A stretch of 64,000 nucleotides of DNA from Roseibacillus sp. (GTDB taxonomy: Bacteria > Verrucomicrobiota > Verrucomicrobiia > Verrucomicrobiales > Akkermansiaceae), in NCBI GenBank assembly GCA_029242545.1, contig JAQWTV010000110.1:1-64000 (forward strand). Direction: 5' to 3'. How positions within the stretch are numbered: position 1 is the stretch's first letter; the number at the start of each line of letters is the position of its first letter. This document shows positions 1 to 64,000 of this stretch, one piece after another. The position numbers were made by a program, and so were the translations under genes. The notes beneath the pieces were generated by a model that saw only the letters and a list, made by a program, of their open reading frames with translations, was not told the origin of the DNA and did not search any database.

Positions 1-117
1 ATTACAAGTATACATTGCTCTAGTTTTACCAGGCCTTATCTCTTTTAAATGATAGTCCGTATGATCCTCACAGACCGGACACCATGGTTCGTTGGGATTT
101 CCAATTTTCGCTTTCAT
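1..117 (-). CDS. Zinc-ribbon protein, N-terminal fragment (runs off the left edge)
   Basis: This reading frame is not in the ORF track because it leaves the window. It opens with ATG at 117 and stays open for 39 codons to base 1. Reading the minus strand gives MKAKIGNPNEPWCPVCEDHT at the start and ends in MYTCN. A CPVC knuckle at residues 13-16 and a second Cys at 38 are spaced like half of a four-Cys zinc ribbon. The surrounding DNA is clearly more AT-rich than the rest of the window. Zinc ribbons of this layout occur at the N-terminus of some transposases (for example the IS1595 type) and in many small regulators. Too little is present to choose a function. Coding is supported by the open frame, the motif and upstream TATAAT boxes, but not proven. 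Confidence 0.45.
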   Translation of the reverse strand, partial: MKAKIGNPNEPWCPVCEDHTDYHLKEIRPGKTRAMYTCN

Positions 118-513
118 TCTAACGTCACTCTATCGTTTTAATACTTATATTAGAATAGAACAAAAGGATACTGAACATTATAAACACTCTCTTCTATTAT
201 AATCGATCCGGGAGAAAGATAGCAAAGGCGAAGAAATCAATTCACCAGAGAAAGAACAAGCGAGAGTGTCATCTTTTCTAACTATCGTTCGATGATTAAG
301 AAAACTGAGGCCTCAAAGCTCTGGGAGATTTTCCCGTAAGGACAGGAGACACCTCTTAAGCAGACTTCAAGCTCCCTCCCTGACATCTAAAGACGACCCA
401 CCCGCCGGGGGAAGAAATACTCTTCCATTCCTCTCAACAGGGAGTTCGGAGCGAGCAACTAGACTGGCAGGCACCAGCACAACAAAACAGATAATCTTCG
501 ACATGGAATCTTC
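118..513. other. Intergenic region with an AT-rich left half
   Basis: No gene could be supported here. The left part (to about 340) is AT-rich and unlike the flanking genes in composition. The right part returns to the regional composition just downstream of the DUF1501 stop codon. No tRNA, convincing terminator hairpin or repeat was found. The composition change may mark the edge of an acquired segment that continues to the left. Confidence 0.5.
177..201 (-). promoter_or_regulatory. Candidate -10 boxes upstream of the left-edge ORF
   Basis: Read on the minus strand, two perfect TATAAT hexamers occur at 201-196 and 182-177, about 80 and 60 bases upstream of the ATG at 117. No good TTGACA is seen at the usual 17-base distance, so this is only a candidate sigma-70 promoter within an AT-rich stretch. 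Confidence 0.3.
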
Positions 514-1977
514 TCAGGTGAGGATTTTCTTTACGACCTGACCATGGACATCAGTAAGACGATAATCGCGCCCTTGGAATTTAAAGGTGAGTCGCTTGTG
601 GTCCACTCCGAGGAGATGCATCAGAGTGGCATTCAGGTCGTGGACATGCACGGGGTCCTGAGTTACATTGTAGCAGTAATCATCGGTCGCACCATGGACA
701 TGACCGCCCCTCACACCCGCCCCTGCCAGCATCTGAGTAAAACAGCCGGGATGGTGGTCACGGCCAGCAGCGTTACCGGGTTTCTGCGCGTAGGTGGTTC
801 GCCCAAACTCTCCACCCCATACAACAAGAGTATCTTTTAGGAGGCCTCTCTGTTTAAGATCCTTGATCAACCCGGCAACTGGCTGTTCGGTATCCCGACA
901 CTGGCGGGAGAGGGTCTCTTTTAACTTATCATGCTGATCCCATCCCATGTGGAAAAGCTGAATGAAGCGAACGTCTCGCTCGGCCAGACGGCGGGCTAAC
1001 AGGCAATTCCTCGCAAAACTCCCCTGTTTTCCCACGTTGGGTCCATAGAGCTTCAACACGTGTTCCGGCTCTTTCGAGATGTCCGCTAATTCTGGAACAC
1101 TTGCCTGCATGCGAAAAGCCATCTCATACTGAGCGATCCGTGATTCAATAGCAGGATCCCCAATGAACGCATGCCGCTTCTGATTGAGTCTCTGGAGATC
1201 ATCAAGAGTATCCCTTCGGATTCCGCGATCGATACCCGGAGGGTTCTCGAGGAAATATACCGGGTCCCCGGTATTGCGCAGCTTCACCCCGGAGTGCTCG
1301 GCGGGCAGGAACCCGGAATTCCACAATCGGCTATAGAGGGGCTGAGCTCCTCCAGAGGTCGACCGAGAGGTGAGAACAACATATGCGGGAAGGTCCCTGT
1401 TCAAAGCGCCGAGCCCATAAGAAACCCAGGACCCAATACTGGGTCGCCCGGCTAGCTGGAACCCGGTCTGGAAAAAGGTGATGGCGGGATCATGGTTGAT
1501 AGCCTCGGTTTTCATGGAGCGAATGATACACAGGTCATCCGCTACATCGCCCCAATGCGGGAGCAACTCGCTCAATTCCAGACCCGATTGTCCATGAGCG
1601 GAGAACTTGAATGGACTGGGCAGAACCGGCAGTTCCTTCTGACCCGATGTCATGGTGGTGATTCTCTGTTCTCCCCGCACCGATGGGGGCAATTCCTTAC
1701 CTCTCTCTTTTTCCAGTCCTGGCTTAGGATCAAGCAGGTCCATCTGGGAAGGCCCGCCTGACATGAAGAGAGAGATCACCCGCCGGACCTTGGCATTTTC
1801 CGGTGGTATTGTGGCAGCCCTTCCTTCCTTATCAAAAAGGAGGGAACCGAGGGCCAACGCGCCGAACCCATGCCCGGAGTTCTGCAGGAAGGAGCGTCGC
1901 CCGAGAAGCCTTAAACTCTCGCCTAACTCTCCCACCTCTGTCCCACTCAGGTCTCTATTTCCACTACTCTCCTTCAT
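514..1977 (-). CDS. Tat-exported DUF1501 family protein (pair 1)
   Basis: DUF1501 (PF07394) proteins are exported PVC proteins distantly related to the alkaline phosphatase/sulfatase fold; their reaction is unknown. The 487-aa product starts with a long n-region, then a twin-arginine motif GRRSFL at about residues 26-31 and a hydrophobic GFGALALGSLLF segment, so Tat export to the periplasm is expected. Family motifs are visible: FMSGGPSQMDLLDPKP near residue 71, WGGEFGRT near 385, then GRDHHPG, and the terminal RDYRLTDVHG. The start codon overlaps the stop of the upstream PSD1 gene by ATGA, which indicates translational coupling and a common function. The length is typical of the family. Family assignment is secure; substrate and catalytic activity cannot be read from the sequence. 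Confidence 0.93.
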   Translation of the reverse strand: MKESSGNRDLSGTEVGELGESLRLLGRRSFLQNSGHGFGALALGSLLFDKEGRAATIPPENAKVRRVISLFMSGGPSQMDLLDPKPGLEKERGKELPPSVRGEQRITTMTSGQKELPVLPSPFKFSAHGQSGLELSELLPHWGDVADDLCIIRSMKTEAINHDPAITFFQTGFQLAGRPSIGSWVSYGLGALNRDLPAYVVLTSRSTSGGAQPLYSRLWNSGFLPAEHSGVKLRNTGDPVYFLENPPGIDRGIRRDTLDDLQRLNQKRHAFIGDPAIESRIAQYEMAFRMQASVPELADISKEPEHVLKLYGPNVGKQGSFARNCLLARRLAERDVRFIQLFHMGWDQHDKLKETLSRQCRDTEQPVAGLIKDLKQRGLLKDTLVVWGGEFGRTTYAQKPGNAAGRDHHPGCFTQMLAGAGVRGGHVHGATDDYCYNVTQDPVHVHDLNATLMHLLGVDHKRLTFKFQGRDYRLTDVHGQVVKKILT

Positions 1978-4241
1978 CTGTTAATCACTTCATCAAGGTT
2001 CAGGATGACATTCGCCACCGTTGTCAGGGCCGCCATCTCCGGCTTGGAAAGGTAAGCCCCGACCTTAGATTCTCCCTGCCCCAGTAAATCCTCGGCAGCC
2101 TTGCCATCCCTGCGATAGCGCTCCACCCGCCGTTCATATCCCTTCACCAGAATCTCCAGCTCCTCCTTCTCAGCCACCCGGGAAGTGGCACAGCGAAACC
2201 CCCATGCGATTCTCTCCCCCGGCGTCCCTCCCTTAGTCATCATGCGCTCCGCAAATTTCTTCGCAGCCTCGACATAGGTCACCTCATTCAAGAGGGCGAG
2301 GGCCTGCAAAGGAGTATTGGTCAAGGTTCTCTTCACCGAACACATCTCCCGACTGGGCATGTCAAAGAGAAGCATACTGGGCGGGGCCACTGTCCTCCGA
2401 ATGCGAGAGTAAAGACTACGCCGATAGAGCTTCTCCCCATGATCCTGCTCGAAGGTTCCTCGTTTTTCTACTTCCAACCAGAGTCCAGCCGGCTGATACA
2501 CCCACCAACTCGGACCTCCGACCCGCTCTACCAGGAGACCTGAAATAAAGAGAGCCTGGTCACGCAACATCTCAGCCTGCAACCTTGTTCTCGGCCCCCG
2601 ACTCAGCAAGCGGTTCTCCGGATCACGCTGGAGCCTTTCTTCATCAATTATAGAACTTTGGCGATAGGACCGGCTCATGACTATTGCTCTGATGAGCCCT
2701 TTGACGTCCCAGCCAGACTCCACAAAGTCCACTGCAATCCAATCAAGGAGTTGAGGGTGACTCGGCCAGTCACTTTGACGTCCCAGATTTTCGGAAGTTT
2801 TGACGATACCAGTCCCAAAGAACTGCTCCCAGATCCGGTTCACAAAGACCCGGGATGTCAACGGGTGCTCTCCATCAACCAGCCACCTCGCCAGATCGAG
2901 ACGAGTCAGGCTCTCTCCCTCCGGGACCGGAGAGAACGCCTCCGGCAGCCCAGGATCTACTTCCTCACCCTTGTCATCATACTGCCCCCTCTTGAGGATA
3001 AACGCCTTCCGATCCACTTCATCGCGCATCACCATGACATGCGGATGAGCTGCTTCCAGATCCTTTACCCTGCCACTCCGGGCCTTCGCGTCCGGGATCT
3101 CCGTTTCAAGCTTCTTCACCGCTGCTTCAAAATCGCTCCTCCGATAACGATGCCGAGGTTCGGCACTGCCCCTTAGATTATTGATAAACCCTTTTTCATT
3201 CAGCCCATCGAACATCGCAAAAAGCTGATAGAACTCCTTCTGGCTGATGGGGTCATATTTGTGGTCATGGCAGCGAGCACAACTCAGCGTCAACCCAAGG
3301 AACACCGACCCCATGGTTTCCACCCGATCCATGACGTATTCCGTGCGCCACTCCTCTTCGATTGCTCCCCCCTCGGTCTGGATTCGATGGTTCCGGTTGA
3401 ATCCGGTGGCCACGATCTGGTCATCGCTGGCATCTGGCATGAGATCTCCCGCCAGCTGCCAAGTCACAAACTGGTCGTAGGGCTGGTTGGCGTTAAAGGA
3501 TTCAATAATCCAGTTCCGCCACGGCCACTGAGCATTCTCGAGATCATTATCATAGCCGTGGCTGTCCCCGTACCGCGCACCATCCAACCACCAGGTTGCC
3601 ATGCGCTCCCCGTAACGAGGAGAACCCAGCAGACGATCCACAACCCTGCCATACGCTTCCTGCGACTGGTCAGCGATAAAGGCATCTATCTCCTCGATAC
3701 TGGGAGGAAGGCCCGTTAGATCGATCGACACGCGCCGGATAAGCGCCTCCTTCGCGGCTTCCTCCTGCAGTTCGAATCCAGCCTGGAAAAGCGTCTCCCC
3801 TACAAAGGCATCGATGACCTGCGCCGTCCCGCCCTTCAGACCCGGAAGTGCTCTCTTGACCGGGGACCGGAAGGCCCAGTGGCGCTCGTATTGAGCCCCC
3901 TCACTGATCCACCGCTCGATTATCTCCTTCTCGGCATCAGTCAATGCCGTTCCCTCCCCTGGCGGGGGCATGACCTCATCCTCATCCTTTGAAAAAATCC
4001 GATGGACCAGCTCACTCTGATCCGGATCTCCCGGAACGACCGCACGCAGCCCATCACGCTCCATGTATGCTGCCTCTGGGTCATCGAGTCGCAAGTCCGC
4101 CTTTTGTTGCGAAGCGTCCGGTCCGTGGCAGGCAAGGCACTTTGCAGTCAGAATCGGCAGAACCTCTCTATTGTATTCTACCTTCCCTTCCGCGGTCAGC
4201 AAACCGCCGAGAAAGATGACCACACATGAAAAAAGCCTCAT
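1974..4241 (-). CDS. PSD1-type cytochrome protein: PSCyt1, DUF1549 and DUF1553 (pair 1)
   Basis: This 755-aa protein has a short signal peptide and a PSCyt1-type heme-binding motif CLACHG at residues 35-40. DUF1549 follows at roughly 140-345 and DUF1553 at roughly 440-715. A second CxxCH, in SCARCHDHKYDP near residue 320, lies inside DUF1549, so two covalent hemes are possible. The family is common in Planctomycetes and Verrucomicrobia and is thought to act outside the cytoplasm, often near polysaccharide-degradation genes; its reaction is unknown. The gene is the first of a two-gene unit: its stop codon overlaps the DUF1501 start by four bases. At 755 aa it lies at the short end for the family, with no extra lectin-like domain between PSCyt1 and DUF1549. 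Confidence 0.93.
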   Translation of the reverse strand: MRLFSCVVIFLGGLLTAEGKVEYNREVLPILTAKCLACHGPDASQQKADLRLDDPEAAYMERDGLRAVVPGDPDQSELVHRIFSKDEDEVMPPPGEGTALTDAEKEIIERWISEGAQYERHWAFRSPVKRALPGLKGGTAQVIDAFVGETLFQAGFELQEEAAKEALIRRVSIDLTGLPPSIEEIDAFIADQSQEAYGRVVDRLLGSPRYGERMATWWLDGARYGDSHGYDNDLENAQWPWRNWIIESFNANQPYDQFVTWQLAGDLMPDASDDQIVATGFNRNHRIQTEGGAIEEEWRTEYVMDRVETMGSVFLGLTLSCARCHDHKYDPISQKEFYQLFAMFDGLNEKGFINNLRGSAEPRHRYRRSDFEAAVKKLETEIPDAKARSGRVKDLEAAHPHVMVMRDEVDRKAFILKRGQYDDKGEEVDPGLPEAFSPVPEGESLTRLDLARWLVDGEHPLTSRVFVNRIWEQFFGTGIVKTSENLGRQSDWPSHPQLLDWIAVDFVESGWDVKGLIRAIVMSRSYRQSSIIDEERLQRDPENRLLSRGPRTRLQAEMLRDQALFISGLLVERVGGPSWWVYQPAGLWLEVEKRGTFEQDHGEKLYRRSLYSRIRRTVAPPSMLLFDMPSREMCSVKRTLTNTPLQALALLNEVTYVEAAKKFAERMMTKGGTPGERIAWGFRCATSRVAEKEELEILVKGYERRVERYRRDGKAAEDLLGQGESKVGAYLSKPEMAALTTVANVILNLDEVINR

Positions 4242-4262
4242 CGACTCCTGATTAATTCAGGA

Positions 4263-4282
4263 TCATTGCTCTATGGCAATGA
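4263..4282. repeat. Short inverted repeat in the divergent intergenic region
   Basis: TCATTGC, a 6-base loop and GCAATGA form a perfect 7-bp inverted repeat in the 124-base gap between the divergent PSD1 (minus) and glycosidase (plus) genes. A second, shorter palindrome, GATCATCATCTGATC, follows about 5 bases later. The position suits an operator or transcript 5' hairpin, but the arms are short and chance is possible. Confidence 0.3.
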
Positions 4283-4365
4283 GAGGATCATCATCTGATC
4301 ATGGCGAAGTGAAGTTCAGGGCTAAAATTGGGATTGCTGACGGCTTTCCCTCTCCCTAGTCGTGG

Positions 4366-6936
4366 GTGATGCACCGACTGTTCCTTTCCCTGCTTTTGGC
4401 CCTTCTCACCCCCTGTTTCCCTGCCGGAGGGGCGCCCATTCTTAACCAGCGAGAACTTCTTGAGGCCCAGAGCTTCTGGGACAATCGCGACTTTGATTGG
4501 TTCGAGGACAACATTCCCTTCTTGGATACCCCTGACGGGGAAATTAACACCACCTATTATTACCGATGGGAACTGATCAGCAAACACCTGACCTACGGAT
4601 CACCCACCACTGGCTACCTGTGGACGGAATTCATCAACCGCCCTTTCTGGTCGGGCGCTTATGGAGCGATTGCCTGCCCGAGTGGCCACCAGTTCTACGA
4701 GGCTCGCTGGTTACATAACCCGCGCTACGTCCGGGATTACGCTCGCTACTGGTTCCGTACCCCAGGGGCTCAGCCTCAGCGCTACTCCGCTTGGATGGCA
4801 GACTCGGCATGGGCCACTCATCTGGTGCACCCCAACCAGAAATTTCTTGCGGACCTCCTTCCTGATCTAAGAAAAAACCTCGATAGCTGGACAGGCAGGT
4901 CATGGGTCAAGGAAGCGGGCATGTTCTGGCAGGTCGGCCATGACGACGGCATGGAGTTCAATATCGCCAGCCGCCAGACGAAAAATATTCTCTCGGGGGC
5001 TCCAAGTTACCGCCCCAGTTTCAACAGCTACATGTGGGCTGACCTCCAGGCTCTCGCAAGGATGTCCCGCCTCCTCGGCGACCAAGATGCTGCCACCAGC
5101 TATGAGAAGCAGGCCGAAGCCTTGAAGGACACTATGCAGAAGCAACTCTGGGACCCCCGGCGCAAATTCTTTCTCGCCATGTTCCGGGACGATGAGGAAG
5201 ACGGAGAAGGCAACCGCATCCAAAAAAATACCCGGATCTATGAAACCGGTAAATTTGCCGGAAGTCCCCACGGCCGTGAAGAGGCCGGGTATGTCCCCTG
5301 GTCCTTTAACCTCCCAGACCCGGGATACGAGGAAGCCTGGAAATTCCTCATGGACCCGGCCTATTTTTTCGCGGACTTCGGCCCCGTCACCGTGGAGCGA
5401 AACGACCCCCTGTTCCTCCTTAAGAACAGCTGCTGCTGGTGGAGCGGACAGAGCTGGCCCTTTGCCACCACCCAGACCCTCAAAGGTCTCGCCAACCTTC
5501 TTCACAACTACAGTCAGGATCATGTTTCCCGGGAGGATTACTACAAACTGCTCCATATTTACGCTCGCTCCCATCGCAAGAATGGTAAGCCTTACATTGC
5601 CGAAGCTCTTCACCCTGATACCGGAAGCTGGGATCATCACGACTTTTACAATCGGAGCGAACACTACTTTCACTCTGGATTTGTCGACCTGATCATTACC
5701 GGGTTGTGCGGTCTCATTCTTGAGGACAAGGACACCCTCACTGTCGACCCCCTCATTCCAGAGGACTGGGACTACTTTGCCCTCGATGAGGTTCCCTACC
5801 GGGGTCACCTCGTCTCACTCGTATGGGACCGGGACGGCTCACGCTACGACAAGGGAGCCGGTCTCCATCTCTTTGCGAATGGCAAAAAAATCGCATCTGC
5901 CCCCACTCTCGGGAAACTGACCGCACCACTGCCTGCTGCGCGGGAAGTCGCTCTTCATCCGCGCAGAGAAATCAACTACGCAGTCAATAATGACGGAACC
6001 TGGTTTCCTCGCTACCGGGCTTCACACACCGGACCGAAGTCGTCGCTCTCCTTCGTCCACGATGGAAATACCGCATGGCATGACCTCCACCCACCCCTTC
6101 GCTGGACCAGTGAGGGATCTCCCAACGACAAGGACTGGGTCGAGGTCGACTTCGGAACCCTTCGTCCCATCACTACCCTGAAGGCCTATCTCTTGGACGA
6201 TGGAAACGATCAACCCGTGACCGTTCCAACAGCCATTCAGTTCGAGTATTCCGTGAAGACGGACGGACCGTGGCAACCGGTTCCCTCCGCTCCCGGGGCG
6301 TCGAGGACCATCTCGGGCGGAAAGCCCTTCATCGTGCAACACCCGGGATTCAAAGCCCAGCACATCCGGGTCACTCTCACCAACCGCGCAGACCAGCACT
6401 CGGGCCTGACCGAGCTTGAGGCATGGGGCCCACTGGAGGGCCCCTATCTTCCGGCTCCCGCTCCCGCCGGAAATATCGCCTTCAACCCCGACCCAAAAGG
6501 CGGCGGATTTCCCAAGGCGAGCGCATCGTTTCACGATCGATACGGTGGAGTCCCCTCCAGCGCTCACGACGGGATCATTATTTACAGGGCCACTCCTACC
6601 AATCGCTGGACCTGCTACGGCTCACCCGACCAGCACACCGACTGGTTTGCCCTTGATTTTGGAGAGAAGAAAACATTCTCCCGCGCCATACTTCATCTCT
6701 ACGACGACCGTGGAGGAGTGCAGGCTCCGAAAAAATACACCCTCCAGCACTGGGCTGGCCAGGATTGGATTGAGATCCCGGGACAACAAAAGACGCCCAT
6801 AAATCCCAAGGGCAGCGCCGCTAACACCGTCACCTTCCCACCTGTGGAATCGCAGAAGCTTCGAGTAGTCTTCACCCATATTGGAAAAGGTCATACCCGG
6901 AGCGGATTGACCGAAATTGAAGTGTGGGACAAATAG
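4366..6936 (+). CDS. Exported six-hairpin (MGH1-like) glycoside hydrolase with two F5/8 type C domains
   Basis: The 856-aa product begins with a signal peptide (LFLSLLLALLTPCFPAGGA). Residues about 30-510 look like an (alpha/alpha)6 glycosidase of the trehalase/GH63/MGH1-like type, rich in Trp and aromatic motifs such as GHDDGMEFN and CCWWSGQSWPFATTQ, followed by a beta segment near 510-530. Two F5/8 type C (discoidin-like) domains occupy about 535-695 and 702-856; each ends in the family-like phrase SGLTELEAWG or SGLTEIEVWD. These domains usually bind glycans, so the enzyme probably acts on a polysaccharide or glycoprotein outside the cell. The ORF-track start is GTG 4366; ATG 4369 is the very next codon and may be used. 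An MFS importer begins 47 bases downstream, suggesting a hydrolyse-and-import unit. The exact GH family and linkage specificity are uncertain. Confidence 0.85.
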   Translation: MMHRLFLSLLLALLTPCFPAGGAPILNQRELLEAQSFWDNRDFDWFEDNIPFLDTPDGEINTTYYYRWELISKHLTYGSPTTGYLWTEFINRPFWSGAYGAIACPSGHQFYEARWLHNPRYVRDYARYWFRTPGAQPQRYSAWMADSAWATHLVHPNQKFLADLLPDLRKNLDSWTGRSWVKEAGMFWQVGHDDGMEFNIASRQTKNILSGAPSYRPSFNSYMWADLQALARMSRLLGDQDAATSYEKQAEALKDTMQKQLWDPRRKFFLAMFRDDEEDGEGNRIQKNTRIYETGKFAGSPHGREEAGYVPWSFNLPDPGYEEAWKFLMDPAYFFADFGPVTVERNDPLFLLKNSCCWWSGQSWPFATTQTLKGLANLLHNYSQDHVSREDYYKLLHIYARSHRKNGKPYIAEALHPDTGSWDHHDFYNRSEHYFHSGFVDLIITGLCGLILEDKDTLTVDPLIPEDWDYFALDEVPYRGHLVSLVWDRDGSRYDKGAGLHLFANGKKIASAPTLGKLTAPLPAAREVALHPRREINYAVNNDGTWFPRYRASHTGPKSSLSFVHDGNTAWHDLHPPLRWTSEGSPNDKDWVEVDFGTLRPITTLKAYLLDDGNDQPVTVPTAIQFEYSVKTDGPWQPVPSAPGASRTISGGKPFIVQHPGFKAQHIRVTLTNRADQHSGLTELEAWGPLEGPYLPAPAPAGNIAFNPDPKGGGFPKASASFHDRYGGVPSSAHDGIIIYRATPTNRWTCYGSPDQHTDWFALDFGEKKTFSRAILHLYDDRGGVQAPKKYTLQHWAGQDWIEIPGQQKTPINPKGSAANTVTFPPVESQKLRVVFTHIGKGHTRSGLTEIEVWDK

Positions 6937-6983
6937 GACCACCCAAAAGACTTACTGAGATACATCTCCAATTTCCCGAAGGA

Positions 6984-8363
6984 ATGCCTCTCCGACAACC
7001 CTCCCAGCCCAGTTTGAGCAGCAGCGCCTTCCTGCGTATTGTCACTCTTTGCTCCCTCTATGTCTCGCAGGGCCTTCCTCAGGGCTTCATCCACTACGCC
7101 CTCAAAAACCACCTTGCCGATCAGGGATTTACCACTGCCGACATTGGAGGAGTCATCGCCATGATCAGCCTCCCCTGGACCGTCAAATTTCTCTGGGGAC
7201 CGATTGTTGACCGCTTCGGAATTGCCTCCATGGGCAAACGCCGCCCATGGATCATCCTGTCGCAGGCCCTGACAGTAGTGGTGCTTCTGATCCTTGCAAC
7301 CGTGCCGGACCTCGATTCTAACCTGCGTTTTCTTGGACTTGGGATCCTCAGCGTGAATATCTGGACTTCCCTGCAGGACGTCTGCACCGACAGCCTTGCG
7401 GTCGACCTTGTGCCGCAGAAGCAACGCGGCATCCTCAATGGTTTCATGTATGGCTGTTCCTACCTCGGGAGCTTCCTCGGCGGCACCCTCATCGGCCACT
7501 TTCTCTTCATGGAGGGCGGCAGTGTGCAACTCGCTCTCGTCGCCCTGAGCGCCTGCGTCTTTGTCATCATGCTCCTTCCTCTTTTCATCCGGGAGCGCTC
7601 GGGCGAGAAACTCCTTCCCTGGACTATTGGTTCCTCCCAGCTCAAGAAAGACGAGCAGCATGCTCGCTCGACAGCAATCCTCTTCCGTCAGATTAAGCAG
7701 GCCTTCAGCCGCCGAGTCGCCCTGACTGCAGCCCTGCTTGCGGTAGGATGCCATGTGGGCAATTCCGCTCTCAATATCATCGCATCCAAACACTTTATTA
7801 CCGAGGTAGGATGGGACAAGAAAGCGTATACCTATCTTGAGAGCTTTGGAACCTGGTTCTCACTCGGAGGAGCCTTCATTGGCGGATTCGTTGCCAGTAA
7901 ACTCGGAGCCAAGCGCTCTGTTGTCATTGCTGGCACCCTGATTGCCCTCGTCTGGATCACCTTCAGCCAGCTCGAGTCTTTTTGGACTGAAGAGTGGCTT
8001 ATCAGGTCCAACATGTGGGTGCTCGCAAGCCTTCTGGGACTCTTCAGCGTTTCACTCTTCACCCTTTTCATGAATGTCTCAGAACGTCGGGTAGCCGCCT
8101 CCCAGTTTACCGCCTACATGGCCCTGCTCAACCTCTCTATCTTTCTCGGAAACAAGGTTGCAGGCCCCTTAGAATCTGCTCTTTCCTCCGTGCCAGCGGT
8201 CTACTTTGCCTCTGGCGTCTTCCACCTTGGCGTCATGACCTTTGTCATTCTGGCCATCAAACCACCGGAAGAAGCCCCTTCCCTTCCAGGGTTGAAAATG
8301 TCATTCGCGGATCAGTGGCGCGAAGAGCTGAAGCAAAAAGGTGAGGAGGAAATGCCACAGTAA
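6984..8363 (+). CDS. MFS transporter, AmpG/PAT-like
   Basis: This is a 12-helix major facilitator protein of the AmpG / acetyl-CoA transporter type. I count twelve hydrophobic segments. The helix 2-3 loop carries DRFGIASMGKRRPW, close to the DRxGxRR-type signature, and the first helix contains the SQGLPQGF phrase typical of AmpG relatives. The ORF track begins at GTG 6924 inside the upstream gene. I prefer ATG 6984 because it has a GAAGGA ribosome-binding sequence and places the first helix correctly. AmpG members import muropeptides, but relatives next to glycoside hydrolases probably import other oligosaccharides. The immediate upstream glycosidase supports that reading. Substrate is an inference. 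Confidence 0.88.
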   Translation: MPLRQPSQPSLSSSAFLRIVTLCSLYVSQGLPQGFIHYALKNHLADQGFTTADIGGVIAMISLPWTVKFLWGPIVDRFGIASMGKRRPWIILSQALTVVVLLILATVPDLDSNLRFLGLGILSVNIWTSLQDVCTDSLAVDLVPQKQRGILNGFMYGCSYLGSFLGGTLIGHFLFMEGGSVQLALVALSACVFVIMLLPLFIRERSGEKLLPWTIGSSQLKKDEQHARSTAILFRQIKQAFSRRVALTAALLAVGCHVGNSALNIIASKHFITEVGWDKKAYTYLESFGTWFSLGGAFIGGFVASKLGAKRSVVIAGTLIALVWITFSQLESFWTEEWLIRSNMWVLASLLGLFSVSLFTLFMNVSERRVAASQFTAYMALLNLSIFLGNKVAGPLESALSSVPAVYFASGVFHLGVMTFVILAIKPPEEAPSLPGLKMSFADQWREELKQKGEEEMPQ

Positions 8364-8385
8364 AAGTTTCCCCACCGCTGGAGCC

Positions 8386-9357
8386 CTAGTTCTCCCGGAC
8401 CCATTCTTCCACCGCCCGCTTCACCGCTTCAGGGAAGAGATCTATGAGAAAGAGTGGATTAATCCCGCCAGCCGCCATGAAGTGGTCCCCCTCGTAGGTA
8501 ATGGTAAGCGATTTCTGGTAGGACTGTGCCAGTCTCTCGGACCACCGTGGCCGCACAATATTGTCACTCTCCGCGATGAGATGCAGGGTGTTGATATTTG
8601 ATGCGCTATAGATATCCGGAATGTTTTCCAAACCCTCCCGGTCATACTGAGGAGTAAGGTCTTCTATCGCTGCACTATTGATGAAGATCGCCTTCCTTAC
8701 CTTCGCCAAGCTCCCAAGGTCCCGCTCCGAATCGAGGAGATTGAAAAGGTAGGAGGCAAGCGCTCCTCCCTGCGAATACCCGATCACCAGATCCACATCC
8801 CCGGGAATCCTGTTATTGGCGTAGTCGATCACATAGTCGACCGATTCCTCCAGATCCCCATAATTGGCGGAAAGACAGTTCCACCATTCTCTCCCGACGA
8901 CATTGAGGAAGGGGTTACTATGAGGAGCTTGCGCGTAGAAAAAGCGTGCCCGGTCGCCGAGGGCGTCTTCCAACTCTTCACAGAGGGGAGCGCGCTCCAT
9001 CCATCCGGAAAACATACCCTTGCCGTGCAGGACCAGAACGTTGGCCGGGCGCCCTTCCGGCAGGATGCTCCCGTAGTCTACCAGTCGATAGAGCACGGCT
9101 TTATTCGCCCTCTCGGTATACTCATGCCCGGCATCCACCGGCCGCACCCATGCCCGGTTCACATCCCGAAACGCCCTGTCACCCAGATTCTGGAAGGCCT
9201 CGGAATCCGCCTTCTGGAGAACCCAGCAGGAACCCTCTCTCCATGAGACCCTCACCAGGAACCCGGTCACCGAGATATTCGGAACCGGGGAGCGTTCCTC
9301 TGCAGAACCCAAGAAGGCCAACACCACAGCCAGAACCAGAACTACAACCTTCCTCAC
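8386..9357 (-). CDS. Exported FSH1-type serine hydrolase (alpha/beta hydrolase)
   Basis: The protein shows an alpha/beta-hydrolase core with LHGKGMFSG (oxyanion-side loop), nucleophile elbow GYSQGG, acid AESD and a late catalytic His in EGDHF, the order seen in the FSH1/OVCA2 serine hydrolase family (PF03959). Members are carboxylesterases or thioesterases; the substrate here is unknown. The ORF track starts at a TTG (9411). GTG at 9357 is more convincing because it follows AGGA at a 6-base spacing and gives a clean signal peptide, MRKVVVLVLAVVLAFLGSA. Export to the periplasm is therefore expected, which is unusual for the mostly cytosolic FSH1 family. It is convergent with the MFS gene and about 110 bases downstream of the sugar dehydrogenase gene on the same strand. 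Confidence 0.75.
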   Translation of the reverse strand: MRKVVVLVLAVVLAFLGSAEERSPVPNISVTGFLVRVSWREGSCWVLQKADSEAFQNLGDRAFRDVNRAWVRPVDAGHEYTERANKAVLYRLVDYGSILPEGRPANVLVLHGKGMFSGWMERAPLCEELEDALGDRARFFYAQAPHSNPFLNVVGREWWNCLSANYGDLEESVDYVIDYANNRIPGDVDLVIGYSQGGALASYLFNLLDSERDLGSLAKVRKAIFINSAAIEDLTPQYDREGLENIPDIYSASNINTLHLIAESDNIVRPRWSERLAQSYQKSLTITYEGDHFMAAGGINPLFLIDLFPEAVKRAVEEWVREN

Positions 9358-9465
9358 ACTGCATCCTACTTCCTGAACCCTGCAATGTCGAACTCGGAGT
9401 GCCTCGCACAACTACGAGAGGATGGTTGACGCATTTCGAAGAAACTCTCCCGTTTCGATACACGG

Positions 9466-11160
9466 CTACTCGAACTTCGCCTCATCCAGATCGACACGGT
9501 AGACCACTCCCTTGGAGTATCCGACCGCATAGAGCTCACCGGCAGGATCTCTCCCAAAGGAAACAATCCGGTCCGGAGCCGTTCCAATCTGTCGGATAAC
9601 CTTCAACTTCCGGTCCCTCTGGGTGATACCCCAGACCTTTTTACTCTGATAGTCCGCACAGATGTAGACTCCATGAAAGCTCGACTGCGGATCAGTGCGC
9701 ATCACGTAGCCGCCAGTGACCGAGACCCCGTGCTTACGGAGGAAAGCCACAACCGGGGGAGTATACTCGGCACTCTCAGTTCGATACTGCGTCGAGAATA
9801 ACGAAAAACCCTCCTGAATATTCCACCCGTGGTTTTCCCCGGACCGCACGATGCACACCTCCTCAAACCGGTTCTGCCCCACGTCGCCAACCCAGAGATC
9901 TCCGTTGGCAGGGTCGAAGCTGAAGCGCCACGGCTGACGCAGTCCATAGGCAAAGATCTCCGGACGTCTCTCCTTTGAATCCCCAGTCACAAAGGGATTG
10001 TCACCGGGAATCCCATACGCCCGGCCTTCTTCCTCCCGGTCCACATCAATACGAAGGAGGCTCCCCTCAAAACGGCTCAGGTCCTGGGCCTTGCCTTCTG
10101 GGTCCTCCTGCGGTCCCCCATCTCCCATCCCGATGTAGAGGAAGCCATCCGGTCCGAATTCCAGACCGCCTCCGTGATGAAAGAGAGTATCGATATTCCA
10201 CCGCAGGATACTCCGGGTGGGATTTCCTGAATCTTTCCGGCGATCCGCACTGGCCACTCGCTCCACCACCGCCATACCCCGTTGCTGCCCGGTCATGGTT
10301 TCATGCATCATGAAGTAGCGCCCATTTTCCGCGAATCCGGGATGCAGAGCCACCCCCAGAAGGCCCTCGTCATTAGCCACGTAGATCTCGTCGAGGATAT
10401 TCACAAAGGGTGAGATCACCTCTTCCCCGTCCACCCTCTCCAGCAGGGAAATGGTCCCCTTGCTTTTCTCGGCAATCAGATAGCCACCCTGCACCGTCGG
10501 ATGCCCCCCGAACCACACCGGCTTATGAAATTTCTCCTTCATCCCGAATACGGGCTCGAAGGCAACCTGCTGGCTAAGGACCGGAATTTCCAGTGGCGTA
10601 CCCGCCTCCTGAACCACCTTTGTCTCCGGTTGCCTGAGGCTTTCAAGATAGGCAATCAGGTCCCGGAATTCCGCAGGACTAAGCTGGGAGTGCAGACCGG
10701 GAGGCATCAGTGAGACTGCTCCCGTCTCCTCCTTCACAACCTCGGAACGGGCGATCCGAAGATCCACTCCTCCAACCTGCCCAAGGACCAGGACCTCGTC
10801 TGCCCGGCTCCGCAGGATTCCCTGGAAACGCTCGCCCTTCCGATTCTCCAAGATCGTCGTGGCATAGCCCGTCATGATCGAGGACGAGGGATCGAGAATG
10901 GACTGAGCCAAATCCGCGCGGGCGAACTTATCCCCCGCGGCATACAAATCAGGTCCTATCCCACTCGCCGTCCCATCAACGGAGTGACACTGGCTGCACG
11001 CAGTGCGTTGATCTGTGAATATGAGCTTCCCGCCCTCAACGCTTCCTCCCGTCATGGCGACCTTCAGAAACTCGCCATCAGGGAGGGGCTCCGCTCCTTC
11101 CATGAGAGCGGGAACAAGAAGAGATACCGCTGTGTAGGCAAACCAGCGCGGATGGGTCAT
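9466..11160 (-). CDS. Heme c-fused PQQ-type sugar dehydrogenase (GSDH family)
   Basis: After a signal peptide, residues about 35-175 form a class I cytochrome c-like domain with CSQCH at 55-59 and a Met-containing LMPPG segment near 152 that may supply the axial ligand. Residues about 200-560 match the glucose/sorbosone dehydrogenase six-bladed propeller (PF07995), with motifs GLLGVALHPGFAENG, HHGGGLEFGPDGFLYIGMGDGG, AYGLRQPWRFSFDP and WGITQ. Such proteins oxidise sugars in the periplasm and pass electrons to c-type heme; here donor and acceptor domains are in one chain. The gene is divergent from another heme/propeller dehydrogenase at 11291 with 130 bases between. PQQ binding is inferred from the family. 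Confidence 0.9.
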   Translation of the reverse strand: MTHPRWFAYTAVSLLVPALMEGAEPLPDGEFLKVAMTGGSVEGGKLIFTDQRTACSQCHSVDGTASGIGPDLYAAGDKFARADLAQSILDPSSSIMTGYATTILENRKGERFQGILRSRADEVLVLGQVGGVDLRIARSEVVKEETGAVSLMPPGLHSQLSPAEFRDLIAYLESLRQPETKVVQEAGTPLEIPVLSQQVAFEPVFGMKEKFHKPVWFGGHPTVQGGYLIAEKSKGTISLLERVDGEEVISPFVNILDEIYVANDEGLLGVALHPGFAENGRYFMMHETMTGQQRGMAVVERVASADRRKDSGNPTRSILRWNIDTLFHHGGGLEFGPDGFLYIGMGDGGPQEDPEGKAQDLSRFEGSLLRIDVDREEEGRAYGIPGDNPFVTGDSKERRPEIFAYGLRQPWRFSFDPANGDLWVGDVGQNRFEEVCIVRSGENHGWNIQEGFSLFSTQYRTESAEYTPPVVAFLRKHGVSVTGGYVMRTDPQSSFHGVYICADYQSKKVWGITQRDRKLKVIRQIGTAPDRIVSFGRDPAGELYAVGYSKGVVYRVDLDEAKFE

Positions 11161-11290
11161 GACCCAAACTTTAGCTCAGCCTCCCGAACTGCCAATCGTT
11201 TAAGGCATGGCCTTAACTCACATTGCCCCGGAACAGAAGTTCCAGACTCGCCTCTCCCCGGAAAAACACTAGGATAACAGTCCCATCAGC

Positions 11291-13741
11291 ATGTCCCGTC
11301 ACCTCCTTCTCATCCTGCTGGCCGTCACTGGCCTTCATGCCGAAAACCCCTTCCGTGTCCCGGAAGGATTTGAGATCACACAATTTGCCGGCGATGACCT
11401 CACCCATGACACCTGGGCCATGACCATCTCGGAAGACGGGAAGGTGGCTGTCTCCGGGCCAGGGTATATCAAGGTCCTTCTCGATACGGACAAGGACGGC
11501 GTAGCCGACCAGGCCGAGGTCGTCTTCAACAAAGCCCGTAATCCCCACGGCCTCCTCTGGAACGGAAACGACCTCCTCAGCGTTCAGCCTCAGGGGATTT
11601 TCCTGCATCGCACCCAGCCGGGTCAGACCCTCCCGGGCGGCGACCCCGAACTTTTCTACAAGCTTCCCGGAGGAGGAGGAGAACACGGCCCCCATGGAAT
11701 CCGACGCGGTCCTGACGGATGGTTTTACGTGGCCTGCGGAAATAACACCAATATCAGTAAAGGGAACATCACCACCGCCACCTCCCCCATCACCGACCCC
11801 TCGCAGGGAACGATCCTCCGCATCTCTCCGGATGGAAAACAGAGTGAGGTCATTGCCCACGGATTCCGCAACCAGTACGACCTCGCCTTCAACCAGCACG
11901 GCCACCTCTTCACCTTCGACTCCGACGGAGAGCGGGATCACCAACTCCCATGGTATTCCTACTGTCGGGTCTTTCACATCCGGGTCGGGGGACACCACGG
12001 CTGGCTTCTCCCCGGCCACCAACGCTCCTTCAACCGGCCTCCCTATTTCTTTGATTCCGCCGCCCGGCTCAACGAGATCGACCGTGGATCTCCCACCGGG
12101 GTGGAAGTCTACCGCCACACCCAGTTTCCCAAGCACTATCAGGACGGCCTCTTTTTCGCCTGCTGGACCTACGGACGGGTCTACTTCAGCCCGCTCATCC
12201 CGAGGGGAGACTCCTATCAGAGCCATGAGGACGAGACCTTCCTCGAGCCTATCGGCAACCTCGGCTTTGCCCCCTCCGACCTCGCGGTTCACCCCCTCAC
12301 CGGAGACCTCTTCGTCTCGGTAGGAGGCCGGGGAACCAGGGGGGCCGTTTATCGGGTCTCCTATCCGGAAGGTCGAAAAGCGGCCAAGCCCGTTCCCTTC
12401 TATGAGACCTCGGAGGACTGGTCTGTCCACAAAGACCTCATCACGCCCCCCCCCGTGCTCTCCCCGACTGAGGCTCTTGCCCTCTTCGAAAGGACCAACG
12501 AACCCTCCACCCGTATTACCGCTATGCGTCACCTCATGCTCGCGATGGGAGACATCAGCACCAATGAGGCACGCCGCCGGATCGATGCTGGCTACACTGC
12601 GAATAAGCCGGACGCTCTCTCAGAAGAACTTCGCCGGAAAGCCCTCTCTCTGCTGACCGTGGCGTTTGATCCGCAAGATCCAGGCCATCCCCAGCAGTAT
12701 GAGATCGCCCGCCTGCTTGCCATGCTCAAGGCAGATACAAGCGCCGCCATGGAAGGTCTCGCCTCAGCCCTCTCTCCTTCCTCTCACCCGACCCACGATG
12801 CCCACTATCTGTTCTGTCTCTCCCAAATGCCCGGGCCAAGAGAGATCGTTCGCGAAAAAATCGCAAAAGGCTTCCTCGGAATCGACCACAAGCTCGAAGA
12901 GCGCGATCTCCTCACCGACCGGAACTGGAGTGTCAACCTGCGCGACGCCCTGAAGACCCAACTTGAATTCGATCCCGGAACAGCCGACCGGATGGCTCAA
13001 TCCAAGAAAATATCCCCCGCCAGCGTGCACCTTCTTTCGCTGCTACCGGAAAAAGACCACAGATCCATGGCCCAAGCGATGGCCTCTGGCGTGCGGGGGT
13101 GGAACAGGGAAGCCCTTGGCTTTGTGGAGAAGCACCTGCCTCCCTCAGCGATCCCACCTCTTCTGACTACCCTACGTGGCGTCTGGAAAAGCGAACTCCA
13201 GCTCAGGCCCGATCTCGTTGGGTTTCTCTCTCGTCATGGCAGTGAGGAAGATCGCAGAGCTGCCTCAGAATTCCAACAGCCACCGACCAGCAAGGTCGAC
13301 CTCACTCCGTTCGCCGAAAAGATGAAGATCGTCGACTGGGAGAAGGGCGACAGCGCTCGGGGACAGGCAACCTACACTCGCTACAGCTGCGCCACCTGCC
13401 ATTCAGGCAATCGACGACTCGGACCTTCCCTTGGCAACATCACCAAGCGCTTCAACCGGGAGGACCTTTTCCGGCACATCAATGAGCCGAACCTTTCTCT
13501 TTCTGACCTCTACAAGGCCACGCAGATCACCACCGCTGATGGCGTCTACATTGGAATGAAGGTTTACAGCTCTGAGGCTCAGACCATTCTCGAAACAGGG
13601 TCAAATGAAACCATCCGTTTCTCCCGACACGACATTCTCAGCGAACGATCTCCAAACCGATCACCGATGCCGGCTCGACTGCTGTTGGGAGCGAGCACCC
13701 AAGAGTTGGCAGACCTCTACGCCTACCTGAAGACACTGTGA
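11291..13741 (+). CDS. PVC-type CxxCH membrane-bound dehydrogenase family protein
   Basis: The 816-aa product has a signal peptide, then the FRVPEGFEITQFAGDD opening and a six-bladed propeller related to sugar dehydrogenases (about 20-370), with HGPHGIRRGPDGWFYVACGN and HGFRNQYDLAFN motifs. A helical, probably HEAT-like middle region follows (about 390-680). A C-terminal cytochrome c domain has CATCH near 699-703 followed by RRLGPSLGNI. This architecture is the PVC-type heme-binding dehydrogenase seen in large numbers in planctomycetes and verrucomicrobia; substrates are mostly unknown. It is divergent from the GSDH gene, in which the heme domain is N-terminal. Electron transfer to a periplasmic or membrane carrier is likely but inferred. 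Confidence 0.9.
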   Translation: MSRHLLLILLAVTGLHAENPFRVPEGFEITQFAGDDLTHDTWAMTISEDGKVAVSGPGYIKVLLDTDKDGVADQAEVVFNKARNPHGLLWNGNDLLSVQPQGIFLHRTQPGQTLPGGDPELFYKLPGGGGEHGPHGIRRGPDGWFYVACGNNTNISKGNITTATSPITDPSQGTILRISPDGKQSEVIAHGFRNQYDLAFNQHGHLFTFDSDGERDHQLPWYSYCRVFHIRVGGHHGWLLPGHQRSFNRPPYFFDSAARLNEIDRGSPTGVEVYRHTQFPKHYQDGLFFACWTYGRVYFSPLIPRGDSYQSHEDETFLEPIGNLGFAPSDLAVHPLTGDLFVSVGGRGTRGAVYRVSYPEGRKAAKPVPFYETSEDWSVHKDLITPPPVLSPTEALALFERTNEPSTRITAMRHLMLAMGDISTNEARRRIDAGYTANKPDALSEELRRKALSLLTVAFDPQDPGHPQQYEIARLLAMLKADTSAAMEGLASALSPSSHPTHDAHYLFCLSQMPGPREIVREKIAKGFLGIDHKLEERDLLTDRNWSVNLRDALKTQLEFDPGTADRMAQSKKISPASVHLLSLLPEKDHRSMAQAMASGVRGWNREALGFVEKHLPPSAIPPLLTTLRGVWKSELQLRPDLVGFLSRHGSEEDRRAASEFQQPPTSKVDLTPFAEKMKIVDWEKGDSARGQATYTRYSCATCHSGNRRLGPSLGNITKRFNREDLFRHINEPNLSLSDLYKATQITTADGVYIGMKVYSSEAQTILETGSNETIRFSRHDILSERSPNRSPMPARLLLGASTQELADLYAYLKTL

Positions 13742-13762
13742 TGGACCGGAATCCGACTCCGC

Positions 13763-14386
13763 CTACTCTTCGCTGTAGGCCTTGATCCAGTCGATCTGAA
13801 GGCTGAAGGGACCATCCTTTTTGTCGTAGATCATCACACCGAGGCTATCGATCTTCCCGCGCTCGAGAGGGTAGCGGTCCCGAGGAAGTTTCATGCCTCT
13901 CCAGCCTGCTGCGAATGCGCTGAAAGGGATCTTGGCAACCTGCCAACCCTTGAAGTCGGCCTTGGTGTCAAAATCAGCGCGGTAGGTCGCTCTACTGCCT
14001 GCCATTTCCAGGCCAAACTTGTATGTCCTTCCGTCCCCTTTAAACCGGATCATCACTCCATCTTTCCCCGACAAGCCAAGGGCCCCGGGCCGAGTCCGGA
14101 TTGAGGAAAAACCACCGCCATTCGTGTTCGTTGAGCCAGCAAAGAGCAACCTGTCGCCCTTGAAGGTAAATCCCCCCTTCGAGCGGCCACCCATCACGTT
14201 ATCGTTCACGGTGATCCACTTCTTTCCCGGATCAGCCTCGGAGAAATCAAAAAGAGCGACCCTTTTCGCGCTCTCATTCTTTTCGGACTTTCCCTTGTCC
14301 TCAGCGGCGTTTGCAGGCGCCTGGAAACAAATAAGGGCTATTCCCAGCATAATTGCCGCGGATAACAGGGTAGGAGTAGGTCTCAT
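13763..14386 (-). CDS. Exported CIA30 family protein
   Basis: The 207-aa product has a signal peptide (LLSAAIMLGIALICFQAPANA) and a CIA30/NDUFAF1-like domain (PF08547): LFDFSEADPGKKWITVNDNVMGG, then GGGFSSIRTRP and a closing LQIDWIKAY. The fold is a galactose-binding-like jelly roll. In mitochondria the family helps assemble complex I; bacterial exported members have no established role and may instead bind carbohydrate. There is no complex I gene nearby, so the name should not be taken as function. It is convergent with the PVC dehydrogenase gene, 21 bases apart. Confidence 0.85.
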   Translation of the reverse strand: MRPTPTLLSAAIMLGIALICFQAPANAAEDKGKSEKNESAKRVALFDFSEADPGKKWITVNDNVMGGRSKGGFTFKGDRLLFAGSTNTNGGGFSSIRTRPGALGLSGKDGVMIRFKGDGRTYKFGLEMAGSRATYRADFDTKADFKGWQVAKIPFSAFAAGWRGMKLPRDRYPLERGKIDSLGVMIYDKKDGPFSLQIDWIKAYSEE

Positions 14387-14574
14387 TTGGCGGAACCTAC
14401 GCCCATTTATGGACCCGTCAAGGGGATGAGTGATATTAGACCTCTCCTAAACCTTGCGCTCGCCCCCCCTGTAAAACCAGAGCGCCTCTCCCAATTTAGC
14501 CGATCACCTCCTAAACCACGTTTTCTCAGGGACACATTGACGCCTCCCACTGCCTCCGGCACCCTCCAAAAGTA

Positions 14575-14961
14575 ATGAAAATTCTCCTTCTCGCCCTTTC
14601 TCTTTCAATTGCATTCATGAGCTCCCATTCCCTCGCCGATCATCACAAGAAACAACCTGGCGCCTACCGCCACGTTGTCTGCTTCAAGTTCAAGGACGAT
14701 GCCACCGAGAACCAGATCACAGCCATCGAAAAGGCCTTCGCCGCCCTTCCCTCCAAGATCGACTCGATCACGGGTTACGAGTGGGGAACCAACGTGAGCC
14801 CGGAAAACCTCGCCCAGGGATACACCCACTGCTTCATCGTCTCCTTCAAGGACAAGAAGGGACTGGAAGCCTACCTGCCACACAAGGACCACAAGGCCTT
14901 TGTAGAGCAACTTCTGCCCATTCTCGACAAAGCCTTCGTCATTGACTTCGTCGCTAAATAG
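14575..14961 (+). CDS. Exported Dabb (stress-responsive alpha/beta barrel) domain protein
   Basis: The 128-aa product has a signal peptide ending near SHSLADHH. It then has the Dabb fold (PF07876): YRHVVCFKFKDDATENQI, a middle EWGTNVSPENLAQGYTHC and a final LDKAFVIDFV. Dabb proteins are dimeric ferredoxin-like barrels; some are enzymes such as polyketide cyclases, many are unknown. Exported Dabb proteins with the phrase H[VC]xCFKF...A[FL]xALP are frequent in PVC bacteria with no assigned reaction. The start ATG overlaps the stop of a short unsupported ORF. Confidence 0.85.
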   Translation: MKILLLALSLSIAFMSSHSLADHHKKQPGAYRHVVCFKFKDDATENQITAIEKAFAALPSKIDSITGYEWGTNVSPENLAQGYTHCFIVSFKDKKGLEAYLPHKDHKAFVEQLLPILDKAFVIDFVAK

Positions 14962-15024
14962 CGAGGACCTTGTCGGAACCTTTCGTCAGGAGGCGGCCCC
15001 CAATTAACAGACAGCAGGAATCGG

Positions 15025-16785
15025 GTGTTGATAACCTTCCCTCCTCTTCTGCTCCTCGCAACTTTCCTCCTTGTTTGCACCGGCTCCCTGCTGGCCTCAC
15101 CCACCGCAGACTTAAGCGAGACGCCCGGTCCTCTCGAGCTATGGAAACATTTTGATCCAGACGAGGGAGACTTCAATGAAGAGATCGTCAAGGAGGTCAC
15201 CGCAGGCGGGATCTACACTCGCGATTCCTATATCAGTGCTTGCGTGCTTGGCGAAGAAATCCGGGTTTACTGCAGATACGCAGTAAAAACGGGAGCCCGA
15301 AATGCGCCCGGGCTGCTGAACGTCCACGGCTGGATGGGTGCACCTGCCATCGACAGGGATTACGTGAAAAACGGATGGGCTGTGATGGCCCACGACTACT
15401 GCGGAGAAACCAGTGACCGCGCCCACTTCACGAAATATCCAGAAAAACTCCTCCGGGGAAACATGGATAAGCGAATCGGATACCGGGTGAAGTCAAAACT
15501 CCCGGACGGATCTTTCATCACCAACCCTGAACAAACCGACGATTACGTCTGGTATGCCATCCAGCGACGAGTTCTCAGTTACCTCCTCGCGCAGAGGGAG
15601 GTCGATCCAGGCCGCATTGGAGCTAAAGGATACTCCTATGGTGGCACCATCATGTGGAACCTTGGAACCGACCCGCGTGTTAAGGCGATCGTCGCCTATT
15701 TCGGCGTAGGGTGGCTCGAGTATTTCCGCACTCGAGGCGTATGGATGTATGATACCCCCCGGGACGAACCTGAGAAAAATCCCGGTGAGACCCTTTATCT
15801 CTCTGCGATCGCTCCTCAAGCCCACGCGCAACATATCACCGCAGCGGCCCTCTGGCTAAACGGCACTAACGATCACCATGGAGGACATGAACGGGGAGAA
15901 CAAACGTTCCGGGACTTCAAGCCGCACATCCCATGGTCCTTTGCCCACCAGCCGAGAGGGCATCACGACACGCGAGACATCGGACAAAACGCCAAGCTCT
16001 GGCTGGATAAACATGTTCTGGACAAGGATGTCGACTGGCCGGGAGAGGCAGAATCAAACATCGTTCTCGATCCCAAAGGCATTCCCGAACTGCACGTCAC
16101 CCCGGCCGACCCGGGCAGGGTGAATCATCTCGAAATCTACTACGCGCTCAGCAACCCAGTCAGCTACGGCCGGGCTTGGCGCAACGCCACCCTACGCCGC
16201 AAGGGCGATGTCTGGATCGGAAAAATGCCGGTCCTCAACGTGCGAGACTATGTCTTCGGTTTCTCCAATATCCAATATGACAACACTGTAGTACGCTCCT
16301 CACCTTTCACAGCGACGATCCCCGAAAGCCTCGGCGACGCGATTGCGACAGATAGGCGTTCCCTGAAGCTGAACAACAACGCAGCATGGTTCAACTCGGG
16401 CCCCGTGGAGGGGAAAAATGGCATTTCTGGATTCCGTGCACTATCGCCTCGGGGAACTTTTAACGAGCAGTTCAGCGATCCAAAATGGCAGGCTCCTGAA
16501 GGTGCACAGCTGCACTTCAAGTTTTACTGCACCCAGCCTCAGGTTGTGGAAATCGCAATCAACAACCACTACCTGGCCGACATCAGAATCACTGCGTCGG
16601 ATGACTGGCAGGAAATGGCTCTGGAAGCAGGACGATTCATCCACCGTTTCAGCAAGAATCCTCTCGCGGATTGGTCCCAGACAAAAAAAGTCGATATCAA
16701 GCCACTATCAGGTGCCGATATAGCCAAGATCATCTTTGCAGGGTTTCAATGGGTGTCGGACGGCAGGACCAATCCGTCCAATTAA
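15025..16785 (+). CDS. Exported alpha/beta hydrolase (acetylxylan esterase / dienelactone hydrolase-like)
   Basis: The 586-aa product begins with a signal peptide. Its alpha/beta-hydrolase core has the oxyanion-side NVHGWMG, nucleophile elbow GYSYGG, a candidate acid in NGTNDHH and a candidate His in PRGHHDTRD. The closest recognisable relatives are acetylxylan-esterase or dienelactone-hydrolase-like enzymes that remove acyl groups from carbohydrates. A C-terminal beta-rich extension of about 220 residues (from SPFTATIPE) is unassigned and could be a carbohydrate-binding or jelly-roll module. The start is GTG 15025 (TTG 15028 also possible), preceded by CAGGAA. It follows the Dabb gene by 63 bases. 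Confidence 0.75.
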   Translation: MLITFPPLLLLATFLLVCTGSLLASPTADLSETPGPLELWKHFDPDEGDFNEEIVKEVTAGGIYTRDSYISACVLGEEIRVYCRYAVKTGARNAPGLLNVHGWMGAPAIDRDYVKNGWAVMAHDYCGETSDRAHFTKYPEKLLRGNMDKRIGYRVKSKLPDGSFITNPEQTDDYVWYAIQRRVLSYLLAQREVDPGRIGAKGYSYGGTIMWNLGTDPRVKAIVAYFGVGWLEYFRTRGVWMYDTPRDEPEKNPGETLYLSAIAPQAHAQHITAAALWLNGTNDHHGGHERGEQTFRDFKPHIPWSFAHQPRGHHDTRDIGQNAKLWLDKHVLDKDVDWPGEAESNIVLDPKGIPELHVTPADPGRVNHLEIYYALSNPVSYGRAWRNATLRRKGDVWIGKMPVLNVRDYVFGFSNIQYDNTVVRSSPFTATIPESLGDAIATDRRSLKLNNNAAWFNSGPVEGKNGISGFRALSPRGTFNEQFSDPKWQAPEGAQLHFKFYCTQPQVVEIAINNHYLADIRITASDDWQEMALEAGRFIHRFSKNPLADWSQTKKVDIKPLSGADIAKIIFAGFQWVSDGRTNPSN

Positions 16786-16868
16786 CCAAATGGCGCCGAA
16801 CACCGCCTCGTTCACTACAACCCGGAACCGCTTCACCCGCAGAAGATCGGATCCGGGGGAACAGGAAC

Positions 16869-17960
16869 TCAGTTCTTCAGTTTAAACCGCGCAACGTAAG
16901 CAAATGAGGTCACGAAGAGATACTCCTCGTTCTCGTCAAAACAGCAGTTGGTGACCGGGTCTGGAAGCCTGATTGTGGCCAGCTTCTTACCCTCGGGAGA
17001 AATCACGAGAACTCCACCGGGGCCGGTCGCGAAGATATTCCCACTCGTGTGCATCTTCATCCCATCGAACCAGCCGGCGTCATCCTTCCCGTAGGGCCCT
17101 TCAAAAAAGATTCCCCCACTACCATCCTCTGCTGAGAACCGCCACATCTTGGGGTCTTGCATGTCCGAACTTCCGACGTAGATCCACTTCTGGTCTGGAG
17201 AAAGCACGATCCCGTTTGGCAGGTCCATTTCGTCACTTACCAGAGAGACTTTTCCCGTGGCGGCTTCATATCGATAGACCCCGCAATAGGGAATCTCCCG
17301 CTTATCATCGACGAATACCATCGCCTCCCCCGGAACACTGTTCGCGATATCGCAGTGTCCATAAGGAGGATCGGTAAAGTAAATGTCCCCGTTGGCAACA
17401 ACGGTCAGGTCATTGGGGCTGTTGAAGCGTTTCCCCTCATAGGTTGCACTCAGCGTTGAAAGTCCCTCCTGAGTAATATTGTCGAAGGACAACTTAGCGA
17501 GCCTCCGGTCTCCGTGCTGGCAAATGATGAGGTCCCCCGCAGGATCAAGGGCGAGACCATTGGACCCAAGGACGCCACCCTCAAAGAAAGGCACGGTTCC
17601 GGTGTGTCCCCCTGGAGAAAGAAAGACACTCGACCCCTTTTCTTGGGACCACTGGTGAATCGTATTCCCCTTCACGTCTGAGAAGAGAAGTGTCTTCATA
17701 GAGGGAACCCAGACGGGTCCCTCCGCAATTTCAAAGCCCTTAGCGAGCACTTCAAGCTGAACCGAAGCGTCGAGAATCCCGTCCACGCTGGGGTCATGGA
17801 GTTCAACCCGGCAGATCTGGTTTTCTGGGATTGCAGCGCCGGCGTTAGCCTCGGCTGACTGGATCTCTTCATTATCTCCCGAGACGGATGCCTTCTCTCC
17901 GCATGAGCACAGCAGAATCGAGATTCCCAACGCGCTCCCCATCAACCTTAGATCTTTCAT
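16869..17960 (-). CDS. SMP-30/gluconolactonase-like lipoprotein
   Basis: The signal peptide ends in a lipobox-like LLCSC, so the 363-aa product is probably lipid-anchored. The body is the six-bladed SMP-30/gluconolactonase/LRE propeller (PF08450). Metal-site motifs are present: Glu in AEGPVW, Asn in FNSPNDL and the Asn-Asp pair in LPNGIVLSPD. These enzymes hydrolyse sugar lactones such as gluconolactone, the product expected from a periplasmic sugar dehydrogenase like the one at 9466-11160. That functional link is an inference. The gene is convergent with the esterase gene. Confidence 0.88.
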   Translation of the reverse strand: MKDLRLMGSALGISILLCSCGEKASVSGDNEEIQSAEANAGAAIPENQICRVELHDPSVDGILDASVQLEVLAKGFEIAEGPVWVPSMKTLLFSDVKGNTIHQWSQEKGSSVFLSPGGHTGTVPFFEGGVLGSNGLALDPAGDLIICQHGDRRLAKLSFDNITQEGLSTLSATYEGKRFNSPNDLTVVANGDIYFTDPPYGHCDIANSVPGEAMVFVDDKREIPYCGVYRYEAATGKVSLVSDEMDLPNGIVLSPDQKWIYVGSSDMQDPKMWRFSAEDGSGGIFFEGPYGKDDAGWFDGMKMHTSGNIFATGPGGVLVISPEGKKLATIRLPDPVTNCCFDENEEYLFVTSFAYVARFKLKN

Positions 17961-18057
17961 CTCTCCATTGCTAGAACCATGACCCTCGGGCTCAAGCCCA
18001 AAATCATCCCGACTAGGGCTCTACATCTCTATAAGCTAAAATTGCGCGGATTCCGTT

Positions 18058-18411
18058 TTAGTCAAAATAGGTATCCTCGTGACTGTAGGGAGGCGCGCAG
18101 CAGCACAGGAAACGCAAGTCGCTGGTGGCGGCGATCTGATGCCATGCTCCCGCCGGAATCACGACCGCATCCCCCGGTTGCATCAAACGGGTCTCCCCGT
18201 CGAGCTCCATCATCCCCTCCCCCTCGAGGAGAAAATAGAACTCCTCGCTGACCTTGTGGTAATGCCGATCCGTAGCATTACCCTTGGCGATCGTCGCCTC
18301 GGCAAGACTCTGCTGCTCTACTGGAGCGTTGCTCAGATCCAGAACACTCCGGATCGTGGATCCATCCTTGGTTGTAAACGGCTTCTGTTCAGAAAGCTGG
18401 CGAACTTCCAT
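18058..18411 (-). CDS. Small single-domain cupin protein
   Basis: This 117-aa protein is a single cupin_2 barrel. Motif 1 is seen as HYHKVSEEFYFLLEGEG and motif 2 as PGDAVVIPAGAWHQI, supplying the usual two His, one Glu and one His metal ligands. No signal peptide is seen. Stand-alone cupins of this type are isomerases, dioxygenases or sugar-binding proteins, and the reaction cannot be assigned. A C-terminal CCC run (FLCCCAPP) is unusual. It is divergent from the SLC13 transporter with a 73-base gap that may hold both promoters. Confidence 0.85.
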   Translation of the reverse strand: MEVRQLSEQKPFTTKDGSTIRSVLDLSNAPVEQQSLAEATIAKGNATDRHYHKVSEEFYFLLEGEGMMELDGETRLMQPGDAVVIPAGAWHQIAATSDLRFLCCCAPPYSHEDTYFD

Positions 18412-18484
18412 GACGAGAGCCTAAACATCGTAATCAGAACTGTCACGCTTGCCCATCCAACCCATTCTCCCTAAGCAGTAGGAA

Positions 18485-19930
18485 ATGGCCGACGATAAAG
18501 AAACCCCCGTCCGGGAGGAGCAGGCCAGCGAACCCGGACGATCGAGCCAATTCAAGGGCCTTTCGATCGGGGCGGCTCTCGCGTCGTTTGCCCTCATCTA
18601 CTGGCTCCTGCCGGTCGAGGATGCCGCCACCCATACCGCAGCGCAGATCCGCACGGGGCTCGCAATCCTCGCCCTCGCTGCCATCCTCTGGCTCACCGAA
18701 GCGATTCCCCTCGCCATCACCGCCCTGCTCGTTCCCGTAGTCGCCGTTCTGACCGGAGTCTTCAGTGGAGATCCCAAGACCATTGTCCCACAGGCCTTTG
18801 CCGGTTTCGCTCATCATCTCATCTTCCTCTTTCTCGGCGGCTTTGGCATTGCGGCTGCCCTGACGCGACAAGGACTGAACAGCTGGCTGGCCAACGGGAT
18901 TCTGACTCTTGCGGGAGGTCGTTTTCATATGACATGCATCGGGTTGTTTTGCGCCGCAGCCTTCACCTCCATGTGGATCTCTAACACCGCCACCACCGCC
19001 CTCCTCTTTCCAGTCGCCTTGGGTCTCCTTAGCGACCTACGGACCAGAGCGGGAGCACAGACGGCAGCCAAGGCCGCCCCCTTTGTTCTCCTCGGACTGG
19101 CCTACTCCGCCAATATCGGCGGGATAGGCACCATTATTGGAACCGGTCCTAATGCCATCGCCGCGGAACGGTTGGGAATAGGCTTCGCAGAATGGCTCAA
19201 ATTTGGAATCCCCTGCGTGGCCATTCTTTTCCCTAGCCTGATTGCTATCCTCTTTCTCGTCCTGCGTCCTGGCAAGACCCCGGACCTGACCCGGAATACA
19301 GAACCCTTCATCTTCACTCCTCGACGGATTCTCACCCTCACCATATTTCTTCTTACCGTTGTCTGCTGGTTGTGCAGCAAACCTCTTTCCGGGGTGTTCA
19401 ACGTCACTAAGGGATTCGACAGTATCATCGCGGTATCCTCTGTCGTCCTCATGGCCTCTTTCGGTCTCGTGCGCTGGAAGGATGTCGACCGCACCACCGA
19501 CTGGGGCGTCATTATTCTCTTTGGTGGGGGGCTCACCCTCGGGAAGGTCCTCACCTTGACTGGAGCTAGCAGCTTCCTCGCCAGTCACCTCAATCAGCTT
19601 ACCGCAGGGTGGCCTTTCATCCTCGTAGTCGGAGCAGTAGTTCTCTTCGTGATTTTTCTCACTGAACTCACCTCCAATACCGCCACTACTGCCTTGTTTG
19701 TCCCAGTGTTTTATCAGGTTGCCCTCGAGATTGGGGTCTCTCCCCCTCAACTGGTCCTTCCCCTCACCATCGCAGCTTCCTGCGCCTTCATGCTTCCCAT
19801 TGCGACGCCCCCGAATGCAATTGTCTACGGGTCCGGTCAGGTTCTCCAGCGCACCATGATGCGAACCGGTCTGGTTCTCAACCTCTCCTTCGCGGTGATC
19901 CTGACCGCCCTAAGCACCGTCCTCTTCTGA
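18485..19930 (+). CDS. SLC13/DASS family sodium:dicarboxylate-type symporter
   Basis: The 481-aa integral membrane protein has two inverted-repeat halves, each with the SNT signature of the divalent anion:sodium symporter family: WISNTATTALLFPV near residue 160 and LTSNTATTALFVPV near 395. The C-terminal half ends with the typical LPLTIAASCAFMLPIATPPNAIVYGSG. Members import succinate, malate, fumarate, citrate or sulfate with sodium. A roughly 40-residue hydrophilic N-terminus precedes the first helix. Substrate cannot be fixed from sequence, but a C4-dicarboxylate is the default expectation. Confidence 0.93.
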   Translation: MADDKETPVREEQASEPGRSSQFKGLSIGAALASFALIYWLLPVEDAATHTAAQIRTGLAILALAAILWLTEAIPLAITALLVPVVAVLTGVFSGDPKTIVPQAFAGFAHHLIFLFLGGFGIAAALTRQGLNSWLANGILTLAGGRFHMTCIGLFCAAAFTSMWISNTATTALLFPVALGLLSDLRTRAGAQTAAKAAPFVLLGLAYSANIGGIGTIIGTGPNAIAAERLGIGFAEWLKFGIPCVAILFPSLIAILFLVLRPGKTPDLTRNTEPFIFTPRRILTLTIFLLTVVCWLCSKPLSGVFNVTKGFDSIIAVSSVVLMASFGLVRWKDVDRTTDWGVIILFGGGLTLGKVLTLTGASSFLASHLNQLTAGWPFILVVGAVVLFVIFLTELTSNTATTALFVPVFYQVALEIGVSPPQLVLPLTIAASCAFMLPIATPPNAIVYGSGQVLQRTMMRTGLVLNLSFAVILTALSTVLF

Positions 19931-19948
19931 GCAGCGAATCCTCCGGGT

Positions 19949-21349
19949 TCACGCGAGGATGTCCCGCACCACCCGTCCGTGGACATCGGTCAACCGGAAA
20001 TCCCGCCCTGCGTAACTGTAGGTGAGATTCTTGTGATCAATCCCCAACTGGTGAAGGATGGTGGCGTGGAGATCGTGGAAATGAACCCGGTTTTCCGTGG
20101 CGTAGTAGCCATACTCGTCTGTAGCGCCGTATTGGATACCTGGTTTGATCCCGCCTCCAGCCAGAAACATGGTGTTGGCATGGGGATTATGATCCCGTCC
20201 GTCACGCCCCTGAGCTACCGGGGTCCGGCCAAATTCGCCCCCCCATAAGACCAGCGTTTCATCGAGCAAACCCCGCTGCTTGAGATCGGTGATCAGGCCG
20301 GCCACCGGCTTGTCCATTTCACCAGCGAGGCGCGCGTGTTCCTTGCGCAGGTTCCCGTGTGAGTCCCAATAACGGTGTGTGATCTGGACAAAGCGCACTC
20401 CGGCCTCGCTGAAACGACGCGCCATGAGGCACTGTTCCCCGAACTTCTTCGTGTTGTCCTGGTCCAGTCCGTAGAGATTCTTGACCGCCTCCGGCTCTCC
20501 GGAGACATCCTGCACCCTGGGAGTTTCCATCTGCATCCGGAAGGCCAGTTCGTAGGAGGCGATCCGCGCTTCCAGTTCGGCATCGCCCGCGCTCCTCGCA
20601 AGGTGATCTCCATTCATGGCCTTGAGAAGGTCCAGTTCCCGGCGTTGCAGGTCCCGGTTCTTGAGTGGACTGGCGATAAAGGGAACGGTCATGCCCCGTC
20701 CCTTACCTCCGATCCTCGTCCCTTGGTAGTGGGCAGGCAGGAAGGCTGAGGACCACGCATTCGATCCCCCGTGACTTCCGCTCGGGTCAATCGTGATGAA
20801 TCCGGGCAGGTTCTGGTTCTCTGTCCCGAGGCCGTAGTTGACCCAAGACCCCATGGCGGGGCGGGTAAAAGTATCCGAGCCCGTGTGCAACTCCAGCAGG
20901 GCACCTCCATGCCTCGAATTGGAACCGTAGATCGACTTCACAATACAGAGGTCGTCCACGATGGAAGACAGGCGGGGAAGAATCTCACTCACCTCCGCTC
21001 CCGTCTGTCCATGCTTGGAGAACTTCCACGGCGAAGCCAGCAGGTTGCCTGTCTTTGCGGAAACAATACGCGGCTTCTCGAAGGGAAGAGGCTTATTGTC
21101 GTCCTTGGTCAATTGCGGCTTATGATCGAAAAGGTCCACCTGCGACGGCCCTCCATGCATGAAGACAAAAATGACTCGCTTGGCGCGCGCCAGTGATGGA
21201 GCCGGCTTGGGACTAAGCGCCGAGGCAGAAAGGGCCTCCTGCCCCATGAGACCCTGCAGAGCGAGCGCCCCGAAGCCAGCCGAGGACGACCCCAGCATCT
21301 CCCGTCGCGTGAGTGGTCGGGACTGACGGTTCTGGCAGAGATCGCTCAT
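19949..21349 (-). CDS. Tat-exported DUF1501 family protein (pair 2)
   Basis: The 466-aa protein has the Tat motif TRREML followed by GFGALALQGLM. It shows the DUF1501 hallmarks FMHGGPSQVDLFDHKP, WGGEFGRTPVAQGRDGRDHNP and the terminal RDFRLTDVHGRVV. It is predicted to be periplasmic and of unknown activity. It is the last gene of a same-strand unit and lies 68 bases downstream of PSD1 gene 2. Compared with pair 1 the GRDHNP motif is closer to the family consensus. Confidence 0.93.
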   Translation of the reverse strand: MSDLCQNRQSRPLTRREMLGSSSAGFGALALQGLMGQEALSASALSPKPAPSLARAKRVIFVFMHGGPSQVDLFDHKPQLTKDDNKPLPFEKPRIVSAKTGNLLASPWKFSKHGQTGAEVSEILPRLSSIVDDLCIVKSIYGSNSRHGGALLELHTGSDTFTRPAMGSWVNYGLGTENQNLPGFITIDPSGSHGGSNAWSSAFLPAHYQGTRIGGKGRGMTVPFIASPLKNRDLQRRELDLLKAMNGDHLARSAGDAELEARIASYELAFRMQMETPRVQDVSGEPEAVKNLYGLDQDNTKKFGEQCLMARRFSEAGVRFVQITHRYWDSHGNLRKEHARLAGEMDKPVAGLITDLKQRGLLDETLVLWGGEFGRTPVAQGRDGRDHNPHANTMFLAGGGIKPGIQYGATDEYGYYATENRVHFHDLHATILHQLGIDHKNLTYSYAGRDFRLTDVHGRVVRDILA

Positions 21350-21417
21350 GACAGGGACAAGGAGAGTATGATGATAAACGATAAAAATGTCAAAGACACG
21401 AAGAGATCGGCTCTAAT

Positions 21418-23754
21418 CTACTCAAGATACAGAAATTCATTACTTGCCATTAAGACCCGGGCCACGCTTGCCCACGCTTCCTGTTCGGACACCTTGGATT
21501 CCACCGAGGCCTCCAGCACTTTCTCAATTCGGGACATTTCCTCCGGTCGGGCAGGTCGCCCGTAGTAATGAAGGATCATCCAATCGGCCCGCTGCCCGCT
21601 ACTAGCCCCCCTGGTCGCCTCGATCATGATCTCTGCAATACGAGCCGCGGACGAATGAACCATCGGGCTGTTCATTAGAACCAGAGCCTGTTGGGTCACC
21701 GTGGAGGTCTTGCGATTGCCATTGGAAACAGAGGGATCCGCAAAATCAAACGAGTTCAGCTCATCGTAACCGGCACTCCGGATCACCGGAAGATACACTG
21801 ACCTCCGTGGACTCTGGATCCACTCCTTCATCTTACCCTTGTCGATATACTCAGTTGGTTTTCGTTGGAGAAACCCTCCCCCCATGGTCAGGTCCAGACG
21901 GCTAGCCTTATACAGGACCGAATCACGAATTACCTCCGCCTCAACCCGCCGGGGCTTCCAGCGAGCAAAAAGCTTGTTATCCGGGTCGATCTTCAGAGCC
22001 TCCTGCGCTCTCGACCCTTGCCGGTAGGTTGACGATTGCATGATTACCCGGTGCATCGCTTTCATCGACCAACCCTTATCGATGAATGTGAGTGCGAGGT
22101 GGTCAAGGAGTTCAGGATGAGACGGTAACTCCCCGAGGACTCCAAAATTGTCCGGGGTAGGGACCAGCCCCCGTCCAAAATGCCAGCGCCAGAGACGGTT
22201 GACGATCACACGTGCGGTCAGCGGATGCTCCGGGCTGGCCATCCACCGGGCAAGCTCCAGTCGCCCGCTTTGCTTCGCGGGCATCGCTGGTTGGTCGAAG
22301 CCTGCAATTACCGGTAACACCCTGCGTGGGACATCCTCTCCGAGAGTCATGTAATTCCCCCTGAGATGCACTTTAGTATCTGCAACCCCATCCTCTGTCA
22401 CCCCCATCACCCGATGCTTTGAAGGCAGGTCCTTTTTCAACTCTGCGATTCGCTCTCCCAGCACCTTCTTCTCTTCCTCTGGAGTCTTTTTATCTCCTCG
22501 TTTCTTCTCAAGCCCAGCGATCTGTTCCCACCGGGATGCCACCTCAGGATCAGTCAGGTCATACTGGTGGTAGTGCGCCACCACCGTATATTTGGTCAGG
22601 GTCTTGGTAGAGAGAAAGATACCCGCAAGTCCATAGTAGTCCTCGATGGAAACCGGGTCGAACTTATGGTCATGGCACCGCGCGCACCCCAGAGTCATCC
22701 CCATGAAGGCGCGGCCGGTCGTATCCAGTTGCTCATCGACAATATCCCGCCGCATCTTGTCGGGATCATCGCAGGCCAGCATCTTCGGACCGACCGAGAG
22801 AAATCCCAGGCCCGCGACCTGGTCCCGCCGCTGCTCCAGCGATTCATGCGGCAACAGATCTCCGGCAATCTGTTCCAAGATAAAATCGTCATACCTCTTG
22901 TCGGCGTTGAAGGCCCGGATGACATAATCGCGATAGCGCCATGCCTCCGGGTGAGCAATATCCTCGTCCATTCCGTTGGAGTCGGAATAGCGGGCGACGT
23001 CCAACCAGTGCCTTCCCCAGCGCTCACCATAACGGGGAGACGCCAGCAAATCGTTGATGAGGCGCTCCCAAGCATCTGGTCGATCATCGAGAACAAAGGC
23101 CTGTACTTCCTCCGTAGTCGGCGGCAATCCATGCAGATCGAGATAGGCGCGGCGCACCAGAGTTCGGCGCTCTGCAACTGCCGCTGGCGAAAGTCCTGAC
23201 TTTTCAATTTGGGAAAGAATGAAGTGATCAATCGAATTGCGAGGCCAGCCCGTCGCCTCGACCGCAGGCAGCTCATGCTCCTGCAACGGCACAAACGACC
23301 AGAACTTTCGACCACTTTCGTAATCGATTCCGGACTCCCCCTTAACCTTCGCGACCGGTTCGTCACGCGGATCGGGAGCCCCCCGCCGGATCCATTCCTC
23401 AAGCAGCGCAATCTTGTCGTCGCTCAGCCTCCCTGTGGGAGGCATCTGCAGGTCCGAGTTCCGGTAACTCAACGCCTTGATGAGAAGGCTCTTTGCGGGC
23501 TCTCCTGGAACAATCACTGCTCCGGAATCCCCGCCCCGCTGCACCCCTGCCCTGGAATCCAAGCGCAATCCCCCTTTCACCTCGCTGGATCGGGCTGAGT
23601 GACACTCATAACAATGCCCCGCCAGCAAGGGGCGAATCTTGGACTCAAAAAACGTCAGATCGTCTTCCGCGAGTGCGAATCCTGGAAGCAGCAGCACCGG
23701 GAGAATGTCTATCCACCGGAAAATCCCACGTCGCCATCTCAAAGGCACACCCAT
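21418..23754 (-). CDS. PSD1-type cytochrome protein: PSCyt1, DUF1549 and DUF1553 (pair 2)
   Basis: From the preferred ATG at 23754 the protein has a signal peptide (WIDILPVLLLPGFALA), PSCyt1 with CYECHS starting at residue 48, DUF1549 with a second CxxCH in GCARCHDHKFDP, and DUF1553 with the closing VTQQALVLMNSP region. The ORF track start (23841) would overlap the upstream zincin gene by 29 bases and put about 30 polar residues before the signal peptide, so it is less likely. The neighbours (zincin and PQQ-like propeller upstream, DUF1501 downstream) are on the same strand with short gaps, suggesting one operon. The reaction is unknown; an extracytoplasmic redox role is inferred from two heme motifs. 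Confidence 0.92.
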   Translation of the reverse strand: MGVPLRWRRGIFRWIDILPVLLLPGFALAEDDLTFFESKIRPLLAGHCYECHSARSSEVKGGLRLDSRAGVQRGGDSGAVIVPGEPAKSLLIKALSYRNSDLQMPPTGRLSDDKIALLEEWIRRGAPDPRDEPVAKVKGESGIDYESGRKFWSFVPLQEHELPAVEATGWPRNSIDHFILSQIEKSGLSPAAVAERRTLVRRAYLDLHGLPPTTEEVQAFVLDDRPDAWERLINDLLASPRYGERWGRHWLDVARYSDSNGMDEDIAHPEAWRYRDYVIRAFNADKRYDDFILEQIAGDLLPHESLEQRRDQVAGLGFLSVGPKMLACDDPDKMRRDIVDEQLDTTGRAFMGMTLGCARCHDHKFDPVSIEDYYGLAGIFLSTKTLTKYTVVAHYHQYDLTDPEVASRWEQIAGLEKKRGDKKTPEEEKKVLGERIAELKKDLPSKHRVMGVTEDGVADTKVHLRGNYMTLGEDVPRRVLPVIAGFDQPAMPAKQSGRLELARWMASPEHPLTARVIVNRLWRWHFGRGLVPTPDNFGVLGELPSHPELLDHLALTFIDKGWSMKAMHRVIMQSSTYRQGSRAQEALKIDPDNKLFARWKPRRVEAEVIRDSVLYKASRLDLTMGGGFLQRKPTEYIDKGKMKEWIQSPRRSVYLPVIRSAGYDELNSFDFADPSVSNGNRKTSTVTQQALVLMNSPMVHSSAARIAEIMIEATRGASSGQRADWMILHYYGRPARPEEMSRIEKVLEASVESKVSEQEAWASVARVLMASNEFLYLE

Positions 23755-23812
23755 CCCCTTGCTGAGGAACCGATTTGACTCGATCCCATCGCGCGCGCCC
23801 TCGCTTCCCTCT

Positions 23813-24991
23813 CTACTTCTGACTCCCATTCTTATCAACAACCGGACGTTTCAACCCATGCTTGTCATAGAGCCTCTGCCAGTAATCGAACCAGTACTTA
23901 TCGTAATAATCGTAGGCCGCGTTATCGATATGTTCCGGACTCACCACCACCGGAGCCGTTTTCGGATCATAGCCTTTCAGATGGTCCTTCCCCGCCCGCT
24001 TTCGCGGTGACACGAAGCGCCACTTGGGATTGCCCATGACTTCCTCACAAAGGGCAGCCAGCCCCTCGTCATAGGATTTGAGCTGCTCCCGACGGTGGAT
24101 GTGGTTGTGGTCATGATCCATCGTGCGATTGGTGTCATACCAGGTCTGAAATCCCTCGGCCCAGTATTCCGCACGGTTCGACGCTGCGTAACACCGCTTC
24201 TTACCGCCAAAGACAATAAGGACCTTGTCCTGTCCGTTCACCTTGACTGCGGAATGGGTCGGCTTTCCATTGACGAGAATATCCCCGCCATCCAGACACC
24301 GCTTCAGTAATTCCGGCGACTCCCCCGGAAACCATTCGCGCAGGGCTCCAAACAACTCTGCTCGATCGTCTCCCTTGATCCTGCGGAACCGCTGGGCTGC
24401 CCGCCCATCATGCCAGATCCCTTTCTCAAGCGCTCCCTTGTAGGCGACAGTCAGTTTCTCCTGCTGCTCCTTGCTGAAACCGGCGCCGTGGACCACATGC
24501 CCAAATTCATGGATCAGGATACTCTCTATCTGCATTCCACCCTCGAACTCCAGGACATCCTCTTCCGCAAAAAACACCGTGGGGCGTCCGGCCTTCCAGG
24601 TGAGAAATCCCCTGCTTCGCCAGTTATAGAAGTCGAGTTCCTGCCCCGTCTTGTCGGTCGTGAACTGAGGCACTTCCGAGGTCACCTCGTTATGCGCGAC
24701 AAGAATACACAACACCTTGCGCTCCCTTACCCGTTGCGCAACCTCCGGGATGATGCTCTTCATCATCATCTCGAACTGATAGGCCGCCTCGAGATGTGCC
24801 GCATCGCTCACCTTCTCCGAGGTCGCGATCAGGACATCCTGCACCCAGGTCCCCTTCTTGTAAAAGGCAGGGTCGAGTTCGTATTCTTCCAACTGCGCAG
24901 CAGCAAGAGGCTTGACCTCATGAGCAAACAGCGAGCCAAAGGACCCTGTCAGGACTAAAACGAGGAGACCTCTGGTGATCAGCGGAAGCAT
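23813..24991 (-). CDS. Exported zincin metallopeptidase-like protein (HEFGH)
   Basis: The 392-aa product has a signal peptide (LLVLVLTGSFGSLFA). A zinc-binding HEFGHVVH lies near residue 160 and a plausible downstream Glu ligand in RAEYWAEGFQTWYD near 275, the arrangement of gluzincins. The family is not one I can name with certainty; it is reminiscent of the anthrax lethal-factor-like zincin fold. It lies only 9 bases downstream of the PQQ-like propeller gene and 58 bases upstream of the preferred PSD1 start, so it belongs to the same operon. A C-terminal Tyr/Lys-rich stretch (AAYDYYDKYWFDYWQRLYDK) is notable. Peptidase activity is predicted from the motif alone. Confidence 0.75.
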   Translation of the reverse strand: MLPLITRGLLVLVLTGSFGSLFAHEVKPLAAAQLEEYELDPAFYKKGTWVQDVLIATSEKVSDAAHLEAAYQFEMMMKSIIPEVAQRVRERKVLCILVAHNEVTSEVPQFTTDKTGQELDFYNWRSRGFLTWKAGRPTVFFAEEDVLEFEGGMQIESILIHEFGHVVHGAGFSKEQQEKLTVAYKGALEKGIWHDGRAAQRFRRIKGDDRAELFGALREWFPGESPELLKRCLDGGDILVNGKPTHSAVKVNGQDKVLIVFGGKKRCYAASNRAEYWAEGFQTWYDTNRTMDHDHNHIHRREQLKSYDEGLAALCEEVMGNPKWRFVSPRKRAGKDHLKGYDPKTAPVVVSPEHIDNAAYDYYDKYWFDYWQRLYDKHGLKRPVVDKNGSQK

Positions 24992-25000
24992 CGTAGTTCC

Positions 25001-26263
25001 CTACTTGTTACCGAAGCACATCAGGTGGCTGTCATTGCGCAGCAGGATCCGGTCTCCCACCGGCACCGGAGAAGCCACGATCCGCTTCCCAAAGTCACGC
25101 TCGAAAAGCACCTTCAACCCCTCGTTCAACTCCGCTACCATGAGCTTTCCGTCCTCTCGTCCGGCATAAATCTTACCGTCTGCGATCGTCGGAGAGGAAT
25201 AGTAACTCTGCGCGCCCCGAGGCAACTTCGCTTCCCATACCGTCTCTCCCGTCTCCGGATCGAGGCAATGGACCTGTCCCCGGTCCCCGAGGATATACAC
25301 TTTGCCATCATGCACCGCCGGGGTGGGGACAAAGCAACCCTTGTCGTCGAGGCGCTCCCACACCCGGTGGGTCTTGGTGACATCTCCCTTTCCTCCCAAT
25401 TTGACTCCGGCCAGACACTTGCCCCGACCGTAGGGCACCACCACCATGTCGCCTACCACCACCGAGGAGGAAACCACCACCCAGTTATTACGCTTCTGCG
25501 GGTTAAACCCTGCACACTCCGAAATTAATTTTCCCGTTGCAGCCTCGTGGGTCGTCACCCGCTCGGCACCCCAGACCACCAGCACCTGACGACCGTCTTC
25601 CTCGAGGACGTGCGGAGTGGCATAACTATGATCTCCCTCCACCGGGGTCTCATAAGTTCGCTCCACCTTCCAGGCCTCTTCACCTGTAGCTTTATCAAAA
25701 CCCACCATAAATCCTTTGCGGTCATTCATCACTGCCATCACCACATGCTCCCGGGTAATCACCGGCGACGTACCAATGTCCCAGTAGAGCGTATCCCGTC
25801 CGTAGCGCTCCTGCAGGTTGTGCTTCCAGAGCACCTTCCCCTTCATGTCGAGCGCTCCCAGATTACCGCTCTTGAAGTAGGCGAAGACATGCGCCCCATC
25901 CGTCACCGCCGACGGATTACTACTCGATCCATTCCGATGCTTCCCCTTGCGCATCTTGCCCAAGGTGGCTTCCCACGCCTTCTTACCCTTCCAGTCGAAC
26001 GCCAGAACTGCATCTTCCCCCTCAATCGCAGAGGTCAGAATGATAAGTTCGTCCCACACCACCGGAGTCGAGCACCCTCGCCCGGGCAGGTCCGCCTGCC
26101 AGACGAGATGATCCTCATCCAGTTTGGCTGGATAGCTGCCCTTGGCTGTGGAGCCGGCATCTGCCCCTCCGCGCCACGAGGGCCAGCGCAGTTGTTCCGC
26201 CTGCAGGACAGCCGCCGACAATACAGCGGCACCGAAAATCAATGGAAGAAATCTCGTATTCAT
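25001..26263 (-). CDS. Exported PQQ-like beta-propeller repeat protein (1)
   Basis: After a signal peptide (PLIFGAAVLSAAVLQA) the product consists of repeated eight-bladed-propeller units with Trp-docking-type phrases such as VLAFDWKGKKAWEA, LGALDMKGKVLWKH, FDKATGEEAWKV and LDPETGETVWEA. The N-terminal RWPSWRGGADAGS is a variant of the WPxWRGPxxxG opening common in PVC homologues. These proteins resemble quinoprotein dehydrogenases and BamB but usually lack proven PQQ. I chose ATG 26263 over the ORF-track start at 26320 because GGAG sits 7 bases upstream and the signal peptide then starts at once. It stands second in the minus-strand operon. Confidence 0.87.
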   Translation of the reverse strand: MNTRFLPLIFGAAVLSAAVLQAEQLRWPSWRGGADAGSTAKGSYPAKLDEDHLVWQADLPGRGCSTPVVWDELIILTSAIEGEDAVLAFDWKGKKAWEATLGKMRKGKHRNGSSSNPSAVTDGAHVFAYFKSGNLGALDMKGKVLWKHNLQERYGRDTLYWDIGTSPVITREHVVMAVMNDRKGFMVGFDKATGEEAWKVERTYETPVEGDHSYATPHVLEEDGRQVLVVWGAERVTTHEAATGKLISECAGFNPQKRNNWVVVSSSVVVGDMVVVPYGRGKCLAGVKLGGKGDVTKTHRVWERLDDKGCFVPTPAVHDGKVYILGDRGQVHCLDPETGETVWEAKLPRGAQSYYSSPTIADGKIYAGREDGKLMVAELNEGLKVLFERDFGKRIVASPVPVGDRILLRNDSHLMCFGNK

Positions 26264-26349
26264 CATGGCACTCCAGATTGCTGCCATTACAGGATATTCC
26301 GCCCTGGGAGCAAGATCCAAGGAAGTCGCGTTCAGGTGACCTCGCTGCT

Positions 26350-27084
26350 CTATTTACCGAGCATCGCTTTCAATGGTTCCTCTATGGCATCCGCCCAGAC
26401 CTGGTGCCCCGCCTCACTCGGATGGGTCGTGTCTGGCATCATCTCCTTGGACAAGTGTCCCTTCTCATCGAGAAACTTGGGGCCAATATCGAGGAAGGTC
26501 ACATTCTTGAGATCCTTCAGGAGATCGGGGAGGTAGGAATTGAGCTCAATAATCTGCTTCCGGTGGGGGTGGGAGAGCTCCCTTCTTCGAGGGAAAACGC
26601 CCAACACCAGCACCTTGGCTTCTGGATAAAGATTCTGGAGCTTAGCTGCGATCGCCTTGACCCCGTCAGCGGCCTCCCGCGGCTTGTCGCTCCCCCAACA
26701 GATATTGTTGGTCCCGATCATCACCACCGCGGCCTTGGGTGGAGACTTGGGCTTGGGTAGATGGTCGAGGCGCCAGAGAACGTGATTGGTGCGGTCCCCT
26801 CCGAACCCGAGGTTCAGGGCCTTAAGCGGCTCGAAATGCTTCTTCCATACCTTCTCGCCGATACTCTCGAAATTGTGGGTGATCGAGTCTCCCACCATGA
26901 GGAGCTCATGCTCGCCATCCTTCATGGCCCCGATCTTCTCGGCATGACGCTTGAACCACCACTCCTCGACCCGGGGCTGCGGAGTCACCGCCGGACCTGC
27001 CGGAGCCGCCTCTTCGGCCCCCACGGGCACCATCACCAGTAAAGGAATTAATGCCACGAGAGAACTCAAAATCTTACACGTCAT
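26350..27084 (-). CDS. Exported SGNH/GDSL-family esterase
   Basis: The 244-aa product has a signal peptide and all four SGNH blocks: VGDSITHNF (nucleophile Ser), GFGGDRT (Gly), IGTNN (Asn) and DTTHPSEAGH (Asp/His). It is closest to the platelet-activating-factor acetylhydrolase-like branch, whose bacterial members often deacetylate glycans. It lies 86 bases upstream of the propeller gene and is the probable first gene of the operon that continues to the DUF1501 gene at 19949. Confidence 0.92.
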   Translation of the reverse strand: MTCKILSSLVALIPLLVMVPVGAEEAAPAGPAVTPQPRVEEWWFKRHAEKIGAMKDGEHELLMVGDSITHNFESIGEKVWKKHFEPLKALNLGFGGDRTNHVLWRLDHLPKPKSPPKAAVVMIGTNNICWGSDKPREAADGVKAIAAKLQNLYPEAKVLVLGVFPRRRELSHPHRKQIIELNSYLPDLLKDLKNVTFLDIGPKFLDEKGHLSKEMMPDTTHPSEAGHQVWADAIEEPLKAMLGK

Positions 27085-27234
27085 GGGTCACTTAATGTCC
27101 GGAAAGTAGATCCTCTGCAAGGACGATCGAGCCGCTCACTCAATTCCGGAGACCACCCGGGACCATTCCCCAGCATCCTAATTTCCTCGCCGGAGCGGAG
27201 AAAATCCGAGAGAGTGGCTGACGCTATTCTTTCC

Positions 27235-29598
27235 ATGAACTATCACGGAACCATCCCATCCCTGATGCTCTCTTTCTTCTTGGTGCTGCTTTCCGGCATC
27301 GGGGTTGAGGCCGCTCCCACCCGAGGCAATGTCAAGGCCCTCGGTATCCGCGTGACCTTCGCAAACTTCAAGAACGCCCCGGGCCTCTCCACCATCGCCA
27401 ACCGGCTGCAGGGTGCCAAGGTAAGTTACTCCCGTTACTCCTACGGGAAGCTCAACATCACATACGATACCGTGGAGGTCAGCCTTCCCCGCAACCGCAA
27501 CACCTATGATGCGGGGTCACTTGCTGACGCTGCGGAACTCCGGGCCCGCAACAAGGGATTCAACCCCGCCGGTTACGCCATCGTGGGATTCTTCCACGGC
27601 GGACACGCCTCCGGCAACAAGGCCATCGTCGGGGGCAAGCGCTTCTGGACCAATACCGGCGGAGCCACCATCCACGAGATGGGACACAATTTCAACTGGG
27701 GTCACCAGAGCCGCTGGGTGCCCAACGGCAGTAACCCGATCGGTGGTGGATCGGTCCAGACGCCCGACATGTGGCACTTCATGGCCAACAGCTCCACCGA
27801 CGCCGACCCCTACGACAAGTGGACCCGCGACTGGATCACGGCCCGCCACAACATCACCACCGAGGGTAGTTTCACCCGCCGCCTCTATACCTGCGACCAG
27901 AAGAATACCGACCCCACCAATGACAAGCGCGTCCTCCGGGTCACGAGGGACACCGGCAACAGCGCCGCCTACTGGATCGGATTCCGTTCCCGGTTGATGA
28001 ACAAGCAGAACGACGGGGCCACCGGGAAGAATGAACTCCTGCGCCAGGGTCTCGTCTTCTACTGGGACCGGGGGACCGTGGGAGGGCAGAATGTCGTCCT
28101 CATCGACATCCACCCGGGCCAGGGCGGCTGGGACAACCATTCCCTGCAACCCGGGGAAACCTACGCCGACACCGCAGGCAAGGTCTGCATCACCAACCTC
28201 GGCCGCGGCGGCGAGACCCCGAACGAATATATTGATGTCCGGATCAACAAGGGGGCCTTTCCCGACAACCGGCCCCCTGAGCCGACCTGGGATGCACCTG
28301 CCACCTGGGAATCCGGGGAACCCCTTACCATCACCATCACTCCCAATGATCCCGATGGCGATGAGGTGGCCTGCATGTGGAAGACCACGGGGCGAGCCAT
28401 CCCACACAACCAGAGCAGCCCGGTCCTGAACCAGACCTGGAACGTGCCCGGGAGCTACCAGGTGCGGGCCGTGGTCTCCGACATGAAGGGGAAGACCGCC
28501 ACCCTGAGCCGAACCATCACCGTCACCGGAGATTATCCGGTGACCTTTGCCAATGCCGGGTTTGGAACGTGGGCCGGCAATGAAGACAACACCGGGTGGA
28601 GCGCGGACGTGCTGTTCGACGGCGAGGTGGCCGCCACCGCCAACCTGTCGGCCGATGAACTGCAGGGGGATTTCGAGGCTTCTGCCACCCTGGTCCGCAA
28701 CGACACCGCTGAGAGCAAGTCCCTGGTCATGGTGGTGCTAAAGGACCCCGTGAACGGCGCCGGAAACGAACCCGTCTCGCAGGCCTCCCTCCAGCTCTCC
28801 GTCACCGACGTCCGGCCGGGATATGTTCTCGACGGCATCTCGATGACCTCCAATGGGGTCGTCTTCTCCCCGGAGGAACTGACCGACATCCAGTTCGATG
28901 GAGAAGGCACCACCGTGGTGGATGCCAGCAGGTCCACCGATATCCTCGTCGGCGGGGTCGCGGATACTCCCAGCCCACTCACCCCCGGGGATACCGTGAA
29001 CTTCATCGGGCCCGGTGCCTGGGACAATCCCAATGGATTCACCGGAAACGCCCACAGCCTGAAATGGAGTATTGATGCGGCTGGATCGACCTTTCTCGGA
29101 GGGAACTACATCACCGAGTCGACCCTCTCCCTCGCCAATGAACAGCTGGCCTTCGGCGTCGGCATGAGCCGGGAACCGGGAACCGGAACCTTCTCCTATT
29201 CCGACTGGGCCACGGCCATCTCGGGACTGGGCGGACCGGAAGCCGCCTTCGAGGCAGATGCCAATGGCGATGGCATCGCAAATGGCCTGGCCTTCCTTCT
29301 CGGCGCCCAGGACGCCAACACTGATGCCAGCGACCTTCTTCCTGACTGGAGCTCCACCCCGGGTCGAACCACCCTGTCCTTCCGCCGTTCCGACGATGCC
29401 TCCTCGTCCATCCGGGCGGTAGTGGAATACAGCCGCACCCTGCAGTCCTGGATCCCCGCGCTGGAAACCAACCGCGGGGTGATCATCACGGCGGATGATG
29501 ACTTCTACGAACCGGGTGTCGACCGGGTGAACGTCAGCATCAGTAACAGCCTGACCGACTCCGACACCCTGTTCCTGCGCCTGCGGATCCAGCCCTGA
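27235..29598 (+). CDS. Secreted metzincin-like metalloprotease with PKD-like and C-terminal beta domains
   Basis: After the signal peptide, a roughly 200-residue metalloprotease domain carries HEMGHNFNWGH near residue 146, which fits HExxHxxxxxH of metzincins but has Asn where Gly is usual. A possible Met-turn follows (DMWHFMANSS). Further on are a PKD-like domain (about 345-435, NDPDGDEVACMW), a segment of unassigned beta structure, a calcium-loop-like DANGDGIANGLAFLLG, and a C-terminal beta domain ending in LFLRLRIQP that recurs in other secreted proteins of this window. The ORF track begins at GTG 27214; ATG 27235 gives a more compact signal peptide, but no Shine-Dalgarno sequence decides between them. 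The substrate is probably an extracellular protein. Confidence 0.82.
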   Translation: MNYHGTIPSLMLSFFLVLLSGIGVEAAPTRGNVKALGIRVTFANFKNAPGLSTIANRLQGAKVSYSRYSYGKLNITYDTVEVSLPRNRNTYDAGSLADAAELRARNKGFNPAGYAIVGFFHGGHASGNKAIVGGKRFWTNTGGATIHEMGHNFNWGHQSRWVPNGSNPIGGGSVQTPDMWHFMANSSTDADPYDKWTRDWITARHNITTEGSFTRRLYTCDQKNTDPTNDKRVLRVTRDTGNSAAYWIGFRSRLMNKQNDGATGKNELLRQGLVFYWDRGTVGGQNVVLIDIHPGQGGWDNHSLQPGETYADTAGKVCITNLGRGGETPNEYIDVRINKGAFPDNRPPEPTWDAPATWESGEPLTITITPNDPDGDEVACMWKTTGRAIPHNQSSPVLNQTWNVPGSYQVRAVVSDMKGKTATLSRTITVTGDYPVTFANAGFGTWAGNEDNTGWSADVLFDGEVAATANLSADELQGDFEASATLVRNDTAESKSLVMVVLKDPVNGAGNEPVSQASLQLSVTDVRPGYVLDGISMTSNGVVFSPEELTDIQFDGEGTTVVDASRSTDILVGGVADTPSPLTPGDTVNFIGPGAWDNPNGFTGNAHSLKWSIDAAGSTFLGGNYITESTLSLANEQLAFGVGMSREPGTGTFSYSDWATAISGLGGPEAAFEADANGDGIANGLAFLLGAQDANTDASDLLPDWSSTPGRTTLSFRRSDDASSSIRAVVEYSRTLQSWIPALETNRGVIITADDDFYEPGVDRVNVSISNSLTDSDTLFLRLRIQP

Positions 29599-29622
29599 GG
29601 CAGGGTCGGCCACCGGAAGAAT

Positions 29623-30426
29623 CTAAACCACGCACCCGGGAAGGGGCCGCCCCGGGCGGAGGTCCACGTAGTCCGAATCGCTGCCACCTTCTTCCCCCCG
29701 CACGAGATAGACCGGCACCCAGTGCTCCTGGGTATCCACCGTGACCGTCCGGGCATTGGCATAACGCATGGTATAGGCCGCGCGGCGTCGGCTGCTGGTA
29801 TTGGGCTCACTTCCATGAAGGACGTAGGAATCGTGAATGGACAAACTCCCCGCCCGCATCTCGAGGGGAATGGCGGCGGCTGCCATGTCCGGAGTCACTT
29901 CCACGGTAAGCCCGAGAAGATCGTTTTCCCCGGTCGAAACCTTATCCATCTCAGGATATCCCTCATGGGTAGATGAAATAACCTGCATACACCCATTAGC
30001 TAGATCCGCATCGTCCAGAGCGAGCCACACCGTTCCCACGTCCGTTCCCTGGACCGAGTGCCAGTAGGTATTGTCCTGATGCCACGCCACCGGCAACCCG
30101 TCTCCCGGGCGCTTGGAGATAACATGGGACATAATCAGAATGAGATCCGGTCCGAGAACTGCCTCCACCGCGTCGAGGATCCGAGGATGTCGACAGAGCT
30201 CCAGCCAAGCGTTATTACTGGCATGGGGCTCAGTGAGATATTCGGGTCGCGCCGGGACCTTCTGGTTCTTCCCGTCCTTGTAGACAACCATGGTATCCGG
30301 CATGTCCCGCACGAGAGTATCCAGCTCGGCATTGACCCCCCGGACCTCCTCCGGGTCGAGGACATCGCGGAAAAGACAGTAGCCAGCCGCACGGTAATCC
30401 ACGGCGCTGGTATTGGCTTTATTCAT
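29623..30426 (-). CDS. Phytanoyl-CoA dioxygenase (PhyH) family protein
   Basis: This 267-aa cytoplasmic protein has the Fe(II)/2-oxoglutarate dioxygenase facial triad: His and Asp in WHQDNTYWHS and a distal His in LHGSEPNTSSRRR, where a following Arg can bind 2-oxoglutarate. Bacterial PhyH relatives hydroxylate diverse small molecules and some ectoine or natural-product intermediates; the substrate here is unknown. It is downstream of the DUF1552 gene on the same strand with a 125-base gap and is convergent with the metzincin gene. No Shine-Dalgarno sequence precedes the ATG. Confidence 0.9.
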   Translation of the reverse strand: MNKANTSAVDYRAAGYCLFRDVLDPEEVRGVNAELDTLVRDMPDTMVVYKDGKNQKVPARPEYLTEPHASNNAWLELCRHPRILDAVEAVLGPDLILIMSHVISKRPGDGLPVAWHQDNTYWHSVQGTDVGTVWLALDDADLANGCMQVISSTHEGYPEMDKVSTGENDLLGLTVEVTPDMAAAAIPLEMRAGSLSIHDSYVLHGSEPNTSSRRRAAYTMRYANARTVTVDTQEHWVPVYLVRGEEGGSDSDYVDLRPGRPLPGCVV

Positions 30427-30551
30427 TGGTTGGTTTTTTCTGTAAAGATAAGTTCAAGGCCCTCCTCCCGGGGGATTGCTCCATGTGTATACTTTCCGAT
30501 GCCTGCCAGCAGAGTGCCCTCTGACCTCAGCGAATTGCCCTCGCCCCTTAT

Positions 30552-31892
30552 TCAGACAATCAGCCCGTCAAGCGTTCCCGTACTATCAGCAAAGGAATCC
30601 GCCTTCACTCCCATCTGCTGCTGGATAGTCACAAACACGTTTGAGAACGGGGTCTTACTGTCGCATTTTAGATATTGGCCGTGCCGGTAGCCCATCTTGT
30701 TTCCTCCGGCAAGAATCAGCGGATAGTTGGTGTTGTTGTGGGTCTTGCTGTTGCTGCTGCCGTAAAGGATGCAGGTATTGTCCAGCACGGACCCATCTCC
30801 CTCTTCAAACTCACTGAGTCGTTTCATCAGATAAGCGAGGCATTCAGCCTGATAACGGTCCCACTTTCCCTTGGCTTCGGCTCCCTTCCCTTTGCCCGCC
30901 CCATGAGCCAACCCGTGGGCGTCCTTGTTGAAACCCAGGAGCGACGGGAACTTGTTCGCGATGGAGATTGCCCCGTGCATGCTCGCCAACTGGTAGGTCA
31001 CGAAGCGGGTCGAGTCGGTCTGAAATGCGAGGGCAATCAGGTCCAGCATGGTATGAATGAGCTTCCCCGGAGTCTCGTTGTCCGCATCAAGGCTAAGCCC
31101 CTCCGCATTGACCTTCGGACGGGGGACATTCAGCCATTGCGCGGAGCGCTCCACGTCCTGCTCAATCTCACGAACTGAAGTAAGATACTGGTCCAGTTTA
31201 CCCTGGTCCGTTCTGCCCAGTTTGCGATGCAGGGTCCTGGCTTCATCAAGCAGCAGATCAAGGTGGCTTCCGGTCCGGGTGAGTCCCTTTCTCTGGGCCT
31301 CGATGGAGTCGCCATTCAACCCAAAGAGACGTTCAAAGACAACGGCAGGCCGGTTCAGGGAAGGAATCGGCTGACCGCTACTGGAGTAGGAGAGCGTATT
31401 CGCCCTGGTAGGCATGCCCACCCCTCCATCCGAGGAGAGCACCAAGCTGCTGAAGCGAGTAGTCGCACCCAGTCTATGCCTTTGCGCCATGAACTGATCC
31501 AAGGAAATGGAGTTCTTCAGACCCGTTGCAGAAAGGCTCAACTCCTCCCCGGTCAGGAAGGTATCACCACTGTCATGACCTCCGATTCTGCGGACCTTGG
31601 GATGGGAGAGCCCTCCAAGAACCGTGACCTGATCACGGAACGGCTCCAGCACCTCAAGGGACTTGTTAAAGGTAAAGTCCTGGCCCGATCCGTTCGGAAA
31701 CCAGTTCCACTCCCCGAACTCGCCCTCCTGCTTGGGCAGGCTCACTCCGTAGGGGAAATAAATGGAACAGAACCTTCTTGGAGGTACCTTGGAGCTGGGA
31801 CCCGCTAGAGACTCCATCCAAGGCAGCGCCATGGAGATCCCGGCGGCCTTGAGCATCGTCCTGCGGTTCATGTAGTGGGCGCTCTTACTCAT
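30552..31892 (-). CDS. Tat-exported DUF1552 family protein
   Basis: From ATG 31892 (GGAG 6-7 bases upstream) the protein starts MSKSAHYMNRRTMLKAAGIS, a Tat signal. The DUF1552 body (PF07586) shows RRFCSIYFPYGV, LSHPKVRRIGGHDSGDTFLTG and the late LDNTCILYGSSNSKTHNN and ILAGGNKMGYRHG. The ORF track start at 32000 overlaps the upstream gene and is less likely. DUF1552 is regularly encoded next to DUF1592-type cytochromes in PVC and Myxococcota genomes and is distantly related to DUF1501; function unknown. Here the partner cytochrome gene ends 43 bases upstream, paralleling the DUF1501/PSD1 arrangement. Confidence 0.92.
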   Translation of the reverse strand: MSKSAHYMNRRTMLKAAGISMALPWMESLAGPSSKVPPRRFCSIYFPYGVSLPKQEGEFGEWNWFPNGSGQDFTFNKSLEVLEPFRDQVTVLGGLSHPKVRRIGGHDSGDTFLTGEELSLSATGLKNSISLDQFMAQRHRLGATTRFSSLVLSSDGGVGMPTRANTLSYSSSGQPIPSLNRPAVVFERLFGLNGDSIEAQRKGLTRTGSHLDLLLDEARTLHRKLGRTDQGKLDQYLTSVREIEQDVERSAQWLNVPRPKVNAEGLSLDADNETPGKLIHTMLDLIALAFQTDSTRFVTYQLASMHGAISIANKFPSLLGFNKDAHGLAHGAGKGKGAEAKGKWDRYQAECLAYLMKRLSEFEEGDGSVLDNTCILYGSSNSKTHNNTNYPLILAGGNKMGYRHGQYLKCDSKTPFSNVFVTIQQQMGVKADSFADSTGTLDGLIV

Positions 31893-31935
31893 CAGTTTCT
31901 CCCGTTCCTTGTCACTATAGCAGTTACCCCCGCCC

Positions 31936-34464
31936 CTATCGCGATAAAAAAGGCTCACTGCTGGCAATGCGAGCCATGAGGGAGGGCAACCGGTAGCCAT
32001 CCCGGGCGAACTTCCGGCTCAATTCCTCGATCAAAGGCGCATCCTCCAGCATGGCACTTCGTCCCATGGCATAGACATACAACTTGGTCACAAGGGCCCG
32101 GGCAAATTGTGCGCGCCTCTCCGTAAGCATGTGGTCCTGCAGATCTGCCAGTCCCGCAACCTGGTGATTCCCCGGCAGGACAGTCGTGGTCGAGACCGCT
32201 TTCCGGCCCCGGGCGGTCTTATCTCTTGGCAATCCGATCGCATCGAACCGCTCCAGGGCGATACCCCATGGGTCGATGCTGCGGTGGCAGTCCGCACAGG
32301 CTTCCTTCTTCCGGTGGAGCTCCATCTGCTCCCGGACAGGAAGCTTCTCAAAACCGCCGATACTTTCCTCAAGGTTTGGAACATCGGGCGGAGGAGGATT
32401 GGGAGGATCATTCAGGAGATGCTCCCTGATCCAGACCGCGCGCTTGATGGGATGGGAGTCTACTCCATCAGATCCGGCGAGATGCACGGAAGCATGGCCC
32501 AGTAAGCCCCCCGGGCGACTTGTTCCCTCAAGAGGCACCCTCTCGAAGGCCTGAGATCGAGGTCCCTCCAACCCGTAATGTTTTGCCAGGCGGGCATTGA
32601 GCATGGTGAAGTCCGCATCCAGGAACTGCAGGGCCGAGGTATTGCTCCGCAGGATTTCCAGGAAGAAGGATTGCGTTTCCCGGACCATCTCGGGCTTGAG
32701 GGAATTATCGAAGTTTCGGTAATACTGTGGGTTGATGGCCACCCGGTCTACTCCATCAAGATCAAGCCATTGCCTGCTGAATTGCTCCGCGAAACGATCC
32801 GCCTTCTCGTCGGCGAGCAAACGCCTGAACTCCCGACGTAATATCCCGGGGTCCAGCAACTCCCCGGAATCAGCCAGGCCGGAAAGAGTCTCATCCGGAA
32901 GAGAGCTCCACAGGAAATAAGAGAGGCGGGTGGCGAGCTCATGGGCATTCAACCTCCGCCGCTTCTCGGAAGCTGAGGGCTCAGTGAGGTAAAGAAAATG
33001 AGATGAGGCCAGAACGGCTGACAGGGTCTCCTTGAGGGCCTCCACCGGATGGCCTGATTCCTTCCGCATCAACTCGTGGTGCCTGATCCACTTCGCCAGT
33101 TCCATATCCTGCACTGGCCGTCGCCAGGCTCGCCGCAGAAAGCGCCCCAGAATAACCCGGAGAGCCTTTGGATCATCCACGTCTTCCCCTTCTCGTATGA
33201 TCCTGCGGTGCAGGGGTGGCGGCCAGGAGGCGTAGTCGTCCCGGACGATCTCCACTGACTCAATGATAATACGCGGAAAAGCCGGGTCCTCAGGGAAGAA
33301 CTTGACCTTCTTCTTTCTCACCTTCCCCTTCTTGTCCTTCTCCTCAATGACCTCCGTGACCTCCTTGGGACGGGGTTCCCCATCATCGAGAACATTCTGG
33401 AGCGTGATGACCCCATTGAGCTTGCTGCCGGGAACATCGGCCTCCGGCAGGGGAAGGAACTCGGCTCGCAGCGGGATGTCGTAATATTCCGATGTAGGCG
33501 AGGAAACCTCGATTTCGCCGGCATCATCCATGATGTTCAGGGTCAGACCCGAGACGAAATACCCATACCGGGCAAAGAGGATCGGGGCAGGCTGTCCCGG
33601 TTTCCGGTCGGTCGAGGCCTTCACCCGCATGGTGAATTGTCCCCCGCGCGGTGGATCTTTGAACGAACCGTAATAGAAGTTCACCCGGCCCAGGCGCTCG
33701 GAAGAGTTTCCAGCATAGCGGCGGCGATTAGGCCCCCTGATTCCTTGCTTGTTTCTCTCTACCGGGGAAACACTGGGCTCCAGCGGTTCTCCTTTAACTA
33801 GGATAAGGTCAAGAGCCTTCCGGGCCGTCTTGAGATAATTCTCAACCTGCAGGGCAGTCATACCCAGGGCCGCCCCGTTATTTTTGAATCCCTCCGGAGA
33901 CCGCGCATCGGAAGGAAGGCTTTCACCGTAATTCATCTCCAAGCCCAGTATGTCGGTCATGGTATGTTGATACTCGGGCCGGTTCAACCGACGTATCACC
34001 ACCTGTCGTCCGGTATTTTTGCGGGCCTCAGCCGCCCGACCCAACTCCTTCGTCAACCAGGCGACGAGCACTCGGCGTTCCTCGGCAGGGAGAGGAAGTT
34101 CTTTCTCCGGGGGCATCTCTCCCCGGTTGAGCATATCAAGGGCGTCGTGCCAAGTCTCGCCGGCGTTACCGTTTACCATGTCCGGCTCAAGCGAATCGAG
34201 CCTGAGATCTCCCTTCTGCTTTTCAGGGCCATGGCAGGAAAAACAATGCTTTTGCAAGAGAGGCTTCACGTCTTTCTCGAAGCCAATACTCCCAGCTGCC
34301 GCCGATGGCAGAGCTTCCCCTTTCCTGATCAACCCGTCCTCATTCAGGATCAAACCCAGCTTATTCGAGACAGGCTCGGCCTCCAGATCAGTTGGCGCAG
34401 CCGGACCGGCCAGGACCAACAAGCCTGACCCCAGAAGACAGGCGGAGATTATGATGGGTTTCAT
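31936..34464 (-). CDS. DUF1592-type cytochrome protein: PSCyt1, DUF1587, DUF1595, DUF1592, DUF1588, DUF1585
   Basis: The protein (start preferred at ATG 34464, [14 protein letters not shown] signal peptide) carries PSCyt1 with CFSCHG starting at residue 74. DUF1587 follows ([19 protein letters not shown]), then a beta-rich carbohydrate-binding-like insertion, DUF1595/DUF1592 ([20 protein letters not shown]), DUF1588 with a second heme motif [13 protein letters not shown] near residue 720, and DUF1585 at the end. A Lys-rich stretch ([19 protein letters not shown]) inside the beta region is unusual. It is partnered by the DUF1552 gene immediately downstream. An extracytoplasmic redox function is inferred; no member has a firmly assigned substrate that I can name. 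Confidence 0.92.
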
Positions 34465-34554
34465 GCAAGCGACTCTAAGAAAGGTCACCGCCCGAAGAAA
34501 AGCCCTCTTCTGGGCAATTAGTCGCCCTGTTTACCACAAAGCCTGAGGTGGGAG

Positions 34555-36195
34555 ATGACAAGGAAGCTTGATTCCTCCAGCATAATCGAGATGTCGAAAG
34601 ATTCTGCAGCCTCAGATGGGGAGAACCGTTCCGGTTGGCTCGACTGGATTGAACGGATTGGGAACCGACTGCCCCACCCGGTAACCCTCTTTATTGTCGG
34701 CTCTATCCTTGTCCTTATCCTCTCGCAGGTTGCTGATATGGCCGACTGGTCTGCTCAGAAGACTGTGACAAAGACCGATTCGGAGGGGGAGAGAGTCCAA
34801 GCCGTGGAAGTCGTCACTGCCACTGGCTTACTCGCTGGCGATGGAGCCTTCTGGGCGATCAGTAATATGGTCAAAAATTTCACAGGCTTCGCCCCCCTTG
34901 GAGTTGTCCTCGTTGGAATGCTGGGAATCGGCGTCGCCGAGCGCAGCGGCGCAATCGGGGCCCTCCTGAAAGTCTGCATGCTAGTTACCCCGGCGCGGCT
35001 TCTGACCCCGGCCATGATTTTAATCGGCATCATGTCTTCCATGGCACTCGACGCTGGATACGTGGTCCTTCCTCCCATTGCTGCAGCACTCTACAAGGCA
35101 GTAGGGCGCTCCCCTTTGGTAGGACTCGCTGCTGTCTCCGTGGGAGTATCCGCAGGCTTTAGTGCGAATCTCTTTATCACCGGACTGGACCCCCTGTTGG
35201 CTGGTTTAAGCTCCGAGGGCGCTCAGATTCTCGACCCGGAACGAAACGTAGCCCCCACAGCCAACTGGTGGTTCATGATTGCTTCTACCTTCCTGCTCAC
35301 CCTTGTAGGCTGGGGTGTCACTGCCTGGTTCGTGGAACCCCGCTATGCCCGAAGCAGCCCCGAGGAAGGCGGGCCTACTCCCCTCGGGGAAGAGGATCTC
35401 CTTGCCCGCAAGGTGACCCCTCAAGAGCAGAAAGGACTGAAGGTTGCGGTGGCTGTTTTCTGCGGATTTTTCACGTTGCTTCTCCTCCTTGTAAATCCCG
35501 GCGGAATTCTTCCCTACCATCCTCCCCTCGCCGGCCAGGCCGGAAACTTTCCCCGGTGGGTTATCGCGATTGTGCCGCTCCTCTTCTTTTGCTTCCTCCT
35601 GCCCGGTCTTGCCTACGGAGTGGCGGCTGAAAAAATAAAGAGTGATCATGATGTGGCCCGCATGATGGGCAAAACCATGGCAGACATGGGACCTTACATT
35701 GTCCTTGCCTTCTTCGCGGCCCAGTTCGTGGCCTTCTTCAAGCATTCCAACCTCGGAGAGATGATGGCTTTGTCGGGAGGGCAACTCCTTGCTTCTGCCG
35801 CTCTTCCCCCATGGACTCTGATTGCCGCTTTCATCCTCCTCGTGATGCTGGCAAACATGTTTATCGGATCAGCCTCGGCCAAGTATTCCTTTTTCGCTCC
35901 GGTTTTCATCCCAATGTTCATGACGGGAGCATCTATCAGCCCCGAACTCACCCAGGCGGCCTACCGGGTTGGGGACTCCTGCAGTAATATCATCACGCCG
36001 CTCAACCCCTACATGGTGATCATCCTGGTCTTCATGCAGAAATATATGCCTCGGGGCGGCATCGGAACCCTGATCGCTCTTATGCTTCCCTACGCTCTGG
36101 TCTTTGCGGTGGTATGGACCGGGCTTCTGGTATTCTGGATGTTCACTGGGATGGAACTGGGCCCCCAAGGCCCCCTATGGCTCAGCCAGCCATGA
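34555..36195 (+). CDS. AbgT family transporter
   Basis: The 546-aa membrane protein matches AbgT (PF03806): NRLPHPVTLFIVGSILVL, the NMVKNFTGFAPLGVVLVGMLGIGVAE segment, AVSVGVSAGFSANLFITGLDPLLAG and the late GDSCSNIITPLNPYMVIIL. AbgT in E. coli imports p-aminobenzoyl-glutamate; other members export sulfonamides. ATG 34555 follows GGTGGGAG directly, a tight spacing; ATG 34591 is an alternative. The DUF885 peptidase gene starts 33 bases downstream on the same strand, a pairing that would suit uptake and cleavage of an amidated or peptidic substrate. Confidence 0.93.
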   Translation: MTRKLDSSSIIEMSKDSAASDGENRSGWLDWIERIGNRLPHPVTLFIVGSILVLILSQVADMADWSAQKTVTKTDSEGERVQAVEVVTATGLLAGDGAFWAISNMVKNFTGFAPLGVVLVGMLGIGVAERSGAIGALLKVCMLVTPARLLTPAMILIGIMSSMALDAGYVVLPPIAAALYKAVGRSPLVGLAAVSVGVSAGFSANLFITGLDPLLAGLSSEGAQILDPERNVAPTANWWFMIASTFLLTLVGWGVTAWFVEPRYARSSPEEGGPTPLGEEDLLARKVTPQEQKGLKVAVAVFCGFFTLLLLLVNPGGILPYHPPLAGQAGNFPRWVIAIVPLLFFCFLLPGLAYGVAAEKIKSDHDVARMMGKTMADMGPYIVLAFFAAQFVAFFKHSNLGEMMALSGGQLLASAALPPWTLIAAFILLVMLANMFIGSASAKYSFFAPVFIPMFMTGASISPELTQAAYRVGDSCSNIITPLNPYMVIILVFMQKYMPRGGIGTLIALMLPYALVFAVVWTGLLVFWMFTGMELGPQGPLWLSQP

Positions 36196-36227
36196 ATCTG
36201 GTCATCGATTCTCTTCCCTAACTCACC

Positions 36228-37925
36228 ATGACAGTGCCCGACCAGACATTCTACACACTTTTTGAGCAGTATCTTGAGGACTATCTCCGAGAGTGTCCTG
36301 TCCATGCGAGTCAGCTGGGAAACCATCGCTACGATGATCAGCTTGGAACCTTCACCAGGGAAGGGCGGGAGAACCGCACTAAGTGCCAACGCCAGATGCT
36401 CAAGAGGCTCAAGGAAGAGGTCGAGTGGGAGGATCTCAGCCCCTCGGCCCGAATCGACCATGAGATTCTCTGCCACGACTTCGAGGAGAGAATCTGGTTG
36501 GCAGAGAATATCCGCGAGTTTGAGGAGGACCCCCGAAGCTACAACCTCTACCTGACTGCCAGCGTCTATACTCTGCTCACTCAGTCGAGCCTTCCTCACG
36601 AAGAAAACATCTCCAATGCTATTGCCCGCATCCGTCGTCTTCCGGAAGTGATCGCCGAGGCCCGCCGAAGCCTAACCAACCCTCCCTTGCCGGTCCTCGA
36701 GACAAGCATCTCCCAGAACCGCGGAGTGATCAGCTTTTATCAAAATGGGCTCTACGAACTCATCGGGAATTCTCCGCAACTGGCGGAAGTGAAAGAGGTC
36801 GCAGAGCATCTTGTCTCTCACCTCTATGACTATCAGGATTTTCTCGAGAATGATGTTCGAGCAAGAGCCACCGACCAATGGCGACTGGGCAAGGAAAAGT
36901 TCGAGCGGAAACTTCAGCTCTCTCTCAACGCCGATCTCACCGCGGACGACGTCCTCCGCCAGGCCGAGACCGAGTTCGAGAGGGTAACGGATGAGATGTA
37001 TGTCACCGCCCGACAACTATGGGCCGGATATCACGAACACCTTGCTCTCCCTCCCGACGATCTTGAGGGCCGGCACCAAACTATCACTCGTGTCCTTCAG
37101 GCCGTCGGACAGGAACATGGCGCACCCGAAGGCCTTCTCTCCGACGCAAGGTCCACCGTCGAGAAGCTGAAAAAATTCATACGATCCAAGGATATTCTTC
37201 GCCTGCCCGAACCCGACCAGTGCGAGCTGACGGAAATGCCGGAATTTCATCGTGGAAACTCTCTCGCCTACATCCAGCCGGCTCCTCCTCTTGATCCAGA
37301 CAATAAGACAATCTATGCGATCAGCCCACCTCCAGCCAATTGGAGCGATCAACAGGTGGAGAGCTTCCTGCAGGAATACAACCGGCATATGCTCCAGATT
37401 CTTACCATACACGAGGCCTACCCCGGTCATTACGTCCAACTCGCATACCATAACCGGGAGACCTCCCCAGTGCGCCGCCTCCTGCTATCTGGTGTCTTCA
37501 TTGAGGGGTGGGCCGTCTACACCGAGCAAATGATGCTCGATCAGGGATATGGCGAAGGAGACCTCTCGCTACGCTTGACCCAGTTGAAGTTCTACCTTCG
37601 CGCAGTAGCCAATGCGATCCTGGACCATCGCATGCATTGCTCCTCGCTCAGTGATGAAGAGGCCCTCGACTTTCTCATGAATCGATCTTTTCAGTCAGAG
37701 GGAGAAGCCCTTCTTAAGATTGCGCGCTCCAAGCAATCCACCGTTCAACTAAGCACATATTTTGTTGGTCGAATGGCACTGTATGAACTCAGGCGCGACA
37801 TTCAACGTGAACAGGGACCGGATTTTGAACTGGGACGTTACCATGAGGCCGTCCTTGCTCATGGATCGCTGCCCGTCAAATACCTCGGCGAGCTTGTGAG
37901 ACGTCGTCTGGAGGATCCTCGCTAG
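36228..37925 (+). CDS. DUF885 family metallopeptidase-like protein
   Basis: This 565-aa protein belongs to DUF885 (PF05960). The conserved HEAYPGHYVQ (HExxxGH) and the following EGWAVYTEQMM place it among putative zinc carboxypeptidase-like enzymes, with a helical body. There is no signal peptide, so it is predicted to be cytoplasmic, unlike many PVC homologues. Its position 33 bases behind abgT-like gene 34555 suggests it hydrolyses the imported compound, in the way AbgA/AbgB act on p-aminobenzoyl-glutamate in E. coli, but by an unrelated enzyme family. This role is an inference. Confidence 0.87.
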   Translation: MTVPDQTFYTLFEQYLEDYLRECPVHASQLGNHRYDDQLGTFTREGRENRTKCQRQMLKRLKEEVEWEDLSPSARIDHEILCHDFEERIWLAENIREFEEDPRSYNLYLTASVYTLLTQSSLPHEENISNAIARIRRLPEVIAEARRSLTNPPLPVLETSISQNRGVISFYQNGLYELIGNSPQLAEVKEVAEHLVSHLYDYQDFLENDVRARATDQWRLGKEKFERKLQLSLNADLTADDVLRQAETEFERVTDEMYVTARQLWAGYHEHLALPPDDLEGRHQTITRVLQAVGQEHGAPEGLLSDARSTVEKLKKFIRSKDILRLPEPDQCELTEMPEFHRGNSLAYIQPAPPLDPDNKTIYAISPPPANWSDQQVESFLQEYNRHMLQILTIHEAYPGHYVQLAYHNRETSPVRRLLLSGVFIEGWAVYTEQMMLDQGYGEGDLSLRLTQLKFYLRAVANAILDHRMHCSSLSDEEALDFLMNRSFQSEGEALLKIARSKQSTVQLSTYFVGRMALYELRRDIQREQGPDFELGRYHEAVLAHGSLPVKYLGELVRRRLEDPR

Positions 37926-37932
37926 GTGCAGC

Positions 37933-37963
37933 AAAAAAAGAAGGCCTCCTTTCGGAGGCCTTC
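37933..37963 (-). terminator. Rho-independent terminator after the FKBP gene
   Basis: A perfect 10-bp stem, GAAGGCCTCC / GGAGGCCTTC (37940-37949 with 37954-37963), has a 4-base loop. On the minus strand it is followed by seven T residues (the A tract at 37933-37939). It lies 23 bases after the FKBP stop codon and is a textbook intrinsic terminator for that gene. The hairpin may also slow transcription of the convergent DUF885 gene, but no T tract follows it on the plus strand. Confidence 0.9.
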
Positions 37964-37985
37964 GGAAATATGTTCTTCGAGGAAA

Positions 37986-38690
37986 CTATTTCTTTTCCTG
38001 CCCCTTGATTGAAAGGAGTTCTACTTCGAAGATAAGAGTCGAATTCGGTCCGATGTCTCGTCCTGCCCCATTTTTACCGTAGGCAAGATCTGCGGGAATA
38101 AAGAGCTTATACTTAGCCCCTGCCTCCATCAGCTGGAGCGCCTCGGTCCAACCCGCGATCACACCATTGACAGGAAATGTGGCCGGCGACTTCCGCTCAA
38201 CTGAGCTGTCAAAGACCGTGCCATCGATCAGAGTCCCATGGTAGTGGACCGTCACGGTATCAAGAGGAGTAGGTTTTGCCCCTTTCCCGGCCGAAATGAC
38301 CTCATACTGAAGGCCTGACTTGGTCACTTTGACCCCTTCCCGCTTCTTGTTGTCCGCGAGAAACTTGGTTCCCGCCGCAACATTTTCTGCAGAGGCCGAG
38401 GCCGCCTTGGCTTCCGCCTGTTTTTGCATTTCAGCTTGGAATGTTTCCATAATCTTCACTGCATCAGCTTCCGAGATTTTCGAATCCTTCCCGGTCAGCC
38501 CTTCACGCAGGCCCATAACGAGGTTCTCGATGTTCAATTTAATCCCATCCCGATTAATCGTCTCCCCGATATTGCGTCCGATCAGGTAGGAGGCCTTGTC
38601 CCGTTCGGATTCCAGTTTTGGTTCTTCTGCCTGAACCGACGTGGCCAGGAGGGCCAAGGACAGAGAGGCAGCAGTGGCGTGCTTGAGCAT
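37986..38690 (-). CDS. Periplasmic FKBP-type peptidyl-prolyl isomerase
   Basis: The 234-aa product has a signal peptide (LSLALLATSVQA), an FKBP_N dimerisation domain (ERDKASYLIGRNIGETI ... EAMQ-like helices), a linker starting GTKFLADNKKREGVKVTKSGLQY, and an FKBP_C catalytic domain with VHYHGTLIDGTVFDSS, FPVNGVIAGWTEALQLM and IPADLAYGKNGAG. This is the Mip/FkpA/FklB layout, so it should act as a folding catalyst and chaperone for exported proteins. That fits the many secreted proteins encoded around it. It is followed by a strong terminator and stands as a single transcription unit. Confidence 0.95.
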   Translation of the reverse strand: MLKHATAASLSLALLATSVQAEEPKLESERDKASYLIGRNIGETINRDGIKLNIENLVMGLREGLTGKDSKISEADAVKIMETFQAEMQKQAEAKAASASAENVAAGTKFLADNKKREGVKVTKSGLQYEVISAGKGAKPTPLDTVTVHYHGTLIDGTVFDSSVERKSPATFPVNGVIAGWTEALQLMEAGAKYKLFIPADLAYGKNGAGRDIGPNSTLIFEVELLSIKGQEKK

Positions 38691-38782
38691 GGCTGGGAGA
38701 TTTGGCCCGGAAATGGCAAAGTCAACTCATTCCTACCCACAGAGCATTGAAACGAGCGGGGAATCATTGATACTCAGATCAG

Positions 38783-39313
38783 ATGAAGATCCTGATTGTC
38801 TCCTGCAGCCTGCATCCCGAAAGCCGTAGCCGTCGTCTTGCGGGCGAGCTGGAGTCTATCTGGCGAGCAACTGGTCGCGCTGAAATCTCCACCCTCGACC
38901 TGCGGGATCTCGAGTTACCGGCCTGTGATGGGACCTCAGCCTATGGACACCCTGACACAGTGAAATTGCAGGAGATCTTCACAGATACGGACGCCGTCGT
39001 CCTAGCCGTCCCGATCTATAACTACGACATTAATGCGGCAGCTAAGAACGCCATCGAGCTAGCTGGCCGCCAGCTTACAGGTAAAGTCGCAGGGTTTCTT
39101 TGCTCGGCTGGTGGAGAGCGAAGTTACATGTCCGTGATGGCAGTGGCTAACAGCCTCATGCTGGACTTCCGAACCGTGATTCTTCCTCGCTTCGTCTACG
39201 CAGGAAAGGGCGATGTTTCTGACTCAGGTGAACTCAGCACCGAAATCCGTGAAAGAGTTGCCCAGTTCGGGGAAGAGTTCCTTACCCTCGCACAGGCATT
39301 GCAATCTGCCTAG
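38783..39313 (+). CDS. NAD(P)H-dependent FMN reductase family protein
   Basis: The 176-aa flavodoxin-like protein has the phosphate-binding loop SCSLHPESRSRRLA, the PIYNYDINAAAKNAIE motif that contacts the flavin ring, and GFLCSAGGERSYMS. It matches the NADPH-dependent FMN reductase family (PF03358), which reduces flavins, quinones or chromate. It is cytoplasmic. A DUF1501 gene begins 17 bases after its stop, so the two are probably co-transcribed. Start at ATG 38783 has no visible Shine-Dalgarno sequence. Confidence 0.88.
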   Translation: MKILIVSCSLHPESRSRRLAGELESIWRATGRAEISTLDLRDLELPACDGTSAYGHPDTVKLQEIFTDTDAVVLAVPIYNYDINAAAKNAIELAGRQLTGKVAGFLCSAGGERSYMSVMAVANSLMLDFRTVILPRFVYAGKGDVSDSGELSTEIRERVAQFGEEFLTLAQALQSA

Positions 39314-39330
39314 AGTCTCTTTCTATACCC

Positions 39331-40725
39331 ATGAGTGACGCCCCCTTAGCCATCGCACGCCGGGAAATGCTCGCCCGGTCCTCACTGGGATTCGGGTCTC
39401 TGGCATGCAGCGCCCTACTCGATAAGGCCAGGGCCGGGGGAGTGATCGAGAGGCATCTTTCGCCAAAGGTGCGTAATATCATATTTCTCTTCATGGAGGG
39501 TGGAGTATCGCAGGTCGACTCCTTCGACTATAAACCAATACTGGAGAAGCATCACGGCAAGGACCCCCGCAAGGAGATTGGACAGCTTGAAAGAACGCAG
39601 TTCGAGGCTATCGGCAAGGTGTTCAAATCACCATGGAATTTCCAGAGACGAGGTCAAACTGGGGCCTGGATCAGCGACCTATTTCCTAGAGTGGCCGAAA
39701 TGGCGGATGAGCTCTGCATCGTCAAATCGATGACCTCGCGCTTCCCCGAGCACACCAGTGCTAACTTCTTCCTCCATAGTGGAACCGGTTTACAAGGACG
39801 GCCCAGCATGGGCGCGTGGGCCAGTTACGGGCTGGGAAGCGATAACGACAATCTACCCGGCTATATTGTTCTCAATGGGGGCCAGATTCCCTCCGGAGGC
39901 TTGGATTGCTTCAGTAATGGCTTTCTTCCGGCCACTGCCCGGGGAAGCCTCCTCAACGCTATAGGAGCCCCTCTTGCCAACGTCACTCCAAACGAGCGTG
40001 GCGCCCAGTCACAAGCCTTGAAGAGGCGGCTAGTCGGCCATCTCAATCAGCAGACTCCTGCGAATTCTCGGGAACTGGAAGCTGCCATCGCGAACTATGA
40101 ACTCGCGGCCCGGATGCAACTTGCCGTCCCGGAAGTGATGTCGCTGGAAGGAGAATCCCAATCAATCCGGCGGCTCTATGGTCTCGATGCCGAATACCCG
40201 CACACCCGGACCTACGCCCGTCAATGCCTGATCGCCCGGAGACTCGTGGAGCGCGGAGTCCGCTTTGTTGAGCTCACTATTCCCATGGTCAACGGGTTTC
40301 AACGCTGGGACGCTCACGGCGATATTGCTAGCAACCATGGTGACAACGCCCGGGCGGTAGACCAGCCCATCGCTGGTCTACTCAAGGATTTACGGAGCCG
40401 GGGAATGCTGGATGAGACCCTCGTCCTCTGGTCCGGCGAATTTGGAAGGACGCCTTTCGCGCAAGGAGGGTCTGGCCGGGATCACAACGAACACGGCTTC
40501 AGCCTCTGGATGGCTGGAGGAGGCATAAGACCGGGCATCTCCTATGGAGAAACGGATCAATGGGGCTATAAAGCAGTCTCGGGACGGTTGGAGGTGCATG
40601 ATCTCCACGCCACTCTCCTCCACCTCCTTGGAGTAGATCACAAAGCATTCACTCACCGGTTTGGAGGACGGGACATCCGTCTCACCGATGTTCACGGCCG
40701 TGTGGTGAAAGAGCTCCTAGCCTAG
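39331..40725 (+). CDS. Tat-exported DUF1501 family protein without an adjacent PSD1 partner
   Basis: The 464-aa protein has a Tat motif ARREMLARSS followed by GFGSLACSALL. DUF1501 motifs are FMEGGVSQVDSFDYKP (Val in place of the usual Pro), WSGEFGRTPFAQGGSGRDHNEHG and RDIRLTDVHGRVV. Unlike the other DUF1501 gene pairs in the window there is no cytochrome-type gene next to it; its upstream neighbour is an FMN reductase 17 bases away. It is the only one of the four Tat modules on the plus strand. It may share a cytochrome encoded elsewhere. Confidence 0.92.
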   Translation: MSDAPLAIARREMLARSSLGFGSLACSALLDKARAGGVIERHLSPKVRNIIFLFMEGGVSQVDSFDYKPILEKHHGKDPRKEIGQLERTQFEAIGKVFKSPWNFQRRGQTGAWISDLFPRVAEMADELCIVKSMTSRFPEHTSANFFLHSGTGLQGRPSMGAWASYGLGSDNDNLPGYIVLNGGQIPSGGLDCFSNGFLPATARGSLLNAIGAPLANVTPNERGAQSQALKRRLVGHLNQQTPANSRELEAAIANYELAARMQLAVPEVMSLEGESQSIRRLYGLDAEYPHTRTYARQCLIARRLVERGVRFVELTIPMVNGFQRWDAHGDIASNHGDNARAVDQPIAGLLKDLRSRGMLDETLVLWSGEFGRTPFAQGGSGRDHNEHGFSLWMAGGGIRPGISYGETDQWGYKAVSGRLEVHDLHATLLHLLGVDHKAFTHRFGGRDIRLTDVHGRVVKELLA

Positions 40726-40738
40726 AACTTTGGGCGAC

Positions 40739-41227
40739 TTACTCCGACTTCCTTACCAGAGTAATCTCTCCCTCATCGCCGGTGGTGACATTCTTGAGAC
40801 CCATGTTGAGCTTATCGTTCTCAATCTGGTGGCTCACCTTGACCGTCTCCTTCTTCTCATCACTGTCAACAGTCTTGAGAGTCAGCATCGCTACCCCGTT
40901 CTCTTCTGCCCATTGGCCCATACCCACGCCTCCGCTCTCGTCGGCACTGACGTGCATCACCTCTCCGCTCTCCGGGTCTACCGCAATCAAGGCTTCAGAG
41001 CTATCACCTGGCATCTTGATGCTGAGACCGAGAACCCGGTCCTTGATCCGCCAAGTATAGGTCAGAGAGAGTGCTTGGCCATTGGTGTCCTGATCTACCC
41101 AGGTTCCAATCAGGGTTCCCAGTCCGCCACTCTCCAGGATTTCTGCAAGATTTTCAGCTCGCGAGGAAGTCCCCGAAAGCAGGACCATGGAGGAAAGGAC
41201 AAGGGCAAAGAGGGTGCTATGTTTCAT
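40739..41227 (-). CDS. Exported hypothetical protein, lipocalin-like size
   Basis: I do not recognise a named family. From ATG 41227 the 162-aa product has a signal peptide (FALVLSSMVLLSGTSSRA). A compact beta-rich domain follows with GTWVDQDTNGQALSLTYTWRIKDRVLG, IAVDPESGEVMHV and a C-terminal LVRKSE. The opening (GTW...) and alternating hydrophobic strands are reminiscent of lipocalin/DUF1579-like barrels. The ORF-track start at 41269 adds an Arg-rich tail that would spoil the signal peptide. It follows the BASS transporter gene by 43 bases on the same strand and may be co-transcribed. Confidence 0.7.
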   Translation of the reverse strand: MKHSTLFALVLSSMVLLSGTSSRAENLAEILESGGLGTLIGTWVDQDTNGQALSLTYTWRIKDRVLGLSIKMPGDSSEALIAVDPESGEVMHVSADESGGVGMGQWAEENGVAMLTLKTVDSDEKKETVKVSHQIENDKLNMGLKNVTTGDEGEITLVRKSE

Positions 41228-41270
41228 CGAGAATCGGTTACACCCTGATCGCCGGCGGCGCAAGTCCACG

Positions 41271-42278
41271 TTACCCGGAGGTAGATTTCTTCACTCCCTC
41301 ACGATCCGAGTTGCCCTTGCGCTCCGGGGGGCGAGACCGCCACAGGCTCGCCAGCATACTCCCAATCAGGCAGTGGTAGAGGGCAGAAATCGCACAGACC
41401 ATGGCCGCTCCGGGCTGGGCCGCAAAATGCACCTTGGCCAAAGTGGCCCCCAGACCGGAATTCTGCATTCCTACCTCAATAGAGACCGTGCGCCGCTCCT
41501 TCTCACCCAGCCGGAGGAGCCGGGCCCAGAAGTAACCCATCACAAATCCAGCAACGTGAAGGACGAAGACAGCTAAGAGTAACAGGTTGAGGTTTTCGAG
41601 GATGCGCTCCTTGTTACCACCAACAATCCCTCCCACGATGAGAACGATCACCACGATAGACAAAAGCGGCGAAACCTCTCCTGCCACCTTACGAGCTTTT
41701 AAACCGAGAATTCGGTTAAGGACCAGTCCCGCCACCACCGGCACCAGCACAACTGCCAGCATTGCCTTTAGCATCGCCCACGCATCGACTGGAATGGGGA
41801 TCGCCAACGAGGCGTAGCCCTTGGTTAGATAGGGTGTCAGGGCGATCGCAAGCAAGGTTGAACACATCGTCATCAGAACACTGAGAGCGACATTCGCCCG
41901 GGCGAGATAACTAACTACGTTGGAGGCTGTCCCTCCGGGGCAGCAGGCCACCAGGATAAGTCCAAGTTTGAATTCGTCATCCAGACCAAAAAGAACGGCA
42001 ACTCCCCACCCGAGGAAGGGCATGATGAGAAACTGAGCCAGCACCCCGATTACCACCGCCCGCGGAACGGAAAGGGCCCGCTTCACGTCTTCAAAGCTAA
42101 GGGTCAATCCCATACCCAGCATGATCACTCCCAGTCCGAGGGGAACCAACTTGAGATTTGTTCCAGGGAATGCCTCCCTGACGAACCATGTGAAATGAGC
42201 GGGGTAGATCCACGCCCACAGGGTCCCGAGCAGGGTCCAGAGCCAGAAGAGCCTTGCTGCTGTTCTCACCAACCGCAT
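41271..42278 (-). CDS. Bile acid:sodium symporter (BASS/SBF) family transporter
   Basis: The 335-aa protein has ten hydrophobic segments and the BASS signatures: VACCPGGTASNVVSYLARANVALS in the crossover region and the late SIEVGMQNSGLGATLAKVHF. Bacterial members import organic anions such as 2-keto acids and pantothenate precursors, or bile acids, with sodium. The first gene of a minus-strand pair, it is divergent across 250 bases from the HPS-like/dehydrogenase/epimerase unit, so it might import that pathway's substrate. This link is inferred from position only. Confidence 0.92.
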   Translation of the reverse strand: MRLVRTAARLFWLWTLLGTLWAWIYPAHFTWFVREAFPGTNLKLVPLGLGVIMLGMGLTLSFEDVKRALSVPRAVVIGVLAQFLIMPFLGWGVAVLFGLDDEFKLGLILVACCPGGTASNVVSYLARANVALSVLMTMCSTLLAIALTPYLTKGYASLAIPIPVDAWAMLKAMLAVVLVPVVAGLVLNRILGLKARKVAGEVSPLLSIVVIVLIVGGIVGGNKERILENLNLLLLAVFVLHVAGFVMGYFWARLLRLGEKERRTVSIEVGMQNSGLGATLAKVHFAAQPGAAMVCAISALYHCLIGSMLASLWRSRPPERKGNSDREGVKKSTSG

Positions 42279-42528
42279 GGCGCAAGAGACTCCTGCATTT
42301 CTCGCAAGAGGTCACGAACCGTTTTCTCCCCTGTGGGAAGCCCCCATGAGTCACTCGTGCTGCAATATAAGGGCAGGCCATTGAGTGAAACATGGCCCTC
42401 TCAGGCGTATTCCAATCTGCAGCGATTGAATTCAGAGTCCCTTCCTGCATCCGAGGCATGCGATTCGCGCCCGTGACCCGCTACAAGTGGATTGCATTGC
42501 CCCAGACTGACCTTCAGATTCTCTTTCG

Positions 42529-43194
42529 TTGGACCTTCAATTCCCTATCACCCAGATTGCCCTCGATTACCAATCGACTTCTGAAGCACTCGAAATGGCG
42601 GCCATTGCGGTGGAAGCGGGATTTGACTGGCTGGAAATCGGCACTCCCCTGGTAACCTGTCAGGGCCTTGCACCTGTCCGCGCAGTGGTTGACGCTTTCC
42701 CCTCTATCCCAGTGGCTATCGACTACAAGACCATGGACGGAGGTAGCCGTAATGTTCGGCACACCAAAGAAGAGGGCGCTCAGGTAATGACGGTCTGTGG
42801 CAATGCCTCCGATGCCACGATCCTCTCTGCAATTACGGCAGGTAAGGAGCTCGATATTGGGGTGGTCGTAGATACCATTGGCGCAGCGGACAAATCCTCA
42901 CGGGCTAGGCAGTGCCACGAGTGGGGAGCAGACATCGTTTACCTTCACTACAGCGCAGATGAACGAAGCGCAGACCCGACCCGGGATTCCATCCAGTGGC
43001 TCCCTGCGACCCTTGACGCAACCCCCGGACCGGTTGGCGTATCCACCTTCGGCGTGAAGGACGCCATTCAAGCCGCTCGCATGGGAGCGGATTACTTTAT
43101 CATCGGACACCCACTCACGGCTGCCGAGGACCCTCTATCTGCTCTCAAGAACTACGTCGAGGAAGTGAAGGGCAACTACCGCTCTCGTCACTGA
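42529..43194 (+). CDS. HPS/KGPDC-like decarboxylase or aldolase family protein (OMPDC suprafamily)
   Basis: The 221-aa TIM barrel aligns well with 3-hexulose-6-phosphate synthase and 3-keto-L-gulonate-6-phosphate decarboxylase: LEIGTPLV, AIDYKTMDGG (Asp-x-Lys-x-x-Asp active-site motif), SDATI, VVVDTI and YLHYSADE. The last two motifs resemble HPS more than KGPDC. The phosphate-binding loops differ: the first GG loop is replaced by GVSTFG and the second by IIGHPLT, where GG or GR is usual, so substrate may differ. The start appears to be TTG 42529, because the next Met would remove the first strand. It opens a three-gene plus-strand unit; the next gene starts 18 bases after its stop. Confidence 0.8.
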   Translation: MDLQFPITQIALDYQSTSEALEMAAIAVEAGFDWLEIGTPLVTCQGLAPVRAVVDAFPSIPVAIDYKTMDGGSRNVRHTKEEGAQVMTVCGNASDATILSAITAGKELDIGVVVDTIGAADKSSRARQCHEWGADIVYLHYSADERSADPTRDSIQWLPATLDATPGPVGVSTFGVKDAIQAARMGADYFIIGHPLTAAEDPLSALKNYVEEVKGNYRSRH

Positions 43195-43212
43195 TTACAG
43201 CCCCGTCCTATC

Positions 43213-44262
43213 ATGTCCGATTCCAGAACTGATCTTGCTGTCGTTAATTATGCCGCTGAGCCCGATAGCGTCGAGCTGCGTGAAATTCCTAGAGCGACCA
43301 TAAATGCCGATGAGGTCCTTCTGGAGGTAGAGGCAATCGGAGTCTGCGGAAGCGATCTCCACATGTGGCAGGGTGGTGTCAGCTGGGAAATGAATTACCC
43401 TGTCGTGCTTGGTCATGAGTTCTGCGGAAGAATTAAGGAGATTGGCAATGACGTCCAAGGATGGCAGGAAGGCGACCGTGCGGTAAGCGAGACTTCTGCC
43501 ATTATCGATCCGCTCAGCCCTCTCAGCCGCAGGGGATTATACAACCTTGATCCATCTCGAAGAGGCTACGGCGCGCTAGTCGACGGAGCCATGCGCAGAT
43601 TCGTGGCCGTGCCCCAGCGCATCCTGCACCAGCTACCAGAGGGAGTGCCCTTCGAACATGCGGCCCTGACCGAGCCGTGCTGCGTTGCCTATAACGCGGT
43701 GGTGAACAACGGGAACATCAGACCGGGCGATCGCATCCTCGTTATCGGCCCAGGACCCATTGGAATTTTCTCCGCCCATCTCGCAAAAATTGCCGGTGCC
43801 GAGGTAGCAATCGCAGGACTGCCCTCAGATGCTACCCGTCTACAGGTTGCCGAGAAATATGGATGCACTCCCCTGACCGACGGAGTAGAGGACTGGGCTC
43901 GGAGCGGTGATGGACTGGGCTGCGATGGAGTGATTGATGCAGCGGGAGCCTCGGGGGCCCTTCAGACTGCCATCGAGGTCGTGCGTCCAGCGGGTTGGAT
44001 CAGCAAGGTTGGCTGGGGCCCTCAACCCCTGGACTTTAGCCTCGATCCCCTCGTTCAGAAAAACGTCACTCTCCAGGGCAGCTTTAGTCACAACTGGCCC
44101 ATGTGGGAAACGGTCATTGCCATGATGGCCAGCGGCCAACTCGATGTCACTCCTGCACTCGGCGGGATATGGTCCCTCACAGAGTGGCGCTGCGCCTTCG
44201 AAACCATGCACAACCGGGACATCGTTAAAGCCGTTCTGACTCCTCAGGACGCCCATGGATGA
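43213..44262 (+). CDS. Zinc-dependent alcohol/polyol dehydrogenase (MDR superfamily)
   Basis: The 349-aa protein has the GroES-like domain with catalytic-zinc motifs GVCGSDLHMW and LGHEFCGRI, and Glu in LTEPCCVAYNAV. The Rossmann domain has VIGPGPIGIFSAHLAKIAGA. The four-Cys structural zinc lobe is missing; that loop reads ETSAIIDPLSPLSRRGLYNLDP instead. Relatives oxidise sorbitol, threonine or other secondary alcohols with NAD(P). It begins 18 bases after the HPS-like gene and is probably cotranscribed with it. Confidence 0.9.
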   Translation: MSDSRTDLAVVNYAAEPDSVELREIPRATINADEVLLEVEAIGVCGSDLHMWQGGVSWEMNYPVVLGHEFCGRIKEIGNDVQGWQEGDRAVSETSAIIDPLSPLSRRGLYNLDPSRRGYGALVDGAMRRFVAVPQRILHQLPEGVPFEHAALTEPCCVAYNAVVNNGNIRPGDRILVIGPGPIGIFSAHLAKIAGAEVAIAGLPSDATRLQVAEKYGCTPLTDGVEDWARSGDGLGCDGVIDAAGASGALQTAIEVVRPAGWISKVGWGPQPLDFSLDPLVQKNVTLQGSFSHNWPMWETVIAMMASGQLDVTPALGGIWSLTEWRCAFETMHNRDIVKAVLTPQDAHG

Positions 44263-44442
44263 CCGAATGGAGCTTCCTTTTTCTATTCTGGACCTCTCAG
44301 TGCGAGCTTTGGCATTGCCCTTTAATAAAACCATCGCTTCCCTCTCTTCCCGATCCGGTTTCGAAAATACGGCTCCCTCTCGAATCTGCCCGGCCCGCTC
44401 CGAGTCATTCCGATAAAAATCAGTAACCGAAATCCCTTTTCC

Positions 44443-45426
44443 ATGAAAATTCTAGTGACCGGAGCGACCGGCAAGGTAGGTCGGGCGTTTATCAATCGAA
44501 TCGCTGGTGGCGACGAGCTCCCCAATGCTCCGATCCGTGCTCTGTGCCACAACCGGACCCTTCCAGAGCGGGAGGGCCTTGAGATTATCAAGGGCGATAT
44601 CTCGGTCCGCTCTGACGTGGAAAACGCCTTGAGCGATATTACCCACGTGGTTCACCTTGCTACCTGTAAGGAAACTCCCGACGACGTAATGGACGTGACC
44701 GTCAAAGGGCTCTTCTGGCTCCTCGAGGGATGTCGGTCGAGCCCATCCTTTGAGCAATTCGTTCTGATAGGGGGAGATGCAGGCATGGGCCACTTCTTTT
44801 ACCCTCATCCCCTCCCCGTCACCGAGACCCAGGCGCATAGTGCCTATCCCGGGTGCTACGCACTTTCCAAGGTCCTCGAGGAAGTCATGCTTGAGCAATA
44901 CTATATCCAGTACGGCTTGGCGGGCTGTTGCCTCAGAGCTCCCTGGATCATGGAAAAAGATGATTTTCGCTACACTCTCTCTTTCGGACAGGAGGTGTTC
45001 GGAGGACCGCGCTGGTGCGATATGGTCGCTCCCCATAAGGCCGCAGAGTATGCCTCCAGCGAGGCCGTTCCTGTAATGTTAGACCCGGCCGGCAACCCAG
45101 TGAAACGAAACTTCGTACACCTCGATGATCTTCTTTCGGCCATTATAGCAGTCCTCCAGAAACCCGAGGCCGCTCATCAGGAAACGTTCAATATATGCAT
45201 GGACGAGCCGGTCGACTACCGGGCCACCGGCGACTACCTCGCCACCTCTCGGAACCTTCCGACGATCGATATTGACACTGAGTTTCACAGCACGTGGCTC
45301 GATAATTCCAAGGCCAGGTTTCTCCTTGGCTGGCGTCCAACGGTCGATCTCCATCAGCTCATCGACCGAGCCTGGGATTACCAGCGCGCCGAGGAAGACC
45401 CTCGAACGATCTATTACCCGGGCTAG
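44443..45426 (+). CDS. NAD-dependent epimerase/dehydratase family protein
   Basis: The 327-aa extended short-chain dehydrogenase has TGATGKVG (GxxGxxG) at residue 6, the ITHVVHLAT strand, and the active-site YALSKVLEE (YxxxK). It matches the NAD-dependent epimerase/dehydratase family, acting on a nucleotide sugar or free sugar acid. It is 180 bases after the dehydrogenase, so it may have its own promoter, but orientation and chemistry suit a shared sugar catabolic pathway. Confidence 0.9.
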   Translation: MKILVTGATGKVGRAFINRIAGGDELPNAPIRALCHNRTLPEREGLEIIKGDISVRSDVENALSDITHVVHLATCKETPDDVMDVTVKGLFWLLEGCRSSPSFEQFVLIGGDAGMGHFFYPHPLPVTETQAHSAYPGCYALSKVLEEVMLEQYYIQYGLAGCCLRAPWIMEKDDFRYTLSFGQEVFGGPRWCDMVAPHKAAEYASSEAVPVMLDPAGNPVKRNFVHLDDLLSAIIAVLQKPEAAHQETFNICMDEPVDYRATGDYLATSRNLPTIDIDTEFHSTWLDNSKARFLLGWRPTVDLHQLIDRAWDYQRAEEDPRTIYYPG

Positions 45427-45442
45427 ACGACCGCTCCCCGGG

Positions 45443-45464
45443 GGCCCTTCTCGGAGGAGGGTCC
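45443..45464. terminator. Possible bidirectional hairpin between convergent genes
   Basis: GGCCCTTCT and AGGAGGGTCC can pair with one bulge and one wobble in the 79-base gap between the epimerase gene (plus) and the giant repeat protein gene (minus). There is no T tract on either side, so it is only a weak candidate. Confidence 0.25.
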
Positions 45465-45505
45465 ACGAGGATGAAGACTCCTGGATCTACGAATCCCGAC
45501 TACCC

Positions 45506-48500
45506 CTACTCCGCTACGACGCCCACGTTGTCGATCGAGAGACCGCTGTAGGGATCCAGGCTCTGGTCACTACTGAAGTTCCATTCGATGAAGATCTCTT
45601 CCCCAATTGCCTGCAAAGGCACAGGGATCTCCGTCACCACCCAGTCGATATCGAACACGGTCATATCAAGAGGCACCTCAACCCCCAGGACGACCTCATC
45701 GTCGGCACGCAGGAAGCGCACCAGCGCAGCATCAGAGAATCCATCAGCGTCACGATATACCTCGAAGGTCAGCCGAGCGGAAGGCAGGCCTGACAAGTCG
45801 ATCGCAGGAGAGCGCAGCGTGATGTCAGAATTGGGACCAAAATCCCCAAGATTCGTTGACCACGCATTGGCGGAGTTTCCTGCCCCGGAAATCGGGCCCG
45901 TGGTGCCTGACGGAGAACCCAGCTCCCAGATGGTATTGCGTTCAGGATCATTCTCGAACGTCGTCCATCCTCCTTGGCCCGCCTCAAAATCATCGAAAAA
46001 GGTTGGAGGAATTGGACCGGCAACAAGCTTGTAGAGCCGGGTAGTATCCGCAGGCCTTGAGATTGAGACCGCGTTTACCGGAGGAGTCGCTGAAATCCCC
46101 TCAAGACCGGGGACAAGTTCCCACGTTGAAGGGCTTTGATTACCCACTGGGTCATCGCTACTCACAATCGAATACTCCTGACCGGCGAAACTATTCCAGG
46201 TGAAATCAAGATTATCTCCACCGTCAGGAGAGCTCACCTCAAAGAGATAACGGTCGGTCATCCTCGTGCCGATAGCATATACCGGCGGACTCCCATTCTC
46301 GATGTCACCAAGCGCCACAATCCCCGGGATACCAGGGCCGCTGATTGCGACATCGGTCCACTCACCGCCACCCTGCTCGCCAAAGACATTATCAAAGGGA
46401 AAGAGACCTGGAATCGAGATAGCGAGTAACGCGGAAACTTCACCGCAGCAGCTCGGGTCTTCTACCACAAACGTTCCGTCCGCGGTATCCATGACGAAGT
46501 AGTTGGTATCATCAGACTGCAGATGGATGGTGTAGTCACCGGGAGCATAACCCCTCATATCAAGATACCCGTTGTAACGGACCGTAAAGTTATCTCCTCC
46601 ATTATCGACAAACGGTTCATTGCGGGTGGAAAAGTTTCCTCCTCCCCCGTGACTGGCATAGGGAACGATAGTGGTTACCGAAGAGTTGGGCGCCGGATCA
46701 CCGGAAACGTGAACATCGTAATTGTTCCGACCCTGTCCGTTGAGAATCACGCCACCATTATACTTGTTCTCCTGATAATCGAGGCCCGGAGTCTCGAGGT
46801 CAGGACCATACACCGTGCCGTCCGGCTGCGGATTGATCGGCACAAAGGAGGGCTGAATAATTGGCTCAACCGGTACGGAGTTCTCATCCAAGGGATTACT
46901 CCGGAAAGCTATCTCCTGACCATCTGCAAGACCATCCCCATCAGTATCCCTTTCAAGCGGATCGGTTCCAGTGTCCCCGCCACCGATAAAGGTGCCTGTA
47001 TTGGTTTCCACTCCGTCGCTCAGGCCGTCGCCATCAGTGTCAGCATTGGCTGGGTCCGTTCCGGCAGTCACTTCCGCATTATCGGCGAGGCCGTCGTTGT
47101 CCGTATCCTCAGCGGTAGGATTCGTTCCCGCGGTATATTCCGCCAGATCCGTGAGGCCATCGTTATCAAAATCTCCATCACCTGAAAGCTGGCTCAGGTT
47201 GTCGATATCAGGCCAGAGAAGCTCCCATCCGTCAATGAGGCCATCCTCATCGCTATCAGTAGAGTCCAGACCGATCGGATACACAGGCGGGCTCCCATTT
47301 TCAACGTCACCAAGAGCCGCGATACCGTTGATACCTGGGCCACTGATTCCGACGTCAAACCAATCACCGCCACCCTGCTCGCCGAATACATTGTCAAACG
47401 GAAAGAGCCCCGCAGAGATGATCGTGAAAGCTGTGGTCTGATTCTGAGGGCAGCAATTATGCTGTGCGACAACCTGTCCATCCCCTGTGTCCATGATGAA
47501 ATAGTTGGTATCATCGGCGCCCAGGTGGATGTTGTAGGTCCCCGGGGCAAAGGATGACATATCGAGGTATCCATTGATCCGGACGGTGAAATTCTCACCC
47601 CCACCATCTAACCATACGGCATTCCGGCTAGAGATCTGGCCACCTCCATTCCCATAACTGGCCCAGGGCACGATATCAGTCAGGGAGCGCAACGGGCTTG
47701 GATTCCCGGAAACATGAGCGTCATAATTGCCCTCTGCCTGATTATTTAAGACCACTCCACTGGCATAGTGGTTTTCCTGATAGTTGAGTCCGGCCTGACT
47801 CAGGTCAGGTCCGTAGATGATACCAGCCGCAATCTCATTAATCGGAACAAAGGAAGGCTGGACCACCTCAAAAGAGGGCTTACTGCTGGAGTCATTCGGA
47901 TCTGTATTCTCTGACACTTCCAGCCCGTCAATCACTCCATCATTGTCGGTATCGGCATCAAGCGGGTCGGTTCCTGTATCGCCGGCATCCACAAAAATAC
48001 CGGTTCCGGTCTCGGCCCCGTCAGGCAGTCCATCGCTGTCGCTGTCGTCGTCGAGGGGGTTCGTGCCGGCAGAGACTTCCACCCCGTCGGTCAGCCCATC
48101 GTTATCGGAGTCCTCATTAGTAGGGTCAGTCTGGGCCGCATATTCCTCGAGGTCGGGAAATCCGTCATTATCAAAATCCCCATCTGCGGTGAGCTGCGTA
48201 AGCTCATTAATAGCAGCCCAGGAAACCTCCCATGCGTCCGGAAGACCATCTCCATCGTCGTCAGCGGCAGGCAGACTGATCACGTAGACCGGAGGGCTAC
48301 CGTTTTCGGTGTCTCCGAGAGCTACGATTCCGGGAATGCCCGGTCCACTGATAGCCACGTCGGTCCACTCACCGCCGCCCTGCTCGCCAAACACATTGTC
48401 GAACGGGAAGAGGCCAGGAATCGAGATGGTGAAAGTCTGTATGCGCTCGGCGCAGCAGCTCGGATCATCCGCAATCACGGTACCATCCACGGTGTCCATC

Positions 48501-50926
48501 ACGAAGTAGTTCGTGTCATCAGACTGAATGTGAATGATGTAGTCACCGGCTTCGTAGTCCCTCATGTCGAGGTAACCGTTGTAACGCACGGTGAAGTTAT
48601 CACCACCACCAGCAACAAACGGGCTGTTGCGAGTGGAGAAGTTTCCGCCGCCACCGTGACTTGTCCATGGCTGGACCGCAGTCACCGAGGAATTCGTTGC
48701 CGGGCTGCCAGAGACGTGCACGTTGTAGTTGTTCAGGCTCTGACCGTTGGCGATCACGCCGGCGTTGTACTTGTTCTCCTGGTAATCAACACCGGGAGTA
48801 GCGAAGTCAGGGCCGTAGATCCCGGAGGCTTGTAAGTTGATTGGCACGAAGGAGGGCTGCACAACCGGGTCAACCGGAAGGGAAGCCGCGTCAAGCGGAT
48901 CGCTCCCGAAGTCCAGCTCCTGACCGTCTACCAGTCCGTCACCATCGGTGTCGGCGAGAGTGGGGTCAGTCCCGGCTTCGGTAATTTCCACGCCATCGTT
49001 GAGGCCATCGCCGTCAGTGTCTGCATTAGCGGGGTCCGTTCCAGCGATGGCTTCTGCGCCGTCAAGAATCCCGTCAGCATCGGTGTCGTCATTCGTCGGA
49101 TCGGTTCCAGCGGTGTATTCCGCCAGATCGGTAGATCCATCGTTGTCGAAGTCTCCGTCGCCAGAGAGCTGGGTGAGATCGCCGATCCCATCCCAGAGGG
49201 TCTCCCATGCGTCGATAAGGCCGTCCTCATCGGAGTCGTCAACATTGGTTTCAATCGGGTAAACTGTTGGGCTACCATTCGCGGTGTCACCAAGGGCTAC
49301 AATGCCGTTGATGCCGGGACCACTGATGCCGACATCATACCAGTCTCCGCCGCCCTGCTCGCCAAACACGTTGTCGAATGGAAACATCCCGGGGGTGGAA
49401 ATAGTGAAGGCCGTGACCTGGTTCTGCGGGCAGCAGTTGTGCTGCGCAAGAACCTGTCCGTCCGCGGTGTCCATGATGAAGTAGTTGGTATCATCAGCGC
49501 CGAGGTGGATGTTGTATTGGCCCGTCTCGAAGTTGGACATATCGAGATATCCGTTAATTCTTACGGTGAAATTTTCACCGCCTCCATCTAGGAAAGGAGT
49601 GTTGCGCTGGGAAATGGTATTACCCCCAGCCCCATGACTGGCCCATGGAACAATCGCATCGAAGGAACGGAGCGGAGTCGGATTACCCGATACGTGGGCA
49701 TCGTAGTTTCCCTGAGCCTGATTGTTGAAGACCACCCCTGCCGTGTAATGGTTCTCCTGGTAGTTCAGGCCCGTCTGGGTCAGATCCGGCCCATAGCCGC
49801 CGGGAGTAAATTCGTTGATTGGAACGAAGGATGGTTGCACGACCATCGACTCCGGCCTGCTGTCAGGATCATGCGGGTCGGTGTTTTGTAGGATCTCGAC
49901 ACCGTCAGAGACATTGTCCCCATCGGTATCAGTATTGAGAGGGTCCGTACCGGTGTCGCTAACGCTGACGAAAGTTCCCGTGTCGGTTTCCACGCCATCG
50001 AGGAGACCGTCGCCGTCGGTGTCGGGATTAAGCGGGTCGGTCCCGGCTGCCTTCTCCGCACCGTCATTGGCCCCATCATCGTCTCCATCGGCTACCGTGG
50101 GATCCGTGCCGTCGATATACTCTTCGGCGTCATTCACACCATCTTCATCAAAGTCTCCCGATCCGAGCTGGGTCAGGTCTCCGGGAAAAAACTGCTCCTC
50201 GTAGCCGTCGGGGATACTGTCGCCATCCGTATCCACGTCTGGATCAAAGCTGTCGAGATAGACTCCCCAGCTCTGGTCGTTGGCGTCGGCGTCAAATTCC
50301 GCAGGCGCGCCACTGCTGATACCAAAGGCCCCGACGTAGCCAATACCACCGAAGTCCGCAGTGTTGGTGGAGAAATCGTTGTAGTAGCCAAAACCGATAT
50401 CCGCCGCCGATTGCGCGCCGCCACCGTCCTCCACGAGCCATATATCAACATTGAACCAGCCACCCCCACCCTCGGCGGAGAAGTCGAAATTCCCAAAGGT
50501 CCGAGTATTCCAGCTCACATCCGTATGCTCGAAGGGAGCTCCCGTGCTGGCTAGATTTCCCGATCCGGCAATCGGCGTGGCGACCACCTTGACGCGGTCA
50601 TCAAAGTTCTCCGTGAACGAAAATACGCCATCTTCGTCGTAAAACTGAAAAATAAACGCCAGGTCGTAGTTATCACCAAGCAGGTCGATTTCCGTACCAG
50701 GTTCCCGGTCCACGTCGAGGGCCGAAATCAAACTTGAGGCAGGATCGTCCAGTTGTCCGAAAGGGGCTTCCCGGTCAATATTGGTGGGCAAGGCTCCCGT
50801 AAAGTCTGCTCCGGGCAAGTTATCGGTACGACGGAAAAGCAGCCTCTCAGGATTATGCTGCGCCATGACATACGGTGACAGGATGATACCGCAAAGAAGC
50901 AAAACAAAGGATCGAGAAATTTTCAT
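45506..50926 (-). CDS. Giant secreted thrombospondin type 3 repeat protein with four PA14-like modules
   Basis: The 1806-aa product has a signal peptide (SFVLLLCGIILSPYVMA) and an N-terminal beta domain of about 200 residues. Four copies of a roughly 198-residue module start near residues 362, 688, 1021 and 1356, separated by blocks of thrombospondin type 3 Ca-binding repeats (DTDGDGLxDG). Each module contains GYLDM, ADDTNYF or SDDTNYF, MDT.DG, a Cys-Cys pair and FPFDNVFGEQGGG. The arrangement resembles PA14 (GYL...DDxxxxMD), so glycan or cell binding is plausible. The C-terminus has a beta domain (YSIVSSDDP ... TRLYKLVAGP) and a MAM/jelly-roll-like domain ending at LSIDNVGVVAE. No transmembrane anchor or PEP-CTERM motif is seen. 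Function is probably adhesion or glycan binding at the surface. Confidence 0.87.
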   Translation of the reverse strand: MKISRSFVLLLCGIILSPYVMAQHNPERLLFRRTDNLPGADFTGALPTNIDREAPFGQLDDPASSLISALDVDREPGTEIDLLGDNYDLAFIFQFYDEDGVFSFTENFDDRVKVVATPIAGSGNLASTGAPFEHTDVSWNTRTFGNFDFSAEGGGGWFNVDIWLVEDGGGAQSAADIGFGYYNDFSTNTADFGGIGYVGAFGISSGAPAEFDADANDQSWGVYLDSFDPDVDTDGDSIPDGYEEQFFPGDLTQLGSGDFDEDGVNDAEEYIDGTDPTVADGDDDGANDGAEKAAGTDPLNPDTDGDGLLDGVETDTGTFVSVSDTGTDPLNTDTDGDNVSDGVEILQNTDPHDPDSRPESMVVQPSFVPINEFTPGGYGPDLTQTGLNYQENHYTAGVVFNNQAQGNYDAHVSGNPTPLRSFDAIVPWASHGAGGNTISQRNTPFLDGGGENFTVRINGYLDMSNFETGQYNIHLGADDTNYFIMDTADGQVLAQHNCCPQNQVTAFTISTPGMFPFDNVFGEQGGGDWYDVGISGPGINGIVALGDTANGSPTVYPIETNVDDSDEDGLIDAWETLWDGIGDLTQLSGDGDFDNDGSTDLAEYTAGTDPTNDDTDADGILDGAEAIAGTDPANADTDGDGLNDGVEITEAGTDPTLADTDGDGLVDGQELDFGSDPLDAASLPVDPVVQPSFVPINLQASGIYGPDFATPGVDYQENKYNAGVIANGQSLNNYNVHVSGSPATNSSVTAVQPWTSHGGGGNFSTRNSPFVAGGGDNFTVRYNGYLDMRDYEAGDYIIHIQSDDTNYFVMDTVDGTVIADDPSCCAERIQTFTISIPGLFPFDNVFGEQGGGEWTDVAISGPGIPGIVALGDTENGSPPVYVISLPAADDDGDGLPDAWEVSWAAINELTQLTADGDFDNDGFPDLEEYAAQTDPTNEDSDNDGLTDGVEVSAGTNPLDDDSDSDGLPDGAETGTGIFVDAGDTGTDPLDADTDNDGVIDGLEVSENTDPNDSSSKPSFEVVQPSFVPINEIAAGIIYGPDLSQAGLNYQENHYASGVVLNNQAEGNYDAHVSGNPSPLRSLTDIVPWASYGNGGGQISSRNAVWLDGGGENFTVRINGYLDMSSFAPGTYNIHLGADDTNYFIMDTGDGQVVAQHNCCPQNQTTAFTIISAGLFPFDNVFGEQGGGDWFDVGISGPGINGIAALGDVENGSPPVYPIGLDSTDSDEDGLIDGWELLWPDIDNLSQLSGDGDFDNDGLTDLAEYTAGTNPTAEDTDNDGLADNAEVTAGTDPANADTDGDGLSDGVETNTGTFIGGGDTGTDPLERDTDGDGLADGQEIAFRSNPLDENSVPVEPIIQPSFVPINPQPDGTVYGPDLETPGLDYQENKYNGGVILNGQGRNNYDVHVSGDPAPNSSVTTIVPYASHGGGGNFSTRNEPFVDNGGDNFTVRYNGYLDMRGYAPGDYTIHLQSDDTNYFVMDTADGTFVVEDPSCCGEVSALLAISIPGLFPFDNVFGEQGGGEWTDVAISGPGIPGIVALGDIENGSPPVYAIGTRMTDRYLFEVSSPDGGDNLDFTWNSFAGQEYSIVSSDDPVGNQSPSTWELVPGLEGISATPPVNAVSISRPADTTRLYKLVAGPIPPTFFDDFEAGQGGWTTFENDPERNTIWELGSPSGTTGPISGAGNSANAWSTNLGDFGPNSDITLRSPAIDLSGLPSARLTFEVYRDADGFSDAALVRFLRADDEVVLGVEVPLDMTVFDIDWVVTEIPVPLQAIGEEIFIEWNFSSDQSLDPYSGLSIDNVGVVAE
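46268..46861 (-). repeat. PA14-like module 4 (type B) of the giant repeat protein
   Basis: This copy starts IIQPSFVPINPQPDG and contains YQENKYNGGVI, HLQSDDTNYFVMDTADG, PSCCGE and EWTDVAISGPGIPGI. It pairs with module 2. The four starts are spaced 978, 999 and 1005 bases apart. Confidence 0.9.
47270..47866 (-). repeat. PA14-like module 3 (type A) of the giant repeat protein
   Basis: This copy starts VVQPSFVPINEIAAG and contains YQENHYASGVV, HLGADDTNYFIMDTGDG, HNCCPQNQTTAFTI and DWFDVGISGPGINGI. It pairs with module 1. Confidence 0.9.
48275..48865 (-). repeat. PA14-like module 2 (type B) of the giant repeat protein
   Basis: This copy starts VVQPSFVPINLQASG and contains YQENKYNAGVI, HIQSDDTNYFVMDTVDG, PSCCAERIQ and EWTDVAISGPGIPGI, all shared with module 4 rather than modules 1 and 3. 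Confidence 0.9.
49247..49843 (-). repeat. PA14-like module 1 (type A) of the giant repeat protein
   Basis: This copy starts VVQPSFVPINEFTPGG and contains YQENHYTAGVV, HLGADDTNYFIMDTADG, HNCCPQNQ and DWYDVGISGPGINGI. It is most like module 3, not its neighbour module 2. Confidence 0.9.
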
Positions 50927-51235
50927 AACGCTGGTGAAATATTCGTTGCTCGGGCAATAAACCCATCAAATTCAATATTGTTTCAAGGACCTTATATCAC
51001 CTCTCACTCCAGAGCGATAACAAGGAAAAATTGGAATAAGATCGTAGCCTTCAATGCAGATGACGCCGCTAACCCCCCGTGGTTACACCTCACTTCGCTC
51101 ACAAAGGAACGCAAAACCCTACCCGGGAATAGGCGTTCTTTGGTGACCCGCTCCTCCCCAGATAGCCATCTAATTTCTGAGGCAAAATCCAGCATAGCCT
51201 CAGCGCTCCCGGCAGGCTAAAATCTGATTCAACGC
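50927..51235. promoter_or_regulatory. Divergent intergenic region between the giant repeat gene and pdxA
   Basis: This 309-base gap carries no supported gene. For the minus-strand gene a TTGAAA at 50986-50981 is a possible -35 element but lacks a good -10. For pdxA a TAAAAT at 51218-51223 could serve as -10, though it is close to the ATG at 51236. Both assignments are weak; promoters for both genes must nevertheless lie here. Confidence 0.35.
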
Positions 51236-52219
51236 ATGAGCCATCCCAAAATCGCCGTGACGATGGGCGATCCCGCCGGGGTCGGCCCGGAACTATGCCT
51301 TGAGCTCTTGCGAAACCAGAGAGTGTCGGAGCATTGCGTCCCCATCGTGTTTGGTGATGCTGACGTTCTTTCCCGCTGTGCAGAGAAAACCGGGAAACTG
51401 AAACCTTATAAAGAGATCACGAGAGCGGAACTCAACATGGCGGACGCTCCCTCAGTCCTGAGCCTTGACGGAATCGACATCGACCAGCTTACCCCCGGCA
51501 GCATTTCTGAAGCCACTGGTCACGCTACCTTTCGATATCTCGAAAGCGCGATTACTGCGTGCCGCCGGAGTGAGGTAGATGCCGTGACAACCGCTCCAGC
51601 AAACAAAACAGCACTCCACCAGGCAGGAATTACACAGCCCGGCCAAACCGAAATCTTCGCTGAGCATACTGAGACGGAAACTTTCTGCATGATGCTGACA
51701 TCTGATGTTCTTACCTGCAGCTTCGTCACAGTCCACGTCGGCTATCACGAAGTAGCAGGAATGCTCACTACCGAACGAATTCTCGAAGTCATTGAACTAA
51801 CCTACCGATCGATTAAGCACCTCAGGAACAGAGAACCGCAACTGGCCGTCTGCGGACTCAATCCCCACGCTGGAGAAGGAGGGCTCTTTGGGAATAGTGA
51901 GGAAGAGCTCATCATTACTCCTGCTATCGAGCGAGCTCGGTCCCTTGGAATGAGAATCGAAGGCCCCCTACCTCCGGATACCGCCTTCCTCCCAGATCGT
52001 CGCGCAGTGACGGACGCCTTTATCTGCATGTATCACGACCAAGGCCATATTCCTCTCAAGGCCCTCGCCTTCGACCGGGCAGTTAACTGCACTTTGGGGT
52101 TGCCAATAGTTCGCACCTCCGTTGACCACGGCACAGCTCTTGACATTGCCTGGCAGGGAAAGGCCGGAGCAGAAAGCTTGATCGAAGCTGTAATTCTTGC
52201 CGCCCGGATGAGTTCCTGA
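51236..52219 (+). CDS. pdxA: 4-hydroxythreonine-4-phosphate dehydrogenase (PdxA)
   Basis: The 327-aa protein matches PdxA throughout: AVTMGDPAGVGPEL at the N-terminus, CGLNPHAGEGGLFG, and metal-binding His residues in VHVGYHEV, YHDQGHIPLKAL and TSVDHGTALDIA. PdxA oxidises 4-phosphohydroxy-L-threonine with NAD in the DXP-dependent pathway to pyridoxal phosphate. The partner pdxJ is not in the window. PdxA2 paralogues act in sugar-acid catabolism next to DUF1537 kinases; none is seen here, so the biosynthetic role is preferred. A propeller gene follows after 39 bases. Confidence 0.95.
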   Translation: MSHPKIAVTMGDPAGVGPELCLELLRNQRVSEHCVPIVFGDADVLSRCAEKTGKLKPYKEITRAELNMADAPSVLSLDGIDIDQLTPGSISEATGHATFRYLESAITACRRSEVDAVTTAPANKTALHQAGITQPGQTEIFAEHTETETFCMMLTSDVLTCSFVTVHVGYHEVAGMLTTERILEVIELTYRSIKHLRNREPQLAVCGLNPHAGEGGLFGNSEEELIITPAIERARSLGMRIEGPLPPDTAFLPDRRAVTDAFICMYHDQGHIPLKALAFDRAVNCTLGLPIVRTSVDHGTALDIAWQGKAGAESLIEAVILAARMSS

Positions 52220-52258
52220 ACCCGTATCCTGCAAAATCTCTTAATCTGTTTCCCTGCG

Positions 52259-53527
52259 ATGTTAACAAAGATACCAATGAGCCCCCTCTCCTCTAACTTC
52301 CGGATCCGCCTCCTTACCTTGAGCCTGATTCTTGGAGGTTTCTCTCTTCCGGCATCTGCTGAAGACTGGCCCCAATGGCGTGGCCCCGGCCGCGATGGCC
52401 GCTCTCTGCAAACTGACCTTCTCAAGAAATGGCCGGAAGGCGGCCCCCCTCTGGCCTGGAAAGCCCGGACTGCCGGCGCCGGGTTTTCCAGCATCTCCGT
52501 TTCAAAGGGTGTCATTTACACGCTGGGCGATCTGGCAGACGGGTGCCACGTGATCGCGCTTAAGGAAGAGGACGGATCGCTGGTTTGGAAATCTCGAACT
52601 GGAGAAGCAGGCGGGCATCGTGGCTATCCTGGTCCTCGTAGCACACCCACCGTGGATGGTGGACAGGTGTTCGCCCTCGACCAGCATTCCAATCTGATCT
52701 GCCTCAACGCAGCCGACGGAGAACAGGTCTGGACGGTCAACCTCCAGGATGACTTCGATGGCAAGATGATGTCAGGTTGGCGCTGGAGTGAATCCCCTCT
52801 TGTTGATGGCGAAGCCGTGATCTGCACTCCCGGCGGAGCCAAAGGCACTGTCCTGGCTCTCAGCCGCAAAACTGGGAAAAAACTTTGGCAGACCAGTGAA
52901 TGGACAGATCCAACCGGCTACTCATCCGTTATCATCGCAACCCTAAACGGAACACGCCAATATCTCCAACTCACTGGCAAGAGCTTGGCGGGAATTGATC
53001 CCAAGTCGGGAAAAGTTCTCTGGAGGGTCGAGCGCATCGGCAAGACCGCTGTGATTACTACTCCTGTGGTTCATGAAAATATTGTCTGGGTCACTTCCTC
53101 CTATGGAGTCGGCTGCCACGCCTTCCAGATCGACAGGAACGGAGGCGAATGGTCTGCCAAGGAAATTCATTCGAGCCGAAAATTCGCCAACCACCATGGT
53201 GGTGTAATCGAATTGAACGGGCACGTTTTCGGTTCAACCGGAGGGAGCTTCGCCTGTATGAACATCAGGAGCGGGGAACTCATCTACCGCGAGCGAAGCG
53301 CTGGAAAGGGGGCCACAACCTTTGCCGATGGACACTTCTATCTCCGAAGCGAAAACGGACCCGTGGCCCTGATTAAAGCTTCCTCGAAAGAATTGAAGGA
53401 AATCAGCAGCTTCGACCAACCAGAGCGAAGCGAGAAGAAATCCTGGGCTCACCCTGTAGTGGCCAATGGAAAATTATACCTCCGCGATCAGGACCTGCTC
53501 CTCTGTTATGATATCTCGGAAAAGTAG
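52259..53527 (+). CDS. Exported PQQ-like beta-propeller repeat protein (2)
   Basis: The 422-aa product has a signal peptide (LLTLSLILGGFSLPASA), then the PVC-typical EDWPQWRGPGRDGRS opening. Repeated propeller blades follow: VIALKEEDGSLVWKS, LICLNAADGEQVWTV, VLALSRKTGKKLWQT and LAGIDPKSGKVLWRV. The fold is that of quinoprotein dehydrogenases and BamB; PQQ ligands are not certain. ATG 52259 lacks a Shine-Dalgarno sequence; ATG 52277 is possible. It follows pdxA by 39 bases and may be cotranscribed with it, although the functions appear unrelated. Confidence 0.88.
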   Translation: MLTKIPMSPLSSNFRIRLLTLSLILGGFSLPASAEDWPQWRGPGRDGRSLQTDLLKKWPEGGPPLAWKARTAGAGFSSISVSKGVIYTLGDLADGCHVIALKEEDGSLVWKSRTGEAGGHRGYPGPRSTPTVDGGQVFALDQHSNLICLNAADGEQVWTVNLQDDFDGKMMSGWRWSESPLVDGEAVICTPGGAKGTVLALSRKTGKKLWQTSEWTDPTGYSSVIIATLNGTRQYLQLTGKSLAGIDPKSGKVLWRVERIGKTAVITTPVVHENIVWVTSSYGVGCHAFQIDRNGGEWSAKEIHSSRKFANHHGGVIELNGHVFGSTGGSFACMNIRSGELIYRERSAGKGATTFADGHFYLRSENGPVALIKASSKELKEISSFDQPERSEKKSWAHPVVANGKLYLRDQDLLLCYDISEK

Positions 53528-53568
53528 ATGATGGCAGCGTATGCTCCCTCCGATTCCAAGTTCGCGAT

Positions 53569-54771
53569 TCAGTCCGCCTTCCCGTCCTTGTTCTCGTCCC
53601 GGATTCCTGAGTAGGGATTAGCAAGAACTGCCTGCCACGCGATTTTGCGGAACACCTTGTCGAGCTGGTCTCCCGGGAACCCCCCTGCCTCCACTTTCCC
53701 TTCAATCAGCTCAGGGGATCGCCGGTAAAGGGAAGCATAAAACACATAACCCTCCAGCCATTCAAATCCCGGCCCGAGGTGCCCCAGCTTATCCCGCCAA
53801 AGAGACTTCGCTTTACCTCCCAGCGCACGGTGGAGACCTTCCACTCCCGGCAACTCTCCCCGCTGGAAATACTGAGATGCCAGCACCATCGCCTCGCACG
53901 TCGGCATGATGAATATCCTTCCGGGATACTTCTTATTGAGCGAAGCGATCAGTTCACCATAAATCTCTCCCTGCAACTCACCAAGCTGCTTGATCGTTGC
54001 AGGAACGAACCCTTTCTTTTTGCCTCCCTCAATCTTGTCCAAGTGCTCAATCTGAGGCCAGCCATCGGAGAGAAAAAATTTCATGCCTGGATTATACTTG
54101 AGGCAAAACTCGATCCAGCAGGAGTAGTATTCCGGACGGTCGTTAAAATAAGGCCCCCACATCATGGCCTCCCATTCCGCATTGGCAATAGAGGCCAGAA
54201 GCTTCGGCTTCGCCTTTCCCTTGAACTGAAAGATGCCATTCTCCTGCTCCCACTTGTAACGAGTGCTTCCCGTCATCCCTCCTCCGGTATGCAGGTGCAA
54301 CGGCTGCTTAAATCCAGCCGTCTGACAGATTTTCGGGAGAGTCTTATAGCCGGGGCCCATGAAACTATGACCTGTTCCCACGACCCGCAGCCCTCCATCT
54401 TTTGGTTTTGCGAAGGAGGTAATTGGATCCCTGTCGGGGCCAAGAACTTTTGCATAGGTCTCCCGGATGCGTTCCGGCGACTGGTAACACACCGCATGTT
54501 CGGGAAATTTCCCCTTCTCCCATCCCGGGTGAATCTTGAAAGAGCGTGCCGCGCCCCGTTGTGCGCCACCTCCACCGCTTGCCTTGTCTCGAAAAGCGAG
54601 GGCCTCCGCTACCGTCAGTATGCCATCCTTGTTTGCATCAGCCTGAGGGAAACGCTTTAGCAACTGAGCAAGCTGATCCTTGGCGGGATTGGCACAGGCA
54701 ACACCACCTGGGGCAATCAGGATGACCAGCAAGGTCCAAGCCAGCCCACGGCATCTGATATTGAGCTTCAT
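53569..54771 (-). CDS. Exported EF-hand protein with a putative SGNH-like hydrolase domain
   Basis: From ATG 54771 the 400-aa product has a signal peptide (WTLLVILIAPGGVACA), an EF-hand loop DANKDGILTVAE near residues 45-56, and a second loop-like DENKDGKAD at the very C-terminus. The body is not a family I can name with certainty, but GTGHSFMGPG (Ser near 136) resembles SGNH block I and DKLGHLGPGFEWLEGYVFYASLY resembles block V (DxxHL). A hydrolase of the SGNH type is therefore a reasonable guess. The ORF-track start at 54879 adds 36 residues before the signal peptide and is unlikely. It is convergent with the propeller gene. Confidence 0.65.
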   Translation of the reverse strand: MKLNIRCRGLAWTLLVILIAPGGVACANPAKDQLAQLLKRFPQADANKDGILTVAEALAFRDKASGGGGAQRGAARSFKIHPGWEKGKFPEHAVCYQSPERIRETYAKVLGPDRDPITSFAKPKDGGLRVVGTGHSFMGPGYKTLPKICQTAGFKQPLHLHTGGGMTGSTRYKWEQENGIFQFKGKAKPKLLASIANAEWEAMMWGPYFNDRPEYYSCWIEFCLKYNPGMKFFLSDGWPQIEHLDKIEGGKKKGFVPATIKQLGELQGEIYGELIASLNKKYPGRIFIMPTCEAMVLASQYFQRGELPGVEGLHRALGGKAKSLWRDKLGHLGPGFEWLEGYVFYASLYRRSPELIEGKVEAGGFPGDQLDKVFRKIAWQAVLANPYSGIRDENKDGKAD

Positions 54772-54941
54772 GTGGGTGCCATGCTCCACCTCTCGCACCA
54801 GAGGTCCATTCAAATTCACAGAAAGAGAGGAGAGTTTCCAACTCGAACAAATTAGAAAACCCGATAAATTGCCCCGCACGGAGGAAGGAATATATTTCCG
54901 GATGTTCAGCCGGACTTCTACAAGGCAATACTAAGCAACAC

Positions 54942-56738
54942 ATGCGCTCCCTGCTCGTCTTCATCAGAATCCGGATGCTCACCTTTCTTCTCGGAGCCAT
55001 TTCTCTCTTTTTCGTTCCTCTCCTCGCTCAGAACACGAATACCCCCACCCCTGAGGCATCCTCTCCAGACCGGCCCGTCACGGGTCAGGGAGGCATGGTA
55101 GCCACTCAGGAAGCCCACGCCACCCGGGCGGCACTGGAAGTTCTCGCAGAGGGCGGCAATGCCGTCGACGCCGCGGTCACTGCGGGCTTTACCCTTGCAG
55201 TCACCCTCCCACGGGCCGGCAACCTTGGCGGAGGAGGCTTCATGCTGATTCATCTCGCGAGAGAGAACCGACAGCTTGCCCTGGACTACCGGGAGAAAGC
55301 TCCCGCTGCTGCCCACCGCGATATGTTCCTTACAAAGGAGGGCGCTCTGGACCCAAGCCTCTCCCGCTACACGCGGATGGCATCAGGAGTACCCGGCACT
55401 GTTCGTGGCTTGGCGCACGCCCTGCACCACTACGGAACGATCTCAATCCGTAGGGCCCTTGCGCCAGCGATCAAACTGGCTGCGGATGGATTTGTGGTTG
55501 GCCAAGACCTTCACCATTCCCTGGAATCCTGTGCTGACGATTTACATGCGGACAGCGAAGCCCGGCGCATCTTTCTCGATCCAGGCGGCAAGGCTTGGCC
55601 CGTAGGTAGCACTCTCGTTCAGAAAGACCTCGCCCGAAGCCTCCGCCTCCTGTCCGACAAAGGACCTGACGCATTTTACCTTGGGGATATTGCGAGCAGA
55701 ATTCATCGAGACATGCGCGCGCAGGGCGGACTTATCACTCGTAAGGATCTCGCTGGTTACCGTGCCGTGGAAAGGGAACCAATCAGAGGCCACTACCGGG
55801 GCTGGAAGATCATGTCCATGCCCCCCCCCAGCTCAGGAGGTATTCATCTCATCCAGATGCTCAATATCATGGAGAATTTTCCGATAGACGATTATGGCCC
55901 AAACTCAGCCCAGACAATTCATGTTGTTACTGAGGCAATGAAACGGGCCTACGCCGACCGGTCACGCTATCTTGGAGATCCCGACTTTTCTGAGATACCC
56001 GTAGCCCAGCTCATCTCCAAGAACTACGGGAAGAACCTCGCTGAGGAAATCAAGCCCGGGCGTATCACCCCCAGCAGCCAGATCACCCCGGGGCTTGGGC
56101 CTCTCGCGCCGCCCGAGAGCAGAGAGACCACTCACTTCAGCGTCATTGACCGGGAGGGAAACGCGGTTTCTAACACTTATACCCTCAACTTCAGTTACGG
56201 ATCACGCATTGTAGTCCCCGGCACGGGAATTCTTCTCAATAACGAAATGGATGACTTCTCGGCAAAACCGGGAACTCCTAATGCCTATGGGCTCATCGGG
56301 GGACGCCGCAATGCGATCGAACCGGGAAAGCGAATGCTCAGCTCAATGACCCCAACCATCCTGCTCAGAGACGACGACACCATTATCGCCACCGGAAGTC
56401 CTGGGGGGAGTCGCATCATCAACATCGTACTTCAAGTCGTGAGCAACATCATCGACCATGGCATGAATGTCGCGGAAGCAACTCAGACGACTCGTTTTCA
56501 CCACCAGTGGCTCCCCGATGAGCTGAGGATTGAGAACGGGCTGGGGCCAGAGACCACCGCGCAGCTAGTCAAATGGGGGCATATTGTCCGCCCCACCGGG
56601 CCCATTGGTTCCACCCAAACGGTCATGATGAGTAAAGGAGTCTTTCTGGGGGCCAGCGACCCCCGGATAGGCGGAGCACTCACCCTCGGACTTTCCGGCA
56701 ACTCCTTCCCACAGGACAAGGTTCTCCCCCGGGAATAA
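54942..56738 (+). CDS. ggt: Gamma-glutamyltransferase
   Basis: The 598-aa preproenzyme has a signal peptide (LLGAISLFFVPLLAQ). The large subunit has GGNAVDAAVTAGFTLAVTLP and the loop GGGGFMLIHL. The autocleavage and nucleophile Thr is in RETTHFSVID, and GSPGGSRIINIVLQVV follows in the small subunit. The enzyme transfers or hydrolyses gamma-glutamyl groups of glutathione and related peptides in the periplasm. Only 170 bases separate it from the divergent EF-hand gene. An alternative ATG at 54975 would shorten the signal peptide n-region. Confidence 0.95.
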   Translation: MRSLLVFIRIRMLTFLLGAISLFFVPLLAQNTNTPTPEASSPDRPVTGQGGMVATQEAHATRAALEVLAEGGNAVDAAVTAGFTLAVTLPRAGNLGGGGFMLIHLARENRQLALDYREKAPAAAHRDMFLTKEGALDPSLSRYTRMASGVPGTVRGLAHALHHYGTISIRRALAPAIKLAADGFVVGQDLHHSLESCADDLHADSEARRIFLDPGGKAWPVGSTLVQKDLARSLRLLSDKGPDAFYLGDIASRIHRDMRAQGGLITRKDLAGYRAVEREPIRGHYRGWKIMSMPPPSSGGIHLIQMLNIMENFPIDDYGPNSAQTIHVVTEAMKRAYADRSRYLGDPDFSEIPVAQLISKNYGKNLAEEIKPGRITPSSQITPGLGPLAPPESRETTHFSVIDREGNAVSNTYTLNFSYGSRIVVPGTGILLNNEMDDFSAKPGTPNAYGLIGGRRNAIEPGKRMLSSMTPTILLRDDDTIIATGSPGGSRIINIVLQVVSNIIDHGMNVAEATQTTRFHHQWLPDELRIENGLGPETTAQLVKWGHIVRPTGPIGSTQTVMMSKGVFLGASDPRIGGALTLGLSGNSFPQDKVLPRE

Positions 56739-56944
56739 CCATTCCAAAACCCGTCCGGGTTACTCCTGATCATCCTGATAGTCCCAGCGCGATCAATCGA
56801 AGCAGACCTGATATCCTGAGCCGGGAAGGAAAACGCGTTCCAAGCCTGCTTCTACGTCCAGCTCCACACACGCAGGGCAACATTGGAAAATAGACTCGCT
56901 CCGCACCATCCGCGGGATCCACAATCCCCTGAGACTCGTTCATC

Positions 56945-59900
56945 ATGTCCCTTCCCCCCTCGCTACCCCGGGCAGTCCTCACTCTTTTTCTGCTGCTTCC
57001 TGCCGCACTCATGGCCGCGCCCCCCCGGATCACTGAGTTCATGGCCAGTAACAATGGGATCATTGCCGACGAGGATGGAGACTACCCGGACTGGATTGAA
57101 ATCCACAACCCCGACCCGGCCTCCATCGACCTCGCCGGACACTCGCTGACCGATGACCCCTTGGAGCCGAGAAAGTGGATCTTCCCAAGCGGATCCACCG
57201 TCAGGGGAGGTGGATATATTGTGGTATTCGCCTCCGGCAAGAATCGCACTACTTCGGGAGCCGAACTACATACAAACTTCCAGCTGAATGCAGGTGGCGA
57301 TTACCTTTCCCTTCTTGCTCCTGATGGAGCCCGTATACTCACCGAGTTCGGCTCCGAGGTCATTCCTTTTCCGCGCCAACGTCCTGACATTTCTTACGGC
57401 ACCGGGGAAGCCTCGCTCAAAATCAATCTCCTCGGCGATGCTCCTACCGCCCGCTATCTCGTTCCTGCAGCCGAAGATGATCTCAATCCGCAGTGGGCGA
57501 CCCGTCTTTTTGACGACACCAGCTGGACCAGCGGAAGCCTCGCACTCGGATTCGACCTCGATGGGAACGACGGAAGCGCCATTGCTCCACGAAACCATTG
57601 GCCTCTCGATGATGGCTTTGGCAGCGTCGCCCGCGACATCAGCGGAGATTTTCCGGGATCCCTGATCGGAATACAGGGGGAATCACCATTGTGGAACCTC
57701 GACGCTCCGCCCATCGCAGGCGGACCGGAGTCCTCCCTGAGTTTTGATGGCACCGCAACCTTTCTCCAGACCACCCTGCCCGGCATCGGAGGATCCTCAT
57801 CACGCTCCATCGTATTCTGGATCCGATCAGACGATACTTCGAACCATGGAATCGTCTCGTGGGGAAATCGGGATTCTCCCTCGGGAAAGTTTCATCTCCG
57901 GCTCAACAGTAATCCAGATAGCGGAACCCTGGGGGCGATCCGATGCGACCTTGGCGGAGGAAGCGCCGTCGGTTCCACCAGTCTCGCCGACAACCAATGG
58001 CATCACGTCGCCGTCGTCCTGGAAGAAGATGCCACTCCTACGCTCACGGATCTTCGATTCTACATTGACGGCATAGAAGACCCCGCCACCGCTCCCGCAA
58101 CCGTTCCTATCGATACTGATATTTCCAGCATTGACTCTCTGCAAGTTGCAATCGGACGACGCGTCGAGAGGACTCCTCTCTACTTCTCCGGCAATCTTGC
58201 AGATGTCGCCCTTTATGACGTTGCCCTGACTTCTGACGCCATCACGAGACTGGCGGCAGGCTCCTTCCGCCCCTCCAGTTCTGTTGGATTCGGCAGCTAC
58301 ATAATAACTAATACCGAGAGTGAGATGCTGAACCAAGGCGCCTCACTGTTTGTTCGCGCCCGCTTCGACCTACCGACCGCTCACTCACTGGAGAGCCTGC
58401 GCCTCTTGCTACGCTACGATGATGGTATTCGCGCCTTCATCAACGGCGAGCAAGTCGCAAGCGCGAACATTCCGGTGGAAAGCTCATGGAACACAACGGC
58501 ACAAACAGAGCGGACCAACGTAGAGGCCGTGAGCACGGTTGAATTCAACGCCTCACAAGTCCTGCCTTCCCTGCGTTCGACTGACAACATTCTTGCCCTG
58601 CACGGAGCAAACCTCAACGCCGGCGATCGCGACTTCCTCATCGACGCCCAGCTTGAGGGTATCGACCTCGGACAACGCTCTGCCGGCTACTTCCTGACCC
58701 CTACGCCGGGAGCCGAAAACACCGGGGAGCCTGATACCGGGGCTTTCGTAGCTGATACAAAATTCACACCTAATCGTGGATTCTATGAGGAACCCTTCGA
58801 TCTTACGATCAGCAGCAAAACCGAGGGCGCTTCCATCTATTACACACTGGACGGGAGCGAGCCGTCCTCGAGCAACGGCATACTCTACGACGGCCCTCTT
58901 ACAATCGATGGCACCGCCACCGTCAGAGCAGTGGCGCTGAAACTCGGACTCGTTTCCACAAATATCGACACCCATACCTACATCTTTCCATCCAGCGTGC
59001 TCACTCAAAGCACCACACCTCTGGGCTTTCCCACGGCCTGGGGAGAGCGTGCAACCGATTACGAAATGGACCCGGATCTGATTGGCACTGCCTACTCCCG
59101 GGAGGAGATCATCGATTCGCTGCGTTCTCTTCCCTCCATCTCAGTCGTCATGAACGTCGACGACCTCTTTGATGGGGAGAGCGGATTTTACGCCAATTCG
59201 AACGAAAGCGGTGACGAATGGGAAAAGCGTTGTTCTTATGAGTTCTTCGATTTTCCGAATGGCGCCCAGACTCAATTGAACGGAGGAATCCGGGCGGTGG
59301 GCCGTGCGAGTCGTTCCGCCAATCGCGGCAAACACAATCTCCGGGCAGTCTTCCGCTCAGAGTATGGCCCAACCAAGCTGCGGTTCCCCCTTTTTGCTGA
59401 TTCCGAGGTCACCGAGTTTAACTCCCTCATCCTTCGAGGAGGCAATGGAGACTCATGGCTGAATCCGGGTGTGGTGGAGCGGGCGCAGTATATTCGTGAT
59501 CAGTGGCACCGGGACGCGCAGCGCGCTACCGGGCAGCCCTTCCAACACCAGATGTATGCTCATCTCTACCTCAACGGGCTCTACTGGGGCATGTATCATA
59601 TTTTCGAACGTTTTGAGGACGATATGCTCGCAGAGCACTTCGGAGGCGAGGAAGAAGACTGGGACGCGATCAAGGATGCTGGGAGGGCGAGCGTTCTTGA
59701 AGTAGTCGATGGTGACCTGAGCGCCTGGAATCGCACTTTAGCGGTAACACGGCGGGATATGAGCAACCCCAGAAACTATGCAAACGCCCTGATCTTTATC
59801 GATCCCGACACCTGGATTGATTATTTTATCACCAATTTCTATTCCGGAAATACCGACTGGGATCAGTCCAACTGGAGAGCAGCCCGGCGCAGGGATAGGG

Positions 59901-61927
59901 ACGCCAAATGGATGCTCTTCGCATGGGACTCCGAGCGGACGGACCTGAACGCGACTCAGGGCACAAACTCCAGCACCAACGATGCCACGGTTGAGAACAC
60001 GCCGAACTTTCCATCGAGCGTGCATCAGCGATTGACCGCCAACGAAGAGTATCGCCTGCGCTTCGCTGACCGGGTCCGGCTGCACTGTTTTAATGGCGGA
60101 ACCTTCACCCCGGAGGGAGCAGCTCAACTGTGGGACACCCGAGCTGATGAGATTTATGAACCGCTCATCGTGGAGGCGATACGGTGGGGGGACCGCCATC
60201 GTTTCCCTCCCGCCCGCCGGGAAACCTTCTGGCGGCAGATGTATAATACCATGCAGAGCGATTTCTTCCCCCAGCGCACCGAAACCCTGATCTCTCAACT
60301 CAGGGCTCGCGGACTCTATCCCTCGGTGGAAGCCCCGGACTTCACTCCTCACGGAGGCCTCTTCACCGATCAATCGGAGGTCACGATCAGTGCGAGCACC
60401 GGAGGCACAATCTATTACACCACTGATGGAAGTGATCCCCGACGACCGACCACTACAGGATCCGAATCCCTCCTTCTTCCCGAGGGATCTCCTACCCAAG
60501 CATTCATCCCTACAGATGACTCTCTCGCAATGACGTGGACGGAACCAGAATTTGATGATACCGGCTGGATAAGCGGGGCAAGCGGGGTCGGATTCGAGCT
60601 GGACACAGGCTTTGAAGGGCTTTTCGGGGTCGACCTGAGTGAAATGCATTCTCTGAACTCCTCGGCTTACGCCCGGTGGGAGTTCGATATTCTGGACCGA
60701 GCCCAGCTAGCTGCAATCACCTCCCTGACATTGCGCGCACGCTATGATGACGGGTTCATCGCCTACCTGAACGGAGGAGAGGCGGCCTCCGCAAATCGAC
60801 CCGCCAATCCCGCTTGGAATTCCCACGCCTCTGCTGCCCACCCGGACGGATCAGCTGTCGAATTCAGCACCTTCAATCTCAGCAATTCAATCAATCGCCT
60901 GCGACTTGGCACCAACGTGCTCGCCGTTCACTGCATGAACCAGCAATCGGACAGCAATGATCTTCTCTTCATTCCCGAACTGGTAGCAGCCACCGGAACC
61001 ATTCCTGCTGGCGTCTCTCCCTCCGCCCAAGTTTACAATGGTCTCCCCCTTGCACTCGAGGAAAGCACCCGTCTGCAGGCCCGGGCACTGAGGAACGGAA
61101 CATGGTCCGCACTGACCAGCACTATCTTTACGGTAGGAACCCCGGCCACCTCTGAGCACATCGCGATCAGCGAAGTGCATTATCACCCTCTCGGGGATTC
61201 TCCCACCGAGTTCCTCGAGCTGATCAATATCTCCGATGAAGTGGCGGACCTCACTGGTCTCTCCTTCACCAATGGCATTGCATTCACCTTCCCCGAGGCC
61301 ACCCTCCTCTCCCCAGGCGAACGCACGCTCGTCGTCGAGAATATCACCGCTTTCGAAATTGCCTATGGTCTCGGCTTGCCCATTGCCGGATCCTTTGCAA
61401 ATGGAACGCGCCTCTCGAACGGAGGCGAGCGTATTACCTTGCTGGCCCGCGACGGCTCCACCATCTCCGACTTCCGCTACCGCGATTCCCACCCCTGGCC
61501 ACAAGCCCCGGACCAGACTGGGCAAAGCCTCATTCTTGTCGTCCCCGGGGAATCCTCCCCTTCCAACCCGCTCAGTTGGCGCGCCAGCATTCTTCCAGGA
61601 GGAAACCCAAGTTCCTCCGACTCCATCTCTTTCCTCGCAGGAGAGTCGCAATCCCTTCTTGATTATGCACTTACAGATAATACGGAGCTCCAGTTCTCAG
61701 TAGTGGAGGACCTCTCTGTTCTTTCCTTCCTTACCCGTAGCGCAGCGGATGACGCCACCATCTGGGTAGAATTTTCCCCTGATCTTCGCACTTGGACATA
61801 TGCCCCGACCGAGTCTCTGGTTTCCCGGGACGCTAGACCCGATGGAACAACCCTCTACCGCTTCACTATGCCTGCTCCCCAGCGAGACTTGGTGAGATTT
61901 GCCCGCCTGCGTATCGAACTGCGCTGA
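56945..61927 (+). CDS. Giant secreted CotH / LamG / lamin-tail multidomain protein
   Basis: The 1660-aa product has a signal peptide, then a lamin-tail domain (about 28-125, ITEFMASNNG). A galactose-binding-like domain is split by a LamG/concanavalin-like domain (about 205-440), resumes with RYDDGIRAFING near 490, and ends near 571. A chitobiase C-terminal-like domain (608-683, YYTLDGSEP) follows. A CotH domain (about 725-1117) includes the RGGNGDSWLN and MLFAWDSERTDLN motifs. A second YYTTDGSDP domain is interrupted by another galactose-binding-like domain (1172-1355). A second lamin-tail domain (from about 1403) and a terminal beta domain ending FARLRIELR complete it. CotH is an atypical protein kinase fold, so a secreted kinase-like or structural surface role is possible. 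It stands alone on the plus strand. Confidence 0.9.
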   Translation: MSLPPSLPRAVLTLFLLLPAALMAAPPRITEFMASNNGIIADEDGDYPDWIEIHNPDPASIDLAGHSLTDDPLEPRKWIFPSGSTVRGGGYIVVFASGKNRTTSGAELHTNFQLNAGGDYLSLLAPDGARILTEFGSEVIPFPRQRPDISYGTGEASLKINLLGDAPTARYLVPAAEDDLNPQWATRLFDDTSWTSGSLALGFDLDGNDGSAIAPRNHWPLDDGFGSVARDISGDFPGSLIGIQGESPLWNLDAPPIAGGPESSLSFDGTATFLQTTLPGIGGSSSRSIVFWIRSDDTSNHGIVSWGNRDSPSGKFHLRLNSNPDSGTLGAIRCDLGGGSAVGSTSLADNQWHHVAVVLEEDATPTLTDLRFYIDGIEDPATAPATVPIDTDISSIDSLQVAIGRRVERTPLYFSGNLADVALYDVALTSDAITRLAAGSFRPSSSVGFGSYIITNTESEMLNQGASLFVRARFDLPTAHSLESLRLLLRYDDGIRAFINGEQVASANIPVESSWNTTAQTERTNVEAVSTVEFNASQVLPSLRSTDNILALHGANLNAGDRDFLIDAQLEGIDLGQRSAGYFLTPTPGAENTGEPDTGAFVADTKFTPNRGFYEEPFDLTISSKTEGASIYYTLDGSEPSSSNGILYDGPLTIDGTATVRAVALKLGLVSTNIDTHTYIFPSSVLTQSTTPLGFPTAWGERATDYEMDPDLIGTAYSREEIIDSLRSLPSISVVMNVDDLFDGESGFYANSNESGDEWEKRCSYEFFDFPNGAQTQLNGGIRAVGRASRSANRGKHNLRAVFRSEYGPTKLRFPLFADSEVTEFNSLILRGGNGDSWLNPGVVERAQYIRDQWHRDAQRATGQPFQHQMYAHLYLNGLYWGMYHIFERFEDDMLAEHFGGEEEDWDAIKDAGRASVLEVVDGDLSAWNRTLAVTRRDMSNPRNYANALIFIDPDTWIDYFITNFYSGNTDWDQSNWRAARRRDRDAKWMLFAWDSERTDLNATQGTNSSTNDATVENTPNFPSSVHQRLTANEEYRLRFADRVRLHCFNGGTFTPEGAAQLWDTRADEIYEPLIVEAIRWGDRHRFPPARRETFWRQMYNTMQSDFFPQRTETLISQLRARGLYPSVEAPDFTPHGGLFTDQSEVTISASTGGTIYYTTDGSDPRRPTTTGSESLLLPEGSPTQAFIPTDDSLAMTWTEPEFDDTGWISGASGVGFELDTGFEGLFGVDLSEMHSLNSSAYARWEFDILDRAQLAAITSLTLRARYDDGFIAYLNGGEAASANRPANPAWNSHASAAHPDGSAVEFSTFNLSNSINRLRLGTNVLAVHCMNQQSDSNDLLFIPELVAATGTIPAGVSPSAQVYNGLPLALEESTRLQARALRNGTWSALTSTIFTVGTPATSEHIAISEVHYHPLGDSPTEFLELINISDEVADLTGLSFTNGIAFTFPEATLLSPGERTLVVENITAFEIAYGLGLPIAGSFANGTRLSNGGERITLLARDGSTISDFRYRDSHPWPQAPDQTGQSLILVVPGESSPSNPLSWRASILPGGNPSSSDSISFLAGESQSLLDYALTDNTELQFSVVEDLSVLSFLTRSAADDATIWVEFSPDLRTWTYAPTESLVSRDARPDGTTLYRFTMPAPQRDLVRFARLRIELR

Positions 61928-61994
61928 GCACGGAATATATTCTTTGACCGACCCCGATGTGAGAACACCATATCCCTTCTTCCTCCAAAATCCC

Positions 61995-62720
61995 GTGAAT
62001 AGACATTTCCTGATACTCAAGATCACAACCTTCTTTCTCTCTCTCCTGTTCACCGCCATGCCGGAAGCTCAGGCAGGGGAATCGAGCCCCAATACCCTGA
62101 CCAAGCAAGAACGAGCCGATGGCTGGCGTCTTCTTTTCGACGGAAAATCTGCGGGCTCTTGGCGCCAATTTGGAAAGGACGTCGCTCCCGCCAGCGGATG
62201 GGAGGTCTCGCAAGGGTGGTTGATTAAAAGAGCCGGGGCCAAGCCAGGCAACATCGTCTCCCGGGAAGAATTCTCCAACTTTGAGTTTTCGTGGGAATGG
62301 CGGATGGAATCCGGGGGAAACAATGGCGTTAAATACTTCGTCGATGAAACCCGGGGCAATCTCGGCCATGAGTATCAGATGCTGGCCAAGGTAGAGCAGA
62401 AGCCCAGCAAGAGCTCCACCGGAGGATTCTACGCTGTCCTCGCACCAGCTGATCCCCCGCCGGTGCGATTCTACCCAAAGATCAACGCTTCGCGAATCAG
62501 GGTAGAGGCCAATAAGGTCACCCATTGGCTTAATGGCCGGAAAATATTGGAGTATATCTGCGGCAGCGAAGACGTCCTCTCAAACGTGGCCTCCAGTAAA
62601 TTCAAAAAGGTGGCGGGGTTTGGAGAGAAACTAACTGCCCGCCTCATGCTCACCGATCACGGCAGTGAGTGCAGCTTCCGCAATCTCAAGATTCGCGAGC
62701 TGAAGGCCGACCCCAAATAG
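61995..62720 (+). CDS. DUF1080 (3-keto-disaccharide hydrolase-like) secreted protein
   Basis: The jelly-roll DUF1080 domain (PF06439) opens with GWRLLFDGKSAGSWRQ, then WEVSQGWLIK, GGNNGVKYFV and the closing DHGSECSFRNLKIREL. Members are extracytoplasmic and some hydrolyse 3-keto-glycosides or other glycans. The ORF-track start at 61899 overlaps the upstream gene. I prefer GTG 61995, which gives a clear signal peptide (FLILKITTFFLSLLFTAMPEAQA), although no Shine-Dalgarno sequence precedes it. PVC genomes often carry many DUF1080 genes near DUF1501/PSD1 clusters. Confidence 0.88.
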   Translation: MNRHFLILKITTFFLSLLFTAMPEAQAGESSPNTLTKQERADGWRLLFDGKSAGSWRQFGKDVAPASGWEVSQGWLIKRAGAKPGNIVSREEFSNFEFSWEWRMESGGNNGVKYFVDETRGNLGHEYQMLAKVEQKPSKSSTGGFYAVLAPADPPPVRFYPKINASRIRVEANKVTHWLNGRKILEYICGSEDVLSNVASSKFKKVAGFGEKLTARLMLTDHGSECSFRNLKIRELKADPK

Positions 62721-63106
62721 CCTCGGAGCCACCTCCGAAAAGCCCCTCGCCGGGCCCCAGAGCTCCCTACTGATCCTTTGTAGGGACTTCCATGGGCCAC
62801 CTCGCTTTCCGCACCCCACAGGACTCGGTCTTACAGCATCCTTGTCCTCAGCGACTGTCGACTTCGATAACTGCGAAGAAAATAGGCGTTTTTGGCGAAA
62901 TTGTCCCAAGAGCAAGGCCCCGTCTCCGACTCCCCTCTGACCCACGGCATTTTGGCCGCCACAAAGGTCAGGAAAACCCCTCCCATGGTCTCGAGAACCC
63001 TTGACCCCTCAGATGAAATGGCGAAAATTCCACGTAGACACTTGGAAGGCGCTTGTTCCATCGAATAGCCGTGGATCCAGCCCGAAACACCGACTCCGTC
63101 CAACAA
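62721..63106. promoter_or_regulatory. Intergenic region upstream of the truncated repeat gene
   Basis: No gene is supported in this 386-base gap; the short ORFs listed there lack family features. Besides the two inverted repeats near its left end, TTGACC at 63001-63006 followed after 16 bases by GAAAAT at 63023-63028 is a possible sigma-70 promoter, which would give a 5' leader of about 70 bases before ATG 63107. Confidence 0.4.
62764..62786. repeat. Inverted repeat downstream of the DUF1080 gene
   Basis: TCCCTAC and GTAGGGA form a perfect 7-bp inverted repeat with a 9-base loop, 44 bases after the stop codon. A smaller hairpin, TCGGAG-CCAC-CTCCGA, lies at 62723-62738, right behind the stop. 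Neither has a T tract, so they could be weak or factor-assisted terminators. Confidence 0.35.
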
Positions 63107-64000
63107 ATGAAAACCTTGTATTCTCGGGTAATCGCTACCCACGTCGCTGCCGCTCTCCTGATCTTAAGTCCACCCGCCGACGCCCAACTGGCTGCCTCCG
63201 GCACTCCCGGTGATCGCGCCGTCTACACGATTGGCACCGGGGCCAGTATCGAGCCTGGGCTGGGAAATTCTGTCGCTCATAATTTTGCCACCACCGCAGT
63301 CGAAGATACTGCCGATAGTTTCGATCTCCAAGCCGGTGGTGCCGTCAACCTCACAGCTGGTCACCATCTGGTCATCTATGGCACCCGCTACCTCAACACC
63401 AATCCCGGGATTGCAAGCCGTGCCGGTCTCGACAATACCATCCTGATCAATGGTTCGCCCATTTCCTACGGTGCGGCCTCGAGCTACTCCCGTGATGGCG
63501 ACAACAACAATAATTTCGTCCGCGGTGGCTCGATCGTAGAGGTAGCCCAAGGCGACTCTGTAGGATTTGAATCGAAGCGCACTGATAACAATGCTCAACT
63601 AAGAATCGCTCAGGAGGATGCTGACCTTCAGCTTGTTAAACTCGACGACAGCCTTAGTTACCTGCGCCTGAGAGCGAGCGCCAACGCTGCTAACCTGATG
63701 AGTAATACCTCAGCAGGCCCCTCCACAGTCAGTTATGACGTGCAGGACGAAATCGACGCGGGATTCACACATACTAGTGGAAGCGGCGATATTACCCTCG
63801 ACGAAGCGGGACGCTATCTCGTCTTCGCCAACACCGGCTTCCGGATCAGCGGTGGCAACCGACACCGCCAGAGTATCACCCAGCGACTCGCCCTCGATGG
63901 AACTCCCGTAGAGGACTCCTCCACGGTGGTCTATATGCGCTATTCTGGCTCAGGGGACGGTCTTGGCGGTCTTATGGTAACCGGGGCGAGCTCCGTTGGC
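63107..64000 (+). CDS. Secreted repeat surface protein, 5' part (runs off the right edge)
   Basis: This frame is absent from the ORF track because it has no stop in the window. It is open for 298 codons from ATG 63107 to base 64000. The product starts with MKTLYSRVIATHVAAALLIL and a likely cleavage after PPADA. It continues with a beta-rich repeat: VNLTAGHHLVIYGTRYL ... DNTILINGSPI near residues 83-123 and a second, similar stretch ITLDEAGRYLVFANTGFRI ... QRLALDGTPV near 227-267. The family is not one I can name; the layout suggests tandem beta-sandwich units of an adhesin or secreted surface protein. No Shine-Dalgarno sequence is visible. Confidence 0.8.
   Translation, partial: MKTLYSRVIATHVAAALLILSPPADAQLAASGTPGDRAVYTIGTGASIEPGLGNSVAHNFATTAVEDTADSFDLQAGGAVNLTAGHHLVIYGTRYLNTNPGIASRAGLDNTILINGSPISYGAASSYSRDGDNNNNFVRGGSIVEVAQGDSVGFESKRTDNNAQLRIAQEDADLQLVKLDDSLSYLRLRASANAANLMSNTSAGPSTVSYDVQDEIDAGFTHTSGSGDITLDEAGRYLVFANTGFRISGGNRHRQSITQRLALDGTPVEDSSTVVYMRYSGSGDGLGGLMVTGASSVG

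Follow-up and report, generated by a model that had tools for sequence, protein, structure and literature searches.

DUF1501+PSD1 and DUF1552+DUF1592 gene pairs have, in our assessment, an even chance of being two lineages of a single periplasmic system of two components, in which a component A of sulfatase fold and a helical component B would act together, probably on glycans. The pairs were analysed in a window of 64,000 nucleotides (the whole stretch of DNA studied) from a Roseibacillus sp. contig (JAQWTV010000110.1), and its features are collected in Table 1. A first-pass annotation had described three pairs of a cytochrome-type gene and a DUF1501 or DUF1552 gene on the minus strand (514-4241, 19949-23754 and 30552-34464) and a fourth, unpaired DUF1501/DUF1552 module; the pairs were confirmed by Pfam with small start-site corrections, and the unpaired module was found at 39331-40725.

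Table 1. Features of the window, with positions counted from its first nucleotide
Feature	Positions	Strand	Length (aa)	Assignment
P0001, DUF1501 protein of pair 1	514-1977	-	487	Pfam DUF1501, E=5e-156
P0002, PSCyt1+PSCyt2+PSD1 partner of pair 1	1974-4241	-	755	Pfam
P0003, DUF1501 protein of pair 2	19949-21349	-	466	Pfam
PSCyt1+PSCyt2+PSD1 partner of pair 2	21418-23754	-		Pfam
P0005, DUF1552 (HXXSHH) protein of pair 3	30552-31892	-		Pfam, E=1.5e-75
DUF1592 partner of pair 3, PSCyt1+PSD3+PSD5+PSD4+PSCyt3+PSD2	31936-34464	-		Pfam
P0007, solitary DUF1501 protein	39331-40725	+		Pfam
Glucose/sorbosone dehydrogenase with CxxCH domain	9466-11160
DUF7133/Piru_Ver_Nterm protein	11291-13741
HEFGH-motif protein	23813-24991	-
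PQQ_2-type beta-propeller	25001-26320	-
FMN-reductase-like gene	38783-39313
TSP3-repeat (bacterial type) protein with PA14 fragment	45506-50926		1806
LTD/CotH surface protein	56945-61927		1660
3-keto-disaccharide hydrolase	61899-62720

The three DUF1501 proteins of the window scored 456-520 bits against the Pfam model (PF07394; curated cut-off 27), and P0005 scored 255 bits against DUF1552 (PF07586; curated cut-off 30). The DUF1501 and PSD1 genes overlap by 4 bp (ATGA) in pair 1 and are separated by 68 bp in pair 2; the gap between the DUF1552 and DUF1592 genes of pair 3 is ~43 bp. The best ATG of the pair 2 PSD1 gene is at 23754 in a frame open up to 23841, the likely start of the P0005 gene is at 31892 in a frame open up to 32000, and the DUF1592 frame is open up to 34488. 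At the level of sequence motifs, the DUF1501 and DUF1552 proteins of the window all have a Tat-type RR motif at the N terminus, and every partner protein of pairs 1-3 carries two CxxCH motifs, from which covalent haem c is predicted (CLACH and CARCH in P0002, which has a Sec-type leader; CFSCH and CADCH in pair 3). P0005 has the motif HGLAHG as against the HXXSHH of the family name, and its S and final H are variable in the paralogues as well. The P0007 gene is preceded by the FMN-reductase-like gene and has no adjoining PSD1 gene, the closest being 17 kb away.

Two genes lie upstream of pair 2 on its own strand, that of the HEFGH-motif protein (without Pfam or NCBIfam match, likely a metallopeptidase) and that of the beta-propeller. 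Together with pair 2 they may form one operon of four genes. WD40 propellers near DUF1501 have been described in Planctomycetes (PMC5587647). Elsewhere in the window, the glucose/sorbosone dehydrogenase and DUF7133 genes are both of the PVC-type haem/dehydrogenase kind, and the 3-keto-disaccharide hydrolase gene adjoins that of the LTD/CotH surface protein.

The host genome is a 3.99 Mb draft in 175 contigs, from a GTDB family with many small genomes among its members. It yielded 60 DUF1501, 56 PSD1, 24 DUF1552 and 23 PSD4 matches, one sub-threshold DUF1552 match being excluded from the counts. A PSD1 gene was located within 2 kb of 50 of the 60 DUF1501 genes, on the same strand in 50/50 and upstream in 48/50; the other ten DUF1501 genes, that of P0007 among them, have no partner inside 2 kb. 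Likewise, a PSD4 gene lies within 2 kb of 21 of the 24 DUF1552 genes, always on the same strand (21/21); it is upstream in 16 of these pairs and downstream in the remainder. The common order with the cytochrome gene upstream, which the first-pass annotation had noted, holds in the window and is near-fixed for DUF1501/PSD1, but not for DUF1552/PSD4. Cross-pairs (DUF1501 with PSD4, DUF1552 with PSD1) numbered 0 and 0 in the whole genome. With 84 DUF1501/DUF1552 genes in 3.99 Mb, 0.85 are expected per 40 kb, and four modules in 40 kb are a mild clustering for this genome, the P(>=4) of ~0.011 holding for one stretch fixed beforehand and being uncorrected for the choice of stretch.

Partner distances within this one genome are correlated for 27 DUF1501/PSD1 pairs (r = 0.89, P = 0.0002) and for 21 DUF1552/PSD4 pairs (r = 0.72, P = 0.0002). 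Because all pairs come from one genome, the history of the organism cannot account for these correlations, which show that each pair is duplicated and diverges as one unit; such co-diversification is also expected from linked duplication without contact between the partners. A Tat-type RR motif, counted by a loose regular expression, was found in the leaders of 29/30 DUF1501 and 18/21 DUF1552 proteins of the host genome and in those of 2/27 PSD1 and 0/23 PSD4 proteins; on this motif, the DUF1501 and DUF1552 proteins are predicted Tat substrates.

Scanning of GTDB contigs yielded 80 loci with DUF1501, in Planctomycetota, Verrucomicrobiota, Acidobacteriota, Armatimonadota and one Bacteroidota isolate, among others (taxon labels of draft genomes may mislead). 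In these loci, PSD1 lies within 500 bp of DUF1501 in 60/80, in several phyla, on the same strand in 60/60 and upstream in 58, with a median gap of 37 bp. Several of the remaining loci have PSD1 within 1.4 kb or are interrupted by a contig end. The partner distance correlation across the 80 loci is r = 0.75 (69 pairs), and no DUF1501-PSD1 gene fusion (Rosetta-stone evidence) was seen among them. The pairing is specific, conserved across phyla and beyond chance.

Structures were predicted as single chains. The DUF1501 model, built on P0003 with 92 sequences, reached a pLDDT of 92, and its top 50 Foldseek matches in the PDB (E 3e-7 to 2e-5, probability 1.00) comprised only sulfatases, LtaS-type lipoteichoic-acid synthases and a phosphonate hydrolase. 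TM-scores were modest at 0.30-0.40, and the fold match therefore does not fix the geometry of the active site. Sequence profiles likewise match sulfatases, weakly but consistently; the similarity exceeds that of 100/100 shuffles for DUF1501 and also for DUF1552. The Pfam Sulfatase model scores DUF1501 below its cut-off, and it touches one DUF1501 gene of the host (C158:26832-27140, E 5e-4); single-sequence searches for PDB relatives gave nothing meaningful. On the predicted model, DUF1501 is of the sulfatase/alkaline-phosphatase (ALP) fold; it may already have been placed in the alkaline-phosphatase-like superfamily by domain databases. Aligned with hhalign, DUF1501 and DUF1552 gave a probability of 98% over ~350 columns, with a score of 101 against <=43 in 150 block shuffles. 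By this profile comparison the two families are homologous, and the two pair types that the first-pass annotation had called unrelated-looking but alike in architecture do converge.

DUF1501 is invariant in 92/92 relatives at H147, W328, D329, H331, E372, F373, G374, R375, R385 and H387, and the counterparts of H147, H331 and H387 are invariant in 23/23 divergent DUF1501 proteins adjoining DUF1800. In DUF1552, H142, D168, H362 and H366 are invariant in 19/19 and H421 is conserved in 15/19. When 14 sulfatase masters of the host genome were compared with three DUF1501 query alignments, H147 fell on the formylglycine cysteine in 14/14, 11/14 and 9/14 masters and E372 fell on the sulfatase metal Asp in 14/14 masters in each; H331 and H387 had no stable counterparts among the sulfatase residues. 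In the DUF1501 model, a strand (135-141) is followed by a helix (147-156) that is opened by H147 and closes with TG. A strand, then the nucleophile at a helix start, then TG is the layout of sulfatases. DUF1501 has in common with the S1 formylglycine sulfatases the fold, the position of the metal Asp (E372) and the helix and TG past the nucleophile, but it has H-x8-TG in place of CxPSR, GG in place of the paired Asp past strand 1, and a dedicated partner protein. The S1 signature C/S-x-P-x-R is absent from DUF1501, which has His at the Cys position, and the Ser, Thr or formylglycine-Cys nucleophile of the ALP superfamily is replaced by the invariant His147. DUF1501 therefore lacks the canonical nucleophile, which has given way to a group of residues rich in His; the invariant His, along with D/E residues, would most likely bind a metal.

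The model of the PSD1 protein (P0002, 61 sequences; pLDDT 88.6, pTM 0.88) had no fold relative in the PDB at E<=0.001, the best being at E 1.2, and likeness to known cytochromes is confined to the PSCyt1 part; the partner is modelled as a large helical protein whose fold is unmatched in the PDB. The two CxxCH motifs that the first-pass annotation had taken to characterise the cytochrome gene are present in the window partners, but they are not a defining feature: PSD1 proteins of the host genome have two in 15/27 and one in 12/27, while DUF1592 proteins mostly have two. Lectin-like Laminin_G_3 modules are inserted in 4/21 PSD1 proteins, and Laminin_G_3, PA14 and F5/8 modules each occur in 1/14 DUF1592 proteins. 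The score of PSD1 440-600 against a PSD2 segment was reached by 0/150 shuffles; full-length homology of PSD1 and PSD4 outside PSCyt1 was unconvincing (4/150 shuffles as high).

A third pair type involves DUF1800, which is absent from the host genome and present in 31/145 genomes of the host phylum. A DUF1501 relative directly adjoins 29/30 DUF1800 loci, and the DUF1800 partner has no CxxCH motif (0/30). A segment of ~75 columns is common to DUF1800, PSD1 (about 434-556) and PSD2 (770-848), with 0/150 shuffles as high for each; the hhalign probabilities of 17-63% (26-63% for the DUF1800 link) are sub-threshold, though the scores beat all shuffles. Because haem-free DUF1800 has this segment in common with PSD1 and PSD2, haem was ruled out as the common denominator of the pairs, and, going by the shared segment, the core system therefore appears to consist of a sulfatase-fold protein and a DUF1800/PSD-type helical protein, to which haem was added.

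The pairing itself had been published before, so that the 'undescribed' of the first-pass annotation was too strong. He et al. 2017 (PMC5615132) reported that PSCyt2/PSCyt3 genes in Verrucomicrobia MAGs usually adjoin one of two uncharacterised gene families, and that PSCyt genes are abundant, more so in oxic lake layers, with a density inversely related to that of glycoside hydrolases. The cytochrome/PSD domain combinations and the arrangement of neighbours are as here, with glycan-binding modules in some copies; the main text neither gives a fold nor relates the two neighbour families by homology. The sulfatase neighbourhoods also reported there are not enriched in the host genome: 10/66 modules lie within 3 kb of a sulfatase against 10.3 expected at random placement, with 101 sulfatase-family matches in 3.99 Mb and none inside the window. 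As the modules are no nearer to sulfatases than random, the published association fails in this genome. DUF1501-DUF1800 pairs with Tat signals, proteobacterial ones included, are described in PMC5122149; like the window pairs, these operons join a Tat-exported DUF1501 to a dedicated large partner, and the three His positions are identical, but their partner lacks a haem motif. The literature surveyed on DUF1501 or DUF1553 gives no fold or active site. New here are the DUF1501-DUF1552 homology, the His at the nucleophile position, the PSD1 model without PDB match and the DUF1800-PSD segment.

That the genes adjoin by shared regulation or linked duplication alone, without joint function, would fit the DUF1501 genes with no partner inside 2 kb (10/60, P0007 included), but is very improbable in view of the partner-type specificity with zero cross-pairs, the conservation of pairing across phyla and the replacement of the partner by a segment-sharing DUF1800 in other pairs. 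A structural module linked to the cell plan with internal membranes in PVC bacteria was proposed by an earlier comparative study, and PMC4452313 and PMC4960237 cite a DUF1501 module preferentially present in compartmentalised PVC species. DUF1501 is also found on contigs of Acidobacteriota, Armatimonadota and Bacteroidota, and with DUF1800 in proteobacteria (PMC5122149), and neither the enzyme fold nor the 60 copies in a genome suit a structural role, which makes this proposal very unlikely.

Two readings concern the chemistry of component A, and each is doubtful as it stands. Component A might be a redox metalloenzyme whose H147, H331, H387 and D329/E372 hold Fe or Cu on the ALP scaffold, with electrons passing to or from the PSCyt haems, for example in an oxidative attack on glycans. 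The lack of the canonical nucleophile, the three His invariant in 92/92 relatives and in 23/23 divergent proteins, the haem-bearing partners (CxxCH motifs) of host-genome pairs, and the inverse relation to glycoside hydrolases and oxic-layer abundance of PSCyt (PMC5615132) speak for it. E372 and the RDH segment, on the other hand, are what a hydrolase would retain too, and because DUF1800, without haem motif in 30/30, is paired with DUF1501 of the same His set, haem is not essential to the common chemistry. Rather unlikely in the same degree is an ordinary ALP-superfamily ester hydrolase or transferase with phospho- or sulfo-histidine chemistry, for which the cytochrome partner would be a mere scaffold or redox-state reporter; the fold, the metal Asp position and a His that opens helix H147-156 where the nucleophile would sit agree with it, but we know of no ALP-superfamily hydrolase with a His nucleophile.

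In the preferred two-component system, component A would be DUF1501 or DUF1552, Tat-exported and built on the sulfatase/ALP fold, with an invariant His in place of the usual nucleophile (formylglycine-cysteine, Ser or Thr) that, together with two more invariant His and D/E residues, would most likely make up a metal site, filled in the cytoplasm ahead of Tat export. Component B would be PSD1 or PSD2-5, or DUF1800 in the case of other pairs, a large helical and separately exported protein with the common helical segment, which may form a physical complex with A and present the substrate to it. Because lectin-like modules are inserted in some copies, this substrate would probably be a glycan or glycan-linked ester. 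In host-genome pairs, component B would also bear c-type haem coupling the reaction to electron transfer. The dozens of paralogous pairs per genome would each be specialised for other substrates, like the SusC/SusD pairs of Bacteroidota, a functional analogy only, with many co-diversified paralogous pairs per genome, no homology, other proteins and another cell location. More tentatively, one ancient system may span DUF1501/PSD1, DUF1552/DUF1592 and DUF1501/DUF1800, in which the nucleophile of a sulfatase-fold protein gave way to a metal-binding or covalent-catalytic His, which acts on glycans, and whose new-fold partner gained haem in PVC-type pairs for a redox reaction.

DUF1501 and DUF1552 are among the most duplicated genes of the host (84 in 4 Mb). 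Planctomycetota and Verrucomicrobiota are phyla in which the family is widespread. With three pair types unified, a fold and three named invariant His, its function is open to direct experiment. If the proposed system is true, the known machinery of carbon degradation in the sea and in soil would gain an enzyme of sulfatase fold whose active site is new, together with a new fold of helical type.

Follow-up and report, generated by a model that had tools for sequence, protein, structure and literature searches.

Does a single bacterial protein carry whole domains within the loops of other domains, and what might a kinase fold be doing among them? The gene at 56945-61927 on the + strand raises these questions. 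It lies in the window, our term for the whole 64,000-nucleotide stretch analysed here, and encodes 1660 amino acids in one open frame. An initial annotation had proposed that a LamG domain interrupts a first galactose-binding-like domain (GBD1), that a second one (GBD2) interrupts a chitobiase-C-like domain, and that CotH, an atypical kinase fold, lies between them, and it considered nesting on this scale unusual.

The protein reads, from the N-terminus, as a signal peptide, a first lamin tail domain (LTD1), GBD1 split by LamG, an uninterrupted chitobiase-C/Fn3_assoc domain (CHB1), CotH, a second such domain (CHB2) split by GBD2, a second lamin tail domain (LTD2) and a C-terminal module, all on the + strand. 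Judged by eye, residues 1-25 (MSLPPSLPRAVLTLFLLLPAALMAA; 56945-57019, with its end at 57019) have the typical sequence of a Sec-type signal peptide, and the protein is probably exported. LTD1 covers residues 27-135 (57023-57349; Pfam PF00932, best stretch 29-131). LTD2 covers residues 1403-1556 (61151-61612), as placed by the second Pfam LTD stretch and a family profile. Searched with Pfam, the full protein gave two LTD matches, two CHB_HEX_C_1/Fn3_assoc matches, Laminin_G_3 at 269-433 and CotH at 847-1046; neither GBD1 nor GBD2 was named, and nor was the C-terminal module. Family profiles and modelled folds support the identity of the two putative galactose-binding-like domains. An NCBIfam match to DUF499_antiphage, placed on CHB1, is spurious (16 bits against a cut-off of 1200).

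The C-terminal module, residues 1575-1660 (61667-61924), ends in FARLRIELR and was delimited by alignment and a genome search that returned 26 matches. Its pattern (E.S.DL..W, then F.RLR at the very end) recurs at 29323-29592 and at about 24 further sites in the genome. Many large CotH proteins share it, as do some proteins of other kinds (for example the PKD protein at 27214-29598), and it may serve in sorting or in attachment to the surface. Elsewhere in the window, a further large protein of 1806 aa, probably located at the surface, is encoded at 45506-50926 on the - strand; it contains bacterial TSP3 repeats together with a PA14-like stretch. A 436-aa ORF at 53569-54879 (- strand) draws no Pfam or NCBIfam match; L075 and L076 each hold a syntenic counterpart of about 70% identity.

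To describe the two hosts, we used profiles made only from relatives without the insert: 19 uninterrupted GBD1 domains for the GBD profile and 33 uninterrupted CHB2 domains for the CHB2 profile. On GBD1 the GBD profile matches in two abutting pieces, positions 1-58 on residues 149-206 (57389-57562) and positions 60-187 on residues 448-573 (58286-58663; i-E 2.1e-32), with 241 residues (207-447) between them. The LamG/concanavalin-like domain sits in this interval, at residues 213-440 (57581-58264; Pfam PF13385, E 1.7e-17). The LamG insertion proposed in the initial annotation thus holds, and the boundaries it gave for the GBD1 halves, 155-205 and 445-571, deviate by no more than a few residues. 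The same profile covers GBD2 in a single piece, residues 1172-1350 (60458-60994; i-E 1.7e-54). CHB2 is again matched by its profile in two abutting pieces, positions 1-43 on residues 1126-1169 (60320-60451; i-E 2.6e-15), which end in YYTTDGSDPRR, and positions 45-85 on residues 1356-1397 (61010-61135; i-E 1.5e-10), which end in VYNGLPLALEESTRLQARALRNGTWSAL. The 186 residues between them (1170-1355) hold GBD2, as had also been proposed. In both hosts the pieces abut with nothing duplicated or absent, as a true insertion predicts.

Empty versions of both sites exist among the paralogs. L067 lies on the same contig (gene start roughly 8 kb downstream, CotH part about 12-14 kb downstream) and aligns with our protein in blocks, residues 574-1168 to its residues 511-1125 and residues 1356-1660 to its residues 1131-1449. 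Only five residues of its own separate these blocks; GBD2 is absent and CHB2 is continuous. For the other site, the own-genome paralog L071 has an uninterrupted GBD1 (residues ~165-345) that aligns at 42% to GBD2 of the 1660-aa protein and spans both parts of its GBD1, without LamG. L080, L089 and others likewise have a GBD1 without an insert.

Structure prediction places the domains in the same way. AlphaFold models of residues 27-690 (m4e5de6c941c8) and 687-1560 (m387d6a49b6f9) order the strands so that the domains are nested, not sequential. In the second model (38-row alignment, pLDDT 85.5, pTM 0.69), CHB2 strands 446-448, 458-463 and 469-473 (model numbering) are followed by GBD2 at 484-667 and then by CHB2 strands 683-685, 689-697 and 705-711. 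CHB1 (residues 605-682, 58757-58990; Pfam PF13290 at 609-674) provides an uninterrupted comparison. In the first model its strands 592-598, 604-608, 626-628, 632-639 and 649-654 (model numbering) follow the same order as those of CHB2, with a short loop after the second strand, where GBD2 sits in CHB2. The first model as a whole has pLDDT 78 and pTM 0.52. Its GBD1 parts, 142-178 (strands 142-146, 169-172 and 175-178) and 441-548, are confident (~90), and GBD1 strands correspond one for one to those of GBD2, with the LamG region between them at a pLDDT of only ~50-75.

The modest confidence of the LamG model, together with the silence of Pfam on both GBDs, would suit a protein in which the domains simply follow one another and the apparent splits come from partial domains that were duplicated or from unreliable domain assignments. 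Against this stand the profile pieces that abut at 43|45 and 58|60, the relatives that lack exactly the insert, and the modelled strand order, which equals that of the uninterrupted sister domains. Loop lengths are also tightly clustered: across 108 proteins, the CHB2 loop measures 5-22 aa (33 proteins), 189-222 aa (73) or 364 and 388 aa (2). We consider a sequential layout very improbable and reject it, as the split, abutting profiles contradict it. A gene that decayed recently, a chimera or an assembly that wrongly fused several genes has a negligible chance and is rejected too, since the sequence does come from a 175-contig draft genome but the frame is open throughout, 12 same-genus genomes hold orthologs with the same arrangement (65-93% identical; L037 among them is incomplete, with the LamG end missing), which is therefore no assembly accident, and the closest named ortholog hosts among the matches listed, Roseibacillus sp. 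SP127 (72%) and Akkermansiaceae bacterium UBA7890 (71%), largely conserve the neighbours as well. We regard the nested architecture of the 1660-aa protein as practically certain.

The nesting is real, but it is not singular, and in this respect the initial description of it as unusual has to be qualified. Both insertion sites are filled, empty or otherwise filled in the ~110 relatives analysed, which come from Verrucomicrobiota, Planctomycetota and a few MAGs with other labels; nesting is normal within this CotH family. A genome scan confirmed at least 498 relatives in the stretches examined, and the 80 that were retained are labelled mostly Verrucomicrobiota and Planctomycetota, with a few MAGs labelled otherwise. 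The source genome has 24 CotH loci. Across genomes G000 and G001-G038, most of the same genus carry 18-43 CotH genes, while many other genera within the family and order have 0-2; one genome of the same genus, G012, has only 3.

What fills the sites varies. The gap between LTD1 and CHB1 falls into classes of ~40-59 (no GBD), ~223-239 (GBD) and ~389-644 (GBD plus insert). The insert in GBD1 is LamG in our protein and in L077, L079, L081, L084 and L101, PA14 in L068, L042, L099, L107 and L120, and F5/8C in L083, L094, L122 and L136; in L133 the site holds a DUF1349-like match that falls below cut-off. The culturable Luteolibacter pohnpeiensis (L099) has paralogs with PA14 in GBD1 and with a GBD in CHB2. 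Two proteins reach a third level, with PA14 inside GBD2 inside CHB2 (L133 aa 1099-1560 and L116 aa 1165-1605). There the PA14 lies near the N-terminus of GBD2, in a GBD loop other than the GBD1 insertion site. A quick CotH-domain tree, which has open forks and mixes paralogs, requires a minimum of 20 state changes for CHB2 and 27 for GBD1. In a tree of the GBDs themselves the GBD2s cluster, and a single GBD2 origin is not rejected (p-AU 0.346), so a single early insertion followed by many losses explains the pattern as well as repeated insertion does.

Is the CotH domain a kinase fold, and does it retain the means for catalysis? It spans residues 730-1120 (59132-60304) and matches PF08757 (3.3e-12; 47.0 bits against a gathering cut-off of 23.8). 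With the model of residues 687-1560 as query, Foldseek ranks the CotH structures 5jd9/5jda first and second (probability 1.00, E 6.5e-11, TM(target) 0.71-0.72), in agreement with the atypical kinase fold assigned initially. A phmmer search of the CotH region alone found no significant match in the PDB. To reach one, a profile that combined the 1660-aa protein with 15 paralogs was needed, and its sole matching sequence was Bacillus cereus CotH (5jd9/5jda; E 1.2e-26).

The expected kinase residues are present. The invariant lysine K796 (59330-59332) occurs in 111 of 111 relatives and E888 (59606-59608) in 107. By alignment to 5jd9, D971 (59855-59857; D in 104 of 111) corresponds to CotH D228 and PKA D166, N976 (59870-59872; N in 104) to PKA N171, and the metal-binding D995 (59927-59929; D in 110) to CotH D251 and PKA D184 (residue functions as given in PMC7821199 and PMC12189002). 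In 5jd9 the motif reads D(0)GFVHN(+5)...PWD(+23), and D971, N976 (+5) and D995 (+24) parallel it, with equal spacing from D to N. Bacillus CotH keeps the equivalents of PKA D166, N171 and D184 (PMC12189002), and its D228Q and D251A mutants are inactive (PMC7821199). At the second acidic position of WDxD our protein has E997, where 5jd9 has Asp (WDYD); Glu is the rule here (102 of 111, with Asp in the other nine). This is a conservative change, and the second Asp of WDxD is not known to be an established defining residue.

The seven exceptions at D971/N976 make up one clade of relatives, supported on the tree, that lacks the catalytic Asp and Asn: L071 (own genome, C45), L117, L119, L129 (two), L130 and L135. 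Its motif is SG[DN]SESE[VF]R...KDADG, and the lysine and DFG-like Asp are kept. It is a probable conserved pseudokinase branch. Loss of the D/N pair there means that catalysis is not required throughout the family.

What, then, might the protein do? We give an even chance to an exported CotH kinase-fold enzyme that carries exchangeable glycan-binding-type modules in the loops of its scaffold domains and acts on co-localised secreted proteins. GBD1 and CHB2 would be the host domains, each accommodating a whole carbohydrate-binding-type domain in a surface loop while its own fold stays undisturbed. After Sec export, the scaffold of LTD, GBD and CHB domains and the inserted lectin-like modules would hold CotH against a glycan-rich target, which may be the envelope of the cell itself or else polysaccharide from algae or particles. 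There CotH would transfer phosphate or another nucleotide-derived group to secreted proteins. The modelled folds suggest that LamG, GBD1 or GBD2 may bind glycans. The weakest link is the phosphorylation of secreted partners, since it is uncertain how ATP would reach the space outside the cytoplasm; we know of no ATP source there, which counts against an enzyme. Also unfavourable are E997 in place of the Asp of 5jd9 and the loss of the D/N pair in one related clade. In favour of an enzyme are the conservation of D971, N976 and D995 and the essential role of the counterpart Asp residues in Bacillus (PMC7821199, PMC12189002). The conserved genomic neighbours examined, a gamma-glutamyltransferase, a 3-keto-disaccharide hydrolase-like protein (the next gene) and a PQQ propeller, gave no substrate clue.

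Because neither an extracytoplasmic ATP source nor a substrate is known, the strongest competing reading is a non-catalytic protein of the cell surface that binds glycans or mediates adhesion, in which CotH is kept for its surface as an adhesin or scaffold and nesting is a way of packing lectins. The signal peptide (seen by eye) and the many lectin-like domains fit such a protein, as do the scarcity of extracellular ATP and the clade without the catalytic D/N pair. Fungal (Mucorales) CotH proteins are adhesins. Mucorales CotH proteins also have a part in host-cell invasion (e.g. PMC7267888), a further point in its favour. However, K796, D971, N976 and D995 are found in 94-100% of 111 diverse relatives, which would be unexpected without catalysis or at least nucleotide or metal binding. 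We treat a non-catalytic adhesin or scaffold as a serious but tentative alternative. It is improbable, in our judgement, that the CotH acceptor is a polysaccharide or other small molecule instead of a protein, with the lectin inserts binding the substrate. Glycan-binding-type modules are abundant around the catalytic domain and the next gene is 3-keto-disaccharide hydrolase-like, but that neighbour may be unrelated and characterised CotH phosphorylates proteins (PMC7821199).

The architecture is solid, and the biology lags behind it. If the enzyme that we propose is real, then a large exported CotH architecture runs through Verrucomicrobiota and Planctomycetota, with two loops that repeatedly hold a carbohydrate-binding-type domain, stand empty or swap one such domain for another. 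Its filled and empty sites would form a natural series for studying protein evolution by domain insertion, and defined enzymes that keep the catalytic residues would allow extracytoplasmic protein phosphorylation in bacteria to be put to the test. A bolder proposal, which we consider doubtful, is that the secreted CotH proteins of these two phyla form an expanded recognition system. Lectin-type domains (LamG, PA14, F5/8C, GBD and others) would be swapped, lost or stacked to three levels in two socket loops, and a bacterium with 20-40 such paralogs would aim extracellular phosphorylation at many glycans. In the open literature, with most subscription papers outside the search, we found nothing on nested domains in CotH proteins (CotH/LTD/LamG) or on CotH expansions in Verrucomicrobiota or Planctomycetota.

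The characterised relative is the Bacillus CotH spore-coat kinase (5jd9/5jda; PF08757), which shares the kinase-like fold and in which D228, the Asn and D251 match D971, N976 and D995. Its 359-aa chain is essentially CotH alone and works in spore coat assembly, whereas our protein is probably exported, adds LTD, GBD, LamG and CHB domains, has Glu for the second Asp of WDxD and comes without a known CotB/CotG-like substrate. The accessory domains have relatives of their own. Foldseek matches the model of residues 687-1560 to the sugar-binding (jelly-roll) domain of GH2 beta-galactosidases and beta-glucuronidases, a match that we tentatively assign to GBD2; the 1660-aa protein has no GH2 catalytic domain. 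For the model of residues 27-690, the best matches are LamG/concanavalin-like folds (5hon among them, at E 1.3e-9), namely the lectin domain of trypanosomal sialidase/trans-sialidase and domain 4 of AbnA, which probably reflect the inserted LamG. Those proteins are glycoside hydrolases, and none is a CotH protein.

Two parts of the architecture are already known from other systems. CotH with LTD and Fn3 domains occurs in Clostridium thermocellum cellulosomes (PMC6083626), where Cthe_0239 (LTD-LTD-Fn3-CotH) and CseP/Cthe_0044 likewise join extracellular CotH to lamin tail and Fn3-type domains; these proteins are cellulosomal, and nested LamG or GBD insertions are not listed for them in PMC6083626. 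PA14 insertions are known from the GH3 beta-glucosidases KmBglI, RmBgl3B and DesR, in which a carbohydrate-binding-type domain likewise occupies a host loop, and are thought to have arisen twice (PMC6987092). In GH3 the host is part of the catalytic domain, whereas in the CotH family the hosts are accessory beta-domains and the nesting extends to as many as three levels.
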